Part shown: positions 1 through 64,000 of the stretch, piece by piece
Layout: the number at the start of each line of letters is the position of its first letter
Numbering within the stretch: position 1 is the stretch's first letter
Position numbers and translations under genes: made by a program
Source: Aquilaria yunnanensis
Taxonomy: Eukaryota; Streptophyta; Magnoliopsida; Malvales; Thymelaeaceae
Reading direction: 5' to 3'
Length of the DNA: 64,000 bases
NCBI GenBank assembly: GCA_039654915.1
Contig: CM077600.1
Coordinates: forward strand, 39,106,492 to 39,170,491
The notes under the pieces: generated by a model
Seen by the model: the letters and a program-made list of their open reading frames with translations, nothing else
Told to the model about the DNA's origin: nothing
Databases searched by the model: none

Positions 1-135
1 ATATAAAATCTGATAAAAATAATCTCATTGCATGCATTCCATTACATCAATCACGTGCATATAAATTTTGATAAAAACATAATCTCATTGCATGCATCCA
101 TCACATCAATCATATACGCATAGAATCTAATAAAA
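1..135 (+). repeat. Leader minisatellite upstream of gag (about 60-bp units)
   Basis: Units of roughly 60 bp containing AATCTCATTGCATGCAT and a TCTGATAAAA-like block repeat at least twice. The same repeat, in four copies, lies upstream of gag in element 3 (50590-50815). Element 2 has only one degenerate copy, near 61540-61600. Confidence 0.6.
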
Positions 136-204
136 TAAATATTCCTTTAAAAAGGTAAAATTGGACCTCAACACCGATATTCAACTCGGCTCCAAACAAA
201 ACTA

Positions 205-1956
205 ATGGCAGAACAAACTGAAGGACGTCTCATAGATATAGAGTCCAAGATTGAAAGTATGGCAGAACAAATGAGACAATTGATGGAAATAATCAAAGGG
301 AAAGCAACTCAAGTTCCCATCAAAGAAGCACAAGATCCCACTTATACTCCGGGATTCACCCCACAACGAGTCTCAGTCCAAGAAAACCTGTTTCAAGAAC
401 CAGGACAGTCTGCTAGTGTTCACCTGAAACAAGACACTGTGTATGAAGAGAAGAAGACACCACCAAAGGAAGAAGGAGAATCTCAAAAACTCGAAACAAT
501 AGAGAAGAGACTGCGAGCCATTGAAGGAGGTAATATATTCGGATCTCTCTCAGTGGATGACCTCTGCTTAGTGCCAGACGCCATAATCCCTTCGGACTTT
601 AAAGTACCGGATTTTGTAAAATACGATGGAACGAGTGATCCCATCACTCACATCACACTGTTCCTAAGGAGACTACAACCACTCACAAAAGATGAAAAGG
701 TGTGGATTGCACTTTTTCAGGAAAGTCTCACAAAATCAGCATTGCAGTGGTATCTAAGTCAAGGACCAAGAAACATCAAAACTTGGAATGACCTTGCTCA
801 GGCCTTCATCGGCAACTATAAACATGTTATGGACTTGGCTCCGGATCGCCAAACTCTCCAAAACATGGAGAAGAAAAAGCCAGAAACTTTCAAGGAATAT
901 GCCCAACGGTGGAGGGACTTAGCTGCACAAGTTCAGCCACCCATGACAGAAAAAGAAATGGTCACTTTGTTTGTCCAGACACTGAAATACCCATATTATG
1001 ACAAACTCATTGGCAATTCGGCAACTAATTTCTCCGATGTTGTCATGTCTGGAGAAAGGATCGAGCATGGGATTAGGACTGGGAAGATTGCTGAGTCCTT
1101 TAGTGATCCTATGAAAAGAGGAGGACCATCCAGAACAAAAGATGAAGAAGTACAACAAATAGGACGCGAAAGAGGGATTCCCCTCGTAGGCACTGTGGCT
1201 ACCGGTCCTCGCCTATCCTATTATGCCAAAAGGCCCAATTATTATCCTACCAATAGGCCCAATGACTATCCTCCCAATATGCCCAATGATTATCCTTCCA
1301 ATAGGCCTAATGATTATCCTCCCAATAGGCCCAACAATTATCCTCTCAACAGGCCTAATCAGTTACGGCCACCTGTTCCGACTCCTCCAGTACCCACACA
1401 AAAACCAAAAGAAGTTTTTGCACCAATTCCCATGACTTACACTGAGTTGTATCCAAAACTCATAGAAAGTCAACTTATCCGTCCAATTCCTACAAATCCA
1501 TTTGGACCCCCATATCCAACGTGGTATGACCCCAACATAACTTGCCCATATCATGATGGCGTTCCAGGCCATGGCTTGGAAAATTGCACAGCATTGAAAC
1601 GTATAGTCCAACAATTAATCGAATCAAAGTGGTTGGACTTTTCCGATGAACCGAACGTCACTCACAATCCATTGCCGCCTCATCAAGAAAAACCAGTCAA
1701 TATGATAGAAGAACACCGGCTGATGAAAAAGTCAGTCAATGATATCATAACCCCTCTTAAGCATGTATATTCATGCCTTGTGAAAGAAGGGATTATCATG
1801 GGAAAGCCTTCTTTTGGACATGAAGAAGTTGAAGATGAGGAATGGTGCAACTTTCATGACAGTAAGAGTCATTCTATCCAAGAATGCTCAGAATTCCGTA
1901 AGAATCTGCAAAGACTCATAGACTCATCCCAACTTATCGTTTTTATGATGATGTGA
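205..1956 (+). CDS. Gag-like protein of element 1, truncated before the protease
   Basis: 583 codons starting at an ATG that aligns with the Gag start of the autonomous element (61471). It keeps the N-terminal coiled-coil-like region, the capsid core (about residues 140-290, including ALQWYLSQGPRN), a run of proline/asparagine repeats (NRPNDYPP-like, about 345-385) and two short Cys/His clusters (CPYHDG...GHGLENC and WCNFHDSKSHSIQEC). Compared with element 2, a small deletion near 1945 shifts the frame and ends the ORF after IVFMMM. The protease and G-patch are absent. The protein could still make capsid-like particles but cannot supply enzymes. Family assignment rests on alignment to element 2's Gag-Pro. 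Confidence 0.8.
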   Translation: MAEQTEGRLIDIESKIESMAEQMRQLMEIIKGKATQVPIKEAQDPTYTPGFTPQRVSVQENLFQEPGQSASVHLKQDTVYEEKKTPPKEEGESQKLETIEKRLRAIEGGNIFGSLSVDDLCLVPDAIIPSDFKVPDFVKYDGTSDPITHITLFLRRLQPLTKDEKVWIALFQESLTKSALQWYLSQGPRNIKTWNDLAQAFIGNYKHVMDLAPDRQTLQNMEKKKPETFKEYAQRWRDLAAQVQPPMTEKEMVTLFVQTLKYPYYDKLIGNSATNFSDVVMSGERIEHGIRTGKIAESFSDPMKRGGPSRTKDEEVQQIGRERGIPLVGTVATGPRLSYYAKRPNYYPTNRPNDYPPNMPNDYPSNRPNDYPPNRPNNYPLNRPNQLRPPVPTPPVPTQKPKEVFAPIPMTYTELYPKLIESQLIRPIPTNPFGPPYPTWYDPNITCPYHDGVPGHGLENCTALKRIVQQLIESKWLDFSDEPNVTHNPLPPHQEKPVNMIEEHRLMKKSVNDIITPLKHVYSCLVKEGIIMGKPSFGHEEVEDEEWCNFHDSKSHSIQECSEFRKNLQRLIDSSQLIVFMMM

Positions 1957-3404
1957 ATGTGATCATTAAAGAACAAGAAGTCAATGCTATACCAATCTCA
2001 AAACCTACTCTTAAGCCGTCAAGTCCCAAGGCCATTCCTCTACAAATCAAACAAAACCGAGGTCAAGCTGCTAGGCCCGATGTGATTGGTAATTGAAAGT
2101 AAAGATTTTGAGCTGGAATTACATTGATTTTGGAAGGGCTCCAAGTCAGATCTGACCTAATAGTCCGCACACACTTTTGAATGACAAGGAATCCTTTGAA
2201 TAAACTTGTATCTTTGAAAGCTTGCAAAAGTAATCTAATAGTAAAAATCTCCTAGATTTAGTCCAGAATCTAGGGTGTAGTCTTTGTTAGATGGACACTT
2301 GGTATTCTTTTTCTGGTACAACAAAAAGATGTAATGCGTGCATTCTACTACTTTCCATTTTTACACTCTTTGCCATTATACTATCCATTATTGTCATCAC
2401 ACTTTACTTTTTGACAACCGGTAATTCTTTTTGTTCTCCAACAAAAAGATATTATGTGTGCATTCTACCATTTTTTACCAAAAATTTCATTTTTACCTCT
2501 ATCTCTCAATCTTCGCCATTGCACTAACTATTATTGCCATCATAATTTGCTTTCTAAATGATACTACTCGTGGGTGAAAATAAAAAGTTAAGGGAGATTT
2601 GATAGTGGTGATCTTGAAAGTACTACTAAATCTAGCAAGAATGATTTCATATGTTGCACCCCAACTCTTAAAAAAAAAAGAATTCACAGTAGTTATCAAC
2701 ATCCTTGCAAGAAGTCCGGGATTAGCTTCCAAAGAAGTTAGCTCTCATATTAAATGACTTCAGTGGCCTCCCAATTCTCACAAATGCTCAATACAAAAAA
2801 AAAATCTCAGTTTTCCACAACACAAATTCCAACAAAGGAAAGAAGTTCCTCCCTTCCATCAAAAGCCATTAAAGGGAAAATCCAAAACAAAAAAAAGAGA
2901 CCGAAAGCAAACACAAGCAACTAAGGCGACTTGAATCATTTCACTTCAAGAGGGCTATGATCTCAGTTCTTTGCAACACAAACTCCGAAAAGAGAAATTC
3001 ATCCCTTCCATCAAAAGACAACAAGGGAAAATTCAAAACAAAAAAGGACTAAGAACAAGCACGAGCAAGCAAGGCCACTTGAGTCATCTCACTTCAAGAG
3101 AGTTATCAAGTATGTCATCACCATAGCTCACAAAAAAAAAAAAGGAAAGGGAAACAAAGAAAAAAAACAAACAAAAAAGAAAAGAAAAAAGGGCTCAAGT
3201 TAGAGCAAAAGAAAGAAAACAAAAAAAGTGAGCTATGGATTCTAGACTGAAAACCTGCAAAGACGGTTTAGAAGACAAAAGCAACCCTCAACCCAAGTGT
3301 ACATAAAGATTACGATAGTTGGGGGGCAACAGATGAGATCAAACTTTCTGGAAAAGGTGGCAAGTTTGAAGTCATCACTATTGAGTTTTTCACCATAATC
3401 AAAT

Positions 3405-3740
3405 CTGCTCACGAGTAGTATTAAAATACCATTCTTTCACACCATTAAAACTTAATTTCCTTCAGACTTAATATCCTCATTCAGCTAAAAGACTATCATT
3501 GTGAATTATGTTTCTACCTTATTTAATACTGCTCACGAGTAGTATTAAAAGACCATTCTTTCACACCACTCAAACTTAACTTTACTCAGACCTAATATTT
3601 ACCTCTTAATATTATTCTCATTCAGCCAAAAGACTGCCACAAAAACAAAAAAAAAAAACATTCAAACTTAATTTTCCTCACGCCTAACAGTTACCTCTCG
3701 ATATCATCCTCATTCAGCTAAAAGGCTATTATTGTGAATC
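3405..3740 (+). repeat. Direct repeats with CTCACGAGTAGTATTAAA
   Basis: Two to three imperfect copies of a block of about 120 bp, each with CTCACGAGTAGTATTAAA, a pyrimidine-rich part and ATTCAGCTAAAAG. The same array is present in element 3 at 47860-48290 on the other strand. Confidence 0.6.
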
Positions 3741-4689
3741 ATGTTTCTACCTTATTGCCTTGCACAGTTTATGTCTTCGAGTTGGAAAGGGAAGAATGGC
3801 AGGATATTTTAATTGAAAACAAAGACCGTAAATTACTTTGTCAAGCTTTGCAAATTGATGAAAGTTTTTCTTTAAGGCCAAACCATTATTCATTAATGTA
3901 TGTAGACTTAAAAGTGAGGAGATAACTTGAGTCTTTCTTTAATAAGATGTGGTTCTTGTAAGAGAAATTTACGATCAAGTGCCATCACAAAGGTCTAGAA
4001 ATGCTCGACCTTCTATTAAAGGCGAGGTGATACCTTTTATCCACATAAATACCATATTCAGGGGGGCAAAGTAGTCTCTACGAAGCGTAAGAGGAGTACT
4101 GCCAACAAAGAAACTCAACAGACAAGGGGGCAAGTCTTATGGATCAAAACTTGAGCTCAAGGAAGAGCAATCATTCAGACTATAACATGGAGATAAATAA
4201 GTGTCGACAAGGCCACAAGAAAAGGGACAATGAAACATTGAAAGTTAAGCCTTCGATAGTATGAAATCCATGACAATGGATGAGTACCCGAAAGAGATAT
4301 AAATTATGAGGCGGGCCAACTTTAAAGAAATTGAGGCCAAAATTCAAGAACAAGTCAAAGAAAGGGGATTTTGAAAAGAGTTGAGCTTTTGAGGCAGTAA
4401 ACAAAAGCTGGAAAGCATAAAGAGATTCAATGATAGTCCAAGAAGGCCATCACAAAGAGGATCCAGTAAAGCAAAGACATGAAGAACTAGATCCATAAAA
4501 AAAAAAAAAACATCAATTCCACATGCTCTGCATTCATGCATTTCACATCATGCATGCATGACTTTTGCATAATAGGAACCAAATGAGAAACACATCCACC
4601 GCACCGTTACAGCAGTATAAGCTGAGATCTCAATAATATCAGCTCTTACCAATCTATCACTGGATACACAGCTAATATGCGGGACCAAC

Positions 4690-5100
4690 CCGCATCAGGA
4701 ATTCAAGGATAAGGTAGACAATATGTCAAAAGCCTGGCAATTGATTCAATAATCGAGACTACACCTGGAAGGACAGGATTGACATCAGCTAGTAGTATCC
4801 AAAATAAGAGATAGCTATAGCCAAGGATAAGGCAGATATCAAAAAGGATAAAGTAGACAATATTGTCAAAAGCTTGGCAATTGATTCAATAATCGAGGCT
4901 ACACCTGGAAGGACAGGATTGATGCCAGCTTAGCAGCATCCAAGATAAGAGATAGCTGTGGTCAAAGATAAGGCAGACATCAAGAAATATTGTCGTTGAA
5001 ACTTTGTCAAAAGCGGACAATGGATTCAATAATCGAGGACTGGATCAACGTCAGCTCGATGGAATATCCAAGATAAAAAATATCTATCACATCAAAATGA
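4690..5100 (+). repeat. About 130-bp direct repeats upstream of the first cargo ORF
   Basis: Three imperfect units share TTGATTCAATAATCGAG, ACACCTGGAAGGACAGGATT and AAGATAAGAGATAGCT. Shorter versions lie at the same place in element 2 (37135-37385) and element 3 (46610-46865). They may be part of the upstream control region of the first zinc-finger ORF, but that is inference. Confidence 0.6.
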
Positions 5101-5223
5101 AGTTGGATCTACTTTTCCGGTTAAGCGGCGGATACGGTACTCCGTGACTCTCAAGTCGGTTCTCTCAGTTGCCCATAATAACTGATTCTTTCCTCTATTC
5201 TTTCTTTTACTTCCCTCTAGAAA

Positions 5224-5772
5224 ATGGATCCTACTCTTTCTGTCTTACGAAAATATTTTCCTTCTCTCCCAATGAACATTCTCAAAAAGATCTACCAAGT
5301 TCGCTGTGAACGATTAAGAGTTCTGATGCACAAAGGAATCCCTGAAGATGTGCGGTGGTTAATCAAAGCCAAGGTTCGTCTGGCAGGCGAAATCCCAGAG
5401 GCATTTGTGTCTCACATGCCTGGTATAGGCAAAAGCTCTTATGCCAAAAAGCGAAGAGCGAAAAGGTTACAAGTCTGCCATAAATGTGGACGGTGGACTT
5501 GTAATACTAAATGTCGTTCTTTAGGGATGATCTCTGATAATCGAGAAGATAAAATACGATTCATTAAGAATGGCCTGAGTAAGGACTCGTTGGATGATAT
5601 CCAATTGACTCTTGAGACGCATTCTTGTGGATCTGTGCACCGTGAACTTCTTGGTTTATGGAGCATTTTTCATGAAGAACGAAACCGTTACAGTCCCGGG
5701 AATCTGACTGTAAATGACCCTGTTTGCCAGCTTGTAAGAAAACTGGATGGGAAGCAAACCCTCGACTCATAG
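5224..5772 (+). CDS. Cargo ORF 'a' of element 1: small basic zinc-finger protein, viral NABP-like
   Basis: 182 codons with an ATG five bases after a pyrimidine-rich stretch. Residues 1-50 are mostly helical-looking (LRKYFPSLPMNILKKIY). Residues 67-82 form a basic run (GKSSYAKKRRAKRL), followed at once by a C-X2-C-X4-C-X3-C cluster (C85, C88, C93, C97) and then FIKNGL. A basic arginine run directly before a four-cysteine finger and then a 'FI..G' stretch is the layout of the nucleic-acid-binding proteins of carlaviruses and relatives (Viral_NABP type), several of which are reported suppressors of RNA silencing. I identify the family from pattern only; the Cys spacing is tighter than I expect for carlaviruses. 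It is the first of three paralogues, in the same direction as the element. Confidence 0.6.
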   Translation: MDPTLSVLRKYFPSLPMNILKKIYQVRCERLRVLMHKGIPEDVRWLIKAKVRLAGEIPEAFVSHMPGIGKSSYAKKRRAKRLQVCHKCGRWTCNTKCRSLGMISDNREDKIRFIKNGLSKDSLDDIQLTLETHSCGSVHRELLGLWSIFHEERNRYSPGNLTVNDPVCQLVRKLDGKQTLDS

Positions 5773-5817
5773 AAGCCGTTAATGCCGTTACTAGACGTAA
5801 AGCCAGTGGAAGATGTG

Positions 5818-5941
5818 AGCCACAGTCACAATTACTGTACATACAATTTGTCATATTTGGAAAATTTACATTTTCTTTTGACAATAATGTACCTACTCCC
5901 ATAAGTGTAATCGACACGCTATCCTTTCATCACTATAAATG
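5818..5941 (+). promoter_or_regulatory. Promoter module and TATA box of cargo ORF 'b'
   Basis: An upstream module (CACAGTCACAATTACTGTAC ... AATAATGTAC) is followed by CACTATAAAT, with the TATA box at 5934-5941, about 104 bases before the ATG at 6045. The same module and TATA box recur before ORF 'c' and, in multiple copies, before the LOG-like ORF, so each cargo gene seems to have its own promoter. Confidence 0.55.
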
Positions 5942-6044
5942 CATGTTCTTCTTTCTGATTAAGCAGCGGATACGATACTCCGTAACTTCCAAAGTCGGTT
6001 GTTTCAGAGTCCTTTCCCTCATCCATTAAATTCTTCTTTCATCA

Positions 6045-6593
6045 ATGGATTCTACTCTTTCTACCCTGCGAAAGTACTTTCCTTCCCTTCCAATAAATGT
6101 TCTTAAAAAGATTTATCAAGCTAGATGCGAACGATTCAGAGTATTTATGCACAAAGGCATTCCTGATAATGTGCGGTGGCTAATCGAAGCTAAGGTTCGT
6201 TCAGCTGGTGAAGTTCCAGATGCATTCTTCCCCCGTATGCCCGGCTTTGGTAAAAGCGCTTATGCCAAAAAGAGAAGAGCAATGAGGCTAGGCGTCTGTC
6301 ATAATTGTGGATGGTGGATTTGCGGCACTAAATGTCGTTCTCTAGGATACATCTCCAAAAATCGCGAGGATAAAAGAAAATTCATAAAGAATGGTCTGCG
6401 TAAGGAATCTCTGGGGGATATCCGAGGGACTCTTGAAGCACATTCTTGTGGAATAGTACAACACGAAATAGTTGATTTATGGAGGACTTACCATAAAGAA
6501 CGAGATCATTACAGTCCCCAAAATCTGACTGTAAATGACCCTGTTTGTCAGTTTGTAAGAAAACTGGATGGGAAGCAAATCCCCGACTTATAG
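6045..6593 (+). CDS. Cargo ORF 'b' of element 1: viral NABP-like zinc-finger paralogue
   Basis: 182 codons, collinear with ORF 'a' (821 bases start to start). The basic run before the finger reads AKKRRAMRL, with a Met in place of the usual Lys, and the finger is CHNCGWWICGTKC. That finger is of the 'c' type, whereas the 'b' copies in elements 2 and 3 carry an 'a'-like CxKCGRxNCNTKC. The rest still resembles other 'b' copies (GYISKNREDKRKFIKNGL; C-terminus KQIPDL). This suggests exchange between neighbouring paralogues. The predicted role is the same as for 'a': nucleic-acid binding, with silencing suppression possible but unproven. Confidence 0.6.
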   Translation: MDSTLSTLRKYFPSLPINVLKKIYQARCERFRVFMHKGIPDNVRWLIEAKVRSAGEVPDAFFPRMPGFGKSAYAKKRRAMRLGVCHNCGWWICGTKCRSLGYISKNREDKRKFIKNGLRKESLGDIRGTLEAHSCGIVQHEIVDLWRTYHKERDHYSPQNLTVNDPVCQFVRKLDGKQIPDL

Positions 6594-6639
6594 TAGGCAT
6601 TGAAGCCATTACTGGACATAAATCAGTGGAAGACGAGAG

Positions 6640-6751
6640 CCACAGTCATGATTGCTGTACATATAAGCTGTCATTTGTCTTTTCTTTTGATAATAATGTA
6701 CTTGCTTCTGCAAGTGTAATTAACGCATTATCCCTTTCATCACTATAAATA
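6640..6751 (+). promoter_or_regulatory. Promoter module and TATA box of cargo ORF 'c'
   Basis: A further copy of the shared module (CAGTCATGATTGCTGTACAT ... AATAATGTAC) ends in TTTCATCACTATAAATATG; the TATA box is at 6744-6751, about 60 bases before the ATG. Relative to the spacer before 'b', a block containing GGATACGATACTCCGTAAC is deleted here; it is still present before 'c' in element 2. Confidence 0.55.
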
Positions 6752-6809
6752 TGTGTTAGTTATTTCCGTTTCCTACAATCACTAATTTCTTTCTTTGCCT
6801 CCTTCATCA

Positions 6810-7358
6810 ATGGAGTATTCTCTTTCCGCCCTACGAAAGTATTTTCCTTCTTTCCCAATAAATGTTCTTAAAAAGATTTATCAAGCTAGATGTGAACGAT
6901 TCCGACTATTTATGCACAAAGGCATTCCTGATAATGTGCGATGGCTAATCGAAGCTAAAGTTCGTTCGGCTGGTGAAGTTCCAGATGCGTTCTTTCCCCG
7001 TATGCCCGGCTTTGGTAAAAGCGCTTATGCCAAAAAGAGAAGAGCAAAGAGGCTAGGCGTCTGTCACAATTGTGGATGGTGGATTTGCGGTGCTAAATGT
7101 CGTTCTCCAGGAGTGATTACCAGAAATCGTGAAGATAGAATAAAATTCATCAAGAATGGCTTGCGTAAGGAATCTCTGGAAGATATCCGAGAGGTTCTTG
7201 AAGCGCATTCTTGCGAAATAGTGCAATTTGAGGTTGTTGGATTATGGATAATTCTCCAAAAAGAACGAGAACGTTACAGTCTTGGGAATTTGACCTTAAA
7301 CGACCCTGTTTGCCAGTTTGTGAGAAAGCTAGATGAGATGCAAATCACCGATTCATAG
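6810..7358 (+). CDS. Cargo ORF 'c' of element 1: viral NABP-like zinc-finger paralogue
   Basis: I start this at the ATG of MEYSLSALRKYFPSF, which gives the same 182 codons as 'a' and 'b'; the frame is open upstream, but only through TTG. Basic run GKSAYAKKRRAKRL, finger CHNCGWWICGAKC, then VITRNREDRIKFIKNGL and an acidic, helical C-terminus. The 'c' copies of the three elements are the most alike of the three sets. It is followed at once by the repeated promoter array of the LOG-like gene. Confidence 0.6.
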   Translation: MEYSLSALRKYFPSFPINVLKKIYQARCERFRLFMHKGIPDNVRWLIEAKVRSAGEVPDAFFPRMPGFGKSAYAKKRRAKRLGVCHNCGWWICGAKCRSPGVITRNREDRIKFIKNGLRKESLEDIREVLEAHSCEIVQFEVVGLWIILQKERERYSLGNLTLNDPVCQFVRKLDEMQITDS

Positions 7359-7404
7359 AAAGCATTGAAGCCATTACTGGACGCAAAGCCAGTGGAAGAC
7401 GAGG

Positions 7405-7870
7405 ATCAAAGTCACGATTACTGTACATGCTAGCTGTCGCTTTTGAAATTTTCCTCCCCTTTTGGTAATAATGTATCCACTCCTGACGTGAACCAAAGTC
7501 ACGATTACTGTACACGCTAGCTGTCGCTTTTGAAATTTTCCTCCCCTTTTGGTAATAATGTATTCACTCCTGACATGAGCCATAGTCACGATACTGTACA
7601 TGCTAGCTGTCGCTTTTGAAATTTTCCTCCTTCCTCCCAATAATGTACCCACTCCTGACATGAGATACAGTTATGATTACTGTATATAGCTGCCACTTTT
7701 TAAAATTTTCCTTCTCTTCCAACAATCACGTACCTACTCCTGACGTAAGCTACAGTAGTGACTACTGTACATGCTAGCAGCTATTTTGAAAATTTTCCTC
7801 CTTTTTTAACGATAGTGTACCCATACCTGACCAAAGTCATACTTGTGACTACTGTGAATAGCTGGCAATA
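7405..7870 (+). promoter_or_regulatory. Tandem upstream array of the LOG-like gene (5-6 units of about 85 bp)
   Basis: Units start near 7413, 7500, 7587, 7672, 7757 and 7840. Each has CACGATTACTGTACATGCTAG, a TTTGAAATTTTCCTCC block and AATAATGTAYCCACTCCTGAC. Where intact, the unit ends in TGACGT (7484-7489 and 7741-7746), the core bound by TGA-type bZIP factors in as-1-like elements; other copies read TGACAT. The unit is homologous to the single modules before ORFs 'b' and 'c'. It lies directly upstream of the LOG TATA box and is conserved at 34310-34770 and 43855-44300, so an enhancer role is a reasonable inference. Confidence 0.55.
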
Positions 7871-7917
7871 ATGTATCCATTCTTGAAAATAAAATTATTG
7901 TCTTATCTCTTCATCTC

Positions 7918-7925
7918 TATAAATA
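7918..7925 (+). promoter_or_regulatory. TATA box of the LOG-like gene, element 1
   Basis: TATAAATA in CATCTCTATAAATATATCC, 33 bases before the ATG at 7958. It lies inside a 29-codon in-frame extension of the ORF, which argues for the downstream ATG as the true start and a very short 5' UTR. Conserved at 34249-34256 and 43784-43791. Confidence 0.6.
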
Positions 7926-7957
7926 TATCCTCTTTTCTCACAAGGGTAAGGATAGGA

Positions 7958-8587
7958 ATGGAGAAAACCCCAACTCATAAATCCCGAAGTATTTGTGTAT
8001 TTTCTGGGGCTTTTCCTGGAAAAGATGAAGAGTATTTAAAAGCAGCCAACCATTTGGGAAGAGTATTAGCTGAGCGAAAAATACATTTAGTTTATGGAGG
8101 AGGTAGTGTCGGATTAATGGGAGGTGTAGCATCAGCAGCATCTCTAGGAGGAAGTCAAGTTCTGGGTATTATCCCTGGACCTCTGAAATTTATTTCTGGG
8201 GGCACGATTGGAGAAGAATTAGTGGTTAAAAATTTGCAAGAGCGTGTGTTACAAATGCTTTTAAATGCTGATGCTTTTATCGCTCTACCAGGTGGTTTTG
8301 GCACATTGGGAGAAGTCTTTCAAATTGCTTCCATGGCCCAACTTAATTTGCATAAGAAACCCATTGGGCTTTTGAATGTTAACAATTTCTTTACAGGTCT
8401 GATAGCTTTTATGGATTATGCTATGCAGAAGAATTTCATATCAAGAGTGGCACGGCGAATCATAATATCCGCAACAACTGCTGAAGAATTGCTAGATAAA
8501 ATACAAGCTTTTGTTCCTGAACCAGATCCAGCAATGATTCAGATAGACTGGACACGACAGTCTTTCCCGACCAGTTCACTCCCATAA
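7958..8587 (+). CDS. Cargo LOG-like protein of element 1 (cytokinin riboside 5'-monophosphate phosphoribohydrolase family)
   Basis: 209 codons, close to the usual 210-230 of plant LOG proteins, which release active cytokinin bases from their nucleotides in the cytosol. The Rossmann-type signatures are present: YGGGSVGLMGGVASAA (46-61), AFIALPGGFGTLGEVFQ (106-122, the family's PGGxGTxxE) and KPIGLLNVNNFF. The substrate-binding segment usually reading MxxRKxxM is here LQERVLQML, so the Arg is kept and the Lys is not. The first Glu after PGGFGTL is Gly, while the family-defining Glu is kept. There are no introns, unlike chromosomal plant LOG genes as I know them, which fits capture through RNA. 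An upstream in-frame ATG (7871) lies before the TATA box and is disfavoured. Family certain; activity uncertain. Confidence 0.85.
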   Translation: MEKTPTHKSRSICVFSGAFPGKDEEYLKAANHLGRVLAERKIHLVYGGGSVGLMGGVASAASLGGSQVLGIIPGPLKFISGGTIGEELVVKNLQERVLQMLLNADAFIALPGGFGTLGEVFQIASMAQLNLHKKPIGLLNVNNFFTGLIAFMDYAMQKNFISRVARRIIISATTAEELLDKIQAFVPEPDPAMIQIDWTRQSFPTSSLP

Positions 8588-9105
8588 TGGTCCTCTACTC
8601 ACCCTGTTGAAGTATTGTGGAAGAAAGAAGCGATTTGATCCGTTTTTCTTGTCCTTTAGTTTTATTATCAGCATTTTCTTTCGCGTTTCAGTTTTTCTTT
8701 TCAGGGAATTTCTTTTTATAAGATAGTTTCGTCCATGCTGATATTAAAACCATGCGACAATGCCTTTAGGTTGGAATGGCTGAGTAAAGAGTAATTTTTA
8801 TTACTCTTGAGACGCATCCTATTAGGTCTACTAGGCATAACATTTTGGGGTAGTTAAGCTTTAACCTTATTCGGATGACATATCTCACAAGGGAATCTAT
8901 ATTTACTGAAGAAAATATTAGATGAACCTTGAATATTGATTCCAAACATCCACTCCATTTACATAATTTGTCAGTGTTATTGTCATCATCAAGATTCACT
9001 CGTTTTATCGAAGCCTAATTCTTTGCGCTCGCCAATTATGAAAATTCACACTTTCGAAGAAAATTATTCCAATTTCAATTGCTTTTATATAAATTTCGCT
9101 CGAGG
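8588..9105 (+). other. Region downstream of the LOG-like gene, no gene seen
   Basis: About 500 bases, well conserved in all three elements (33070-33586 and 42600-43121 on the other strand). They presumably hold the 3' UTR and polyadenylation signals of the LOG-like transcript. An antisense reading frame of 77 codons is shared by the copies but starts with a non-ATG codon and is not called. Confidence 0.45.
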
Positions 9106-11165
9106 TCCTAAGGAAAGCTCCTTAGCCTCAAAATCAATTTTCATCATCGGGGTTTTAAGGATAGAACCTTTGCCTCGAAAATAATCAATTTTCATCATCG
9201 GGGTTTTAAGGATGGAACCTTTGCCTCGAAAACAATCAATTTTCATCATCGGGGTTTTAAGGATGGAACCTTTGCCTCGAAAACAATCAATTTTCATCGG
9301 GGTTGTAAGGATGGAACCTTTGCCTCGAAAATAATCAATTTTCATCATCAGGGTTTTAAGGATGGAACCTTTGCCTTGAAAAGAATCAATTTTCATCATC
9401 GGGGTTTTAAGGATGGAACCTTTGCCTCGAAAACAATCAATTTTCATCAATTCGGGGTTTTAAGGATGGAACCTTTGCCTCGAAAACAATCAATTTTCAT
9501 CATCGGGGTTTTAAGGATGGAACCTTTGCCTCGAAAATAATCAATTTTCATCATCAAGGTTTTAAGGATGGAACCTTTGCCTCGAAAACAATCAATCAAT
9601 TCGAGGCTTTAAGGATGGAACCTTTACCTCGACATCAATCAATCAATTCGAGGTTTTAAGGATGGAACCTTTGCCTCGACATCAATCAATCAATCCGGGG
9701 TTTTAAGGATGGAACCTTTGCCTCGAGATCAATCAATCAATCCGAGGTTTTAAGGATAGAACCTTTGCCTCGAGATCAATCAATCAATCCGAGGTTTTAA
9801 GGATAGAACCTTTGCCTCGAGATCAATCAATCAATCCGGGGTTTTAAGGATGGAACCTTTGCCTCGAGATCAATCAATCAATCCGGGGTTTTAAGGATGG
9901 AACCTTTGCCTCGAGATCAATCAATCAATCCGAGGTTTTAAGGATAGAACCTTTGCCTCGAGATCAATCAATCAATCCGGGGTTTTAAGGATGGAACCTT
10001 TGCCTCGAGATCAATTATCAATCCGAGGTTTTAAAGATGGAACCTTTGCCTCGACATCAATCAATCAATTCGAGGTTTTAAGGATGGAACCTTTGCCTCG
10101 AAAACAATCAATTTTCATCATTGGGGTTTTAAGGATGGAACCTTTGCCTCGAAAACAATCAATTTTCATCGGGGTTGTAAGGATGGAACCTTTGCCTCGA
10201 AAATAATCAATTTTCATCATCAGGGTTTTAAGGATGGAACCTTTGCCTTGAAAAGAATCAATTTTCATCATCGGGGTTTTAAGGATGGAACCTTTGCCTC
10301 GAAAACAATCAATTTTCATCAATTCGGGGTTTTAAGGATGGAACCTTTGCCTCGAAAACAATCAATTTTCATCATCGGGGTTTTAAAGATGGAACCTTTG
10401 CCTCGAAAATAATCAATTTTCATCATCAAGGTTTTAAGGATGGAACCTTTGCCTCGAAAACAATCAATCAATTCGAGGCTTTAAGGATGGAACCTTTACC
10501 TCGACATCAATCAATCAATTCGAGGTTTTAAGGATGGAACCTTTGCCTCGACATCAATCAATCAATCCGGGGTTTTAAGGATGGAACCTTTGCCTCGAGA
10601 TCAATCAATCAATCCGAGGTTTTAAGGATAGAACCTTTGCCTCGAGATCAATCAATCAATCCGAGGTTTTAAGGATAGAACCTTTGCCTCGAGATCAATT
10701 ATCAATCCGAGGTTTTAAGGATGGAACCTTTGCCTCGACATCAATCAATCAATTCGAGGTTTTAAGGATGGAACCTTTGCCTCGAGATCAATCAATCAAT
10801 CCGAGGTTTTAAGGATAGAACCTTTGCCTCGAGATCAATCAATCAATCCGGGGTTTTAAGGATGGAACCTTTGCCTCGAGATCAATCAATCAATCCGAGG
10901 TTTTAAGGATAGAACCTTTGCCTCGAGATCAATCAATCAATCCGGGGTTTTAAGGATGGAACCTTTGCCTCGAGATCAATTATCAATCCGAGGTTTTAAG
11001 GATGGAACCTTTGCCTCGACATCAATCAATCAATTCGAGGTTTTAAGGATGGAACCTTTGCCTCGACATCAATCAATCAATCCGGGGTTTTAAGGATGGA
11101 ACCTTTGCCTCGACATCAATCAATCAATCCGAGGTTTTAAGGATGGAACCTTTGCCTCGAAAACA
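9106..11165 (+). repeat. Minisatellite array, about 40 units of 47-51 bp
   Basis: The unit is GGGGTTTTAAGGATGGAACC followed by TTTGCCTCGA and a spacer, either AAACAATCAATTTTCATCATC or GATCAATCAATCAATCC. Each unit can fold: TCGAGG pairs with CCTCGA and AAGG with CCTT. A higher-order repeat is visible, since the order of variants at 9270-9740 recurs at 10150-10620. Tandem repeats just upstream of the 3' LTR are a known feature of Tat/Ogre elements and a known source of satellites. The related array of element 3 is at 40800-42600. Confidence 0.9.
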
Positions 11166-11425
11166 AATAATCAATCAATCAGTCCATCTTACAACGATAG
11201 GAGCTTTCCTATCGTTAGAGGTTCTAAGGACATTTCCTTAACCTAAAACAAACAATCAATCCATCAGTCCATCTTACAACGATAGGAGCTTTCCTATCGT
11301 TAGAGGTTCTAAGGACCTTTCCTTAACCTCAAACAAATAATCAATCAATCAGTCCATCTTACAACAATAGGAGCTTTCCTATCGTTAGAGGTTTTAAGGA
11401 CCTTTCCTTAAACCTTACTGTTTGG
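11166..11425 (+). repeat. Three units of a second, hairpin-forming minisatellite
   Basis: Three copies of about 80 bp contain ACGATAGGAGCTTTCCTATC followed by GT, a 9-bp stem with a GCTT loop, then AGAGGTTCTAAGGACNTTTCC. The element-2 array (31600-33065) is built from a close relative, so this looks like an ancestral unit type kept next to the polypurine tract. Confidence 0.75.
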
Positions 11426-11508
11426 GCGGCGAGAACATTCTCAATGCCTACCTAAGCCGGACGAAATTTGGTAACGACTTTGCATACATCATGTCCCATG
11501 AAGCATGC

Positions 11509-11521
11509 AAAGGGGGGCAGC
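11509..11521 (+). other. Polypurine tract of element 1
   Basis: AAAGGGGGGCAGC immediately precedes the LTR start TGTTGACACC. It is identical in elements 2 and 3 and is the expected primer site for plus-strand synthesis. Confidence 0.85.
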
Positions 11522-12025
11522 TGTTGACACCCAATTTCGTCCGGGTGTTTTAAAATTTTGAAAAAAATTTTATTAAAAAAAATTAATTTAAAAAAAAAAT
11601 ATATTACTATTATTATTAAAAAAAATTTAATTAGTTTAAAATATATTTTTGTTTTGTGAAAATTTGATTTAAAATGATATATGTGTGAATATGTGTATGT
11701 TTGAAATAAAATAAAATTTCATGAAAAAAATGACAAAAAATTAAAAGTTTGAGGTAAAAATGACAAAATTGAGAAGTTTCGGAAAAAATTGACAAATTCT
11801 AAAAGTTCCAGGAGCATTTGGTAGTTTGTCACAAAAAATTTTGAGCCTGCCGACGTTTTTGGCTCAAATTGACAGAAAACGACAAAATTGTCAAAATCAG
11901 AAGCTTCAGGAACTTATCCTGAGGCTGAGAGACGTAAAGGACTAAAATTGTCATTTTACCAATTTAAGAGATAAGTTTGAAATTTTTTATTAATTTATCC
12001 ATCAACAGTTCAGCTAAACTTCCTC

Positions 12026-12033
12026 TATAAATA
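12026..12033 (+). promoter_or_regulatory. TATA box of the LTR promoter, element 1
   Basis: CTCTATAAATAGCC lies about 0.5 kb into the LTR, predicting a start near 12055-12065. The same box is in each LTR: 30957-30964, 40103-40110 and 53643-53650 on the minus strand. Confidence 0.6.
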
Positions 12034-13286
12034 GCCTCCCAAATTTTGTGCTAAATACAGAGAAAAATAGAAAGAAAAGCTTAGAGCTCCGTTTTTAAAA
12101 TAGAAAAAATTACACCTTAGTCCCTAGCTCTCCTTCCTTTCCTCAAAAAATCTCAAAACTTTTCATTTTGACGATTAAGCCATTTTCTTCCCCCCTGTCG
12201 CGCGCCCTCTGTTTCCATTTCTCAGAATTCAGAATTTAAAATCAAGGGTACAACTCTCATTTAATCCTTCATCTTTTCAATTTCTTTCACTTTGGTCACT
12301 AACTTTGTATTTTATTCTTGCAGAATTAATTACTAACCCTTTTAATTTTTACTTGTTTGTTTATTATTTGTTTATTACTAACCCCCTTTTTTATTGTTGT
12401 TATTAACTTACTAACAACTAACTTTTAATACTATTATTGTTACTAACCTTTTAATTTTTGCATTATTACTAACTTTTATAATTGTTGTTAACAATTAATT
12501 AACTTTTATTATTGTTTTTAATTAATTAATTTAATTAACTTGGCTAGCTTTTTATTATTGTTGTTAATTAATTAATTTAATTAATTTGGCTAACTTTTTA
12601 TTTGTTGTTAATTAATTTAATTAATTTGGCTAACTTTTTATTTATTGTTGTTAATTAATTTAATTAATTTGGCTAACTTTTTATTATCGTTGTTAATTAA
12701 TTAATTTAATTAATTTGGCTAACTTTTTATTATTGTTGATAATTAATTAATTTAATTAACTTGGCTAACTTTTTATTATTGTTGTTAATTAATTAATTTA
12801 ATTAACTTGACTAACTTTTTATTATTGTTGTTTAACAATTAATTTAATTAACTTTGCTAACATTTATTATTATTTTTAAAGTGGATGGCCAAAAAGCCCC
12901 ACTTTATTATTATTAATTTTTTTTTTCTTTATATAATTTTTTATTTAATTCACCTTTACCCTTTACTAATTAATAAATAAATAAAAATTAAAAGAAGATT
13001 ATTTTGTAATTAATTATTAAGGCTAATAAAAATTATTTTTAAAAAAAAGCAAATTATTTTTATTTTTATATACATGTTTTTAATTCTTTAAAGATAACAA
13101 AAAGTTAAAATTAATTTTAATAGTTATTTTTATCCAGTAAAAATAATAAAAAAATAAAAATAAAACCTGTTTAAAAAAAATACATGAAAATTAAGACTTT
13201 ATATTTTACTGATTTATTTAAAATATAACTTTTAAATCCACTAAAATAATAAATATTTTTCATTAAACAAGAAAACAAAAAGAAAA

Positions 13287-13545
13287 CTAAAACAAGATAA
13301 GAAAAAGATAAGAAAGACAAGAAAAAGAAAAGAAAAGAAAGATAAGAAAGAAAGAAAAGAAAGAAAGAAAAGAAAGAAAAGAAAAAGAAAAGATAAAAAA
13401 AGAAAAGAAAGAAAGAAAAGAAAGAAAAGAAAAAGAAAAGAAAAGAAAAGAAAGAAAAGAAAGGAAAAATAAAACTAAAAGAAAGATAAAATCAAAAAGA
13501 AAGATAAAGAAAGGAGGAAAAGAATAATAAAATATAAAAAGAAAT
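13287..13545 (+). repeat. Purine-only tract (AAAGAAAAGA-like) inside the LTR
   Basis: About 250 bases of almost uninterrupted A and G on the + strand. The matching tracts in the other LTRs read as C/T on the + strand (28215-28370, 38635-38830, 52175-52370). It is low complexity, and any reading frame in it is fortuitous. Confidence 0.8.
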
Positions 13546-14048
13546 AAGAAAGATCTTTTAAAGATCATTAACAAAAAATCTAAAATTTTAAAAGACTTAC
13601 AAAAATAGTAATTAAAATAACAATTACTTCCATTAAAATAAAAAATCCATATTTACAATATGGATTAAATTGTTTAAATTTCACCAAATTCCGTGTCCAA
13701 ATGACTCGACAGAGTCCATGGTTCGGAATAAAAATCTTCCGTGTCCAAATGACTCGGCAGAGTCCATGGTTCGGAAGTATAAAATTCTATATAAATTAAT
13801 TACCAAAAATCCACATCCAATTAATTCAGTTAAAAATTCTAGATTGAAAATTAACTGAAATTTATTTAAAAGCAAAGCGAAACAAAATTAAAATCAACTA
13901 AGGTGCCAATTTTTGGGCGTTTTAACAAAGTTGTTTTAACGTAACCGTACTCCCGAACCCCCGAACTCTCGCAGACCAATATTTAAGGTGACCAATCGAC
14001 CTAGGTAAACAGATTGGTGGCGACTCCCGAAAATCCGACGTTGCCACA

Positions 14049-16513
14049 GGATGACAAAGCAAAGTATAAATAAAACAAAGTTAGGTTTCACCAACAAATG
14101 CCCAAACCTATTTACAGCAAAAAAAAATGATCTTTTGATTTCTCAGTTCCACTTACGGCAATGTTAGGGCCCTTTCTTCATTTTCCTTCATCTTCAGTCA
14201 CTTAAATGCAAATTCCTTATCGGTACCTTTTGTTCATGGCTAGGGTTAATATTTCAATAGGAGAAGTAAAGAATCGGTAGTATAGCTTCACAAAACCATA
14301 AGTCGAGGTAGTTGCCGCTCATTAATACACATCTCTTCAACCTAAAGCCAACTGCCATGGTGGCACTAAGCTAGAAATGCCAGCGTGACTATGAGGGACT
14401 AAGAATTAGGGTTGAGTATGTCACATAGACTAAATTGAATTGAGATAATGCCTGTAATGTCTGAATATAACAAATTAGGCCATGATTACAAAGTTGAAGG
14501 ACCTTAATAGGACGAAAATTAGATAAATGACCACTTTAGGATGATAATAAAAATTAAGGGACCAAACATGGAGTTTACCACCTATATATGAGTATATTTT
14601 CACATCCATGTTTGTCCCTTAATTTTATAAACTCAATTGATGTTACACCTCTAACTTTGCAATTTATCACTAGTTAATCCAACCATCTAGGTTGTCATAA
14701 TGCCGTCACAATTTTTTGAATGTTTATGATAGTTAGGACTTAACGGCATAATAAAGAAAACAATATGGATTTGTATAGCATTTTTTTCTTCCTAAAATAA
14801 CAAGGGTTATCCTCCTTGAGGAATTCCAATCCCATGAGGCCACAGGCTCGACAGCGACAGCTATCTCTGGTGGTGAAAAGGTAAAATAAATAATAAATAT
14901 GTATATGAAAACAATTTGAAAAAATATTAATTATACTAATTCATTATAACTTCAGTTTCATCGTTTGAAATTGTTTAAGTGAATATAAAAGTCCTTATTT
15001 ACTATTTCTTATTTATTTATCTTTTATCAAAAATCAACATTATTTAAAAATTAATTTTCTATTTGCCTAATAATCACTTGAAACTTATATTATTTTCATT
15101 TTAAATTAATTAATTTTTATTAAACTTCTTTTACATGGCTTACAGTTATAACTAAAAATATATGATTTTAATAAAAAAAATTTAAATTGACTTTCAAAAT
15201 TTTATTCGTATACAATTAAATAAATAATCACAATATATAAAATTGATATTTTTAAAAATTTGCTTCAAGCGCAAACTTGATTAAATTCAGAAGATTGTCA
15301 TATAACTCTTTTATTTTATGAAGATATAGTTTAGGACTACAACAACATATATTTGAAGAAGTAGTTGAGAAACCCTTTGTTTCTCTTTTATTTGTTTTCA
15401 TTTATCATCCCCCTAAAGGAAAAAAGAATAAGAAGAAGGGAAAAAAAAAAGTTGAGGAAAGCCCAAAACTAAGATAGCTTCACAAACAATCAAATTGATG
15501 ATAATTCTACTATCAACGTCCAAGTCCTTACGCTAATTAAGGAGAATGCTTAAGACAAACATTCATATTGCCAAAATGGGTCCTGTTCAAAGCTATGTAT
15601 CTTTGAGCAATACATTTTGATTTAGATCTTATCAACCCTAAAGCCATTTCCAATCATCTCTCCAGTGTGCCAGTGTTGCCTTACACACCCAACTCAACTA
15701 TCTCTCAGATACTCCACAACTAGATGAAAAAGCCCCCCTCCCCAAAATTTGGTGATTCGGACCCCAACGAAGAATTTGACTCACTTCCTAGCTAATTTAA
15801 TTCTTCTAATAATTCAGATTTTAGGTCATGGATGACGATAGCTAGTGAGATTAAGCTAGTTGCAATTGAACAGAGAGATAAAATTGATCTATTGTTGGGA
15901 TGTCAGATGTCGGTGATGAGTGGTGGATTCGGTGTTTTAGTTTCTTTCTCTTTTGGGAGGAACAAAATATTCTACTAATTCATATTCTTTTCCCTTGTTC
16001 TATATTTCAATCCCCAATGTTGATAAACATCTAGAAAAGCCTAATGTCGTTATGGCACATGGATGGTTGGATTGACTCGTGACAATAAGTGTCAAAGTTA
16101 GAGGACCAACATAAAATGAGTTTTAGTTAAGAGACTAACCTATATGAGTTAACCAAGTTAAAGGATTCCTAGGGTATTTAGGCCTTATTTGAAACTAATA
16201 CCGTATAAGTTTAACACTTTATTAAATAATATTGTTCTATAATTTGACTAAATTTTGAAGAATTTTTTACTTATTAAGCCTGAAAAAATAAAATTAATGA
16301 AAATTTAATTACATTTTATGAATTTTAATACTCGATGTAGCACATATGTTTCACGTCATGTTTCGTTATCCAGAATATTACTACATTCACTCTAAAGTGT
16401 TAAAATTTTTGAAAGTTGTAGTCCATTTTTTAATGGATAAAGCAACTGTATTATACGCAACACATGTGTGGAGCCATTAAAAAAGCCCGCAAACCATAAC
16501 TTGCTCATGAATA
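14049..16513. other. Host intergenic DNA, no gene seen; contains a diverged inverted repeat
   Basis: AT-rich DNA without a credible coding frame. The only structure I find is an imperfect inverted repeat, 14632-14707 against 16043-16120, both arms holding the complement of GATGGTTGGATT and CAAAGTTAGAGG. It could be the ends of a decayed DNA transposon or two opposite copies of a dispersed repeat. Confidence 0.5.
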
Positions 16514-16525
16514 GACAAGGAATCC

Positions 16526-17051
16526 TTTTTTTTTGGTTTTTGCACAAAGAAAAGAGAGATTTTTATTTGTAGGATATCATGGGGGTTTGTACAAAGCATT
16601 TAGAAGGATAAGAAAGGATAGAGTGGATGAGGGACAAAATGTCCATTTCAAGGATCTCATCTCCTTTTTACAAATTTTTGCAATGTAATCTGCACAAACA
16701 TTTGCGTGACGGGGGGCAAATTGACAAACACAGCTGATCAAAATGAGCTCTTGCAGTCTTGCTCTCCTAATGTCCTTTACTATATATTGGCCAAGCGTCC
16801 CAGTCAATACGGCCACTAGATAAACTTGAGAGAGCAGTTCTACAATCCTATTCCACCACAAGACAAGGTATATGCAAAGTAATTGCCTTCCAAAGCCCCT
16901 CTCGAATAGCAGCAAGTTCCACAACATCTACACTTAGAGAAAAGCAATAAGTGCCACTAGCTAAGATTAAGCCACCTTGATCATTTCGCAACACCATGCC
17001 AGTTCCTGCACCAGAAGCCTTAGCATCCCAGGCCCCATCAAAGCACCACAT
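16526..17051 (-). mobile_element. 5'-truncated L1-type LINE insertion
   Basis: 526 bases containing a decayed RNase H domain, ending in an A-rich tail (reverse complement of CCTTTTTTTTTGGTTTTT at 16524-16541). They are flanked by a perfect 12-bp target duplication GACAAGGAATCC (16514-16525 and 17052-17063). Truncation at the 5' end, a 3' A-rich tail and a variable-length duplication are typical of target-primed reverse transcription. Confidence 0.85.
16577..17051 (-). pseudogene. LINE RNase H domain (RVT_3-like), broken
   Basis: The first part reads WCFDGAWDAKASGAGTGMVL then LRNDQGGLILASG and VVELAAIREGLWKAI, the start of a plant LINE-type RNase H domain with its first catalytic Asp and Glu. 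The frame is closed by TAG after CLVVE, where the family has Glu-Ser-Asp. Downstream, the C-terminal motif (FAPRHANVCADYIAK) continues in another frame, so there is at least one stop and one frameshift. Not functional. Confidence 0.8.
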
Positions 17052-17063
17052 GACAAGGAATCC

Positions 17064-18243
17064 GTTTATCAGTCCCAGTCAAGGCCACTAGACAAGGCTA
17101 CATATAGCCCAACATATAAAGTTAATGTTTAAACTACTTAATAATCCATTTAAATTATCGTTTAAAAGATCATCTATCTTTATAATTTTCTTTTCTCATC
17201 TTAAAAAAGATTAAAATAAAGTACTTACCCCTCATATAAAATGTTTTAAAAGTACATTCCAAAATTATTACAGTGTAGATTTTTTATTAGTATATGTCAA
17301 ATAATTATTAACAATCACTTTTCAATAATTTTCTGAAAATTACACCCTTTTCCTCAACCATAAATATCAATTTTATGTATTGAAAAGAGATTACAAGAAA
17401 CAAAAAGTGGATGAACCCCAAAAATTTTGCTTGAAACCTTTCTTATCCTTACATGCATGCCTAGAAAATACTTGAGAGTTTATAGAAAATTTTCCTGTCA
17501 CAAATGTGGCCTCAACAAATCGTATACAGATTATATAAAATTCTAAAAACAGACATATCGTACGGAAATCCCAAAATGATTTGTTTCATTCTGATCACAG
17601 CTTTTTCAGAAAAAAAAATAAATTATAATGAAAAAAATTCATGTATAGAAATTTTGTCCAACAACTCGATCGAAGTCATATTGGATTATCCTGCTGTTCA
17701 AAAAAAAAGAAAACCTACAGGGGTTAACTAATTACAGTCAGAAAATTCAAATTATTAATGGTAATTACCATGAACGAATCACATATTTTTTTGCAAAATC
17801 GAAATTATAAAATGTCCCTAGATTCAGCATTACTATTTGAGAAACAAGGGGGGCAGGGAAGGTCCCATCAAAATCAATCTCCTCACTGAGTTTTCCAGTC
17901 ATGTCTGATGGACGGACTTGTTTTAACTGTTAAAACCTTCTGTTCCTCAGCTTTCTGTCCCATCCCAGAGGAATGTGGGACTGCTCCCACTTCATGAAGC
18001 AGCCACCCCAATCCCAATTCTTTTCAGATCCCTCTTTTCAATTCTCTCTTCATTAACACTTAATTCCATAATTAATTAATTCTCTCTCTAATTATCTCAC
18101 ATGCAAAACCCAAACAAAAAAAAAACCAACGTCAAGATATATTAGTAACAGAAGGGAAAAAAAAACAAAGAAAGAAAAGACACGTAGGAGTCCAGTAAAC
18201 TGATGATGATGGTAAATTAATTTGTACTTGTGTTTCGTGTTGT
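17064..18243. other. Host intergenic DNA and 3' flank of the WRKY gene
   Basis: AT-rich; I see no gene. The last few hundred bases before 18244 should include the 3' UTR of the WRKY gene on the minus strand. I cannot place its polyadenylation site with confidence. Confidence 0.5.
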
Positions 18244-20825
18244 TCAAGGTGATAAATTCCTCTTGATTTCCCCGGACCAATCGAAGATACTGAAGGGATC
18301 CAATCCCTTTTGTCGCGCGCTCGGTTCATCATCGCCGCTGAACAACAGATTCAGAGGATCCGCCTCGATCACATCCAAACCCGCGAACAAATCGTCCTGA
18401 TGCTGATGACCGCTCTCGTCCGCCGAAATCAATTCCGGCCGGTAACCTTGGCCGCCTCCACTGAAATCCAGCTCGGGGTTCTCGAGCTCCATCTCCTTAT
18501 TCTGTGTGTCATCGGCGCCTTCCTCCTTCACGGAGGCGCACGTGCCCCCGCCGGCGATGGTAGGAGACAGATCAGCCCCGTCGCTGCTGCTCTCTTTTGT
18601 TGGTGTTTCGTCCTTCTTGCCGGCGGCGTTGCCTTTGGAGGGCTGGGACCTGGTTGAGCCGGCAAGAGCGTTCCGTTGCGTGGGCCATGGGTGGTTGTGC
18701 TCCGATGTGTAGGTTATGACCAACATGTTTGGATCCGTCCGGCTCCTCTCCACCTGCTTCCTCGCCGAACATCCTTTCGAGCTGCTGCATCTATAATATC
18801 CCCTACAGAAACGTATACACGGCATTTAATTACTACAGGAAAAAAAGAAAAAAAAGAAAACATCCACCAGTTGGTTAATTAGCATATCGAGGACATGAAT
18901 TACAACTTAATCGCTTGTGATTAGTCTTCCACACTTAAACACGACGCAACGGAATTTGCGCCTAAGCATGCATATTTATGCACCTTAATCAAGGCAATCA
19001 ATTTAATTTGTTACAAATGATGATTACAAATTAAATGGAGATCAACTTCTTTCGACTGAAGAAATCTCCTCAACTACAGTTTGAGCGACCTCTAATATTA
19101 ACTCTTCCTTGTGTAACCTAAAATTACACACGAAAAAGAAAATGTGGCCTCACAATTTTGACCACATGGGCGGACATATATAGATATATATACTCATTCT
19201 TAATCATGAGAAATAGGATGAAGAAACCTATTTATGTTGACTTTGGTTAACCAAATTTAGGTAGATAGATATACCTGGGATAAGGAGAACCTTTGATAGG
19301 CTTTTGCCCGTATTTCCTCCACGCCCACAGATCAGAAGGGACGACTTCCCCGCTCGATCGGCTATTTGCAGCGGCCGGTGCCGGAATACAAACCACTTTC
19401 TTCGCTTGATTCTTCCTGTCCATGCAATTCACATGTAACAACACGTTAATTTGTTACGTCGATTAACTTCCATTACCATAAGGGAAAAAAAAAAAAAAAG
19501 AGAGAGTGATTAATTATTAAGAACAACCTCTTAAATTTCTTGACCTCTACGAACTGGTCTTCTGCAAAAGTTAACTGGTTTTTCTGATTGTTTCTTGAAC
19601 AAGGTAAAAGTGATCGACGTAACTATTCTAACAATTAATAATGACCAATATCGATCAAGAACCAAAAAAGGAAAAAAGAAGTCATCTGGGGTTGGGAAAA
19701 GAGGTCCAAAATAATTTCAGAAATACATATAACTGGCCACATGAAAGCTATGTTTGTGAACACGGTTTAGACAGCGTACAGATGGCTGGTCGCTTCCTTC
19801 TGGTTTAACCTCTATCGATTCGAAATCCCATTCAACTACATGTTCTAGAACTGAAATCCTGACAGAATTAAGTACCGAAATGATAAAAGAGAATCTAAAT
19901 ACCACATGTACCGTCGGTAATCAATGCAGCCATTCAATTATGATAAACCCTAATTTTTTATTACCTAACCATTCCCTCAACACTGACGAACGATCAGCAA
20001 ATTAAATACTCCTATACATATAAAACCAAAACAAGAAGGAGCAGTTAATTAACTACATATACAAGCCAGCTAAACGGTAGTGTGTTTGTGTTTGTGTATA
20101 TATATGCATTTTCTTTAATAAAGCTTATACACATGTTGCACAAAATTCAATACTTGTGCCAGTCCAGTTGATTCAGGAAATAAAAGGTAAAAACTCATTT
20201 GCCGCTAATTAAAATATTGGACTGACCTCCTCTTGATCCCCAGATTCCGCGGAGACGAGATCTGCACTGGACCGGTGCCATCGATCAAGCAGCCTTCCGA
20301 GCTGCCGCCGTTTATCATGTTGCCGGCAACCACGGCAGGCGCCTTCACTCCTCTCGGAGAAACCATCGCCGGCGAATCGCGGGGGGACACACCCATCTGC
20401 TTTCCTGATGGGGAGATCTGGATACGAGACAGAATATTGCAGGGAGGACTCTTGGTGTCGTCCTCAAAAATCTTGTGAGTGCCCAACATGCTGATATTAT
20501 TACTACCGCTAACGACGTTGTTGCTACTGCTCTCGGGGCAGAAGCTGTCCTCGACGACTGGAGCTGCTGGAGCAATGAAGTAGCCGGGCGAACCGGCAAC
20601 GGCCAGCTCGTCGAGAAGAGGATCGATGCTCATGGCAGAGAAAGGATCGCCGAAGGAGCTGTCAACGACACTAGGATCATCCATACCCGAGGAGGAGAAA
20701 TTCACGGGATCAGAAGGGAACTGCCAAGCTGGAGGAGCAGAAACATCCGACCCGGCGGTCCCCCGAACGATATCCGTCAAATCGCCCTGATAATTCTCCA
20801 TGTCAACCCCAAGAAAGCTGCACAT
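18244..20825 (-). CDS. Group IIe WRKY transcription factor (WRKY14/35-like), three exons
   Basis: Exons: 20825-20227, 19415-19275 and 18802-18244 (432 residues). Splice sites are AG|GTCAGT, ACAG|GAAG, CAG|GTATAT and GTAG|GGGA. The single WRKY domain has WRKYGQK at 232-238 and a C-X5-C-X23-H-X-H zinc finger (C252, C258, H282, H284). The second intron splits the Arg codon before GYYRC, the conserved intron of most WRKY groups. The domain and flanking text ([31 protein letters not shown]) match group IIe WRKY14/35-type proteins, nuclear regulators binding TTGAC[C/T]. The N-terminus ([14 protein letters not shown]) and the acidic C-terminus fit that group. I chose the ATG at 20825; the frame upstream is open only to a TTG. 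This is the only normal host gene in the window. Confidence 0.95.
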
Positions 20826-20829
20826 ACTA

Positions 20830-20862
20830 TCAGACAAGGACGTCGTGAGCGAAAATAATCAT
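20830..20862 (-). promoter_or_regulatory. Upstream ORF of 10 codons in the WRKY 5' leader
   Basis: The only ATG between the putative TATA box and the WRKY start opens a 10-codon frame (MIIFAHDVLV) whose TGA ends four bases before the WRKY ATG. Such a uORF could lower translation of the main frame or couple to it by reinitiation; that effect is inference. Confidence 0.55.
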
Positions 20863-21210
20863 GTAGCCAGCTGGGTCCTTTACTCTCTGCCCAGAAACCA
20901 GAAGACGTGAAAACGAGAGGTGGAGAGAGTTTGTGGGGGAAGGGTTTTGGTTATTAGAGAGCAACAAAGCAAAAGGAGGAGAAGAGAAAGGGCGATGGAT
21001 TTTCTTCTTTGAGGGGAGGGAATGAAGAAGAAGGAGAGAGAATGGGAAGAGTGGTCGCTGACTTTTAACACAAAAAACCAGGGAAAGTAAATTTCTCCAG
21101 ACGCAACAAACAAGTGTAAAGATACAGGGCGGAGGGAGATTTTTCAGCTGGAGAAAGCTGGTACGGTAATTAGCTAGGCCTAGCAATAATAAAGTAATAA
21201 TGGGGAGGTT

Positions 21211-21258
21211 ATTTTATATCAGCTTGGATTGGATAAAAACTAATAATAATTTAGTCAA
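21211..21258 (-). promoter_or_regulatory. Putative TATA box and W-box of the WRKY gene
   Basis: TATAAAAT (complement of 21211-21218) lies about 390 bases before the start codon, followed by a CT-rich leader. Upstream, the complement of 21253-21258 is TTGACT, a W-box, and another is at 21742-21747. WRKY genes are often controlled by W-boxes in their own promoters; here it is only a motif match. Confidence 0.45.
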
Positions 21259-22165
21259 TTTGTGCAGCTGATTCACAGATTATTTTTCTAGTTTCTTAAT
21301 TTCCAGCTTCAAATAGACTTGTACTTCGCAGCTAAGTGATGGGAAAGTAAAGAGGTGGCAAGTAGCCGCATTTCTCGGGAAAACCTTCTGCGGTGCCGTT
21401 TCGTCCTCTCATCTCCTCTCCTGTGCATTTTCTTTCTTTTCTGAATCACCACCTCTCATTGTGACGCACTCTTATCTTTTACTCATTATTATTACTACTA
21501 TTCAACCATAAATTAATGAATGTCGAAATAAATAACCAATACAGAAAGTGCAAGAACGAAATTAAAGATCTGAAATTTTGAAAAATACGAACCTAGACTG
21601 CAACTGCACCTAAACGATCCAGCAGTAAAAGAATGTTGCTGCTATGAAAACAACTACAAATTCATATTTCAAATAATTTGAGATGAAGGGAGTACCACTT
21701 TTTTTATCCAATTCCAAGCAAGAGTCTTATTAGGGGATTTAAGTCAACAAAAAAATGAAGTCTAAATGTCATAATAACTAAAATTTGAATGTAAACTCAT
21801 TTTTTTCGTTTGCTTTTTAATTACAATCCTTATCGACGATATCATTCTTTTGATAACAACTAGTAGAGATATCAATTAAGAACAAAAGGATTCGAAAGCA
21901 TCAAATAATTTATTCCGCATACTTTTATTCTAAAAAATTATTTTCACTGTAACGAAATAAAACAAACAAATAAACGTAGGAATAATATACCATACACAGC
22001 TTTTTGGATCCTGATGATATATATATATATATATATAATACCGAAGGAGCAGGAGATGATAGAACCTTGGCACATCCGCATCCCGCTGGAAGGAATGGAA
22101 ATGCATCCAGCCATAACAGTGAAGCAGCAAAGCCATACAAACATACTTATTAGAGTATTTCTACA
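21259..22165. other. Host intergenic DNA, WRKY upstream region
   Basis: No gene seen. It contains an (AT)n run at 22017-22037 and otherwise ordinary AT-rich sequence. Confidence 0.5.
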
Positions 22166-22169
22166 CCAA

Positions 22170-22420
22170 TAATTACTCTCTATGTTTTAAAAATAATGAA
22201 ACACATTTCTTTTTTTTAGGTTATCCGAAAAATGATTTTTTTTAATGTTTTTCATATTTAATTTACTAGCTTACTACATTCATTTAAACTCACACCAACA
22301 TAACTCCCCCCCAAAAGTAATCTTTATTAAAACTCTCACTATACAAAGTCAAAAAGAATATTCTGTTTTTTTAATCATATTATTTGAACTCTCATTACAC
22401 ATAACCAAAAATAATTTTTG
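22170..22420 (-). mobile_element. Truncated Stowaway-like MITE, same family as 23036-23391
   Basis: CTCTCTATGTTTTAAAAATA, then ATGAAACACATTTC and GGTTATCC, followed by TTTAAACTCACACCA and AAACTCTCACTATACAAA, aligns with the reverse complement of the complete MITE at 23036-23391. No matching right end is visible. Confidence 0.5.
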
Positions 22421-23035
22421 TTAATTTTAATTTTAGTTTCAGGAGCAAAAATGAAAAATGTCATAACTTCATACATCATATTTCTGTGTCCGGAGAAATG
22501 CATCATTCCTTATATAACTAAGGGACTATGTAATTAGCGTACAATTTTTTTTTTCATTTTTTGCATTATTTCCAATTTTTTGTTGTTTTATTTCCAGTTT
22601 TATTCCTTCTTTTTTTTTTTTTGTCTTTTCAAATTGTCTACCTTTTCTACTTAGATTTTTTTAGTTCCTTACCTTTTATATTATTCATTTTTTTTAATTT
22701 TTCTACTTTTTATTCATTTTTTGTTTCAAATATTTCAACCAATAAATGAACAAATATCTACTTAAATAAAAAAAAACAAATAGTTACTTGTAAAAGAACA
22801 ACTTAGTTTTTCTAAAAGAATAAATAAATTCTAATAAAAGAACAACCAGTTCCTTTAAAAGAACAAAAAGATACTAACAAAAGAATAATTAATATTTTAT
22901 AAGGTTTATTTATTCTTTTATCTTTTTGACATGGTCTTTTATAAGTCCTTATTCTTTTTTACCAGTTTTATCGATTCTCTTAACATTTTTTATTTATTTT
23001 TTATCAATTTTATCTATTTTTTTATTAGTTTTATA

Positions 23036-23391
23036 CTTCCTCTATCCCATAATAATTGAAATGTTTCTCTGGATACAAAAATTAAGGTATATATAATTTA
23101 TATTATTTTTTTCAATTTTTTCCATGAAACTAAAATTAAAAAAAAATCTTTTTGGATTTTGTGTAGTGAGAGTTTAAATAATTATTAAAAAAAATATTCT
23201 TTTTTGGGGGTATGCAGTAAGAGTTTAAATAAAAATTAAAAAAAGATTCTTTATTGGGTTTTGTATAATGAAAGTTTAAATCAGGGTAGTAACATAAATT
23301 AGAAGTTAAAAAATTTCTAAATATGGAAATGTTTCATTCCTCTTGGGATAACTAAAAAAAATACGTTTCATTCTTTTTTGGACGGATGGAG
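23036..23391 (+). mobile_element. Stowaway-like MITE (356 bp)
   Basis: The ends CTTCCTCTATCCCA and the complement of TTGGACGGATGGAG are imperfect inverted repeats of the CTCCCTCYGTCCCA type. The element is flanked by TA on both sides (23034-23035, 23392-23393), as expected for Tc1/mariner-derived MITEs. No coding capacity. Confidence 0.65.
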
Positions 23392-23648
23392 TATATTATT
23401 TTATCAGTTCTTATTCTTATATATTCTTTTATCAATTTTATCAATTCTTTCATCATTTTTAATAAACTAATTATTTTTTATTTTTTCATTATTATTTGTT
23501 TATTCTTTTATGAGTATCTATTAGTTTTTTAAAAGAAATTAATTCTCTTTATCTAAATTAGTTTATTCTTTTACCTGTAAATGTTTGTTCTTTTGGCTCA
23601 ATGATATATATGTTCTTTTTTAGTTTGACAAATTTAAAGAAAAAATGA

Positions 23649-23650
<2 letters not shown>

Positions 23651-23691
<41 letters not shown>
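23651..23691. repeat. (AT)20 microsatellite
   Basis: Uninterrupted AT dinucleotides. Shorter AT runs occur at 22017-22037 and 24193-24212, and a GT run at 24349-24364. Confidence 0.95.
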
Positions 23692-23693
<2 letters not shown>

Positions 23694-25249
23694 TGCAATA
23701 ATATAGAAAATTAAAAATGAAATTAAACTATGAAGAAAACGTATATAAATTGAAAAAATATATAATGAACAAAAAGGGGAAAAAATTAACTAATAAAATT
23801 GAAAAATAATATGAAAAAAATAAAGAAAGAAAGAAAAAGATAAGGAAAAACTGCAAAACGCAAGAAAATGAAAAAAAATAAATAAACCTAGAAGAAAAAC
23901 TAAAAAAAAAATTAAAATTAAAATTAAAAGAAAAAAAAAAAAAAAGAGGTGCAAGAAAAAAAAAAGTGGTGCAAGGGGAACTGAAAATGTGAAAACTGTA
24001 CAAAACAAAGTGGAAAAAAATAACTGAGAAGCAAATGGGAAAAAAAAACTGGGAAAGAAGAGACAAAAGCGGAGAGTTTGTAATCAGTGCGAGTCGCACC
24101 CTCAACTCCTGCGTTAATTTTCAGCTACGTATGCTATATATACTTCACCAAATATAAGGTTTGTTTGCTTCTTGTAGAAATAATATAAGCATTATATATA
24201 TATATATATATAGCGCGTGGCATGTATCTGGCTGCTCGATCGATTTCCAAAGAATTTGGCCAAAATGTCAGTCCTTGAAATTTCGTAAGAGTGATGCGTG
24301 GCATTAACAAAATTCATGTGAGACTTAATTACGCTAACAACTTTTATAGTGTGTGTGTGTGTGTTTGCACCCACATAAATAAATGCGCATCTTTATACTG
24401 AATCAGACCATATATAACAATCTAATCACCCTTTGCACACCTAATATAGGACATGTGTCCTATATATTCTACAGTAGCAGTTCAAAATTACCCAATTTTG
24501 AGCAATTCAAATTACGAATTTATGTCAGTTACGGAGTTACCTATTGCTAAACTGATGACACACACATACACGTTCATCCATTCTTCAGTTCATCCATCCA
24601 TGTCGTCAAACTTATAGTTAGTTAGCATATTGACGTCAGCGATTCTAATTATCTCCTTTTTTTTTTTTTTAATCTATCTGATACTTACTCTAAAACTCCA
24701 CTAATATTTCTTTATTCAAACTTCAAATTTATGCCAATTATGTTTATGAGTTTCTTTTTATACATGACAAGGGAGATACAAAATTCTAATCGAAAAGGGT
24801 AATCAAATTTAGTGAAAAAGTCACCAATGAGTTATTAGTGACTGACTAGCACTGGCAACTAGGTTTTCAGTGACTAGTGGTTCAGTTACCAATCGACTGC
24901 AAAAAGTAAAAAAAAAATTAAAAAAAAAACAATTGGCAATTGACTCGCCAGTTGTAATTTTACATTTATCTTATAGTGGTACAAAAAAAATCTTACAAGG
25001 ATTAAATGGTATGAGATATTTTATGATATAAGAAGTTGGGAATGCATGTTTTTTATCTGAATCTAGAAAACCACAAAACTAGTATAATTGACATAAATAG
25101 AATTTGGTGAAGGTGGGGTTTGAAATACCCATAGTCTACATCTTGGTATCTCTGCAGAGCCTCAACCACTTGAACTAAGGCCTCAAGATAATTATGGGTA
25201 TTTAAAACTAGCAATTTTGTTGTTTGAGAACATTTAATTAAAAAATATA
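23692..25249. other. Host intergenic DNA, no gene seen
   Basis: Purine-rich low-complexity DNA up to about 24070, then AT-rich sequence. Near 24820-24960 is an unresolved patch with repeated GTGACT/AGTCACC motifs that may be a transposon remnant. Confidence 0.45.
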
Positions 25250-25251
25250 TA

Positions 25252-26014
25252 CTCCCTACGTCCCACTTTCTTTGCAACATTTTTCATTGTGGGCTGTCCA
25301 AATTTTTTTACAACATTTCCTTTTTTAGTAAATTTTAACATGCAACTTTACCATTATACCCCTCTTACTGCTCTTTGTTTTGTTCATCTCCAAATCTATT
25401 TTTTCTCCCATCTACAATCCATTCTAGTGTGGTATGTTCTCTACTTCTTCGATCCCCTTGTGCCACTGCCAGAATGATTACAAATCCATTTCATTATCTG
25501 ATTCGTGGCCGTAAGTGAATTATATGTTGGAGGTGACATAGGCAACAAATCGGAGGAAGGATCTCCAATTGAGGTGAATCGGATGAAGGATCTTCAATCA
25601 AGGTAACTGTTTTCGCTGTTTGCTGGCCTCAAATCTTTCCCGTTGGTGAGACTGTCACAAATGATAGAGATAGAGAAGACGATTGAAGATGGAGACGGAA
25701 GACGGAGACGGAGGCCGAAGGCGTAAATGAAAGCTGAAAACGGAGATGAAGGCCGAAGGTGTAGACGGAAGCCGGAAACAGAAGATGGAGATGGAAATTG
25801 CAATTGTGGAGATAATCATTGAGATTGACAATGGAACAATGATAGAGGCAATCCACAATCAAGGATGTGACGATCGACGATGGAGAATGGAGGATGAGGA
25901 CCGGTAGGACAAGATCAAAGACAGAGGGCAATATTGGAAAAGTAGGGGGAAACAATTTTTTTTCTTGGTTTGCGTGTGAAACAAAATGGTTTAAATATTT
26001 TGGGACAGAGGGAG
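25252..26014 (+). mobile_element. Stowaway-like MITE, long (763 bp)
   Basis: Left end CTCCCTACGTCCCA and right end complement CTCCCTCTGTCCCA match at 12 of 14 bases, flanked by TA (25250-25251 and 26015-26016). The interior has a purine-rich stretch of degenerate GGAGACGGAAG repeats (25675-25800), so any long frame across it is fortuitous. No transposase is encoded. Confidence 0.75.
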
Positions 26015-26016
26015 TA

Positions 26017-27596
26017 TAAACAAGGTAATCTAATAAACATATTGGTTTATATTCTGAATCAATTATAAGTTGCAAGTTATGAATGGCAAAGAATCCAATT
26101 GTTAGGTTGGGTTATTGGGGGTTTTACCTTCCACAATGCTTCAATCTCATTTCTCAACCTAAGTACGAACTAACACTTTCAAATTTAAAGTAATATTAAA
26201 AAAATTGATGCATAAACTCAAAACTTAACTTTATCCCTAAACCCAACTCTAACCTTAAAATGGGGGAAGTAAAAAAAAAAATTTGAATATTTTTATGACA
26301 ATAAAATATATTTTTACTAATTTTTTTCCTTTTGGGACAGAATTTGAAAAATTTACAAAAAAAAAAAAAGTACATGAAAACAAATATTGGATATAAAACA
26401 GTGATCCATTTTATTTAAAAAATAACTATTTTACAAAAAATGAAGTCTTGAGATGATGAAAAAATTGCATGTTATTCTTATATGAAGTGATTAAGGATGA
26501 AGGTTAAGGGTTGAGGGTTTTAGTATATTATTGCATATTATTCTTATATGAAGTGATTATTCACCTAAATTATACTTTTATTGATAATTCACATGCCAAG
26601 AAGTCTAACAAGTAAGTTTAATAATTTTTTATGAATATTTTTAGTTAAACATACTAAAAGATGGAAAATTAATAAAAATTAAATTATGTAATTTAAATTT
26701 TTTGAAATATCATACAAAAAAGTTATCTATTAGTCATTCAAGCTAGTAGCCCAAGTAAAAAATTGATGCATAATTAATCTAAAGTTATGTACGTTAAATT
26801 TTGTGACGAGCTAATAATAATTTCATTATGAGGTGGAATATATTATGCATGTGATCACCTGAATAGAATCATTCTACCAATTATTAACGTGCCGGCTTGT
26901 TAGCGCGTAACAGGCTTGAGCATTATAAGAGAGAAAATTATTTATATATTTAATTGCACAAAGTAATTGATTCAGAAGTAGATTAAAAAACCTGAACAGG
27001 ACAGACAATAAAATACTAGTCCTGGCGAAGAAAAAGGAAAAGGAAGGGTGGGGGTGATGCTTGCTCTGGTGGTAGGATTTGATGGATTGAACGTATTCAA
27101 GGGCGAATGATAATGGAGGGGGTTAAGTTATGTTTGATAAGACGTATTGGGAATCTGGTGCTATTGCTAACAGCCATCTCATCCCTTGCCCCTCTCATGT
27201 CCAAATAGTTGCCGACTATTAATTTCCAGCCTCTCACTGTTGTCCCCTTTTTCCATTTCATGATCATCCATCTCTTTCCATTAATCCCCCATAAGTTTCA
27301 AAAACCACCATATTTTTTACTAGCTAGGTTTGCGAGCCTCTACGCGTTACAGCGGCTAAAAGTTTCATACTTAAAATTTATTTTTGTATGACTTTTTTAT
27401 GATGACCATCAAATTCCTCATCCAGTTTCAAAGTCTATTTTTTATGCCTCTTTAGTCACTAAATTCCTCTATCTAGTAATCAAGACCTCAGTTTGAGTAA
27501 GTGTAGGGATAACCCCCCCAAAAAAAAAAATACATACACTACATGCTCTCATCCTTCCCGAACCTAGCCGCCTAACCTTGCACCCGCCTCTACTCC
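26017..27596. other. Host intergenic DNA up to element 2, no gene seen
   Basis: AT-rich DNA without a credible gene. The five bases next to element 2 are ACTCC (27592-27596), the expected target duplication to look for beyond the right edge of the window. Confidence 0.5.
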
Positions 27597-30500
27597 TGTG
27601 GCAACGTCGGGTTTTCTGGAGTCGCCACCAATCAGTTTACTTAGGTCGATTGGTCACCTAAAATATGGTCTGCGAGAGTTCGGGGGTTCGGGAGTACGGT
27701 TACGTTGAAACAACTTTGTTAAAACGCCCAAAAATTGGCACCTTAGTTGATTTTAATTTTGTTTTACTTTGCTTTTAAAAAAATTTCAGTTAATTTAGAT
27801 ATTTTAACTGAATTAGTCGAAAATGTGGATTTTTGGTAATTAAGTTGGATAAAATTTGATACTTCCGAACCATGGACTCTGCCGAGTCATTTGGACACGG
27901 AAGATTTTTGATTCCGAACCATGGACTCTGCCGAGTCATTTGGACACGGAAGATTTTTGATTCCGAACCATGGACTCTGCCGAGTCATTTGGACACGGAA
28001 TTTGGTGAAATTTTAAACAATTTTATCCATATTGTAAAAATATGGATTTTTATCTTTTTTTTAATTTATTTATTTTAAAAGAATTGATATTTTCCAAACC
28101 GTAGATCCTGCCGGATTATCCGGATATGGAAATTGATTTACTTAATCGTAATTATTTAATTCCTGAAATTAATTTTTTAAAAGGTAATGATTTTTAATAC
28201 TAACTAAAAATTTGTCTTTATATTTTTACTTCTTTTTTTTTCTTTCTTTTCTTTTCTTTTTTTTTTTTTATCTTTTATCTTATTTTTCTTATCTTCTTTT
28301 TTTTTTATTTCTTTTTTTATCTTTCTTTTATTTCTTTTTTTTATCTTTCTTTTATTTTTATCTGATTTTTTTCTTAATTTATAAAAGAATTCAAAAGCAA
28401 TTAATTTTTTTATTTAATAAGAAGTTAATTTAAAGGAATCAAAGAGTTTAAAAAAAATAAAATAAAAAAAAATCTTTGATCATGGTACGGGGCGTTGTTA
28501 CTCAGCCAGACCCTCTTCACCAGGTGAAGCAGCTCAAAAGCGGGCACGAGACAGTTTCCAGCCAATATACCATGAACTAATTTTTTATAAAAATAATTAT
28601 TTAATACCAGAATTTTATTTATTTACTAAAGAAAACAAAAGAGTTGAAAATAAAATCTTAATTCTCATGTATTTGATTTTTTATTTAAAAGATTAACCAA
28701 AATTAATTATTCAATAAAATAATAAAGAAAAGATTTATATAAAGAAAGTCTTGATATTTATACATATTTATTTTTTAAGCTTATTTTTTTTGATTTGATA
28801 AAAGATGAACCAAGAAAGTAATTATTTAATCAAGGTTTTTGTTTATTTAATGAAGAAAACTAAAGATTTATATGTATATTTTAAAAATAAAAGTGAAGCC
28901 TTAATATTTTATTTAATAAAAGGTGAATCAAAAAGTAAACAAAACTTTATTTATTTAATGATGAAACCGGAAATTTATATATATATTTCAAAAATAAAAT
29001 AAAAATCTTAATATTTGTTTGTTTTATTTTTGATAAAAAAAATTAAGCAAAAATGATTATTTAATAAGGAAAATAAAGGTAAAGTTTTGATATTTATATA
29101 ATTTATTTTGAAAAAAGATTAAAGAAATCAAAGATTTATATGTATAAAAAGTTTTTGATATTTATATGATTTTTTTTTATGTTCTTTTTGTTTGCTAAAA
29201 GATTTTTATTATTACCTTTATTTGAAATCATTTGAATAAAATTTTATTTAATAAAGGAAACAAAAACAAAAAAAAAAAAATGTTATATCTTTTTTTTATT
29301 ATTTTGAAAGAAATAAGTAAAATATTAGCCCAAGAAAATTTTTACTCCTTTATTCTTTTTATTAATAAAGAAACCAAAAAAATTATATTTTATTATTTTG
29401 CTGGATAAAGAGATAAATAAAAAATATTAGTCCAAAGTTTTTTTTTTTATTTTTTTAATAATAAAGGAAAATTTATTTATATACTTTATTTAAAAAATAT
29501 TTTCCAAGCCATGGATCCTGGCGGATCATTTGGACATGGAATTTAATTTCTTTTTTATATTTCATTATTAATTATTAATTAGAAAAAAACATCACTTTTA
29601 AAGATGTATTTAAAAAAAAATTTGTATTTATTTATTTATTTATTTCATTATGTTTGTTTATAAAAAATAATTTTTATTAGCCTTTAGGAAATTATTCACA
29701 TAAAATTCCTTTTTTTTAATCTTTTAGTTAAAAAAAAAAAAAATTAATAAAGTGGGGCTTTTTGGCCATCCACTTTAATAACACAATAATAAAAGTTAGC
29801 ACAATTAATATAGTTAGTTGTTAATAACAATAAAAAAAGTTAGTAAAGTTAGATTAACAATTAACAACAATAATAAAAATTAGCCAAGTTTAATTAAGTC
29901 AATTAATTAACAACAATAATAAAAGTTAGCCAAGTTTAATTAAGTTGATTAATTAACAACAATAAATAAAAGTTAGCCAAGTTTAATTAAGTTAATTAAT
30001 TAACAACAATAATAAAAAGAAATTAGTCAAGTTAATTAAATTAATTAATTAACAACAATAATAAAAAGTTAGTCAAGTTAATTAAATTAATTAATTAATT
30101 AACAACAATAATAAAAAGTTAGTCAAGTTAATTAAATTAATTAATTAACAACAATAATAAAAAGTTAGTCAAGTTAATTAAATTAATTAATTAATTAACA
30201 ACAATAATAAAAAGTTAGCCAAGTTAATTAAATTAATTAATTAATAACAATAATAAAAAGTTAGCCAAGTTAATTAAATTAATTAATTAACAACAATAAT
30301 AAAAAGTTAGCCAAGTTAATTAAATTAATTAATTAACAACAATAATAAAAATTAATTAATTGTTAACAACAATTATAAAAGTTAGTAATAATGCAAAAAT
30401 TAAAAGGTTAGTAACAATAATAATATTAAAAGTTAGTTGTTAGTAAGTCAATAACAACAATAAAAAGAAGATTAGTAATAATAACAATAATTAACAAATA

Positions 30501-30644
30501 AATAAACAAGTAAAAATTAAAAAGGTTAGTAATTTATTCTGCAGGAACAAAAATAAAAGGTTAGTGACCAAATTGAAAGAAATTGAAAAGATGAAGTATG
30601 GAATCAAGGTTTCACCTTTCAAAACAAGTTTTTGAATCTGAAGA

Positions 30645-30800
30645 ACAGAGACGCGAAGGCGCGCGCGAAAGGAGGGGGAGGCAGGGGCAGCTGGCGGCGC
30701 GGCGGGGCGGCGAGGCGGCGCGGCGGCGAGGGCGGCGAGGCGGAGGGACGGCGGCGGCTGCGGGCAGCGAGGGGCACGACGGAGAGAGAGAGAGAGAAAG
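30645..30800 (-). repeat. GC-rich, CGG-type block in the LTR of element 2
   Basis: About 150 bases of GGCGGCGAGG-like sequence with many CpG sites, followed by a GA microsatellite (30780-30810), in an otherwise AT-rich LTR. It lies just downstream (in sense) of the TATA box at 30957-30964, so it would be transcribed as a CCG-rich leader. The element-3 LTR has only a short GC patch (GGGCGCGCGACGG) there. Reading frames through it are not credible genes. Confidence 0.75.
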
Positions 30801-30956
30801 AGAGAGGGAACAGCAGTGAAAAAAAAAAAAATTTGGCTTTCTGGGGAAGAAGGGAAGAGGGCTGGGGCTAAGGGCTGTAATTTTCTCTTTTTTTTAAAAC
30901 GGAGCTCTAAGTTTTTTTTCTATTTTTTTCTGTGTTCAGAACTGAATTTGGGGGGG

Positions 30957-30964
30957 TATTTATA
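30957..30964 (-). promoter_or_regulatory. TATA box of the LTR promoter, element 2
   Basis: The complement of TATTTATA in GGGGGGTATTTATAGAAGG, at the same LTR position as in elements 1 and 3. Confidence 0.55.
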
Positions 30965-31479
30965 GAAGGAGCTTAGCTGAACTGTGGACGGATAAATTAA
31001 TAAAAAATATCAAACTTATCTTTTAAATTGGTAAAATGACAGTTTCAGTCCTTTACGTTACTCCAGCTCTGGATAAGCTCAGAAGCTTCTGATTTTGACA
31101 ATTTTAACGTTTTCTGTCAATTTGGGCCAGAAACGTCCGTTTAGGCCCAAAATTGACGCGAAAAATTACCCAAAGCTCCTGAAACTTTCAGAATTTGTCA
31201 ATTTTGTCCGAAACTTCTCAATTTTGTCATTTTTACCTCAAACTTTTAATTTTTTTGTCATTTTTTCCTGAAATTTTATTTTTATTTCAAACACATACAT
31301 ATTCACACATATATTATTTTAAATCAAATCTTCTCAAAATAAAAATATATTTTAAACTAATTAACATAATTAAAATTTTTTAGCAATAATAATAATAATA
31401 ATGATAATTTTTTTAATTAGTTTTTTTTTTTTTAAAAAAAATTTTTTAAAAAAAACCCGGACGAAATTGGGTGTCAACA

Positions 31480-31492
31480 GCTGCCCCCCTTT
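31480..31492 (-). other. Polypurine tract of element 2
   Basis: Sense AAAGGGGGGCAGC directly next to the LTR start, identical to elements 1 and 3. Confidence 0.85.
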
Positions 31493-31599
31493 GCATGCTT
31501 CATGGGACATGATGTATGCAAAGTAATTACCAAATTTCGTCCGTCTTAGCTAGCCATTGAGAACCTTCTCGCCGCCTAAACTATGTGGTTAAGAAAAAT

Positions 31600-33065
31600 T
31601 TTTTTAGAGCCTCTGCGATAAGAACTCTCCTATCGTTGAAGGGAAAATTTGATAATTTTGAGGTTAAGGGTCCTACCTTAGAACCTCGACAATAGGAACT
31701 CTCCTATCGTTTGAAGTAAAATTGATGATTTTGAGGTTAAGGGTCCTACCTTAGAACCTCGACGATAGGAACTCTCCTATCGTTTGAAGGAAAATTGTTT
31801 GAATGGGGTTAAGGGTCCTACCTTAGAACCTCGACGATAGGAACTCTCCTATCGTTTGAAGGAAAATTGTTTGAATGAGGTTAAGGGTCCTACCTTAGAA
31901 CCTCGACGATAGGAACTCTCCTATCGTTTGAAGTAAAATTGATTGTTTTGAGGTTAAGGGTCCTACCTTAGAACCTCGACGATAGGAACTCTCCTATCGT
32001 TTGAAGGAAAATTGATGATTTTGAGGTTAAGGGTCCTACCTTAGAACCTTGACGATAGGAACTCTCCTATCGTTTGAAGGAAAATTGATTGTTTTGAGGT
32101 TAAGGGTCCTACCTTAGAACCTCGACGATAGGAACTCTCCTATCGTTTGAAGGAAAATTGATGATTGAGGTTAAGGGTCCCACCTTAGAACCTCGACGAT
32201 AGGAACTCTCCTATCATTTGAAGGAAAATTGATGATTTTGAGGTTAAGGGTCCTACCTTAGAACCTCGACGACAGGAACTCTCCTATCGTTTGAAGGAAA
32301 ATTGATGATTTTGAGGTTAAGGGTCCTACCTTAGAACCTCGACGATAGGAACTCTCCTATCGTTTGAAGGAAAATTGATGATTTTGAGGTTAAGGGTCCT
32401 ACCTTAGAACCTCGACAATAGGAACTCTCCTATCGTTTGAAGGAAAATTGATGATTTTGAGGTTAAGGGTCCTACCTTAGAACCTCGACGACAGGAATTC
32501 TCCTATCGTTTGAAGGAAAATTGATGATTTTGAGGTTAAGGGTCCTACCTTAGAACCTCGACGATAGGAACTCTCCTATCGTTTGAAGGAAAATTGATGA
32601 TTTTGAGGTTAAGGGTCCTACCTTAGAACCTCGACAATAGGAACTCTCCTATCGTTTGAAGGAAAATTGATGATTTTGAGGTTAAGGGCCCTACCTTAGA
32701 ACCTCGACGATAGGAACTCTCCTATCGTTTGAAGGAAAATTGATGATTTTGAGGTTAAGGGTCCTACCTTAGAACCTCGACAATAGGAACTCTCCTATCG
32801 TTTGAAGGAAAATTGATGATTTTGAGGTTAAGGGCCCTACCTTAGAACCTCGACGATAGGAACTCTCCTATCGTTTGAAGGAAAATTGATTATTTTGAGG
32901 TTAAGGGCCCTACCTTAGAACCTCGACGATAGGAACTCTCCTATCGTTTGAAGAAAAATTGATGATTTGAGGTTAAGGGCCCTTCCTTAGAACCTCGATG
33001 ATAGGAATTCTCCTATCGTTTGAAGGAAAATTGATGGAATGAGGTTAAGGAAATCTCCTTGAACC
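31600..33065 (-). repeat. Minisatellite of element 2, about 20 units of 73 bp, each with two hairpins
   Basis: The + strand unit reads GAGGTTAAGGGTCCTACCTT, AGAACCTCGA, then CGATAGGAACTCTCCTATCG and TTTGAAGGAAAATTGATGATTTT. CGATAGGA/TCCTATCG is a perfect 8-bp stem with a 4-base loop, and GAGGTTAAGG pairs imperfectly with CCTTAGAACCTC. It sits where elements 1 and 3 carry a different but related array. Confidence 0.9.
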
Positions 33066-33586
33066 TCGAGCGAAATTTATATGAAAGCAATTAGAATTGG
33101 AATAATTTTCTTCCAAAGTGTGAATTTGCATAATAGGCGAGTGCGAAATTTTAGACTTCGATAAAATGAGTGAATCTTGATGATGACAATATCGCTAACA
33201 AATTATGTAAAGGGAACGGATGTTTGGAATCAATATCCAAGGTTCATCTAATATTTTCTTTAGTAAATATAGATTCGCTTGAGAGATATGTCATCCAAAT
33301 AAGGTTGAAGCTTAACTATCCTAAAATGTTATGCCTAATAGACCTAATAGGATGCGTCTCAAGAGCAATAAAAATTACTCTTTACTCAGCCATTCCAACC
33401 TAAAGGCATTGTCCTATGGTTTTAATATCAGCATGGACGAGACTATCTTATAAGATAAAAAAAGAAATTCCCTGAAAGAAAAACTAAAACACGAAAGAAA
33501 ATGCTGATAATAAAACTCAAGGACAAGCAAAACGGATCGGATCACTTCTTCTTCCACAATATTTCAACAGGGTTAGTAGAGGACTA
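33066..33586 (-). other. Region downstream of the LOG-like gene in element 2, no gene seen
   Basis: Conserved counterpart of 8588-9105; it probably holds the LOG-like 3' UTR. Confidence 0.4.
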
Positions 33587-34216
33587 TTATGGGATCGAAC
33601 TGTTCGGGAAAGACTGTCGCGTCCAGTCTATCTGAATCATTGCTGGATCTGGTTCAGGAACAAAAGCTTGTATTTTATCTAGCAATTCTTCAGCAGTTGT
33701 TGCGGATATTATGATTCGCCGTGCCACTCTTGATATAAAATTCTTCTGCATAGCATAATCCATAAAAGCTATCAGACCTGTAAAGAAATTGTTAACATTT
33801 AAAAGCCCAATGGGTTTCTTATGCAAATTAAGTTGGGCCATGGAAGCAATTTGAAAGACTTCTCCCAATGTGCCAAAACCACCTGGTAGAGCGATAAAAG
33901 CATCAGCATTTAAAAGCATTTGTAACACACGCTCTTGTAAATTTTTAACCACTAATTCTTCTCCAATCGTGCCCCCAGAAATAAATTTCAGAGGTCCAGG
34001 GATAATGCCCAGAACTTGACTTCCTCCTAGAGATGCTGCTGATGCTACACCTCCCATTAATCCGACACTACCTCCTCCATAAACTAAATGTATTTTTCGC
34101 TCAGCTAATACTCTACCCAAATGGTTGGCTGCTTTTAAATACTCTTCATCTTTTCCAGGAAAAGCCCCAGAAAATACACAAATACTTCGGGATTTACGAG
34201 TTGGGGTTTTCTCCAT
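33587..34216 (-). CDS. Cargo LOG-like protein of element 2
   Basis: 209 codons, differing from the element-1 protein at only about three positions (His7 to Arg, Thr205 to Asn, Leu208 to Ile). All LOG-family signatures are intact (GGGSVGLMG, PGGFGTLGE), with the same Lys-to-Val change after the conserved Arg of the substrate segment. It is intronless. TATA box at 34249-34256 on the minus strand and the repeated module at 34310-34770 lie upstream. The copy in a putatively autonomous element is open and full length, which suggests the cargo belongs to the family and was not acquired by one defective copy. Confidence 0.85.
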   Translation of the reverse strand: MEKTPTRKSRSICVFSGAFPGKDEEYLKAANHLGRVLAERKIHLVYGGGSVGLMGGVASAASLGGSQVLGIIPGPLKFISGGTIGEELVVKNLQERVLQMLLNADAFIALPGGFGTLGEVFQIASMAQLNLHKKPIGLLNVNNFFTGLIAFMDYAMQKNFISRVARRIIISATTAEELLDKIQAFVPEPDPAMIQIDWTRQSFPNSSIP

Positions 34217-34248
34217 TCCTATCCTTACCCTTGTGAGAAAAGAGGATA

Positions 34249-34770
34249 TATTTATAGAGATGAAGAGATAAGGCAATAATTTTATTTTTCAAGAATGGAT
34301 ACATTATTGCCAGCTATTCATAGTAGTCACGGGTATGACTCTGGTCAGGTATGGGTACACTATCGTTAAAAGAGGAGGAAAATTTTCAAAATAGCTGCTA
34401 GCATGTACAGTAGTCGCGACTGTAGCTTATGTCAGGAGTAGGTACATGATTGTCGGATGAGAAGGAAAATTTCAAAAGTGGCAGGTATATACAGTAGTCA
34501 TAATTATAGCTCATGTCAGGAGTGGGTACATTATGGGAGGAAAATTTCAAAAGCGTCAGCTAGCATGTACAGTATCGTGACTATGGCTTATGTCAAGAGT
34601 GGATACATTATTGCTGAAAGAGGAGGAAAATTTCAAAACCGACAGCTAGCACGTACAGTAATCGTGACTTTGGTTCATGTCAGGAGTGGATACATTATTA
34701 CCAAAAGGGGAGGAAAATTTCAAAAGCGACAGCTAGCACGTACAGTAATCGTGACCTTGTTCCGTCTTCT
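34249..34770 (-). promoter_or_regulatory. Promoter of the LOG-like gene, element 2: TATA box plus about 85-bp repeats
   Basis: TATA box TATAAATA (complement of 34249-34256), preceded in sense by five to six copies of the ACTGTACATGCTAG / TTTGAAATTTTCCTCC / AATAATGTA module. It is collinear with 7405-7925. Confidence 0.55.
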
Positions 34771-34805
34771 ACTGGCTTTGCGTCCAGTAACGGCTTCAAT
34801 GCTTT

Positions 34806-35369
34806 CTATGAATCAGTGATTTGCATCTCATCTAGCTTTTTCACAAACTGGCAAACAGGGTCGTTTAGGGTCAGATTCCCAAGACTGTAACGTTCTCGTT
34901 CTTTTTGGAGAATTATCCATAATCCAACAACCTCAAATTGCACTATTCCGCAAGAATGCGCTTCAAGAACCTCTCGGATATCTTCCAGAGATTCCTTACG
35001 CAAGCCATTCTTGATGAATTTTATTCTATCATTACGATTTCTGGTGATCACTCCTGGAGAACGACATTTATTGCCGCAAATCCACCATCCACAATTGTGA
35101 CAGACGCCTAGCCTCTTTGCTCTTCTCTTTTTGGCATAAACGCTTTTACCAAAGCCGGGCATACGGGGAAAGAACGCATCTGGAACTTCACCAGCCGAAC
35201 GAACTTTAGCTTCGATTAGCCACCGCACATTATCAGGAATGCCTTTGTGCATAAATAGTCGGAATCGTTCACATCTAGCTTGATAAACCTTTTTAAGAAC
35301 ATTTATTGGGAAAGAAGGGAAATATTTTCGTAGAGCGGAAAGAGAAGGCTCCATTGATGAATGAGGCAT
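34806..35369 (-). CDS. Cargo ORF 'c' of element 2: viral NABP-like zinc-finger protein
   Basis: 187 codons from the first ATG (MPHSSMEPSLS). The homologous 182-codon start is the ATG five codons later, at 35354. Basic run GKSVYAKKRRAKRL, finger CHNCGWWICGNKC, then VITRNRNDRIKFIKNGL. The C-terminus shows VCQFVKKLDEMQITDS. It is nearest to the 'c' copies of elements 1 and 3. Likely a small nucleic-acid-binding protein; no signal or membrane segment is visible. Confidence 0.6.
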   Translation of the reverse strand: MPHSSMEPSLSALRKYFPSFPINVLKKVYQARCERFRLFMHKGIPDNVRWLIEAKVRSAGEVPDAFFPRMPGFGKSVYAKKRRAKRLGVCHNCGWWICGNKCRSPGVITRNRNDRIKFIKNGLRKESLEDIREVLEAHSCGIVQFEVVGLWIILQKERERYSLGNLTLNDPVCQFVKKLDEMQITDS

Positions 35370-35618
35370 TTAAGAGAAAAAGAAAGAAATTAGTGATTGT
35401 AGGAAATGGAAATAACTGAATTTGGGAGTTATGGAGTACCGTATCCAGAAGGAAGAACACGCATTTATAGTGATGAAAGGATAATGCGTTTATTACACTT
35501 ACGGAAGTAAGTACATTATTGCCAAAAGAAAAGACAAATGACAGCTTATATGTACAGCAATCATGACTGTGGCTCTCATCTTCCACTAATTCATGTCCAG
35601 TAATGACTTCAATGCCTT

Positions 35619-36167
35619 CTATAAGTCGGGGATTTGCTTCCCATCTAGTTTTCTTACAAACTGACAAACGGGGTCGTTTAAAATCACATTCCCAAGACTG
35701 TAACGGTTTCGTTCTTTATGGTAAGTCCTCCATAAACCGATAATTTCACCTTGCACTTTTCCACAAGAATGCGTTTCAAGAGTCTCTCGGATATCTTTCA
35801 GAGACTCCTTACGCAGGCCATTCTTAATGAATTTTCTTTTATCTTCACGATTTATGGAGATGTATCCTAAAGAGCGACATTTAGTATTACAATTCCATCG
35901 CCCACATTTATAACACACGCCTAGTCTCTTTGCTCTTCGCCTTTTGGCATAACGGCTTTTACCTAAACCGGGCATGCGGGGCATAAATGCATCTGGAACT
36001 TCACCCGCCAAACGGACCTTAGCTTCAATTATCCACTGCACATTATCGGGAATGCCTTTGCGTGTAAAAACTCTGATTCTTTCACATCTAGCAAGGTAGA
36101 TCTTTTTAAGGACTTTTAGTGGGAGGGAAGGAAAGTATTTTCGCAGTACAGAAAGAGTAGAATCCAT
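35619..36167 (-). CDS. Cargo ORF 'b' of element 2: viral NABP-like zinc-finger protein
   Basis: 182 codons, intact. Basic run GKSRYAKRRRAKRL, finger CYKCGRWNCNTKC, then GYISINREDKRKFIKNGL. Its finger is of the Arg-Trp-Asn type, unlike the Trp-Trp-Ile finger of the element-1 'b' copy, so one of them has probably been converted by a neighbour. A TATA box (complement of the TTTATAGTGATG motif near 36290) and the shared upstream module precede it. Confidence 0.6.
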   Translation of the reverse strand: MDSTLSVLRKYFPSLPLKVLKKIYLARCERIRVFTRKGIPDNVQWIIEAKVRLAGEVPDAFMPRMPGLGKSRYAKRRRAKRLGVCYKCGRWNCNTKCRSLGYISINREDKRKFIKNGLRKESLKDIRETLETHSCGKVQGEIIGLWRTYHKERNRYSLGNVILNDPVCQFVRKLDGKQIPDL

Positions 36168-36456
36168 TGATGAGAGAAGAATTTGAGAGAAGAGGGAAAT
36201 GAATCAGTTATTGCAGGAAACTGGAATAATCGACTTTAGAAGTCACGGGGTATCTTATCTGTTGTTTAATCAGAAGGAAGAACACGCATTTATAGTGATG
36301 AAAAGGGATAACGTGTCGATTACACTTAGGGGAGCATGTACATCTGTCAAAAGAAAATGTAAATTTTTCCAAATATAACAAACTGTATGTACAGTAATTG
36401 TGACTGTGGCTTACATCTTCCACTGGTTTTACGTCCAGTAACGGCATTAACGGCTT

Positions 36457-37005
36457 CTATGAGTCGAGGATCTGCTTCCCATCTAGCTTTCTTACAAGCC
36501 GGCAAACAGGGTCGTTTAAAGTCAGATTCCCGGGACTGTAACGGTCTCGTTCTTCATGAAAAATACTCCATAAATCAAGAATTTCACGTTGCACAGATCC
36601 ACAAGAATGCGTCTCAAGAGTCAATTGGATATCATCCAATGAGTCCTTACTCAAGCCATTCTTGATGAACCGTATTTTATCTTCTCGATTATTGGAGATC
36701 ATTCCTAAAGAACGACACCTAGTCTTACAAGTCCACCTACCACATTTATGGCAGACTTGTAATCTTTTCGCTCTTCTTTTTCTGGCATAAGAACTTTTGC
36801 CAACACCAGGCATGTAAGACACAAATGCCTCTGGGATTTCACCTGCCAGACGAACCTTAGCTTCAATTAACCACCGCACATCTTCAGGGATTCCTTTATG
36901 CATCAGAGCTCTTAATCGTTCACAGCGAACTTGGTAGATCTTTTTTAGGATGTTCATTGGGAGAGAAGGGAAATACTTTCGCAAGGCGGAAAAAGTAGGA
37001 TCCAT
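36457..37005 (-). CDS. Cargo ORF 'a' of element 2: viral NABP-like zinc-finger protein
   Basis: 182 codons, intact. Basic run GKSSYARKRRAKRL, finger CHKCGRWTCKTRC, followed by MISNNREDKIRFIKNGL. It is the first cargo gene after pol in sense order. The start ATG is conserved with the other 'a' copies, in the context AAAATGGATCC. Confidence 0.6.
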   Translation of the reverse strand: MDPTFSALRKYFPSLPMNILKKIYQVRCERLRALMHKGIPEDVRWLIEAKVRLAGEIPEAFVSYMPGVGKSSYARKRRAKRLQVCHKCGRWTCKTRCRSLGMISNNREDKIRFIKNGLSKDSLDDIQLTLETHSCGSVQREILDLWSIFHEERDRYSPGNLTLNDPVCRLVRKLDGKQILDS

Positions 37006-38019
37006 TTTCTAGGAGGAAGTAAAAGAAAGAAGGGGTGAAGGAATCAGTTATTATGGGCAACTGAGAGAACCGACTTGAGAGTCACGGAGTACCGTATCCG
37101 CCGTTTAACCGGAAAAGTGGATCCTACTTTATTTTAGTATCATAGATATTTCTTATCTTTGATATCTCATCAGGCATGACATTGATCCAGTCCTTGATTA
37201 TTGAATCCATTGTCTGCTTTCGACGACAATATTTCTCGATATCCACGCTTATCTTTGACCATAGCTATTTCTTATCTTGGATACCGCTAAGCTGGCGTCA
37301 ATTCTGTCCATCCCGGTGTAGCCTCGATTATTGAATTGATTACCAGGATTTTGACAATATTGTCTACTTTATCCTTGAATTGCTGATGGGGCTGGGTCCA
37401 CTATATCAGCTGTGCATCCAGCGGTAGATTGGTAAAAACGGATGTCACTGAGACGTCAGCTTATACTGCTGTGACTGTGCGGTGGATACGCTTCCCATTT
37501 GATCCTTGTTCTGTATGCCATGCATGCATGATGTGAAATGCATGAATGCAGAGCATGTGTAACTGATGGATTTATTTTTTATATCTTTGCTTTACTGGAT
37601 CCTCTTTGTAATTGCCTTCTATCGTTGAATCTCTTTATGCTTTCCAACTGTTGTCCATTGTTTCACTTTCCAGCTGTTGTTCATTGTCTTGCTTTCCAGC
37701 TGTTGTTCCTTGTCTTGCTTTCCAGCTGTTGTTCATTGTCTCACTTTCCAGCTATTGTCCATTGTCTCAAAAGCCTAACTCTTTTCAAAAATCTTCTTTC
37801 CTTGATTTGTTCTTAAATTTTGGCTTCAATTTCCTTAATGTCCGCCTCGTACTTTATGCCTCTCTGGATAATTGTCCCTGTTGAGATATTCGTGAGTATG
37901 ATTCTTTCTTGCTGACATGGACGTGTTAAGACTTCTGAAGCGATCATTCAGGCTACCACCAAGGCTATCTCCCAAAGATTTGTTACTCCTTCTTCTTTGT
38001 TAGCCTATGTTCTGTGCCG
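37006..38019 (-). other. Spacer of element 2 between pol side and cargo, no gene seen
   Basis: It contains GATACGGTACTCCGTGACTC before ORF 'a', two imperfect about 130-bp repeats (37135-37385), and CCAGCTGTTGTTCATTGTC-type short repeats (37640-37770). It is collinear with element 3 from about 46490 to 47250. Confidence 0.5.
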
Positions 38020-38024
38020 CTCGC
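38020..38024. repeat. Target site duplication of element 3, left copy (CTCGC)
   Basis: CTCGC directly left of the LTR terminus at 38025, repeated exactly at 54153-54157 after the other terminus. A 5-bp duplication is what Ty3/gypsy integrases make. Confidence 0.9.
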
Positions 38025-40611
38025 TGTGGCAACATCGGGTTTTCTGGAGTCGCCACCAATCAGTTTTCTTAGGTCGATTGGTCACCTTAAAATTGGTCTG
38101 CGAGAGTTCGGGGATCGGGAGTACGGTTACGCTAAAACAACTTTGTTATAGCGCCCAAAATTGGCACCTTAGTTGATTTTAATTTTGTTTCACTTTGCTT
38201 TTAAATAAATTTCAGTTAATTTTCAATCTAGAATTTTTAACTGAATTAATCGAAATGTGGATTTTTAAGTTAATTTGTATAAAATTTTATACTTCCGAAC
38301 CATGGACTCTGCCGAGTCATTTGGACACGGAAGATTTTGATTCCGAACCATGGACTCTGCCGAGTCATTTGGACACGGAATTTGGTGAAATTTTAAACAA
38401 TTTTATCCATATTGTAAAAATATGGATTTTTTTTATCTTTTTATTTAATTTATTTATTTTAAAAAGTTTGATATTTTCCAAACCGTAGATCCTGCCGGAT
38501 CATCCGGATATGGAAATTAAATTTAATTTATTGTTAGTTATATAATTATTACTTTTATGGAATTAATTATTAGTTTAATTACTAATTCGTAATTCTTTTT
38601 GTTATAGAATTTTTAGATAAAAAAATTTTATTTTTTATTTTCTTTCTTTTCTTTTCTCTCTTTTCTTTCTTATATTTTTCTTTTCTTTTTGACTTAATCT
38701 TTCCTTTCTTTTCTTTCTTTTCTTTCTTTTCTTTTTCTTATCTTTCTTATCTTTCTTTTCTTTTCTTTTTCTTGTCTTTCTTATCTTTTTCTTATCTTGT
38801 TTTAGTTTTCTTTTTGTTTTCTTGTTTAATGAAAAATATTTATTATTTTAGTGGATTTAAAAGTTATATTTTAAATAAATCAGTAAAATATAAAGTCTTA
38901 ATTTTCATGTATTTTTTTTAAACAGGTTTTATTTTTATTTTTTTATTATTTTTACTGGATAAAAATAACTATTAAAATTAATTTTAACTTTTTGTTATCT
39001 TTAAAGAATTAAAAACATGTATATAAAAATAAAAATAATTGGCTTTTTTTAAAAATGATTTTTATTAGCCTTAATAATTAATTACAAAATAATCTTCTTT
39101 TAATTTTCATTTATTTATTAATTAGTAAAGGGTAAAGGTTAATTAAATTAAAAAATTATATAAAGAAAAAAAATTAATAATAATAAAGTGGGGCTTTTTG
39201 GCCATCCACTTTAAAAATAATAATAAATGTTAGCAAAGTTAATTAAATTAATTGTTAAACAACAATAATAAAAAGTTAGTCAAGTTAATTAAATTAATTA
39301 ATTAACCACAATAATAAAAAGTTAGCCAAGTTAATTAAATTAATTAATTAACAACAGTAAAAAGTTAGCCAAGTTAATTAAATTAATTAATTAACAACAA
39401 TAATAAAAAGTTAGCCAAATTAATTAAATTAATTAACAACAATAAATAAAAAGTTAGCCAAATTAATTAAATTAATTAACAACAATAAATAAAAAGTTAG
39501 CCAAATTAATTAAATTAATTAATTAACAAAAATAATAAAAAGCTAGCCAAGTTAATTAAATTAATTAATTAACAACAATAATAAAAGTTAGCAAAGTTAA
39601 TTAAATTAATTAATTAACAACAATAATAAAAGTTAATTAATTGTTAACAACAATTATAAAAGTTAGTAATAATGCAAAAATTAAAAGGTTAGTAACAATA
39701 ATAGTATTAAAAGTTAGTTGTTAGTAAGTTAATAACAACAATAAAAAAGGGGGTTAGTAATAAACAAATAATAAACAAACAAGTAAAAATTAAAAGGGTT
39801 AGTAATTAATTCTGCAAGAATAAAATACAAAGTTAGTGACCAAAGTGAAAGAAATTGAAAAGATGAAGGATTAAATGAGAGTTGTACCCTTGATTTTAAA
39901 TTTTGAATTCTGAGAAATGGAAATAGAGGGCGCGCGACGGGGGGAAGAAGATGGCTTAATCGTCAAAATGAAAAGTTTTGAGATTTTCTGAGGAAAGGAA
40001 GGAGAGCTAGGGACTAAGGCTGTAATTTTTTTCTATTTTAAAAACGGAGCTCTAAGCTTTTCTTTCTATTTTTCTCTGTGTTCAGCACAAAATTTGGGGG
40101 GCTATTTATAGAGGAAGTTTAGCTGAACTGTTGATGGATAAATTAATAAAAAATTTCAAACTTATCTCTTAAATTGGTAAAATGACAATTTTAGTCCTTT
40201 ACGTCTCTCAGCCTCAGGATAAGTTCCTGAAGCTTCTGATTTTGACAATTTTGTCGTTTTCTGTCAATTTGAGCCAAAAACGTCGGCAGGCTCAAAATTT
40301 TATGTGACAAACTACCAAATGCTCCTGGAACTTTTAGAATTTGTCAATTTTTTCCGAAACTTCTCAATTTTGTCATTTTTACCTCAAACTTTTAATTTTT
40401 TGTCATTTTTTCATGAAATTTTATTTTATTTCAAACATACACATATTCACACATATATCATTTTAAATCAAATTTTCACAACACAAAAATATATTTTAAA
40501 CTAATTAAATTTTTTTAATAATAATAGTAATATATTTTTTTTTAAATTAATTTTTTTTTAATAAAATTTTTTTAAAATTTTAAAACACCCGGACGAAATT
40601 GGGTGTCAACA
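38025..40611 (-). repeat. 3' LTR of element 3 (2,587 bp)
   Basis: Termini TGTTGACACCC and GTTGCCACA in sense. It contains the TATA box (40103-40110), AT-rich tandem units (39235-39640), the AAAGTGG/CCACTTT hairpin (39187-39214), a pyrimidine tract (38635-38830) and two CCATGGACTCTGCCGAGTC hairpin motifs (38290-38385). Confidence 0.95.
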
Positions 40612-40624
40612 GCTGCCCCCCTTT
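40612..40624 (-). other. Polypurine tract of element 3
   Basis: Sense AAAGGGGGGCAGC adjoining the LTR start. Confidence 0.85.
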
Positions 40625-40724
40625 GCATGCTTCATGGGACATGATGTATGCAAAGTCGTTACTAAATTTCGTCCGGCTTAGGTAGGCATTGAGAATCTTC
40701 TCGCCGCCCAAACAGTAAGGTTTA

Positions 40725-42600
40725 AGGAAAGGTCCTTAAAACCTCTAACGATAGGAAAGCTCCTATCGTTGTAAGATGGACTGATTGATTGATTATTTGT
40801 TTTCGAGGCAAAGGTTCCATCCTTAAAACCTCGGATTGATTGATTGATTTCGAGGCAAAGGTTCCATCCTTACAACCCCGATGAATGAAAATTGATTGTT
40901 TTCGAGGCAAAGGTTCCATCCTTAAAACCTCGGATTGATTGATTGATCTTGAGGCAAAGGTTCCATCCTTAAAACCTCGGATTGATTGATTGATCTCGAG
41001 GCAAAGGTTCCATCCTTAAAACCTCGGATTGATTGATTGATCTCGAGGCAAAGGTTCCATCCTTAAAACCTCGGATTGATTGATTGATCTCGAGGCAAAG
41101 GTTCCATCCTTAAAACCTCGAATTGATTGATTGATGTCGAGGCAAAGGTTCCATCCTTAAAACCTCGGATTGATAATTGATCTCGAGGCAAAGGTTCTAT
41201 CCTTAAAACCCCGGATTGATTGATTGATCTCGAGGCAAAGGTTCTATCCTTAAAACCTCGGATTGATTGATTGATCTCGAGGCAAAGGTTCCATCCTTAA
41301 AACCCCGGATTGATTGATTGATGTCGAGGCAAAGGTTCCATCCTTAAAACCTCGAATTGATTGATTGATGTCGAGGTAAAGGTTCCATCCTTAAAGCCTC
41401 GAATTGATTGATTGTTTTCGAGGCAAAGGTTCCATCCTTAAAACCTTGATGATGAAAATTGATTATTTTCGAGGCAAAGGTTCCATCCTTAAAACCCCGA
41501 TGATGAAAATTGATTGTTTTCGAGGCAAAGGTTCCATCCTTAAAACCCCGAATTGATGAAAATTGATTGTTTTCGAGGCAAAGGTTCCATCCTTAAAACC
41601 CCGATGATGAAAATTGATTCTTTTCAAGGCAAAGGTTCCATCCTTAAAACCCTGATGATGAAAATTGATTATTTTCGAGGCAAAGGTTCCATCCTTACAA
41701 CCCCGATGAAAATTGATTGTTTTCGAGGCAAAGGTTCCATCCTTAAAACCCCGATGATGAAAATTGATTGTTTTCGAGGCAAAGGTTCCATCCTTAAAAC
41801 CTCGGATTGATTGATTGATGTCGAGGTAAAGGTTCCATCCTTAAAACCTCGATGATGAAAATTGATTATTTTCGAGGCAAAGGTTCCATCCTTAAAACCC
41901 CGATGATGAAAATTGATTGTTTTCGAGGCAAAGGTTCCATCCTTAAAACCTCGGATTGATTGATTGATGTCAAGGTAAAGGTTCCATCCTTAAAACCTCG
42001 ATGATGAAAATTGATTATTTTCGAGGCAAAGGTTCCATCCTTAAAACCCCGATGATGAAAATTAATTGTTTTCGAGGCAAAGGTTCCATCCTTAAAACCC
42101 CGGATTGATGAAAATTGGTTGTTTTCGAGGCAAAGGTTCCATCCTTAAAACCCCGGCGATGAAAATTGATTCTTTTTGAGGCAAAGGTTCCATCCTTAAA
42201 ACCCCGATGATGAAAATTGATTATTTTCGAGGCAAAGGTTCCATCCTTAAAACCCTGATGATGAAAATTGATTATTTTCGAGGCAAAGGTTCCATCCTTA
42301 AAACCCTGATGATGAAAATTGATTGTTTTCGAGGCAAAGGTTCTATCCTTAAAACCCCGATGATGAAAATTGATTATTTTCGAGGCAAAAGTTCCATCCT
42401 TAAAACCCCGATGATGAAAATTGATTGTTTTCGAGGCAAAGGTTCCATCCTTAAAACCTCGGATTGATTGATTGATGTCGAGGTAAAGGTTCCATCCTTA
42501 AAACCTCGATGATGAAAATTGATTATTTTCGAGGCAAAGGTTCCATCCTTAAAACCCCGATGATGAAAATTGATTTTGAGGCTAAGGAGCTTTCCTTAGG
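40725..42600 (-). repeat. Minisatellite of element 3, about 38 units of 47-51 bp
   Basis: Same unit as in element 1 (complement of GGTTTTAAGGATGGAACCTT then TGCCTCGA). One ACGATAGGAAAGCTCCTATCGT unit lies at the LTR-side edge (40740-40770). The variant order at 41540-41715 equals, in reverse complement, that at 9270-9450 and 10150-10330 of element 1, so both arrays descend from one master array. Confidence 0.9.
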
Positions 42601-43121
42601 ACCTCGAGCGAAATTTATATGAAAGCAATTGAAATTGGAATAATTTTCTTCGAAAGTGTGAATTTTCATAATTGGCGAGCGCAAAGAATTAGGCTTCGAT
42701 AAAACGAGTGAATCTTGATGATGACAATAACACTGACAAATTATGTAAAGGGAACGGATGTTTGGAATCAATATCCAAGGTTCATCTAATATTTTCTTCA
42801 GTAAATATAGATTCCCTTGTGAGATATGTCATCCAAATAAGGTTAAAGCTTAACTACCCCAAAATGTTATGCCTAGTGGACCTAATAGGATGCGTCTCAA
42901 GAGTAATAAAAATTACTCTTTACTCAGCCATTCCAACCTAAAGGCATTGTCCTATGGTTTTAATATCAGCATGGACGAAACTATCTTATAAGATAATGAA
43001 ATTTCCTGAAAAGAAAAACTGAAATACGAAAGAAAATGCTGATAATAAAACTAAAGGACAAGAAAAACGGATCAGATTGCTTCTTCTTCCACAATGCTTC
43101 AACAGGCTGGGTAAAGGACAA
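42601..43121 (-). other. Region downstream of the LOG-like gene in element 3, no gene seen
   Basis: Conserved counterpart of 8588-9105 and 33066-33586, probably the LOG-like 3' UTR. Confidence 0.4.
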
Positions 43122-43751
43122 TTATGGGACGGAACTGGTTGGGAAAGACTGTCGTGCCCAGTCTATCTGAATCATTGCTGGATCTGGTTCAGGAACAAAA
43201 GCTTGTATTTTATCTAGCAATTCTTCAGCAGTTGTTGCGGATATTATGATTCGTCGTGACACTCTTGATATGAAATTCTTCTGCATAGCATAATCCATAA
43301 AAGCTATCAGACCTGTAAAGAAATTGTTAACATTTAAAAGCCCAATGGGTTTCTTATGCAAATTAAGTTGGGCCATGGAAGCAATTTGAAAGACTTCTCC
43401 CAATGTGCCAAAACCACCTGGTAGAGCGATAAAAGCATCAGCATTTAAAAGCATTTGTAACACACGCTCTTGCAAATTTTTAACCACTAATTCTTCTCCA
43501 ATCGTGCCCCCAGAAATAAATTTCAAAGGTCCAGGGATAATGCCCAGAACTTGACTTCCTCCTAGAGATGCTGCTGATGCTACACCTCCCATTAATCCGA
43601 CACTACCTCCTCCATAAACTAAATGTATTTTTCGCTCAGCTAATACTCTACCCAAATGGTTGGCTGCCTTTAAATACTCTTCATCTTTTCCAGGAAAAGC
43701 CCCAGAAAATACACAATTACTTCGGGATTTACGAGTTGGGGTTTTCTCCAT
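43122..43751 (-). CDS. Cargo LOG-like protein of element 3
   Basis: 209 codons, intact, differing from element 1 at about five residues (His7Arg, Ile12Asn, Ala165Ser, Thr199Ala, Leu208Val). None falls in GGGSVGLMG or PGGFGTLGE. The start is the ATG after the TATA box (43784-43791), not the in-frame ATG 29 codons upstream. The ORF is open in an element that has lost all enzyme genes, so it is either very recently copied or kept for a reason. Intronless, same strand as the element. Confidence 0.85.
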   Translation of the reverse strand: MEKTPTRKSRSNCVFSGAFPGKDEEYLKAANHLGRVLAERKIHLVYGGGSVGLMGGVASAASLGGSQVLGIIPGPLKFISGGTIGEELVVKNLQERVLQMLLNADAFIALPGGFGTLGEVFQIASMAQLNLHKKPIGLLNVNNFFTGLIAFMDYAMQKNFISRVSRRIIISATTAEELLDKIQAFVPEPDPAMIQIDWARQSFPTSSVP

Positions 43752-43783
43752 TCCTATCCATACCCTTGTGAGAAAAGAGGATA

Positions 43784-44300
43784 TATTTATAGAGATGAAG
43801 AGATAAGGCAATAATTTTATTTTCAAGAATGGATACATTATTGCCAGCTATTCACAGTAGTCACGAGTATGACTCTGGTCAGGTATGGGTACACTATCGT
43901 TAAAAGAGGAGGAAAATTTTCAAAATAGCTGCTAGCATGTACAGTAGTCACTACTGTAGCTTACGTCAGGAGTAGGTACGTGATTGTTGGAAGAGAAGGA
44001 AAATTTTAAAAAGTGGCAGCTATATACAGTAGTCCGTGTCAGGAGTGGGTACATTATTGCCAAAGAAGGAGGAAAATTTCAAAAGCGACAGCTAGCATGT
44101 ACAGTATCGTGACTATGGCTCATGTCAGGAGTGGATACATTATCGCCGAAAGGGGAGGAAAATTTCAAAAGCGACAGCTAGCACGTACAGTAATCGTGAC
44201 TTTGGTTCATGTCAGGAGTGGATACATTATTACCAAAAGGGGATGAAAATTTCAAAAGCGACAGGTAGCACGTACAGTAATCGTCACCTTGTTCCGTCTT
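43784..44300 (-). promoter_or_regulatory. Promoter of the LOG-like gene, element 3
   Basis: TATA box (complement of 43784-43791) and five or so copies of the about 85-bp module with ACTGTACATGCTAG and CTGACGTAAGC-like ends (for example near 43970). Same layout as 7405-7925. Confidence 0.55.
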
Positions 44301-44337
44301 CTACTGGCTTTACGTCCAGTAACGGCTTCAATGCTTT

Positions 44338-44886
44338 CTATGAATCGGTGATTTGCATCTCATCTAGCTTTTTCACAAACTGGCAAACAGGATCGTTTAG
44401 GGTCAGATTCCCAAGACTGTAACGTTCTCGTTCTTTTTGGAGAATTATCCATAATCCAACAACCTCAAATTGCACTATTCCGCAAGAATGCGCTTCAAGA
44501 ACCTCTCGGATATCTTCTAGAGATTCCTTACGCAAGCCATTCTTAATGAATCTTATTCTATCATTACGATTTCTGGTGATCACTCCTAGAGAACGACATT
44601 TATTGCCGCAAATCCACCATCCACAATTATGACAAACGCCTAGCCTCTTTGCTCTTCTTTTTTTGGCATAAGCGCTTTTACCAAAGCCGGGCATACGGGG
44701 AAAAAACGTTTCTGGAATTTCACCAGCTGAACGAACCTTAGCTTCAATTAGCCACCGCACATTATCAGGAATGCCTTTGTGCATAAATACTCTGAATCGT
44801 TCACATCTAGCTTGATAAATCTTTTTAAGAACATTTATTGGGAAGGAAGGAAAATACTTTCGTAGGGCGGAAAGAGAAGACTCCAT
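44338..44886 (-). CDS. Cargo ORF 'c' of element 3: viral NABP-like zinc-finger protein
   Basis: 182 codons from the ATG of MESSLSALRKYFPSF; the frame is open five codons further up but without an ATG. Basic run GKSAYAKKRRAKRL, finger CHNCGWWICGNKC, then VITRNRNDRIRFIKNGL. Nearly identical to the element-2 'c' protein. Intact. Confidence 0.6.
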   Translation of the reverse strand: MESSLSALRKYFPSFPINVLKKIYQARCERFRVFMHKGIPDNVRWLIEAKVRSAGEIPETFFPRMPGFGKSAYAKKRRAKRLGVCHNCGWWICGNKCRSLGVITRNRNDRIRFIKNGLRKESLEDIREVLEAHSCGIVQFEVVGLWIILQKERERYSLGNLTLNDPVCQFVKKLDEMQITDS

Positions 44887-45102
44887 TGATGAAGGAGGCA
44901 AAGAAAGAAATTAGTGATTGTAGGAAACGAAAATAACTAACACATATTTATAGTGATGAAAGGGATAATGCGTTAATTACACTTACAGAAGCAAGTACAT
45001 TATTGTCAAAAGAAAAGACAAATGACAGCTTATATGTACAGGAATCATGACTGTGACTCTCATCTTCCACTAGTTTATGTCTAGTAACGGCTTCAATGTC
45101 TT

Positions 45103-45651
45103 CTATAAGTCGGGGATTTGCTTCCCATCCAGTTTTCTCACAAACTGGCAAACAGGGTCATTAAAAGTTAGATTTCCAAGACTGTAACGATCCTGTTCTT
45201 TACGGAAAGTCCACCATAAATCCATAATTTCCCATTGCACTATTTCACAAGAATGTGTTTCAAAAGTTAATAGGATATCATCCAAAGATTCCTTACGCAG
45301 GCCATTCTTGATGAATTTTCTTTTATCTTCATGATTTCTGGAGATGTATCCTAAAGAGCGACATTTAGTATTACAATTACATCGTCCACATTTATGACAG
45401 ACACCTAGCCTTTTTGCTCTTCGCTTTTTTGCATAAACGCTTTTACCAAAGCCGGGCATACGGGGAAAGAACGCTTCTGGAACTTCACCAGCTGAACGAA
45501 CCTTAGCTTCAATTAGCCACCGCACATTGTCAGGAATGCCTTTGTGCATAAAGACTCTAATCCTTTCACATCTAGCTTGGTAAATCATTTTAAGAACATT
45601 TATTGGGATGGAAGGAAAGTATTTTCGCATGGCGGAAAGAGTAGAATCCAT
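45103..45651 (-). CDS. Cargo ORF 'b' of element 3: viral NABP-like zinc-finger protein
   Basis: 182 codons, intact. Basic run GKSVYAKKRRAKRL, finger CHKCGRCNCNTKC with an extra Cys in place of Trp between the second and third ligands, which could disturb the finger or offer an alternative ligand. Followed by GYISRNHEDKRKFIKNGL. A TATA box is visible upstream in sense (TTTATAGTGATG complement near 45775). Confidence 0.6.
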   Translation of the reverse strand: MDSTLSAMRKYFPSIPINVLKMIYQARCERIRVFMHKGIPDNVRWLIEAKVRSAGEVPEAFFPRMPGFGKSVYAKKRRAKRLGVCHKCGRCNCNTKCRSLGYISRNHEDKRKFIKNGLRKESLDDILLTFETHSCEIVQWEIMDLWWTFRKEQDRYSLGNLTFNDPVCQFVRKLDGKQIPDL

Positions 45652-45940
45652 TGATAAAAGAAGAATTTGAGAGAAGAGATGAAGAAATCAGTTATTGTAG
45701 GAGACTGGAATAACCGACTTTAGAAGTCACGGGGTATCTTATCCGCTGCTTAATCAGAAGGAAGAACACGCATTTATAGTGATGAAAAGGGATAACGTGT
45801 CGATTACACTTAGGGGAGCATGTACATCTGTCAAAAGAAAATGTAAACTTTTCCAAATATAACAAACTGTATGTACAGTAATTGTGACTGTGGCTCACAT
45901 CTTCCACTGGTTTTACGTCCAGTAACGGCATTAACGGCTT

Positions 45941-46489
45941 CTATGAGTCGAGGATTTGCTTCCCATCCAGTTTTCTTACAAGCTGGCAAACAGGGTCATT
46001 TAACGTCAGATTCCCGGGACTGTATCGTTCTCGTTCTTCATGAAAAATGCTCCATAAACCAAGAAGTTCACGTTGCACAGATCCACAAGAATGCGTCTCA
46101 AGAGTTAATTGGATATCATCCAACGAGTCCTTACTCAGGCCATTCTTAATGAATCGTATTTTATCTTCTCGATTATCAGAGATCATCCCTAAAGAACGAC
46201 ATTTAGTATTACAAGTCCACCGTCCACATTTATGGCAGACTTGTAACCTTTTCGCTCTTCACTTTTTGGCATAAGAGCTTTTGCCTATACCAGGCATGTG
46301 AGACACAAATGCCTCTGGGATTTCACTTGCCAGACGAACCTTGGCTTCGATTAACCACCGCACATCCTCAGGGATTCCTTTGTGCATCAGAACTCTTAAT
46401 CGTTCACAGCGAACTTGATAGATCTTTTTGAGAATGTTCATTGGGAGAGAAGGAAAATATTTTCGTAAGACAGAAAGAGTAGGATCCAT
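45941..46489 (-). pseudogene. Cargo ORF 'a' of element 3, broken by one nonsense change
   Basis: Collinear with the 182-codon 'a' genes, but an in-frame TGA at 46261-46259 stands where the others have CGA (the Arg after AKK in the basic run). The frame is otherwise open to the normal stop, so this is a single point change. CGA to TGA fits deamination of a methylated CpG, common in silenced transposons. A truncated product would lack the finger. It is the only broken cargo ORF of the twelve. Confidence 0.85.
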
Positions 46490-49400
46490 TTTCTAGAGGG
46501 AAGTAAAAGACAGAAGAGAGGAAAGAATCAGTTATTATGGGCAACTGAGAGAACCGACTTGAGAGTCACGGAGTACCGTATCCGCCGTTTAACCGGAAAA
46601 GTGGATCATACTTTATTTTGGTATCATAGATATTTCTTATCTTTGATATCTCGTTAGGCATGACATTGATCCAGTCCTTGATTATTGAATCCATTGTCTG
46701 CTTTCGACGACAATATTTCTCGATATCCGCGCTTATCTTTGACCATAGCTATTTCTTATCTTGGATACAGCTAAGCTGGCGTCAATTCTGTCCATTCAGG
46801 TGTAGCCTCGATTATTGAATCGGTAGCCAAGATTTTGACAATATTGTCTACTTTATCCTTGAATTCCTGATGCGGGTTGGTCCCGCATATTAGCTGTGTA
46901 TCCAGTGATAGATTGGTAAGAGCTGATGACATTGAGATCTCAGCTTATACTGCTGTAACTGTGCTGTGAATGTGATTCCCGTTTGGTCCTTGTTATGTAA
47001 AGGCTATGTATGCATGATATGAAATGCATGAATGCAGAGCATGTGTAACTAATGGCTTTTTTTTTTTGTATGGATCTAGTTCTTTATGTCTTTGTTTTAC
47101 TGGATCCTCTTTGTGATGGCCTTCTTGGACTATTATTGAATCTCTTTATGCTTTCCAGCTTTTGTTCACTGCGTCAAAAGCCCGGCTCTTTTCAAAATCC
47201 TCTTTCTTTGACTTGTTCTTGAATTTTGGCCTCAATTTCTTTAAAGTTGGGCCGCCGCATAATTTATATCTCTTTCGGGTACTCATCCATTGCCATGGAT
47301 TTGATACCATCAAAGGCTTTACTTTCAATGTCTGCTTTGCCCATTTTCTTGTGGTCGTGCCGACACTTGTTTACCCCCATGTTACAGTCCGAATGATTGC
47401 TCTTCCTTAGACTCAGGTTCTGATCCATAAGACTTGCCCCCTTGTCTATTGAGCTTCTTTCTTGGCAGTACTTTTCTTGCGCTTAGTAGAGACTACTTTG
47501 CCCCCTTGATTATGGTGTTTATGTGGAAAGAGATATCATCTCGCCTTTGATTTAACAGAAGGTTGAGGATTTCTAGACCTTTGTGATGGCACTTGATCGT
47601 AAATTTCTCTTACAAGAACCACATCTTATTAAAGAAAGACTCAAGCTATCTCCTTACTTTTAAGTCTACATACATTAATGAATAATGGTTTGGCCTTAAA
47701 GAAAAACTTTCATCAATTTGCAAAGCTTGACAAAGTAATTTACGGTCTTTGTTTTTAATTAAAATATCCTGCCATTCTTCCCTTTCCAACTCGAAGACAT
47801 AAACTGTGCAAGGCAATAAGGTAGAAACATGATTCACAATAATAGCCTTTTAACTGAATGAGGATGATATCGAGAGGTAAATGTTAGGTGTGAGGAAAGT
47901 TAAGTTTGAATGTTTTTTTTTTTGTGGCAGTCTTTTAGCTGAATGAGAATAATATTAAGAGGTAAATATTAGGTCTGAGTAAAGTTAAGTTTGAGTGGTG
48001 TGAAAGAAGGGTATTTTAATACTACTCGTGAGCAGTATTAAATAAGGTAGAAACATGATTCACAATGATAGTCTTTTAACTGAATGAGGATGTTAGGTCT
48101 AAGGAAAGTTAAATTTAAGTGGTGTGAAAGAATGGTCTTTTAATACTACTCGTGAGCAGTATTAAATAAGGTAGAAACAAGTTTCACAATGATAGTCTTT
48201 TAGCTGAATGAGGATGATAAGTCTGAGGAAAGTTAAGTTTAAGTGGTTTGAAAGAAGGGTCTTTTAATACTACTCGTGAGCAAATTTGATTATGATGAAA
48301 AACTCAATAGTGATGACCTCAAACTTGCCACTCTTTCCAGAAAGTTAAACCTCATCTGTTGCCCCCCAACTATCGTGGTCTTTATGTATGCTTGGCTTGA
48401 AAGTTGCTTTTGTGTTCTAAACCGCCTTTGCAGGTTTTCAGTCTAGAATCCATAGCTCACTTTTTTCTTTCTTTTTTTTTCTTTTGCTCTAGTTTGAGCC
48501 CTTTTTCCTTTTTTTTTTTTTTTTTTGTGAGCTATGGTGATGACATACTTAATAACTCTCTTGAAGTGAGATGACTCAAGTGGCCTTGCTTGCTCGTGCT
48601 TGTTCTCAGTTCTTTTTTGTTTTGAATTTTCCCTTGTTGGCTTTTTGGTGGAAGGGATGAACTTTTTCCCTTTTTTTTTTTGGAGTTTGTGTTATGGAGA
48701 ACCGAGATCATAGCCTTCTTGAAGTGAGATGACTCAAGTCTCTCTTTTTTTTTTTGGATTTTTTTTTGTTTGGATTTTCTCTTTAATGGCTTTTGATGGA
48801 AGGGAGGAACTTCTTTCCTTTGTTGGAATTTGTGTTGTGGAAAACTGAGAATTTTTTTTTTGTATTGAGCATTTGTGAGAATTGAGAGGCCACTGAAGTC
48901 ATTTAATATGAGAGCTAACTTCTTTGGAAGTTAATCCCGGACTTCTTGCAAGGATGTTGATAACCACTGTGAATTTTTTTTAAGAGTTGGGGTGCAACAT
49001 ATGAAATCATTCTTGCTAGATTTAGTAGTACTTTCCAGATCATCACTATCAAATCTCCCTTAACTTTTTATTTTCACCCACGAGTAGTATCATTTAGAAA
49101 GCAAAGTATGATGGCAATAATAGTTAGTGCAATGGCAAAGATTGAGAGATAGAGGTAAAAATGAAATTTTTGGTAAAAAGTGGTAGAATGTGTAGGTGTA
49201 ATAATTGAATTAAAAAGTGGTAGAATGCACACATAACATCTTTTTGTTGGAGAACAAAAAGAATTACCGGTTGTCAAAAAGTAAAGTGTGATGACAATAA
49301 TGGATAGTATAATGGCAAAGAGTGTAAAAATGGAAAGTAGTAGAATGCACGCATTACATCTTTTTGTTGTACCAGAAAGAATACCAGGTGTCCATCTAAC

Positions 49401-49612
49401 AAAGACTACACCCTAGATTCTGGACTAAATCTAGGAGATTTTTACTATTAGATTACTTTTGCAAGCTTTCAAAGATACAAGTTTATTCAAAGGATTCCCT
49501 GTCATTCGAAAATGTATGCGGACTGTTAGGTTAGATCTGACTTAGAGGCCTTCCAAAGTCAATGTAATTCTAGCTCGAAATCTTCACTTTTCAATTATCA
49601 ATCACATCGGGC
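46490..49612 (-). other. Non-coding spacer of element 3 between gag remnant and cargo
   Basis: Counterpart of 1957-5223. It contains the about 130-bp repeats (46610-46865), the CTCACGAGTAGTATTAAA-type repeats (47860-48290), T-rich direct repeats (48470-48870) and, near 49430-49480, sequence homologous to the gag-pol intron start of element 2. I see no credible gene. Confidence 0.5.
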
Positions 49613-50509
49613 CTAGCAACTTGGACTTGGTTTTGCTTGATGAGGCGGCAATGGATTGTGGGTGACATTTGGCTCATCGGAAAAGTCCAACCACTTTGAC
49701 TCGATTAATTGTTGAACTATACGCTTCAATGCCATGCAGTTTTCCAAGCCATGGCCTGGAACGCCATCATGATATGGGCAGGTAATGTTAGGGTCATACC
49801 ACCTTGGATATGGGGGTTTGAATGGCTTTGTAGGAATTGGACGGATAAATTGTCTTTCGATGAGTTTTGGGTATAACTCAGTATAAGTCATGGAAATTGG
49901 TGTGAAAACTTCTCTTGGTCTTGGTGCAGGTACTGGAGGAGTAGGAGCAGGTGGCCATGACTGATTAGGTCTGTTAAAAGGATAATTGTTGGGCCTATTG
50001 GAAGGATAATCATTGGGCCTATTTGGAGGATAATTATTGGGCCTATTCAGAGGATAATCATTGGGCCTATTTGGAAGGTAATTATCGGGCCCATTGGCAA
50101 AATAGGATAGGCGAGGTCCGATAGCCACCGTATCCACGAGGGGAATCCTTCTTCCACGTCCTATTTGTTGTACTTCGTCATCTTTTCTTCTGGATGGTCC
50201 TCCTCTTTTCATAGGATTATTAAAGGATTCAGCAATATTCCCAGTCCTAATCTCATGCTCGATTCTTTCTCCAGACATGACAATGTTAGAAAAATTAGTT
50301 GCCGAATTGCCAATGAGTTCGTCATAATATAGGTACTTCAGTGTCTGGACAAACAAAGTGACCATTTCTCTTTCTGTCATGGGTGGCTGAGCTTGTGCTT
50401 CTTGAATTGCTTTCGCCTTGATTAGCTCGATCAATTGTCTCATTTGTTCGGCCATACTTTCTATCTTGGACTCTATCTTTATGAGACGTCCTTCGATTTG
50501 TTCTGCCAT
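49613..50509 (-). CDS. Internally deleted Gag-like protein of element 3
   Basis: 298 codons. The first about 36 residues match Gag of element 2, then the sequence jumps in frame to about residue 243 (QPPMTEREMVTLFVQTL). The capsid core, including ALQWYLSQG, is therefore missing. The proline/asparagine repeats and the CPYHDGVPGHGLENC cluster remain, and the frame ends soon after NPLPPHQAKP. The deletion kept the frame. It is unlikely to form particles alone; whether it is made or interferes with full Gag is unknown. Confidence 0.75.
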   Translation of the reverse strand: MAEQIEGRLIKIESKIESMAEQMRQLIELIKAKAIQEAQAQPPMTEREMVTLFVQTLKYLYYDELIGNSATNFSNIVMSGERIEHEIRTGNIAESFNNPMKRGGPSRRKDDEVQQIGRGRRIPLVDTVAIGPRLSYFANGPDNYLPNRPNDYPLNRPNNYPPNRPNDYPSNRPNNYPFNRPNQSWPPAPTPPVPAPRPREVFTPISMTYTELYPKLIERQFIRPIPTKPFKPPYPRWYDPNITCPYHDGVPGHGLENCMALKRIVQQLIESKWLDFSDEPNVTHNPLPPHQAKPSPSC

Positions 50510-50584
50510 TAATCTTATTTGGAGCCGAATTGAATATCGGTGTCGAGGTCCAATTTTATCCTTTTAAAAGTAAGGTATATTTTA

Positions 50585-50820
50585 TTAGATCCTATGTGTA
50601 TGTGATTGATGCAATGGATGCATGTAGGGAAAATGAGATTATGTTTTTATCAGACTTTGTATGCACGTGATTAATGTAATGGATGTATGCAATGAGATTA
50701 TGTTTTTATCAGACTTTATATGCACATGATTAATGTAATGGATGTATGCAATGAGATTATGTTTTTATCAGACTTTATATGCACGTGATTAATGTAATGG
50801 ATGTATGCGATGAGTGAATT
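50585..50820 (-). repeat. Leader minisatellite of element 3, four units of about 59 bp
   Basis: Units contain GAGATTATGTTTTTATCAGA and TGTAATGGATGTATGCAATG. The same repeat begins the window in element 1. Confidence 0.85.
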
Positions 50821-51109
50821 TGATTATCCACTATCGTGGAACTTCAAGACTTTTAGTTGTTATTAAAAAGACCAAAAAGTTAGCATAGTTTGATGCGTGG
50901 TTTTGATGCATGAAGAATATTTGCACAAAACAGAAGTATAACAAAAGAAAGATAAGTTTATTAATAACTTAAATAGCAATTAACAACTCATGAACTATTA
51001 TGGAAAAATGAGTTAAAACCATAAATACGAAAATAAAAGTGTAGAGCAACAACACAGCATAACAAGGATATGCTTATGGCGTTGGTAAATGGGAGGAATA
51101 CTATGGTCA

Positions 51110-51542
51110 GTTCTATGGTTAAGTGGGGAGTTCTATATGCATAAGGTGGCTTATCAAAAAGGCAAGGGATAGTTCCCGAATCCCGTCACTAAATTATAGT
51201 GACGGCCCGATTCCTTACCCTCTAGGGTTTATGTAAGGAATGGATTAATTCGAGTCGTAGCTTTTCGTGGGCCCATGCAGAGACTAACCGTCTCAGAAGG
51301 CAATACACTACTTTGCTACTTTGAAACCGGTGAAGGCTTGGAGACCATGGCCTCACAAGGACAGCAACACCAATTCCGCTTAGAAAGAATCGTGTTTGAT
51401 TTGAGGAAGCTCGGGTATAGAGCTTCATATTGTGAATACATTATGCATGTTTATCTAAGTAAATATAACATATAAATCCACATAATAATAAGCAAAGTAA
51501 ATCAAAACAAATCATCTTTTAGGCTCGACTCACTATCATCGA
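51110..51542 (-). promoter_or_regulatory. Conserved 5' leader of element 3, candidate packaging region
   Basis: About 430 bases next to the PBS, nearly identical to 63545-63960 of element 2, although the two elements differ strongly elsewhere upstream of gag. It contains a perfect hairpin at 51183-51205 (CCGTCACT, 7-base loop, AGTGACGG). A non-autonomous element needs such signals to be packaged by another element's Gag, so the conservation fits a packaging or dimerisation role; this is inference. Confidence 0.55.
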
Positions 51543-51561
51543 CTCCCCAGCGGAGTCGCCA
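51543..51561 (-). other. Primer binding site of element 3 (tRNA-Arg type)
   Basis: Sense TGGCGACTCCGCTGGGGAG, three bases after the 5' LTR end. It complements the 3' end, including CCA, of a plant tRNA-Arg, the usual primer of Ogre elements. tRNA identity is from memory. Confidence 0.75.
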
Positions 51562-51564
51562 AGC

Positions 51565-54152
51565 TGTGGCAACATCGGGTTTTCTGGAGTCGCCACCAAT
51601 CAGTTTTCTTAGGTCGATTGGTCACCTTAAAATTGGTCTGCGAGAGTTCGGGGATCGGGAGTACGGTTACGCTAAAACAACTTTGTTATAGCGCCCAAAA
51701 TTGGCACCTTAGTTGATTTTAATTTTGTTTCACTTTGCTTTTAAATAAATTTCAGTTAATTTTCAATCTAGAATTTTTAACTGAATTAATCGAAATGTGG
51801 ATTTTTAAGTTAATTTGTATAAAATTTTATACTTCCGAACCATGGACTCTGCCGAGTCATTTGGACACGGAAGATTTTGATTCCGAACCATGGACTCTGC
51901 CGAGTCATTTGGACACGGAATTTGGTGAAATTTTAAACAATTTTATCCATATTGTAAAAATATGGATTTTTTTTATCTTTTTATTTAATTTATTTATTTT
52001 AAAAAGTTTGATATTTTCCAAACCGTAGATCCTGCCGGATCATCCGGATATGGAAATTAAATTTAATTTATTGTTAGTTATATAATTATTACTTTTATGG
52101 AATTAATTATTAGTTTAATTACTAATTCGTAATTCTTTTTGTTATAGAATTTTTAGATAAAAAAATTTTATTTTTTATTTTCTTTCTTTTCTTTTCTCTC
52201 TTTTCTTTCTTATATTTTTCTTTTCTTTTTGACTTAATCTTTCCTTTCTTTTCTTTCTTTTCTTTCTTTTCTTTTTCTTATCTTTCTTATCTTTCTTTTC
52301 TTTTCTTTTTCTTGTCTTTCTTATCTTTTTCTTATCTTGTTTTAGTTTTCTTTTTGTTTTCTTGTTTAATGAAAAATATTTATTATTTTAGTGGATTTAA
52401 AAGTTATATTTTAAATAAATCAGTAAAATATAAAGTCTTAATTTTCATGTATTTTTTTTAAACAGGTTTTATTTTTATTTTTTTATTATTTTTACTGGAT
52501 AAAAATAACTATTAAAATTAATTTTAACTTTTTGTTATCTTTAAAGAATTAAAAACATGTATATAAAAATAAAAATAATTGGCTTTTTTTAAAAATGATT
52601 TTTATTAGCCTTAATAATTAATTACAAAATAATCTTCTTTTAATTTTCATTTATTTATTAATTAGTAAAGGGTAAAGGTTAATTAAATTAAAAAATTATA
52701 TAAAGAAAAAAAATTAATAATAATAAAGTGGGGCTTTTTGGCCATCCACTTTAAAAATAATAATAAATGTTAGCAAAGTTAATTAAATTAATTGTTAAAC
52801 AACAATAATAAAAAGTTAGTCAAGTTAATTAAATTAATTAATTAACCACAATAATAAAAAGTTAGCCAAGTTAATTAAATTAATTAATTAACAACAGTAA
52901 AAAGTTAGCCAAGTTAATTAAATTAATTAATTAACAACAATAATAAAAAGTTAGCCAAATTAATTAAATTAATTAACAACAATAAATAAAAAGTTAGCCA
53001 AATTAATTAAATTAATTAACAACAATAAATAAAAAGTTAGCCAAATTAATTAAATTAATTAATTAACAAAAATAATAAAAAGCTAGCCAAGTTAATTAAA
53101 TTAATTAATTAACAACAATAATAAAAGTTAGCAAAGTTAATTAAATTAATTAATTAACAACAATAATAAAAGTTAATTAATTGTTAACAACAATTATAAA
53201 AGTTAGTAATAATGCAAAAATTAAAAGGTTAGTAACAATAATAGTATTAAAAGTTAGTTGTTAGTAAGTTAATAACAACAATAAAAAAGGGGGTTAGTAA
53301 TAAACAAATAATAAACAAACAAGTAAAAATTAAAAGGGTTAGTAATTAATTCTGCAAGAATAAAATACAAAGTTAGTGACCAAAGTGAAAGAAATTGAAA
53401 AGATGAAGGATTAAATGAGAGTTGTACCCTTGATTTTAAATTTTGAATTCTGAGAAATGGAAATAGAGGGCGCGCGACGGGGGGAAGAAGATGGCTTAAT
53501 CGTCAAAATGAAAAGTTTTGAGATTTTCTGAGGAAAGGAAGGAGAGCTAGGGACTAAGGCTGTAATTTTTTTCTATTTTAAAAACGGAGCTCTAAGCTTT
53601 TCTTTCTATTTTTCTCTGTGTTCAGCACAAAATTTGGGGGGCTATTTATAGAGGAAGTTTAGCTGAACTGTTGATGGATAAATTAATAAAAAAATTTCAA
53701 ACTTATCTCTTAAATTGGTAAAATGACAATTTTAGTCCTTTACGTCTCTCAGCCTCAGGATAAGTTCCTGAAGCTTCTGATTTTGACAATTTTGTCGTTT
53801 TCTGTCAATTTGAGCCAAAAACGTCGGCAGGCTCAAAATTTTATGTGACAAACTACCAAATGCTCCTGGAACTTTTAGAATTTGTCAATTTTTTCCGAAA
53901 CTTCTCAATTTTGTCATTTTTACCTCAAACTTTTAATTTTTTGTCATTTTTTCATGAAATTTTATTTTATTTCAAACATACACATATTCACACATATATC
54001 ATTTTAAATCAAATTTTCACAACACAAAAATATATTTTAAACTAATTAAATTTTTTTAATAATAATAGTAATATATTTTTTTTTAAATTAATTTTTTTTT
54101 AATAAAATTTTTTTAAAATTTTAAAACACCCGGACGAAATTGGGTGTCAACA
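51565..54152 (-). repeat. 5' LTR of element 3 (2,588 bp)
   Basis: Practically identical to 38025-40611, with one extra A near 53690. TATA box complement at 53643-53650. Confidence 0.95.
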
Positions 54153-54157
54153 CTCGC
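54153..54157. repeat. Target site duplication of element 3, right copy (CTCGC)
   Basis: Exact match to 38020-38024. Confidence 0.9.
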
Positions 54158-54526
54158 AAAGCAGGACCTCAATCTTACCTGTTTTAATTCATAAAGCTTA
54201 TCAAAGTAATCTACGGTCTTTGTTTTTTCTAAGTTTTAATTATTACTATTCTTCCTTCAAAAGTCATAATTTATTGCACACTTAAGGCTAGTAAGAATGT
54301 GAGATTTGAAGGAAAAGAACTGGATAGAAGCGACTTTAGCATTTTGAACGTGAGAATCTAAGGTAAGTTAAAGAAAATTGGCTTTTTATTTATGAGTAAT
54401 ATGAAAATCTTGGGTACAGATAGATAATGAAAGTGTAAGAGAAGAAAGCTCTCTTTGACAACTTTGATCAAATAAACTTTGGTAACCCTGTATCCACTTC
54501 TCCCCTTCTGTTTGAAAATTTCTTCA
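54158..54526 (-). other. Short non-coding segment of element 2 between pol and the insertion
   Basis: No gene seen. 54190-54260 matches 47650-47830 of element 3 (ACGGTCTTTGTTTT), which shows that the two elements are collinear across the insertion point. Confidence 0.6.
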
Positions 54527-57500
54527 TTATGCAAAGTATTTCTTTACTGCATCCGAATTTACTGGCTTCGGTAATTCTCGTCCATCCATTTCTGTCAGAA
54601 TTAGTGCCCCTCCTGAAAATGCTTTCTTCACGACATATGGCCCGTCATAATTTGGTGTCCATTTTCCTCTTGAATCATGTTGCATGGGTAAAATTTTCTT
54701 GAGCACTATGTCACCATCGTGAAATTGTCGTGGGCGAACCTTTTTGTTGTAAGAACGAATCATCCTTCTTTGATAAAGTTGCCCATGGCAGAGGGCTATC
54801 ATTCTTCTTTCATCAATTAGATTTAATTGCTCGTATCTAGCTTTGACCCATTCTGCTTCTCTTAATTGAGTATCCATTAGTACCCTTAATGAAGGAATTT
54901 CAACTTCGATGGGCAATACAGCCTCCATACCGTATACCAGAGAAAAAGGTGTTGCTCCAGTAGAAGTACGGGTAGAAGTTCTATAAGCATGTAGTGCAAA
55001 AGGTAACATCTCATGCCAGTCCTTGTAAGTGACGATCATCTTTTCAACAATTCTCTTGATATTTTTATTGGCCGCTTCTACTGCACCATTCATCATTGGT
55101 CGATAAGGTGCCGAATTGAGATGTTTGATTTTGAACTGCCGGCACAAAGTTTGCATCATTGCATTGTTCAGGTTCGTGGCATTGTCTGAGATGATACATT
55201 CCGGCGGCCCATAACGACAAATGATTTCTTTCTTAATGAACCGGCATACCACCTTTTGAGTCACACTTGCATATGACATAGCTTCTACCCATTTAGTGAA
55301 GTAGTCAATTGCCACTAGGATGAATTTGTGACCATTGGAAGCTTTAGGGGTAATGGCTCCAATGACGTCAATTCCCCACATGGCAAAAGGCCAAGGTATT
55401 GCTGTTACATTAAGAGGGGTGGGTGGAGCTTGGATCTTGTTGGCATATATTTGACATTTGTGACATTTTCTCACGTGATTAATACAATCACTTTCCAATG
55501 TGAGCCAATAGTAGCCAGCCCTCATTATTTGTCTTGCCATGGTATGACCACTAGTGTGTGCTCCACATATTCCAGAATGAACTTCTTCCATGATCTTTCG
55601 TGCTTCATGAGTATCTACACAGCGAAGTAGCATCGAGTCTGGGGTTTTCTTGTAGAGTATGTCTAGGTTTAAAAGAAAACCCATTGACAATCTTCGTAGA
55701 AATTTCTTGTCATTTTCTGATGCTTCTAGTGGATATGTTCGTTCTTGGAGGTATTTCTTGATATCATGATACCAAGGCTTTCCATCCAATTCTTCTTCGA
55801 TGCTCATGCAATAAGCTGGAGAATCTATTATTTTCATCTCGAACACAGGAGTATGCTCAGGGTCGCTTATCTTGTACATAGCAGCCAAAGTAGCTAAAGC
55901 GTCTGGGATTTGATTATCTTCCCTTGGAAGATGATGGAAACTTATACTGTTAAATCTTCGAGTCATGTCTAGTATAAGCTTTTGGTAAGGGATTAATTTT
56001 GAATCTCTTGTCTCCCATTCTCCATTGATTTGATATATGACTAATGCGGAATCCCCATAGACTCGGAGATCTCGCACTTTCAAATCCAATGCCATTTGGA
56101 GTCCCATAGCACATGCTTCATACTCTACTATATTGTTGGTACAAGGAAATGTAATTTTTGCTGTGAGGGGAAACTGCTCTCCGCTTGGAGAGATGAGTAT
56201 AGCTCCGATCCCTTGTCCCAAAGCATTAGATGCTCCATCGAATGCCATTTTCCATGTTTCATTTTCTTCATCGACTTCCTGTTCTATCGTCATTATATCT
56301 CCATCAGGAAAGTCCATTCTCATGGGCTCATAATCCTCCAATGCTCTATCAGCCAGATATTCAGCGATCACACTTCCTTTTACGGCCTTTTGGGTGACAT
56401 ACTGTATGTCGTATTCAGATAACAGCATTTGCCATTTTGCAATCCTGCCTGATAAAGCGGGTTTCTCGAAAATGTACTTAATGGGGTCAGTCTTGGAGAT
56501 CAGTAATGTTGTGTTGTTGAGCATGTAGTGTCGTAGTCGATGTGCTACCCATGCAAGGGCACAACAGGACTTTTCTACTATTGAGTATTTAGCTTCATAT
56601 GTGGTAAGCTTTTTGCTCAAATAGTAAATTGCATGCTCCTTCTTGCTTGTCTCATCACGTTGACCCAATACGGATCCTAATGAAGAATCCTGTATGGATA
56701 AATATAGAATCAACGGTTCTCCGGATCGAGGTGGTATCAAGACTGGTGGATTTGATAGATATCGTTTGATTTTCTCGAACGCTTCTTGGCATTCGTTATT
56801 CCACTCAATCGGATTGTTCTTCTTTAGTGATTTGAAAAGCGGTTCACACTTGGACGTCAATTGTGATATGAACCTTGCTATGAAGTTGATTCTACCCAGA
56901 AAACTTCTTACTTGTTTTGGAGTCTTCGGGGGTTGCATTTCTTGTATCGCTTTGACTTTACTCGGGTCAACTCGAATCCCGTCCTTGCTGACTATGAAAC
57001 CCAATAACTTTCCTGAAGAGGCTCCAAAAGTACATTTGGCAGGATTCAACTTCAATTGATATTTGCGAAGTCTATCGAATAGTTTTCTTAGCACTTTTAG
57101 ATGCCCCCCAGCAGTGAAAGTTTTGGCGATCATGTCGTCCACATATACTTCAATTTCTTTATGCATCATGTCATGGAACAACGTGACCATGGCTCTTTGA
57201 TATGTAGCACCAGCATTCTTTAACCCGAAAGGCATCACCTTATAGTAGAAGGTACCCCAAAGGGTAATAAAAGCAGTTTTTATCATGTCATCTGGATCAA
57301 GTTTGATTTGATTGTATCCAGAAAAACCATCCATGAAGGAAAAGTAGGAGTTTCCTGCGGTATTATCCACCAGTGTATCAATATGAGGAAGTAGGAAGTT
57401 ATCTTTAGGACTGGCTTCGTTCAAAGGCCGGTAGTCCTGACAAACTCTTAGTTTCCCACTTTCTTTCTTTTCGACTGGGACAATGTTAACCACCCATTCT

Positions 57501-57956
57501 GTATATTCAGCGACCCCAAGAAATCCTGCATCCCACAGCTTTCGAATCTCGTCTTTTACTCTTAAGATTAACTCCGGCTTTAATCTTCGTAACTTCTGTC
57601 TGACAGGCTTCGCCCCAGGCTTCAAAGGTATTTTGTGTAGTACTATGTCTGAGCTTAAGCCAGGCATATCTTGGTATGACCAAGCGAATACATCCACATA
57701 TTCTTTCAATAAATGGACTAATTCTTCTTTTTCTTCAGGAGGGAATAAAGTGCCAATCTTGACTTCTTTTACATCCTGACTGTCTCCCAGGTTGAATACC
57801 TCAGTTGGTTCTTGACTTGTTGCTCTTTCTTTTTCATCTCGCTCAATCATTTTTAATAGCTCAGGAGATACTTGAAGATCTTCGTCATCCGAGTCGGTAG
57901 TGTTTACAGGATTATCAAAGTTCATTCTTTCATTGTCATCAAAGAGAGTTTTGGGT
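54527..57956 (-). CDS. Pol of element 2: reverse transcriptase, RNase H, archaeal-type RNase H, integrase (second exon of gag-pol)
   Basis: Open from the predicted splice acceptor (57956) to the stop at 54527; the first ATG is at 57925 and the 1132 residues below are counted from it. Reverse transcriptase about 100-310 with FMDGFSGYNQI (D199) and YVDDM (261-265). A first RNase H, about 400-510, lacks some usual residues. A second, archaeal-type RNase H (560-690) has D563, E603, D625 and D675. The integrase has an HHCC finger (H783, H790, C821, C824) and the catalytic triad D853, D914, E950 with 35 residues between the last two. The double RNase H marks the Tat/Ogre lineage. The frame is undamaged, so element 2 may have been active before the insertion. 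Confidence 0.95.
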
Positions 57957-58163
57957 CTGCATTATCCAGAGAGAAAAGAAAGAGAAGAGAGAAAAAAAAA
58001 AAAAATGGCACGAATGAGATGGATGCAAACTGGTACTTTATTTACAATGTGCATAAATCACAACTTTATTGGAATAAAAAGCAATAACTAAAAGGTTCAC
58101 TTAAACAAAGACTACACCCTATTGATTGAACCTTTCTTTAGGAGGTTTTTACTATTAGATTAC
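57957..58163 (-). other. Predicted intron between gag-protease and pol (207 bp)
   Basis: The gag-protease frame ends in CCAAAGTAA; splicing at CCAAA|GTAATC removes the stop. The acceptor is CTGGATAATGCAG|ACCC, preceded by a long C/T tract. Joining gives CCA AAA CCC AAA ACT, which keeps one frame from gag into pol (2,245 residues in all). Ogre elements are known for an intron at exactly this place, spliced in part of the transcripts to control Gag-Pro against Pol. Confidence 0.75.
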
Positions 58164-61100
58164 TTTGGAAAGCTTTCAATTATAACAGGCAGTTCTATCG
58201 CCTCCCAATTGTTCAGCACATCCCGTGGGCCACAAGGTTGAATGAGCTCCTCCTCTTCAGGTGAATCGCTGATGATTGCCTGAATAGAAAGACTTTCAAA
58301 AGACTTGTTGATGTTGATAGTCAGCTTGCCTTCATTGTCATTTTTTGGAATGAGACCACCACTCACGAACGTTTCGGTGATTTCAGGGATATCCAGATTT
58401 CTTTCCTGGAGAGGATGCCCTGTTAATCGTGCAATCCTCTTTTCTCTCTTTTCAGCTATTGCCTTCATTTTATCATGTCTTGTCGGTGTGAAGCCTAGGC
58501 CGTATTTCCCTTCATTTGTGGTGATTTTCAATGGTTCTGTGATTCCTTGTAAATCTTGTCCCAATCCTAACCCCGGTGAGTATCCTCCTTTTATCATGAG
58601 TTTGGCAACCATGCGACTTGTTTTAGAGATGCTAGGAATGGGTTCTTCTTCATATTCGCTGACATAAGCAGCATTGACAATCTCAAAAGACCTGAAGGAG
58701 CAATCAGGTACATTTTCATTGACTTCGACATATTGAGCATCCGCAGGTCTTGATAGCAGGATGTCTTCTTCAGCGAAGACCGTGATTATCTTTCCTTCAA
58801 TAATGAATTTCATTTTCTGGTGTAATGAAGAAGGAATTGCTCCGGCCATATGGATCCATGGTCTTCCCAGCAGGCAGGTATAAGATGGACAAATATCCAT
58901 GACTTGGAATGTGATGTGGAAAAGACAGGGACCAATCCCTATTGGTAGCTCTATTTCTCCAACAACATCTCTCTTCGTTCCGTCAAATGCTCGAACAACA
59001 ATATGACTGTTGTTGAGGTGTGATGGGTCTAAACCGATCTTATGTAAAGTTTCTAATGGCATTACATTTAGAGCTGATCCATTGTCGATCAGAACTCTAG
59101 CCATAATCCGATCTTTGTATTTAATCAAAATATGTAGAGCCTTAGAGTGACCCCTTCCTTCTGCTGGTATCTCATCGTCAGTGAATGTGATGAGATTTTG
59201 TGCCGTGATGTTGTTGACAAGGTGGTCAAAGTTGTTCACGGAGATATCTTGTTCAACATAAGCCTTATTCAGGACTTTGAGAAGAGCTTCTCGATGGGCA
59301 TCAGAACTTAAGAGCAATGAAAGTATGGAGATCTTTGCTGGCAGACGGTTCAACTGCTCCACGATGCTGTATTCACTTTGCTTTATGAGTTTGAGAAACT
59401 CAGTAGCTTGTTCATCTGTTACTGCTCGAGGCATCTCTTGCTCTTTAGATGTGTTAATAGGTCCATTTGCTGGATCCGTAACATTCTTCTCTTGTTGGAG
59501 CTTGTTCATTTGCTCGGGAGAATAACACCGACCGCTTCTAGTCATGCCCCCAACTTCTAACGGAGTTGATGTGATGTTAGAAGTATAGCCATAGTTCCAT
59601 GGAACAGTTTTGTCTGATTTGTACGGGAATGGCTTTGGAACTTGAATTCTTAAAGGCTTGAGAGCAGATTTTGAGATTGGAATGACTAGTGGCCTTGGCA
59701 TGATATTGACTTCTTGTTCTTTAATTATCACATTCACGTCATCCTCTTTATCTGACATAAAAACGATGATTTGGGAGGAGTCCATGAGACTTTGTAGACT
59801 TTTACGGAATTCTGGGCATTCTTGGATAGAATGACTCTTACTGTTATGAAAGTTGCACCATTCCTCATGCTCGACTTCTTTATTTCCAGAAGACTTTCCT
59901 ATGATAATCCCTTCTTTCACAAGGCATGAATATACATGCTTAAGAGGGGTTATGATATCATTGACTGTTTTCTTCATCGGCCAGTATTCTTCCATCATAT
60001 TGACTGGTTTGGCTTGATGAGGAGGCAATGGATTATGAGTGACGTTTGGTTCATCGGAGAAGTCCAACCACTTTGACTCAATTAATTGTTGGACTATACG
60101 CTTCAATGCTATGCAATTTTCGAGTCCGTGGCCCACGGCACCATCATGATATGGGCAATTTAGTTTAGGGTTATACCATGTTGGATATGGGGGTTCGAAT
60201 GGCCTTGTGGGAATTGGGTGAATGAGTTGGCTCTGGATGAGTTTTGGATATAACTCAGTATAAGTCATGGGAATCGGTGCGAAAATTTCTCTTGGTCTTG
60301 GTGCAGGCATTGGAGGAGTCGGAACAGGTGGCCGTAACTGATTAGGCCTGTTGAGAGGATAATTGTTGGGTCTATTGGGAAGATAATCACTGGGCCTATT
60401 TGGAGGATAATCATTGGGCCTATTGGTAGGATAATAATTGGGCCTGTTGGCAGAATAGGATAGGCGAGGTCCGGTAGCCACGGTACCCACGAGGGGAATC
60501 CCTCTTCCTCGTCCGATTTGTTGTATTTCTTCATCTTTTCTTCTGGATGGTCCTCCTCTTTTCATAGGATCACTAAAGGACTCAGTAATCTTCCCGGTCC
60601 TGATACCATGCTCGATCCTTTCTCCAGACATGACTACGTCGGAGAAGTTAGTTGCCGCATTGCCAATAAGTTTGTCATAATATGGGTATTTCAGTGTCTG
60701 GACAAACAAAGTGACCATTTCTCTTTCTGTCATGGGTGGCTGTACTTGTGCAGCTAAGTCCCTCCATCGTTGGGCGTATTCCTTAAAAGTTTCTGTTTTT
60801 TTCTTCTCCATGTTTTGGAGAGTTTGGCGATCCGGAGCTAAGTCCATAACATGTTTATAGTTGCCGATGAAGGCCTGAGCAAGGTCATTCCAAGTTTTTA
60901 TGTTTCTTGGACCTTGGCTTAGATACCACTGTAATGCTGATTTTGTGAGACTTTCCTGAAAAAGTGCGATCCACACCTTCTCATCTTTGGTAAGTGGTTG
61001 TAGTCTTCTGAGAAACAAAGTGATGTGAGTGATGGGATCACTCGTTCCATCGTATTTTACGAAATCTGGCACCTTAAAATCTGAAGGGATTACGACGTCT

Positions 61101-61471
61101 GGCACTAAGCAGAGGTCATCCACTGAAAGGGATCCGAATATAGTGCCTCCTTCAATGGCTCTCAGTCTTTTCTCTATTGTCTCGATTTTTTGAGATTCTG
61201 CTTCATCTTTTGGTAATGTCTTCTTCTCTTCCTGTACAGTGTCTTGTTTCAGGTGAACACTAGCAGAGGGTCCTGATTCTTGAAACAGGTTTTCTTGGAC
61301 TGAGACTCGTTGCGGGGTGAATCCCGGGGGATAAGTGGGATCTTGTACTTCTTTGATGGGGACTTGAGTTGCTTTCCCTTTGATTAATTCCATCAATTGT
61401 TTCATCTGTTCTGACATACTTTCAATCTTGGACTCCATCTCCATGAGACGTCCTTCGGCTTGTTCTGCCAT
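58160..61471 (-). CDS. Gag-protease of element 2 with G-patch
   Basis: 1103 codons when unspliced. Retrotransposon Gag core about 145-290. Proline/asparagine repeats 344-380 (NRPNDYPP-like). Cys/His clusters at 439-453 (CPYHDGAVGHGLENC) and 539-552. Aspartic protease about 775-900 with RVLIDNGSALNVMP (Asp796) and CLLGRPWIH. G-patch about 954-995 (LMIKGGYSPGLGLGQDLQG), an RNA-associated motif typical of Tat/Ogre Gag-Pro. The last codons overlap the intron donor. ATG 61471 lies about 195 bases after the ORF1 stop. Intact, and the reference for the truncated gag copies in elements 1 and 3. Confidence 0.95.
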   Translation of the reverse strand: MAEQAEGRLMEMESKIESMSEQMKQLMELIKGKATQVPIKEVQDPTYPPGFTPQRVSVQENLFQESGPSASVHLKQDTVQEEKKTLPKDEAESQKIETIEKRLRAIEGGTIFGSLSVDDLCLVPDVVIPSDFKVPDFVKYDGTSDPITHITLFLRRLQPLTKDEKVWIALFQESLTKSALQWYLSQGPRNIKTWNDLAQAFIGNYKHVMDLAPDRQTLQNMEKKKTETFKEYAQRWRDLAAQVQPPMTEREMVTLFVQTLKYPYYDKLIGNAATNFSDVVMSGERIEHGIRTGKITESFSDPMKRGGPSRRKDEEIQQIGRGRGIPLVGTVATGPRLSYSANRPNYYPTNRPNDYPPNRPSDYLPNRPNNYPLNRPNQLRPPVPTPPMPAPRPREIFAPIPMTYTELYPKLIQSQLIHPIPTRPFEPPYPTWYNPKLNCPYHDGAVGHGLENCIALKRIVQQLIESKWLDFSDEPNVTHNPLPPHQAKPVNMMEEYWPMKKTVNDIITPLKHVYSCLVKEGIIIGKSSGNKEVEHEEWCNFHNSKSHSIQECPEFRKSLQSLMDSSQIIVFMSDKEDDVNVIIKEQEVNIMPRPLVIPISKSALKPLRIQVPKPFPYKSDKTVPWNYGYTSNITSTPLEVGGMTRSGRCYSPEQMNKLQQEKNVTDPANGPINTSKEQEMPRAVTDEQATEFLKLIKQSEYSIVEQLNRLPAKISILSLLLSSDAHREALLKVLNKAYVEQDISVNNFDHLVNNITAQNLITFTDDEIPAEGRGHSKALHILIKYKDRIMARVLIDNGSALNVMPLETLHKIGLDPSHLNNSHIVVRAFDGTKRDVVGEIELPIGIGPCLFHITFQVMDICPSYTCLLGRPWIHMAGAIPSSLHQKMKFIIEGKIITVFAEEDILLSRPADAQYVEVNENVPDCSFRSFEIVNAAYVSEYEEEPIPSISKTSRMVAKLMIKGGYSPGLGLGQDLQGITEPLKITTNEGKYGLGFTPTRHDKMKAIAEKREKRIARLTGHPLQERNLDIPEITETFVSGGLIPKNDNEGKLTININKSFESLSIQAIISDSPEEEELIQPCGPRDVLNNWEAIELPVIIESFPK

Positions 61472-61664
61472 TAATCTTGTTTGGAGTCGAGTTGAATATC
61501 GGTGTTGAGGTCCAATTTTACCCTTTTAAAGGAAATATTTATTTTATTAGATTCTATGTGTGTATGATTGATGTGATGGATGCATGCATGAATATTGTAA
61601 ATACTTGGTGAAAGAAGAATTATAGTGGAATTTCTCAATTACATTCACCAAAAGCTTATTATTT

Positions 61665-63359
61665 TCAAAAGAAACGGCCCAAAGTACAGTATTGCTTTCT
61701 GGCCTTTGAAATAAACTCCATCATTTTTTGAATATTCACTGATGGAGTAGGGCAGCTCAATTCTTCTAACTCCTTGGCTTCTTCGCCCATTAGTTGGGCT
61801 TGCTCAGTCACTTTTCTGACTTCTGCCAAAAATATTTGAAGCTGTTCTTGAGAAAATCTGTATTGATCTTCCCAATATCTTGCTCTCATCTCTGTTTGAT
61901 CGGTTTCATCAACTAATTCGGTGATGACTTGTTTTTGGCTTTCGATCTTTTCTTCGAGGAGTTGTGTTTTGTGACTGAGCTGTTGTATGTCGAAGAGCAT
62001 CTTCTTGTTCTTCTCCTTTTCTTCCTCTAGCTCTTTCTCCAACTCTCTTTTTGCCAATTTTCTGATGACCTCTTCGGGAAGAACTGTTCCTTCTTTCCGA
62101 TTATTTCTCCATTCATAATACGCAGTAGGAGAAATAATAGGGCCTGACTTTAATATGAAAAGTCTTTTCCATGCAACTGAAATACCCATTGCAAGCTTAT
62201 TTGAATTTGGATCTTCATGTGAAAACTCCAACTTGCTCAGGTTATGTGTCATGGGTATAAATTGCATGGACCCAAATTGTTTACGTACTTGGGCTGGAGC
62301 ATAGCTTGTTCCTCCCCATATGCCTAAGAGAGGAACCCACGGGCAATTGCCGCAACGGTAAACTATGCGGGTGGTGGTGGACCAGGGTGCTCTCCATTCA
62401 ATTTGGAATTCGCTGATGTTCTTGAAGTAGTCAACCCATGCTTCCTTGCTATCATGATTAGTGGTTTCACTTTTCAAAAAGGCTTCAATTGGGATGAAGT
62501 CCTTTGAAAAGCGATTTCCAAAATGTTGCTTCTCACAAGGAAGGTGGCTTTTGATCCAAACGTTGAGGAGATGTGAACATCCTATGAATTTGCCTCCTCT
62601 TTGGCGACAAAAGTTTAATGCCCTGATAGTTTCACATAATATCACTGAGGTCGGATTTACTTGGGCATTGCAGACTTGCTCAAATAATGTGATGACGTCT
62701 CCTTCAATAAATCCGACAATTCTTGGGAAGACTACCAGGCCATATATTGCCAAGGCGAACAACTTGCGTCGTTGATTCTTCTGAGGGAGGGTGTGACTTA
62801 GTTGTTTTAGATCGGTCCAGCTGATAAATTTCCGACACCCTTTTGTTGCAAATTTGGGTTGAAGACTGGAAGCTGGCATGTCCAATAATTTTGCTAGGGC
62901 TCGATGAGGCTCCGTTCTTCTATCATGTTGATAAGTCTCGATTGGATAGTCGGAGGACCAACCCAAGAGGCTGTTGTATTCTTCAATGGTTGGAACCAGA
63001 TCCATCTTATCGAAAGAAAAGCATCGATAAAATGGATCCCAAAATTGTATTAGAGCCCGGACAAGTGATGCATCAACGGTAACCTTTAGTAGGCAAGTGA
63101 TGTGACCATATTTTGCCGTAAAAGCTTCCCGATCAGCAGAATTCCAACTATTCCAGACTTGCAATAATTCCGTGGTGTCGTTCTGATTTATCCGGACCGA
63201 TACCTGGTCCTTAAGCTGTACGTGAGAATGGGATGTCAGAGCATCTCCGTGAAGCTTTTGAGCCGTTTCGGAATATTCCATAGCTTCAGGCTGAGTTTCG
63301 ATTACCGTGTCATTCCATGATCCAGTAACAGCCGTGGGAAGATAATCGAGAATATCCAT
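61665..63359 (-). CDS. ORF1 of element 2: plant-mobile-domain-like protein with C-terminal coiled coil
   Basis: 564 codons upstream of gag, the position of ORF1 in Ogre elements. The N-terminal half contains ALIQFWDPFYRCFSFDKMDL and VPTIEEYNSLLGW, the signature of the plant mobile domain-like / DUF7745-type proteins common in Tat retrotransposons. Residues about 415-540 form a charged coiled coil (RELEKELEEEKEKNKKML and following). Its biochemical role is unknown. Not present in elements 1 and 3 within the window. Confidence 0.85.
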   Translation of the reverse strand: MDILDYLPTAVTGSWNDTVIETQPEAMEYSETAQKLHGDALTSHSHVQLKDQVSVRINQNDTTELLQVWNSWNSADREAFTAKYGHITCLLKVTVDASLVRALIQFWDPFYRCFSFDKMDLVPTIEEYNSLLGWSSDYPIETYQHDRRTEPHRALAKLLDMPASSLQPKFATKGCRKFISWTDLKQLSHTLPQKNQRRKLFALAIYGLVVFPRIVGFIEGDVITLFEQVCNAQVNPTSVILCETIRALNFCRQRGGKFIGCSHLLNVWIKSHLPCEKQHFGNRFSKDFIPIEAFLKSETTNHDSKEAWVDYFKNISEFQIEWRAPWSTTTRIVYRCGNCPWVPLLGIWGGTSYAPAQVRKQFGSMQFIPMTHNLSKLEFSHEDPNSNKLAMGISVAWKRLFILKSGPIISPTAYYEWRNNRKEGTVLPEEVIRKLAKRELEKELEEEKEKNKKMLFDIQQLSHKTQLLEEKIESQKQVITELVDETDQTEMRARYWEDQYRFSQEQLQIFLAEVRKVTEQAQLMGEEAKELEELSCPTPSVNIQKMMEFISKARKQYCTLGRFF

Positions 63360-63964
63360 GATAATAGTTCTTTCACCAAATACTTATCTTTAATGATGAA
63401 ATGTATATGCCGGAAAAATAAGGAAAAATAGAGTTAGTAAAAAAAATAACACATAGGATCATACAAACATATAGATAAAACAAAACCTATGGAAATGGGA
63501 ACCGAGGTATGGGAAATTCTTAATGGCTGGTTCTAAGGTAGAGTAAGGAATTCTACATGCAGAAGGTGGTTTATCAAAAAGGCAAGGGATAGTTCCCGAA
63601 TCCCGTCACTGAATCATAGTGACGGCCCGATTCCTTACCCTCTAGGGTTTATGTAAGGAATGGATTAATTCGAGTCGTAGCTTTTCGTGGGCCCATGCAG
63701 AGACTAACCGTCTCAGAAGGCAATACACTACTTTACTACTTTGAAACCGGTGAAGGCTTGGAGACCGTGGCCTCACAAGGACAGCAACACCAATTCCGCT
63801 TAGAAAGAATCGTGTTTGATTTAAGGAAGCTCGGATATAGAGCTTCATTTTGTGAATGCGTTATGCATGTTTACTTAAGTAAATATAATATATAAATCCA
63901 CATAATAGTAAAGCAAAGTAAATCAAAACAAATCAACTTTAGGCTCGACTCACTAACGTCGCAT
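63360..63964 (-). promoter_or_regulatory. 5' leader of element 2, candidate packaging region
   Basis: 63545-63960 is nearly identical to 51110-51540 of element 3, including the hairpin at 63603-63625, whose 8-bp stem is unchanged while the loop differs (GAATCAT against AAATTAT). No gene. Confidence 0.55.
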
Positions 63965-63983
63965 CTCCCCAGTGGGGTCGCCA
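63965..63983 (-). other. Primer binding site of element 2 (tRNA-Arg type)
   Basis: Sense TGGCGACCCCACTGGGGAG, with small differences from element 3 that may reflect another tRNA-Arg isoacceptor or mutation. Confidence 0.7.
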
Positions 63984-63986
63984 AGC

Positions 63987-64000
63987 TGTGGCAACGTCGG
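63987..64000 (-). repeat. Tip of the 5' LTR of element 2
   Basis: The last 14 bases (sense CCGACGTTGCCACA); the rest lies beyond the window. Confidence 0.85.

Follow-up and report, generated by a model that had tools for sequence, protein, structure and literature searches.

Structure of the Three Elements

The window (the whole stretch of DNA analysed, 64,000 nucleotides) contains three Tat/Ogre-type LTR retrotransposons, designated A, B and C, which are members of a large and very young family. The three have in common a cassette of four genes in the sense orientation, located in this family between pol and the 3′ LTR, that encodes three proteins related to viral NABPs (NABP-a, NABP-b and NABP-c) and a LOG-like protein. 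This shared cassette had been predicted from the sequence and was confirmed, as was the count of 11 open cargo ORFs out of 12, the exception being NABP-a of C, which has an in-frame stop.

Element B is autonomous and lies on the reverse strand at 27597–64000, extending beyond the window to 67870. Its LTRs (the 3′ LTR at 27597–31485 and its partner at approximately 63988–67870) are 3.9 kb long, differ by 5 substitutions in 3889 aligned sites and are accompanied by a TSD, ACTCC; the total length is about 24 kb when the nested element C is subtracted. On the same strand, B has ORF1 (61665–63359), with profile matches to DUF7745/plant mobile domain, gag-pro with a G-patch (58160–61471), in which the protease match is weak (E 0.029), and pol (54527–57925), in which Pfam profiles identified reverse transcriptase, RNase H, a second RNase H and integrase in the order RVT_1, RT_RNaseH, RVT_3 (570–680), rve. 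This domain order is that of Tat/Ogre elements, as are the ORF upstream of gag, the long LTRs and the long internal region, which bore out the assignment made in the original prediction. The RVT_3 match suggests that the second RNase H is of the archaeal type. The cargo of B, also on the reverse strand, comprises NABP-like genes a (36457–37005; PF05515, E 1.5e-6), b (35619–36167; PF05515, E 9.6e-8) and c (34806–35369; PF05515, 26.6 bits against a cut-off of 23), a c-LOG spacer (34217–34805) with repeats of ~87 bp and a TATA-like box 40 bp before LOG, and a LOG-like gene of 209 aa (33587–34216; PF03641, E 1.3e-30). A 73-bp minisatellite (31604–33050) is situated between LOG and the PPT/3′ LTR. 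B is the one carrier for which intact ORF1, gag-pro and pol had been claimed, and these ORFs were found at the positions given for them. The interval claimed for that carrier (27597–64000) also encloses the complete element C, and A lies outside it.

Element C (38025–54152, reverse strand) is non-autonomous and is nested in B between pol and the cargo. Its LTRs (38025–40611 and 51565–54152) have 0 substitutions in 2587 sites and its TSD is CTCGC. It retains an internally deleted gag remnant (49613–50509), detected in two pieces by tblastn to B gag, followed on the reverse strand by NABP-like a with its stop (45942–46490), b (45103–45651) and c (44338–44886), the latter two with profile matches, a LOG-like gene (43122–43751, within an ORF that opens at 43838; PF03641, E 3.9e-30) and a 47/51-bp minisatellite (40790–42556). 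Element A, also non-autonomous, is on the forward strand at 1–14049 and begins before the window (at -3782); its 3′ LTR is at 11522–14049 and its LTR pair has 0 substitutions in 2528 sites. Its genes are gag (205–1956; PF03732, E 7.4e-12), NABP-like a (5224–5772) and c (6810–7358), both with profile matches, NABP-like b (6045–6593), which scored above the PF01623 cut-off and just below that of PF05515, and a LOG-like gene (7958–8587, within an ORF that opens at 7871; PF03641, E 1.8e-30), with 47/85-bp minisatellites at 9148–11411, all on the forward strand. No ORF1 or pol match was found in either A or C.

A TATA-like box is situated ahead of each of the genes b, c and LOG in A, B and C, and likewise in 16/16 sampled loci; there was no TATA within 320 bp of gene a. 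Judging from these boxes, b, c and LOG are probably transcribed from TATA promoters of their own.

The NABP-like Proteins

The predicted relationship of the three small proteins to the NABP family was upheld by profile searches, as all eight NABP ORFs scanned exceeded the cut-off of a viral NABP model and seven of them passed that of PF05515. At an E value of 0.01, 45/49 aligned NABPs matched PF05515 and 44/49 matched PF01623. Across these 49 sequences, C85, C88, C93 and C97 and the basic residues K75, K76, R77, R78 and K80 were at least 90% conserved, a combination of zinc-finger-like cysteines and an adjacent basic stretch that marks viral NABP and Carla_C4 proteins. The likeness to viruses is modest and restricted to a core at about residues 34–127. 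The structure model was of low confidence (pLDDT 66), and a comparison of the NABP profile with solved structures gave 2 weak matches (E 0.52). No relative emerged when viral contigs were scanned with an NABP sequence or with the alignments of the NABPs and of LOG.

Viral NABPs are described as suppressing silencing or acting as transcription factors (PMC12172455). By analogy with these distant homologues, the NABPs of the elements may likewise suppress silencing. The carlavirus-type cysteine-rich NABPs covered there (CVB p12 and SPCFV NaBP) have the same Pfam Carla_C4/Viral_NABP core, basic region and cysteine cluster; in contrast, the window NABPs occur in a retrotransposon, as three paralogues, and have N- and C-terminal regions predicted to be helical in the low-confidence model.

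The LOG-like Protein

The LOG family membership that had been proposed was substantiated by the PF03641 matches (E ~1e-30) and by the PGGxGTxxE motif, which is present as PGGFGTLGE. To compare active sites, CgLOG positions were transferred to the window LOG by alignment via AtLOG3. The proposed catalytic residues of CgLOG, Arg99 and Glu122, correspond to R96 and E119, which were invariant in 15/15 aligned proteins. We considered a loss of the catalytic Arg and rejected it, as the literature numbering equates this residue with the R in MHQRK, which the window protein retains. By contrast, CgLOG Met96, His97, Lys100, Glu121, Glu125 and Trp129 are replaced by L, Q, V, G, Q and M, respectively. 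The adenine/prenyl pocket therefore differs from that of LOG, and several of the changed positions contact substrate. Activity of CgLOG was almost eliminated by alanine substitutions of AMP-contact and catalytic residues, with the exception of Ser19 (PMC4979012). Since several pocket residues are changed, it is doubtful, from the alignment, that the window LOG activates cytokinins.

Among the LOG relatives listed, 113/120 fit a PGGxGTxxE-type motif with its Glu; the catalytic Arg was present in 109 of these 113 and the Lys100 equivalent in 4. An EAR-like LxLxL tail was found in the last 25 residues of 101/120 relatives listed (in the last 12 residues of 100/120), compared with 0/154 NABPs in the last 12 residues and 10% of shuffled last-25 tails. 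This tail is absent from the window LOG. In a tree of 45 of the 120 relatives listed with three outgroup chains, in which the bootstrap was not fully settled, the window LOG was placed on a long branch (0.62) within a multi-species clade that also contains Populus relatives. We rejected the idea that a host LOG was captured recently, as this clade is apart from AtLOG3/8.

Copies of the Cassette Elsewhere in the Genome

The B LOG has at least 150 exact copies on several contigs of the host genome, and 119 of the 150 genomic matches listed for NABP-a of B, its own copy included, were at 100%. At each of the 34 distinct LOG loci inspected, of which 3 are in the window and 31 elsewhere, NABP-c was upstream of LOG. 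The original prediction would have failed had further family copies lacked the cargo; instead, the order a-b-c-LOG was present in 18/18 other loci read over 10 kb, which were chosen for 100% LOG protein identity to B, and c was upstream of LOG in 10/10 more divergent copies, picked by similarity to a foreign LOG, and in 3/3 further short loci. A chance arrangement was rejected on the basis of the 18 ten-kb loci. In these loci 70/72 cargo genes were without stops, LOG itself being the selection criterion there. Among the 10 divergent copies, stops were found in six c genes and two LOG genes, indicating that older copies decay.

Selection on the Cargo

The cargo is under purifying selection. In the window copies, dN/dS was below 1 in 17/17 cargo pairs and well below it overall (0.13–0.31), as the original prediction required. 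The values were 0.13–0.19 for LOG (p<0.004), 0.14 for a, 0.22–0.27 for b, 0.15–0.31 for c and 0.24–0.30 for paralogues, with that of gag (0.18) given for comparison. Pooled pN/pS was 0.16 for 13 LOG copies and 0.26 for 13 c copies. Divergence per site was 0.016–0.021 in LOG versus 0.042–0.091 in its two flanks, so that LOG is 2–6 times more conserved. The numbers of silent and changing variant codons in 16 copies, two of the 18 ten-kb loci (L013 and L028) having been left out for their broken genes, were 23/21 in a, 6/6 in b, 5/2 in c and 2/0 in LOG. The synonymous divergence of b (0.40–0.50) was far greater than the divergence of its spacers (0.06–0.11 per site), which b also exceeded in overall divergence (0.135–0.158). 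Based on this excess, the NABP genes likely recombine with one another, and single b ratios are rough.

The pol-less segment common to A and C differs by 7.4%, yet both LTR pairs are without substitutions. Between A and C, dN/dS was 0.19 for LOG and 0.20 for NABP-c, and so these genes are still constrained. One locus, L015, has an upstream segment of the pol-less A/C type, but its b, c and LOG proteins are identical to those of B, and on these comparisons it looks recombinant. Such a mixed structure would mean that pol-less and autonomous copies exchange cargo, in which case the selection on the cargo of A and C may have been exerted partly in their autonomous kin.

Relatives in Other Plants and Described Elements

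Relatives of LOG and of the NABPs occur at the protein level in other eudicots of several plant families. Because this foreign cargo is known as proteins only, we infer its LTR context from copy number, equal-sized contigs and one gene model of Rhamnella (P0215), which joins NABP and LOG. Three contig sizes in the range 2000–15000 (2128, 4511 and 8723) were equal in the LOG and NABP tables, compared with 0.2 expected by jitter. Equal contig sizes are an indirect sign of linkage, and smaller shared sizes may be due to chance. LOGL4-like ORFs were reportedly placed by Steinbauerova in Athila-like elements; the window family, in contrast, is Tat-type.

The combination of LOG and NABP genes had originally been presented as one for which no described retrotransposon was known. 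This held in part: LOG-family cargo in plant LTR retrotransposons has been published, as YgdH extra domains in consensuses from Citrus sinensis, C. clementina and Populus trichocarpa (PMC9289625, citing Steinbauerova 2011), while our literature search found no report of retrotransposon NABP genes, of the LOG and NABP pair or of the tail. None of Carla, PF01623, PF05515 and NABP turned up in the main text of PMC9289625, and in the parts of it available the Citrus and Populus elements are like ours in their LOG-family cargo, with NABP genes, the pair, a selection test, an own promoter and an EAR-like tail unmentioned. The same parts describe an orchid Ogre with a functional m6A RNA demethylase, likewise a Ty3/gypsy element in which a functional ORF has been acquired as cargo, but with one AlkB-like domain rather than four genes of two unrelated families (PMC9289625). 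Retand, in which antisense TRP28 ORFs are situated between pol and the 3′ LTR, is similar in the great length of that region, its extra ORFs and its tandem repeats; as far as the available text goes, its cargo is mostly antisense and its sense ORFs are without known domain, whereas the window family has four sense genes with known relatives (PMC11963269). Insect LINEs with an RNA helicase domain of RNA-virus origin are, in the text available, a further case of a retrotransposon in which one gene has relatives among plus-strand RNA viruses, but differ in element class, host and gene (PMC5563155).

Interpretation of the Cassette

The anatomy of the cassette is firm. As to its function, we tentatively propose a module for manipulation of the host, a reading we regard as possible rather than probable. 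The NABPs, like the carlavirus cysteine-rich proteins, would bind nucleic acid and would weaken silencing by small RNAs, activate genes for cell proliferation, or do both. The substrates of the LOG-fold protein would be adenine nucleotides, whether cytokinin riboside monophosphates or others, and its action would favour a dividing, permissive cell. Together, these effects would help the element RNA to survive and to get to the germline, and non-autonomous copies, which would borrow pol from autonomous kin, would also profit. The repressor-like tail of most LOG relatives listed is unexplained by an enzyme-only role.

The tail is central to a somewhat unlikely alternative, that the LOG-like protein has ceased to act as a cytokinin enzyme. 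It would in most hosts be a LOG-fold nuclear regulator, with a C-terminal basic stretch and an LxLxL EAR motif for TOPLESS recruitment, or else it would bind or hydrolyse a different adenine-nucleotide signal, for example one in immunity. In the window host, the tail would have disappeared and the pocket would have been reshaped. The frequency of the tail (101/120 relatives listed, against 0/154 NABPs in the last 12 residues and 10% of shuffled tails) and the rarity of the Lys100 equivalent (4/113 pattern-fitting relatives) favour this alternative, as does the long branch (0.62) of the window lineage inside the tailed clade, yet under purifying selection. However, the Arg and Glu motif of most relatives listed (109/113 and 113/120) suggest that catalysis persists. 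Reevesia and Populus account for many of the relatives, which are not independent; the tail is missing exactly in the window family, and TOPLESS binding is putative. It is quite improbable, in our estimation, that the NABPs instead work for the element, supplying additional RNA chaperones of a nucleocapsid-like kind or factors for packaging, with LOG a side function and the host not manipulated. The four near-invariant cysteines adjoining a basic stretch would suit such a role, and pol-less copies, still in need of packaging, have kept these genes; but the element already has gag, the matches are to viral NABP models and not gag models, and LOG and the TATA-like boxes are left unexplained.

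Plant LTR retrotransposons frequently contain captured genes. This, with the decay of old copies, is in keeping with cargo captured once and carried along as neutral passengers, which we nevertheless consider very improbable given the dN/dS of 0.13–0.31 in 17/17 cargo pairs, the pooled pN/pS (0.16 and 0.26), the open ORFs (11/12 in the window; 70/72 cargo genes stop-free in the 18 LOG-chosen loci) and the relatives in several plant families. The near-identical LTR pairs and TSDs of B and C, the many copies dispersed on several contigs and a window without N make an assembly or annotation artefact a negligible prospect.

Returning to host manipulation, that non-replicative genes are under selection, also in the two pol-less members in the window, suggests a selfish gain from acting on the host cell. 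A broader version, which we rate as unlikely, is a eudicot-wide retrotransposon lineage with a self-expressed two-part module, in which RNA-virus-type NABPs, acting against silencing or activating proliferation genes, are combined with a LOG-fold protein bearing, in most hosts, a TOPLESS-recruiting repressor tail, and which non-autonomous copies keep because it would aid their own spread. If true, hormone chemistry and transcriptional repression would be joined in one parasite protein, and plant RNA viruses and retrotransposons would have exchanged a gene, that of the common NABP family.

The annotation of plant genomes calls for caution in this regard, as some genes annotated as LOGL10 may be transposon genes. 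Retrotransposons are usually pictured as copying themselves and doing little else, and here a recently active family keeps four non-replicative genes. This makes testable whether plant transposons have virulence-like functions, such as control of hormones and silencing, and whether genes move between RNA viruses and retrotransposons.

The Cassette and Its Linkage

The three viral-NABP-like zinc-finger ORFs (NABP-a, -b and -c) and the LOG-like gene (LOG) make up a genuine accessory cassette that is under selection and belongs to a young family of retrotransposons. As originally predicted, the order NABP-a, -b, -c, LOG, all in the sense orientation, is common to the window's three elements (A, B and C), and 11 of the 12 cargo ORFs are open, the exception being an in-frame stop in NABP-a of C. 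The proposed family memberships were also borne out, as LOG matched PF03641 at E of about 1e-30 and all eight scanned NABP ORFs scored above the curated threshold for PF05515 or PF01623 (seven of them for PF05515).

Searches of the 842-Mb host genome found the cargo in other copies. The LOG protein of B had at least 150 exact matches (150 scored of 3663 candidates), and 119 of the 150 NABP-a matches listed, the window copy included, were exact (150 scored of 8331 candidates). Among the LOG matches listed, at least 73 of 150 copies had NABP-a 2.0–2.9 kb upstream on the same strand. All 18 loci read over 10 kb had the a-b-c-LOG order, with a and LOG intact in all 18 and b and c in 17 each, the LOG count reflecting selection of the loci by LOG identity. 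Ten divergent copies (LOG 92–98% identical) all had c upstream, with stops in six c genes and two LOG genes. Of the 16 loci with sequence extending far enough, 15 had the end of pol before the cassette. In the exception, L015 (G000:C1:23932553-23942552), the cassette was preceded by the pol-less segment of A (1-1713, 92% identical), yet for b, c and LOG the locus encoded proteins identical to those of B. L015 is a likely recombinant of pol-less and autonomous copies.

Anatomy and Age of the Elements

The LTRs of B, which is on the reverse strand, are at 27597-31485 and approximately 63988-67870, differ at 5 of 3889 aligned sites and have the flanking repeat ACTCC. By domain content, B is the carrier of ORF1 (DUF7745/PMD), gag-pro with a G-patch and pol (RT, RNase H, a second RNase H and integrase) that had been predicted, and its gene layout is, judged from sequence, of the Tat/Ogre lineage type. 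Element C (38025-54152, reverse strand, flanking repeat CTCGC) is nested within B and had no LTR substitutions over 2587 sites. The same was true over 2528 sites for A (-3782 to 14049, forward strand), and therefore both A and C moved very recently. The insertion of C separated B's pol from B's cargo, both insertions being very recent by LTR identity.

Tblastn at E 1e-3 detected none of ORF1, pol or the protease part in A or C, which retained only gag or a gag remnant; for these reasons we take both to be non-autonomous. A 2.9-kb segment common to A (2046-4898) and C (46676-49641) replaces protease and pol; it differs by 7.4% between the two and is mostly without match to B. The slot between LOG and the PPT is filled by differing minisatellites (9148-11411, 31604-33050 and 40790-42556); the unit of B is 73 bp long, and A and C carry 47/51-bp (and 85-bp) units. 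Between A and B, 18244-18825, which matched WRKY in a Pfam scan, and 20205-20825, which matched no Pfam family, are probable host gene pieces.

Selection on the Cargo

Between window copies, dN/dS (Nei-Gojobori) was 0.13–0.19 for LOG, 0.14 for a, 0.22–0.27 for b and 0.15–0.31 for c, and 0.24–0.30 between the a/b/c paralogues; Fisher's test gave p <0.02 in all 17 cargo pairs. For comparison, gag had 0.18. Pooled pN/pS across 13 copies was 0.16 for LOG and 0.26 for c. Per-site difference in LOG was 0.016–0.021 versus 0.042–0.091 in its two flanks; relative to their own spacers, a and c diverged less or about equally and b more. Silent divergence of NABP-b between elements was high (dS 0.40–0.50, versus 0.06–0.11 per site in the surrounding spacers; NABP regions 5224-7358, 34806-37005 and 44338-46490), a pattern suggesting that the NABP genes have exchanged sequence.

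Between A and C, LOG (0.19) and c (0.20) were constrained despite the 7.4% difference in the pol-less segment. On these comparisons, the cargo may benefit even copies that make no reverse transcriptase, although this is weakened by the signs, in L015 and the b gene, of cargo exchange with autonomous copies.

Putative Promoters

In A, B and C alike, a TATA-like box, TTCATC(A/T)CTATAAA, lies 40 bp before LOG, 66 or 115 bp before c and 111–127 bp before b; none was found within 320 bp upstream of a in these elements. The three boxes were present in 16 of 16 further loci (16 of the 18 loci), and in the divergent set the box preceded all 10 c genes and nine of the 10 LOG genes. The b and c boxes are probably shared through duplication, and we infer that b, c and LOG would be expressed from these putative promoters. 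Repeats of approximately 87 bp precede LOG (34369-34755, 7410-7831 and 44037-44291), and single modules related to them by eye precede b and c, an arrangement that resembles duplication of a promoter unit.

Relatives in Other Plants

Judged from sequence matches, LOG and NABP relatives exist in several other plants. At least 7834 LOG relatives had E <=0.001 (8000 scored), the 120 listed including proteins of Xanthoceras, Reevesia, Paulownia, Diplodiscus, Populus and Parasponia. The NABP search gave 234 proteins at E 0.01 (120 of them listed), and a separate profile search gave 624 at E 10 (120 listed, all far below that value); sources named among those listed were Rhamnella, Populus, Xanthoceras and Acer. 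NABP and LOG are fused in one Rhamnella gene model (P0215), and three contig sizes of 2000–15000 were common to the LOG and NABP relatives listed (0.2 expected). A 51-row tree placed the window LOG on a long branch within a multi-species clade, apart from Arabidopsis LOG3 and LOG8, with the Xanthoceras LOGs outside that clade.

An LxLxL sequence, one of two consensus forms described for the EAR repression motif (PMC9956375), ended 101 of the 120 listed LOG relatives, 95 with a preceding basic pair (KKRKLDLTLRL type), counts that include many near-copies and are not independent cases. The controls gave 10% (shuffled tails) and 0 of 154 (last 12 residues of NABPs). The window family had no LxLxL ending in any of the 13 LOG copies compared. 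Populus genes annotated LOGL10 (P0077 and P0099) fall among transposon-like LOGs with LxLxL tails and may be retrotransposon genes.

Prior Reports

LOG cargo in LTR retrotransposons as such is already known. The abstract of Steinbauerova 2011 reportedly describes LOGL4-like ORFs in two Athila-like elements. The available portion of PMC9289625, which cites that study for LOG-family cargo, describes LOG-family YgdH domains in Citrus LTR retrotransposon consensuses, and in Populus with a filter off; Carla, PF01623, PF05515 and NABP are absent from its main text. LOG and NABP terms were not found in the accessible parts of two extra-ORF papers (PMC11963269 and PMC7264820), nor was any report of NABP genes in retrotransposons found among the papers listed by searches of the open-licence literature. 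What appears to be new is the pairing of LOG with viral-type NABPs, the occurrence of that pairing in copies without pol, and the EAR-like tail.

Proposed Function

The predicted model of the window LOG was confident (pLDDT 86), and its sequence matched the solved Arabidopsis LOG3 at E 9e-52. R96 and E119 correspond to Arg99 and Glu122, the catalytic residues proposed for the characterized CgLOG (PMC4979012, in the text available), and did not vary across the 15 proteins aligned. CgLOG was outside the alignment, its numbering being transferred by way of AtLOG3. Six other CgLOG residues, Met96, His97, Lys100, Glu121, Glu125 and Trp129, are L, Q, V, G, Q and M in the window LOG. In the accessible text of PMC4979012, alanine at AMP-contact and catalytic residues, Ser19 excepted, nearly abolished CgLOG activity. 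Because of these data and the six changes, ordinary cytokinin activation by the window LOG is doubtful. The rival idea that LOG now works as a regulator, or has a different nucleotide as its substrate, ranks not far behind host manipulation.

Among viral cysteine-rich proteins of the NABP family, the available text of PMC12172455 describes SPCFV NaBP as a silencing suppressor, and CVB p12 as a weak one that is also a transcription factor inducing hyperplasia. The simplest reading is that the NABPs and adjoining LOG would constitute a host-manipulation cassette, one that may favor dividing, silencing-poor cells.
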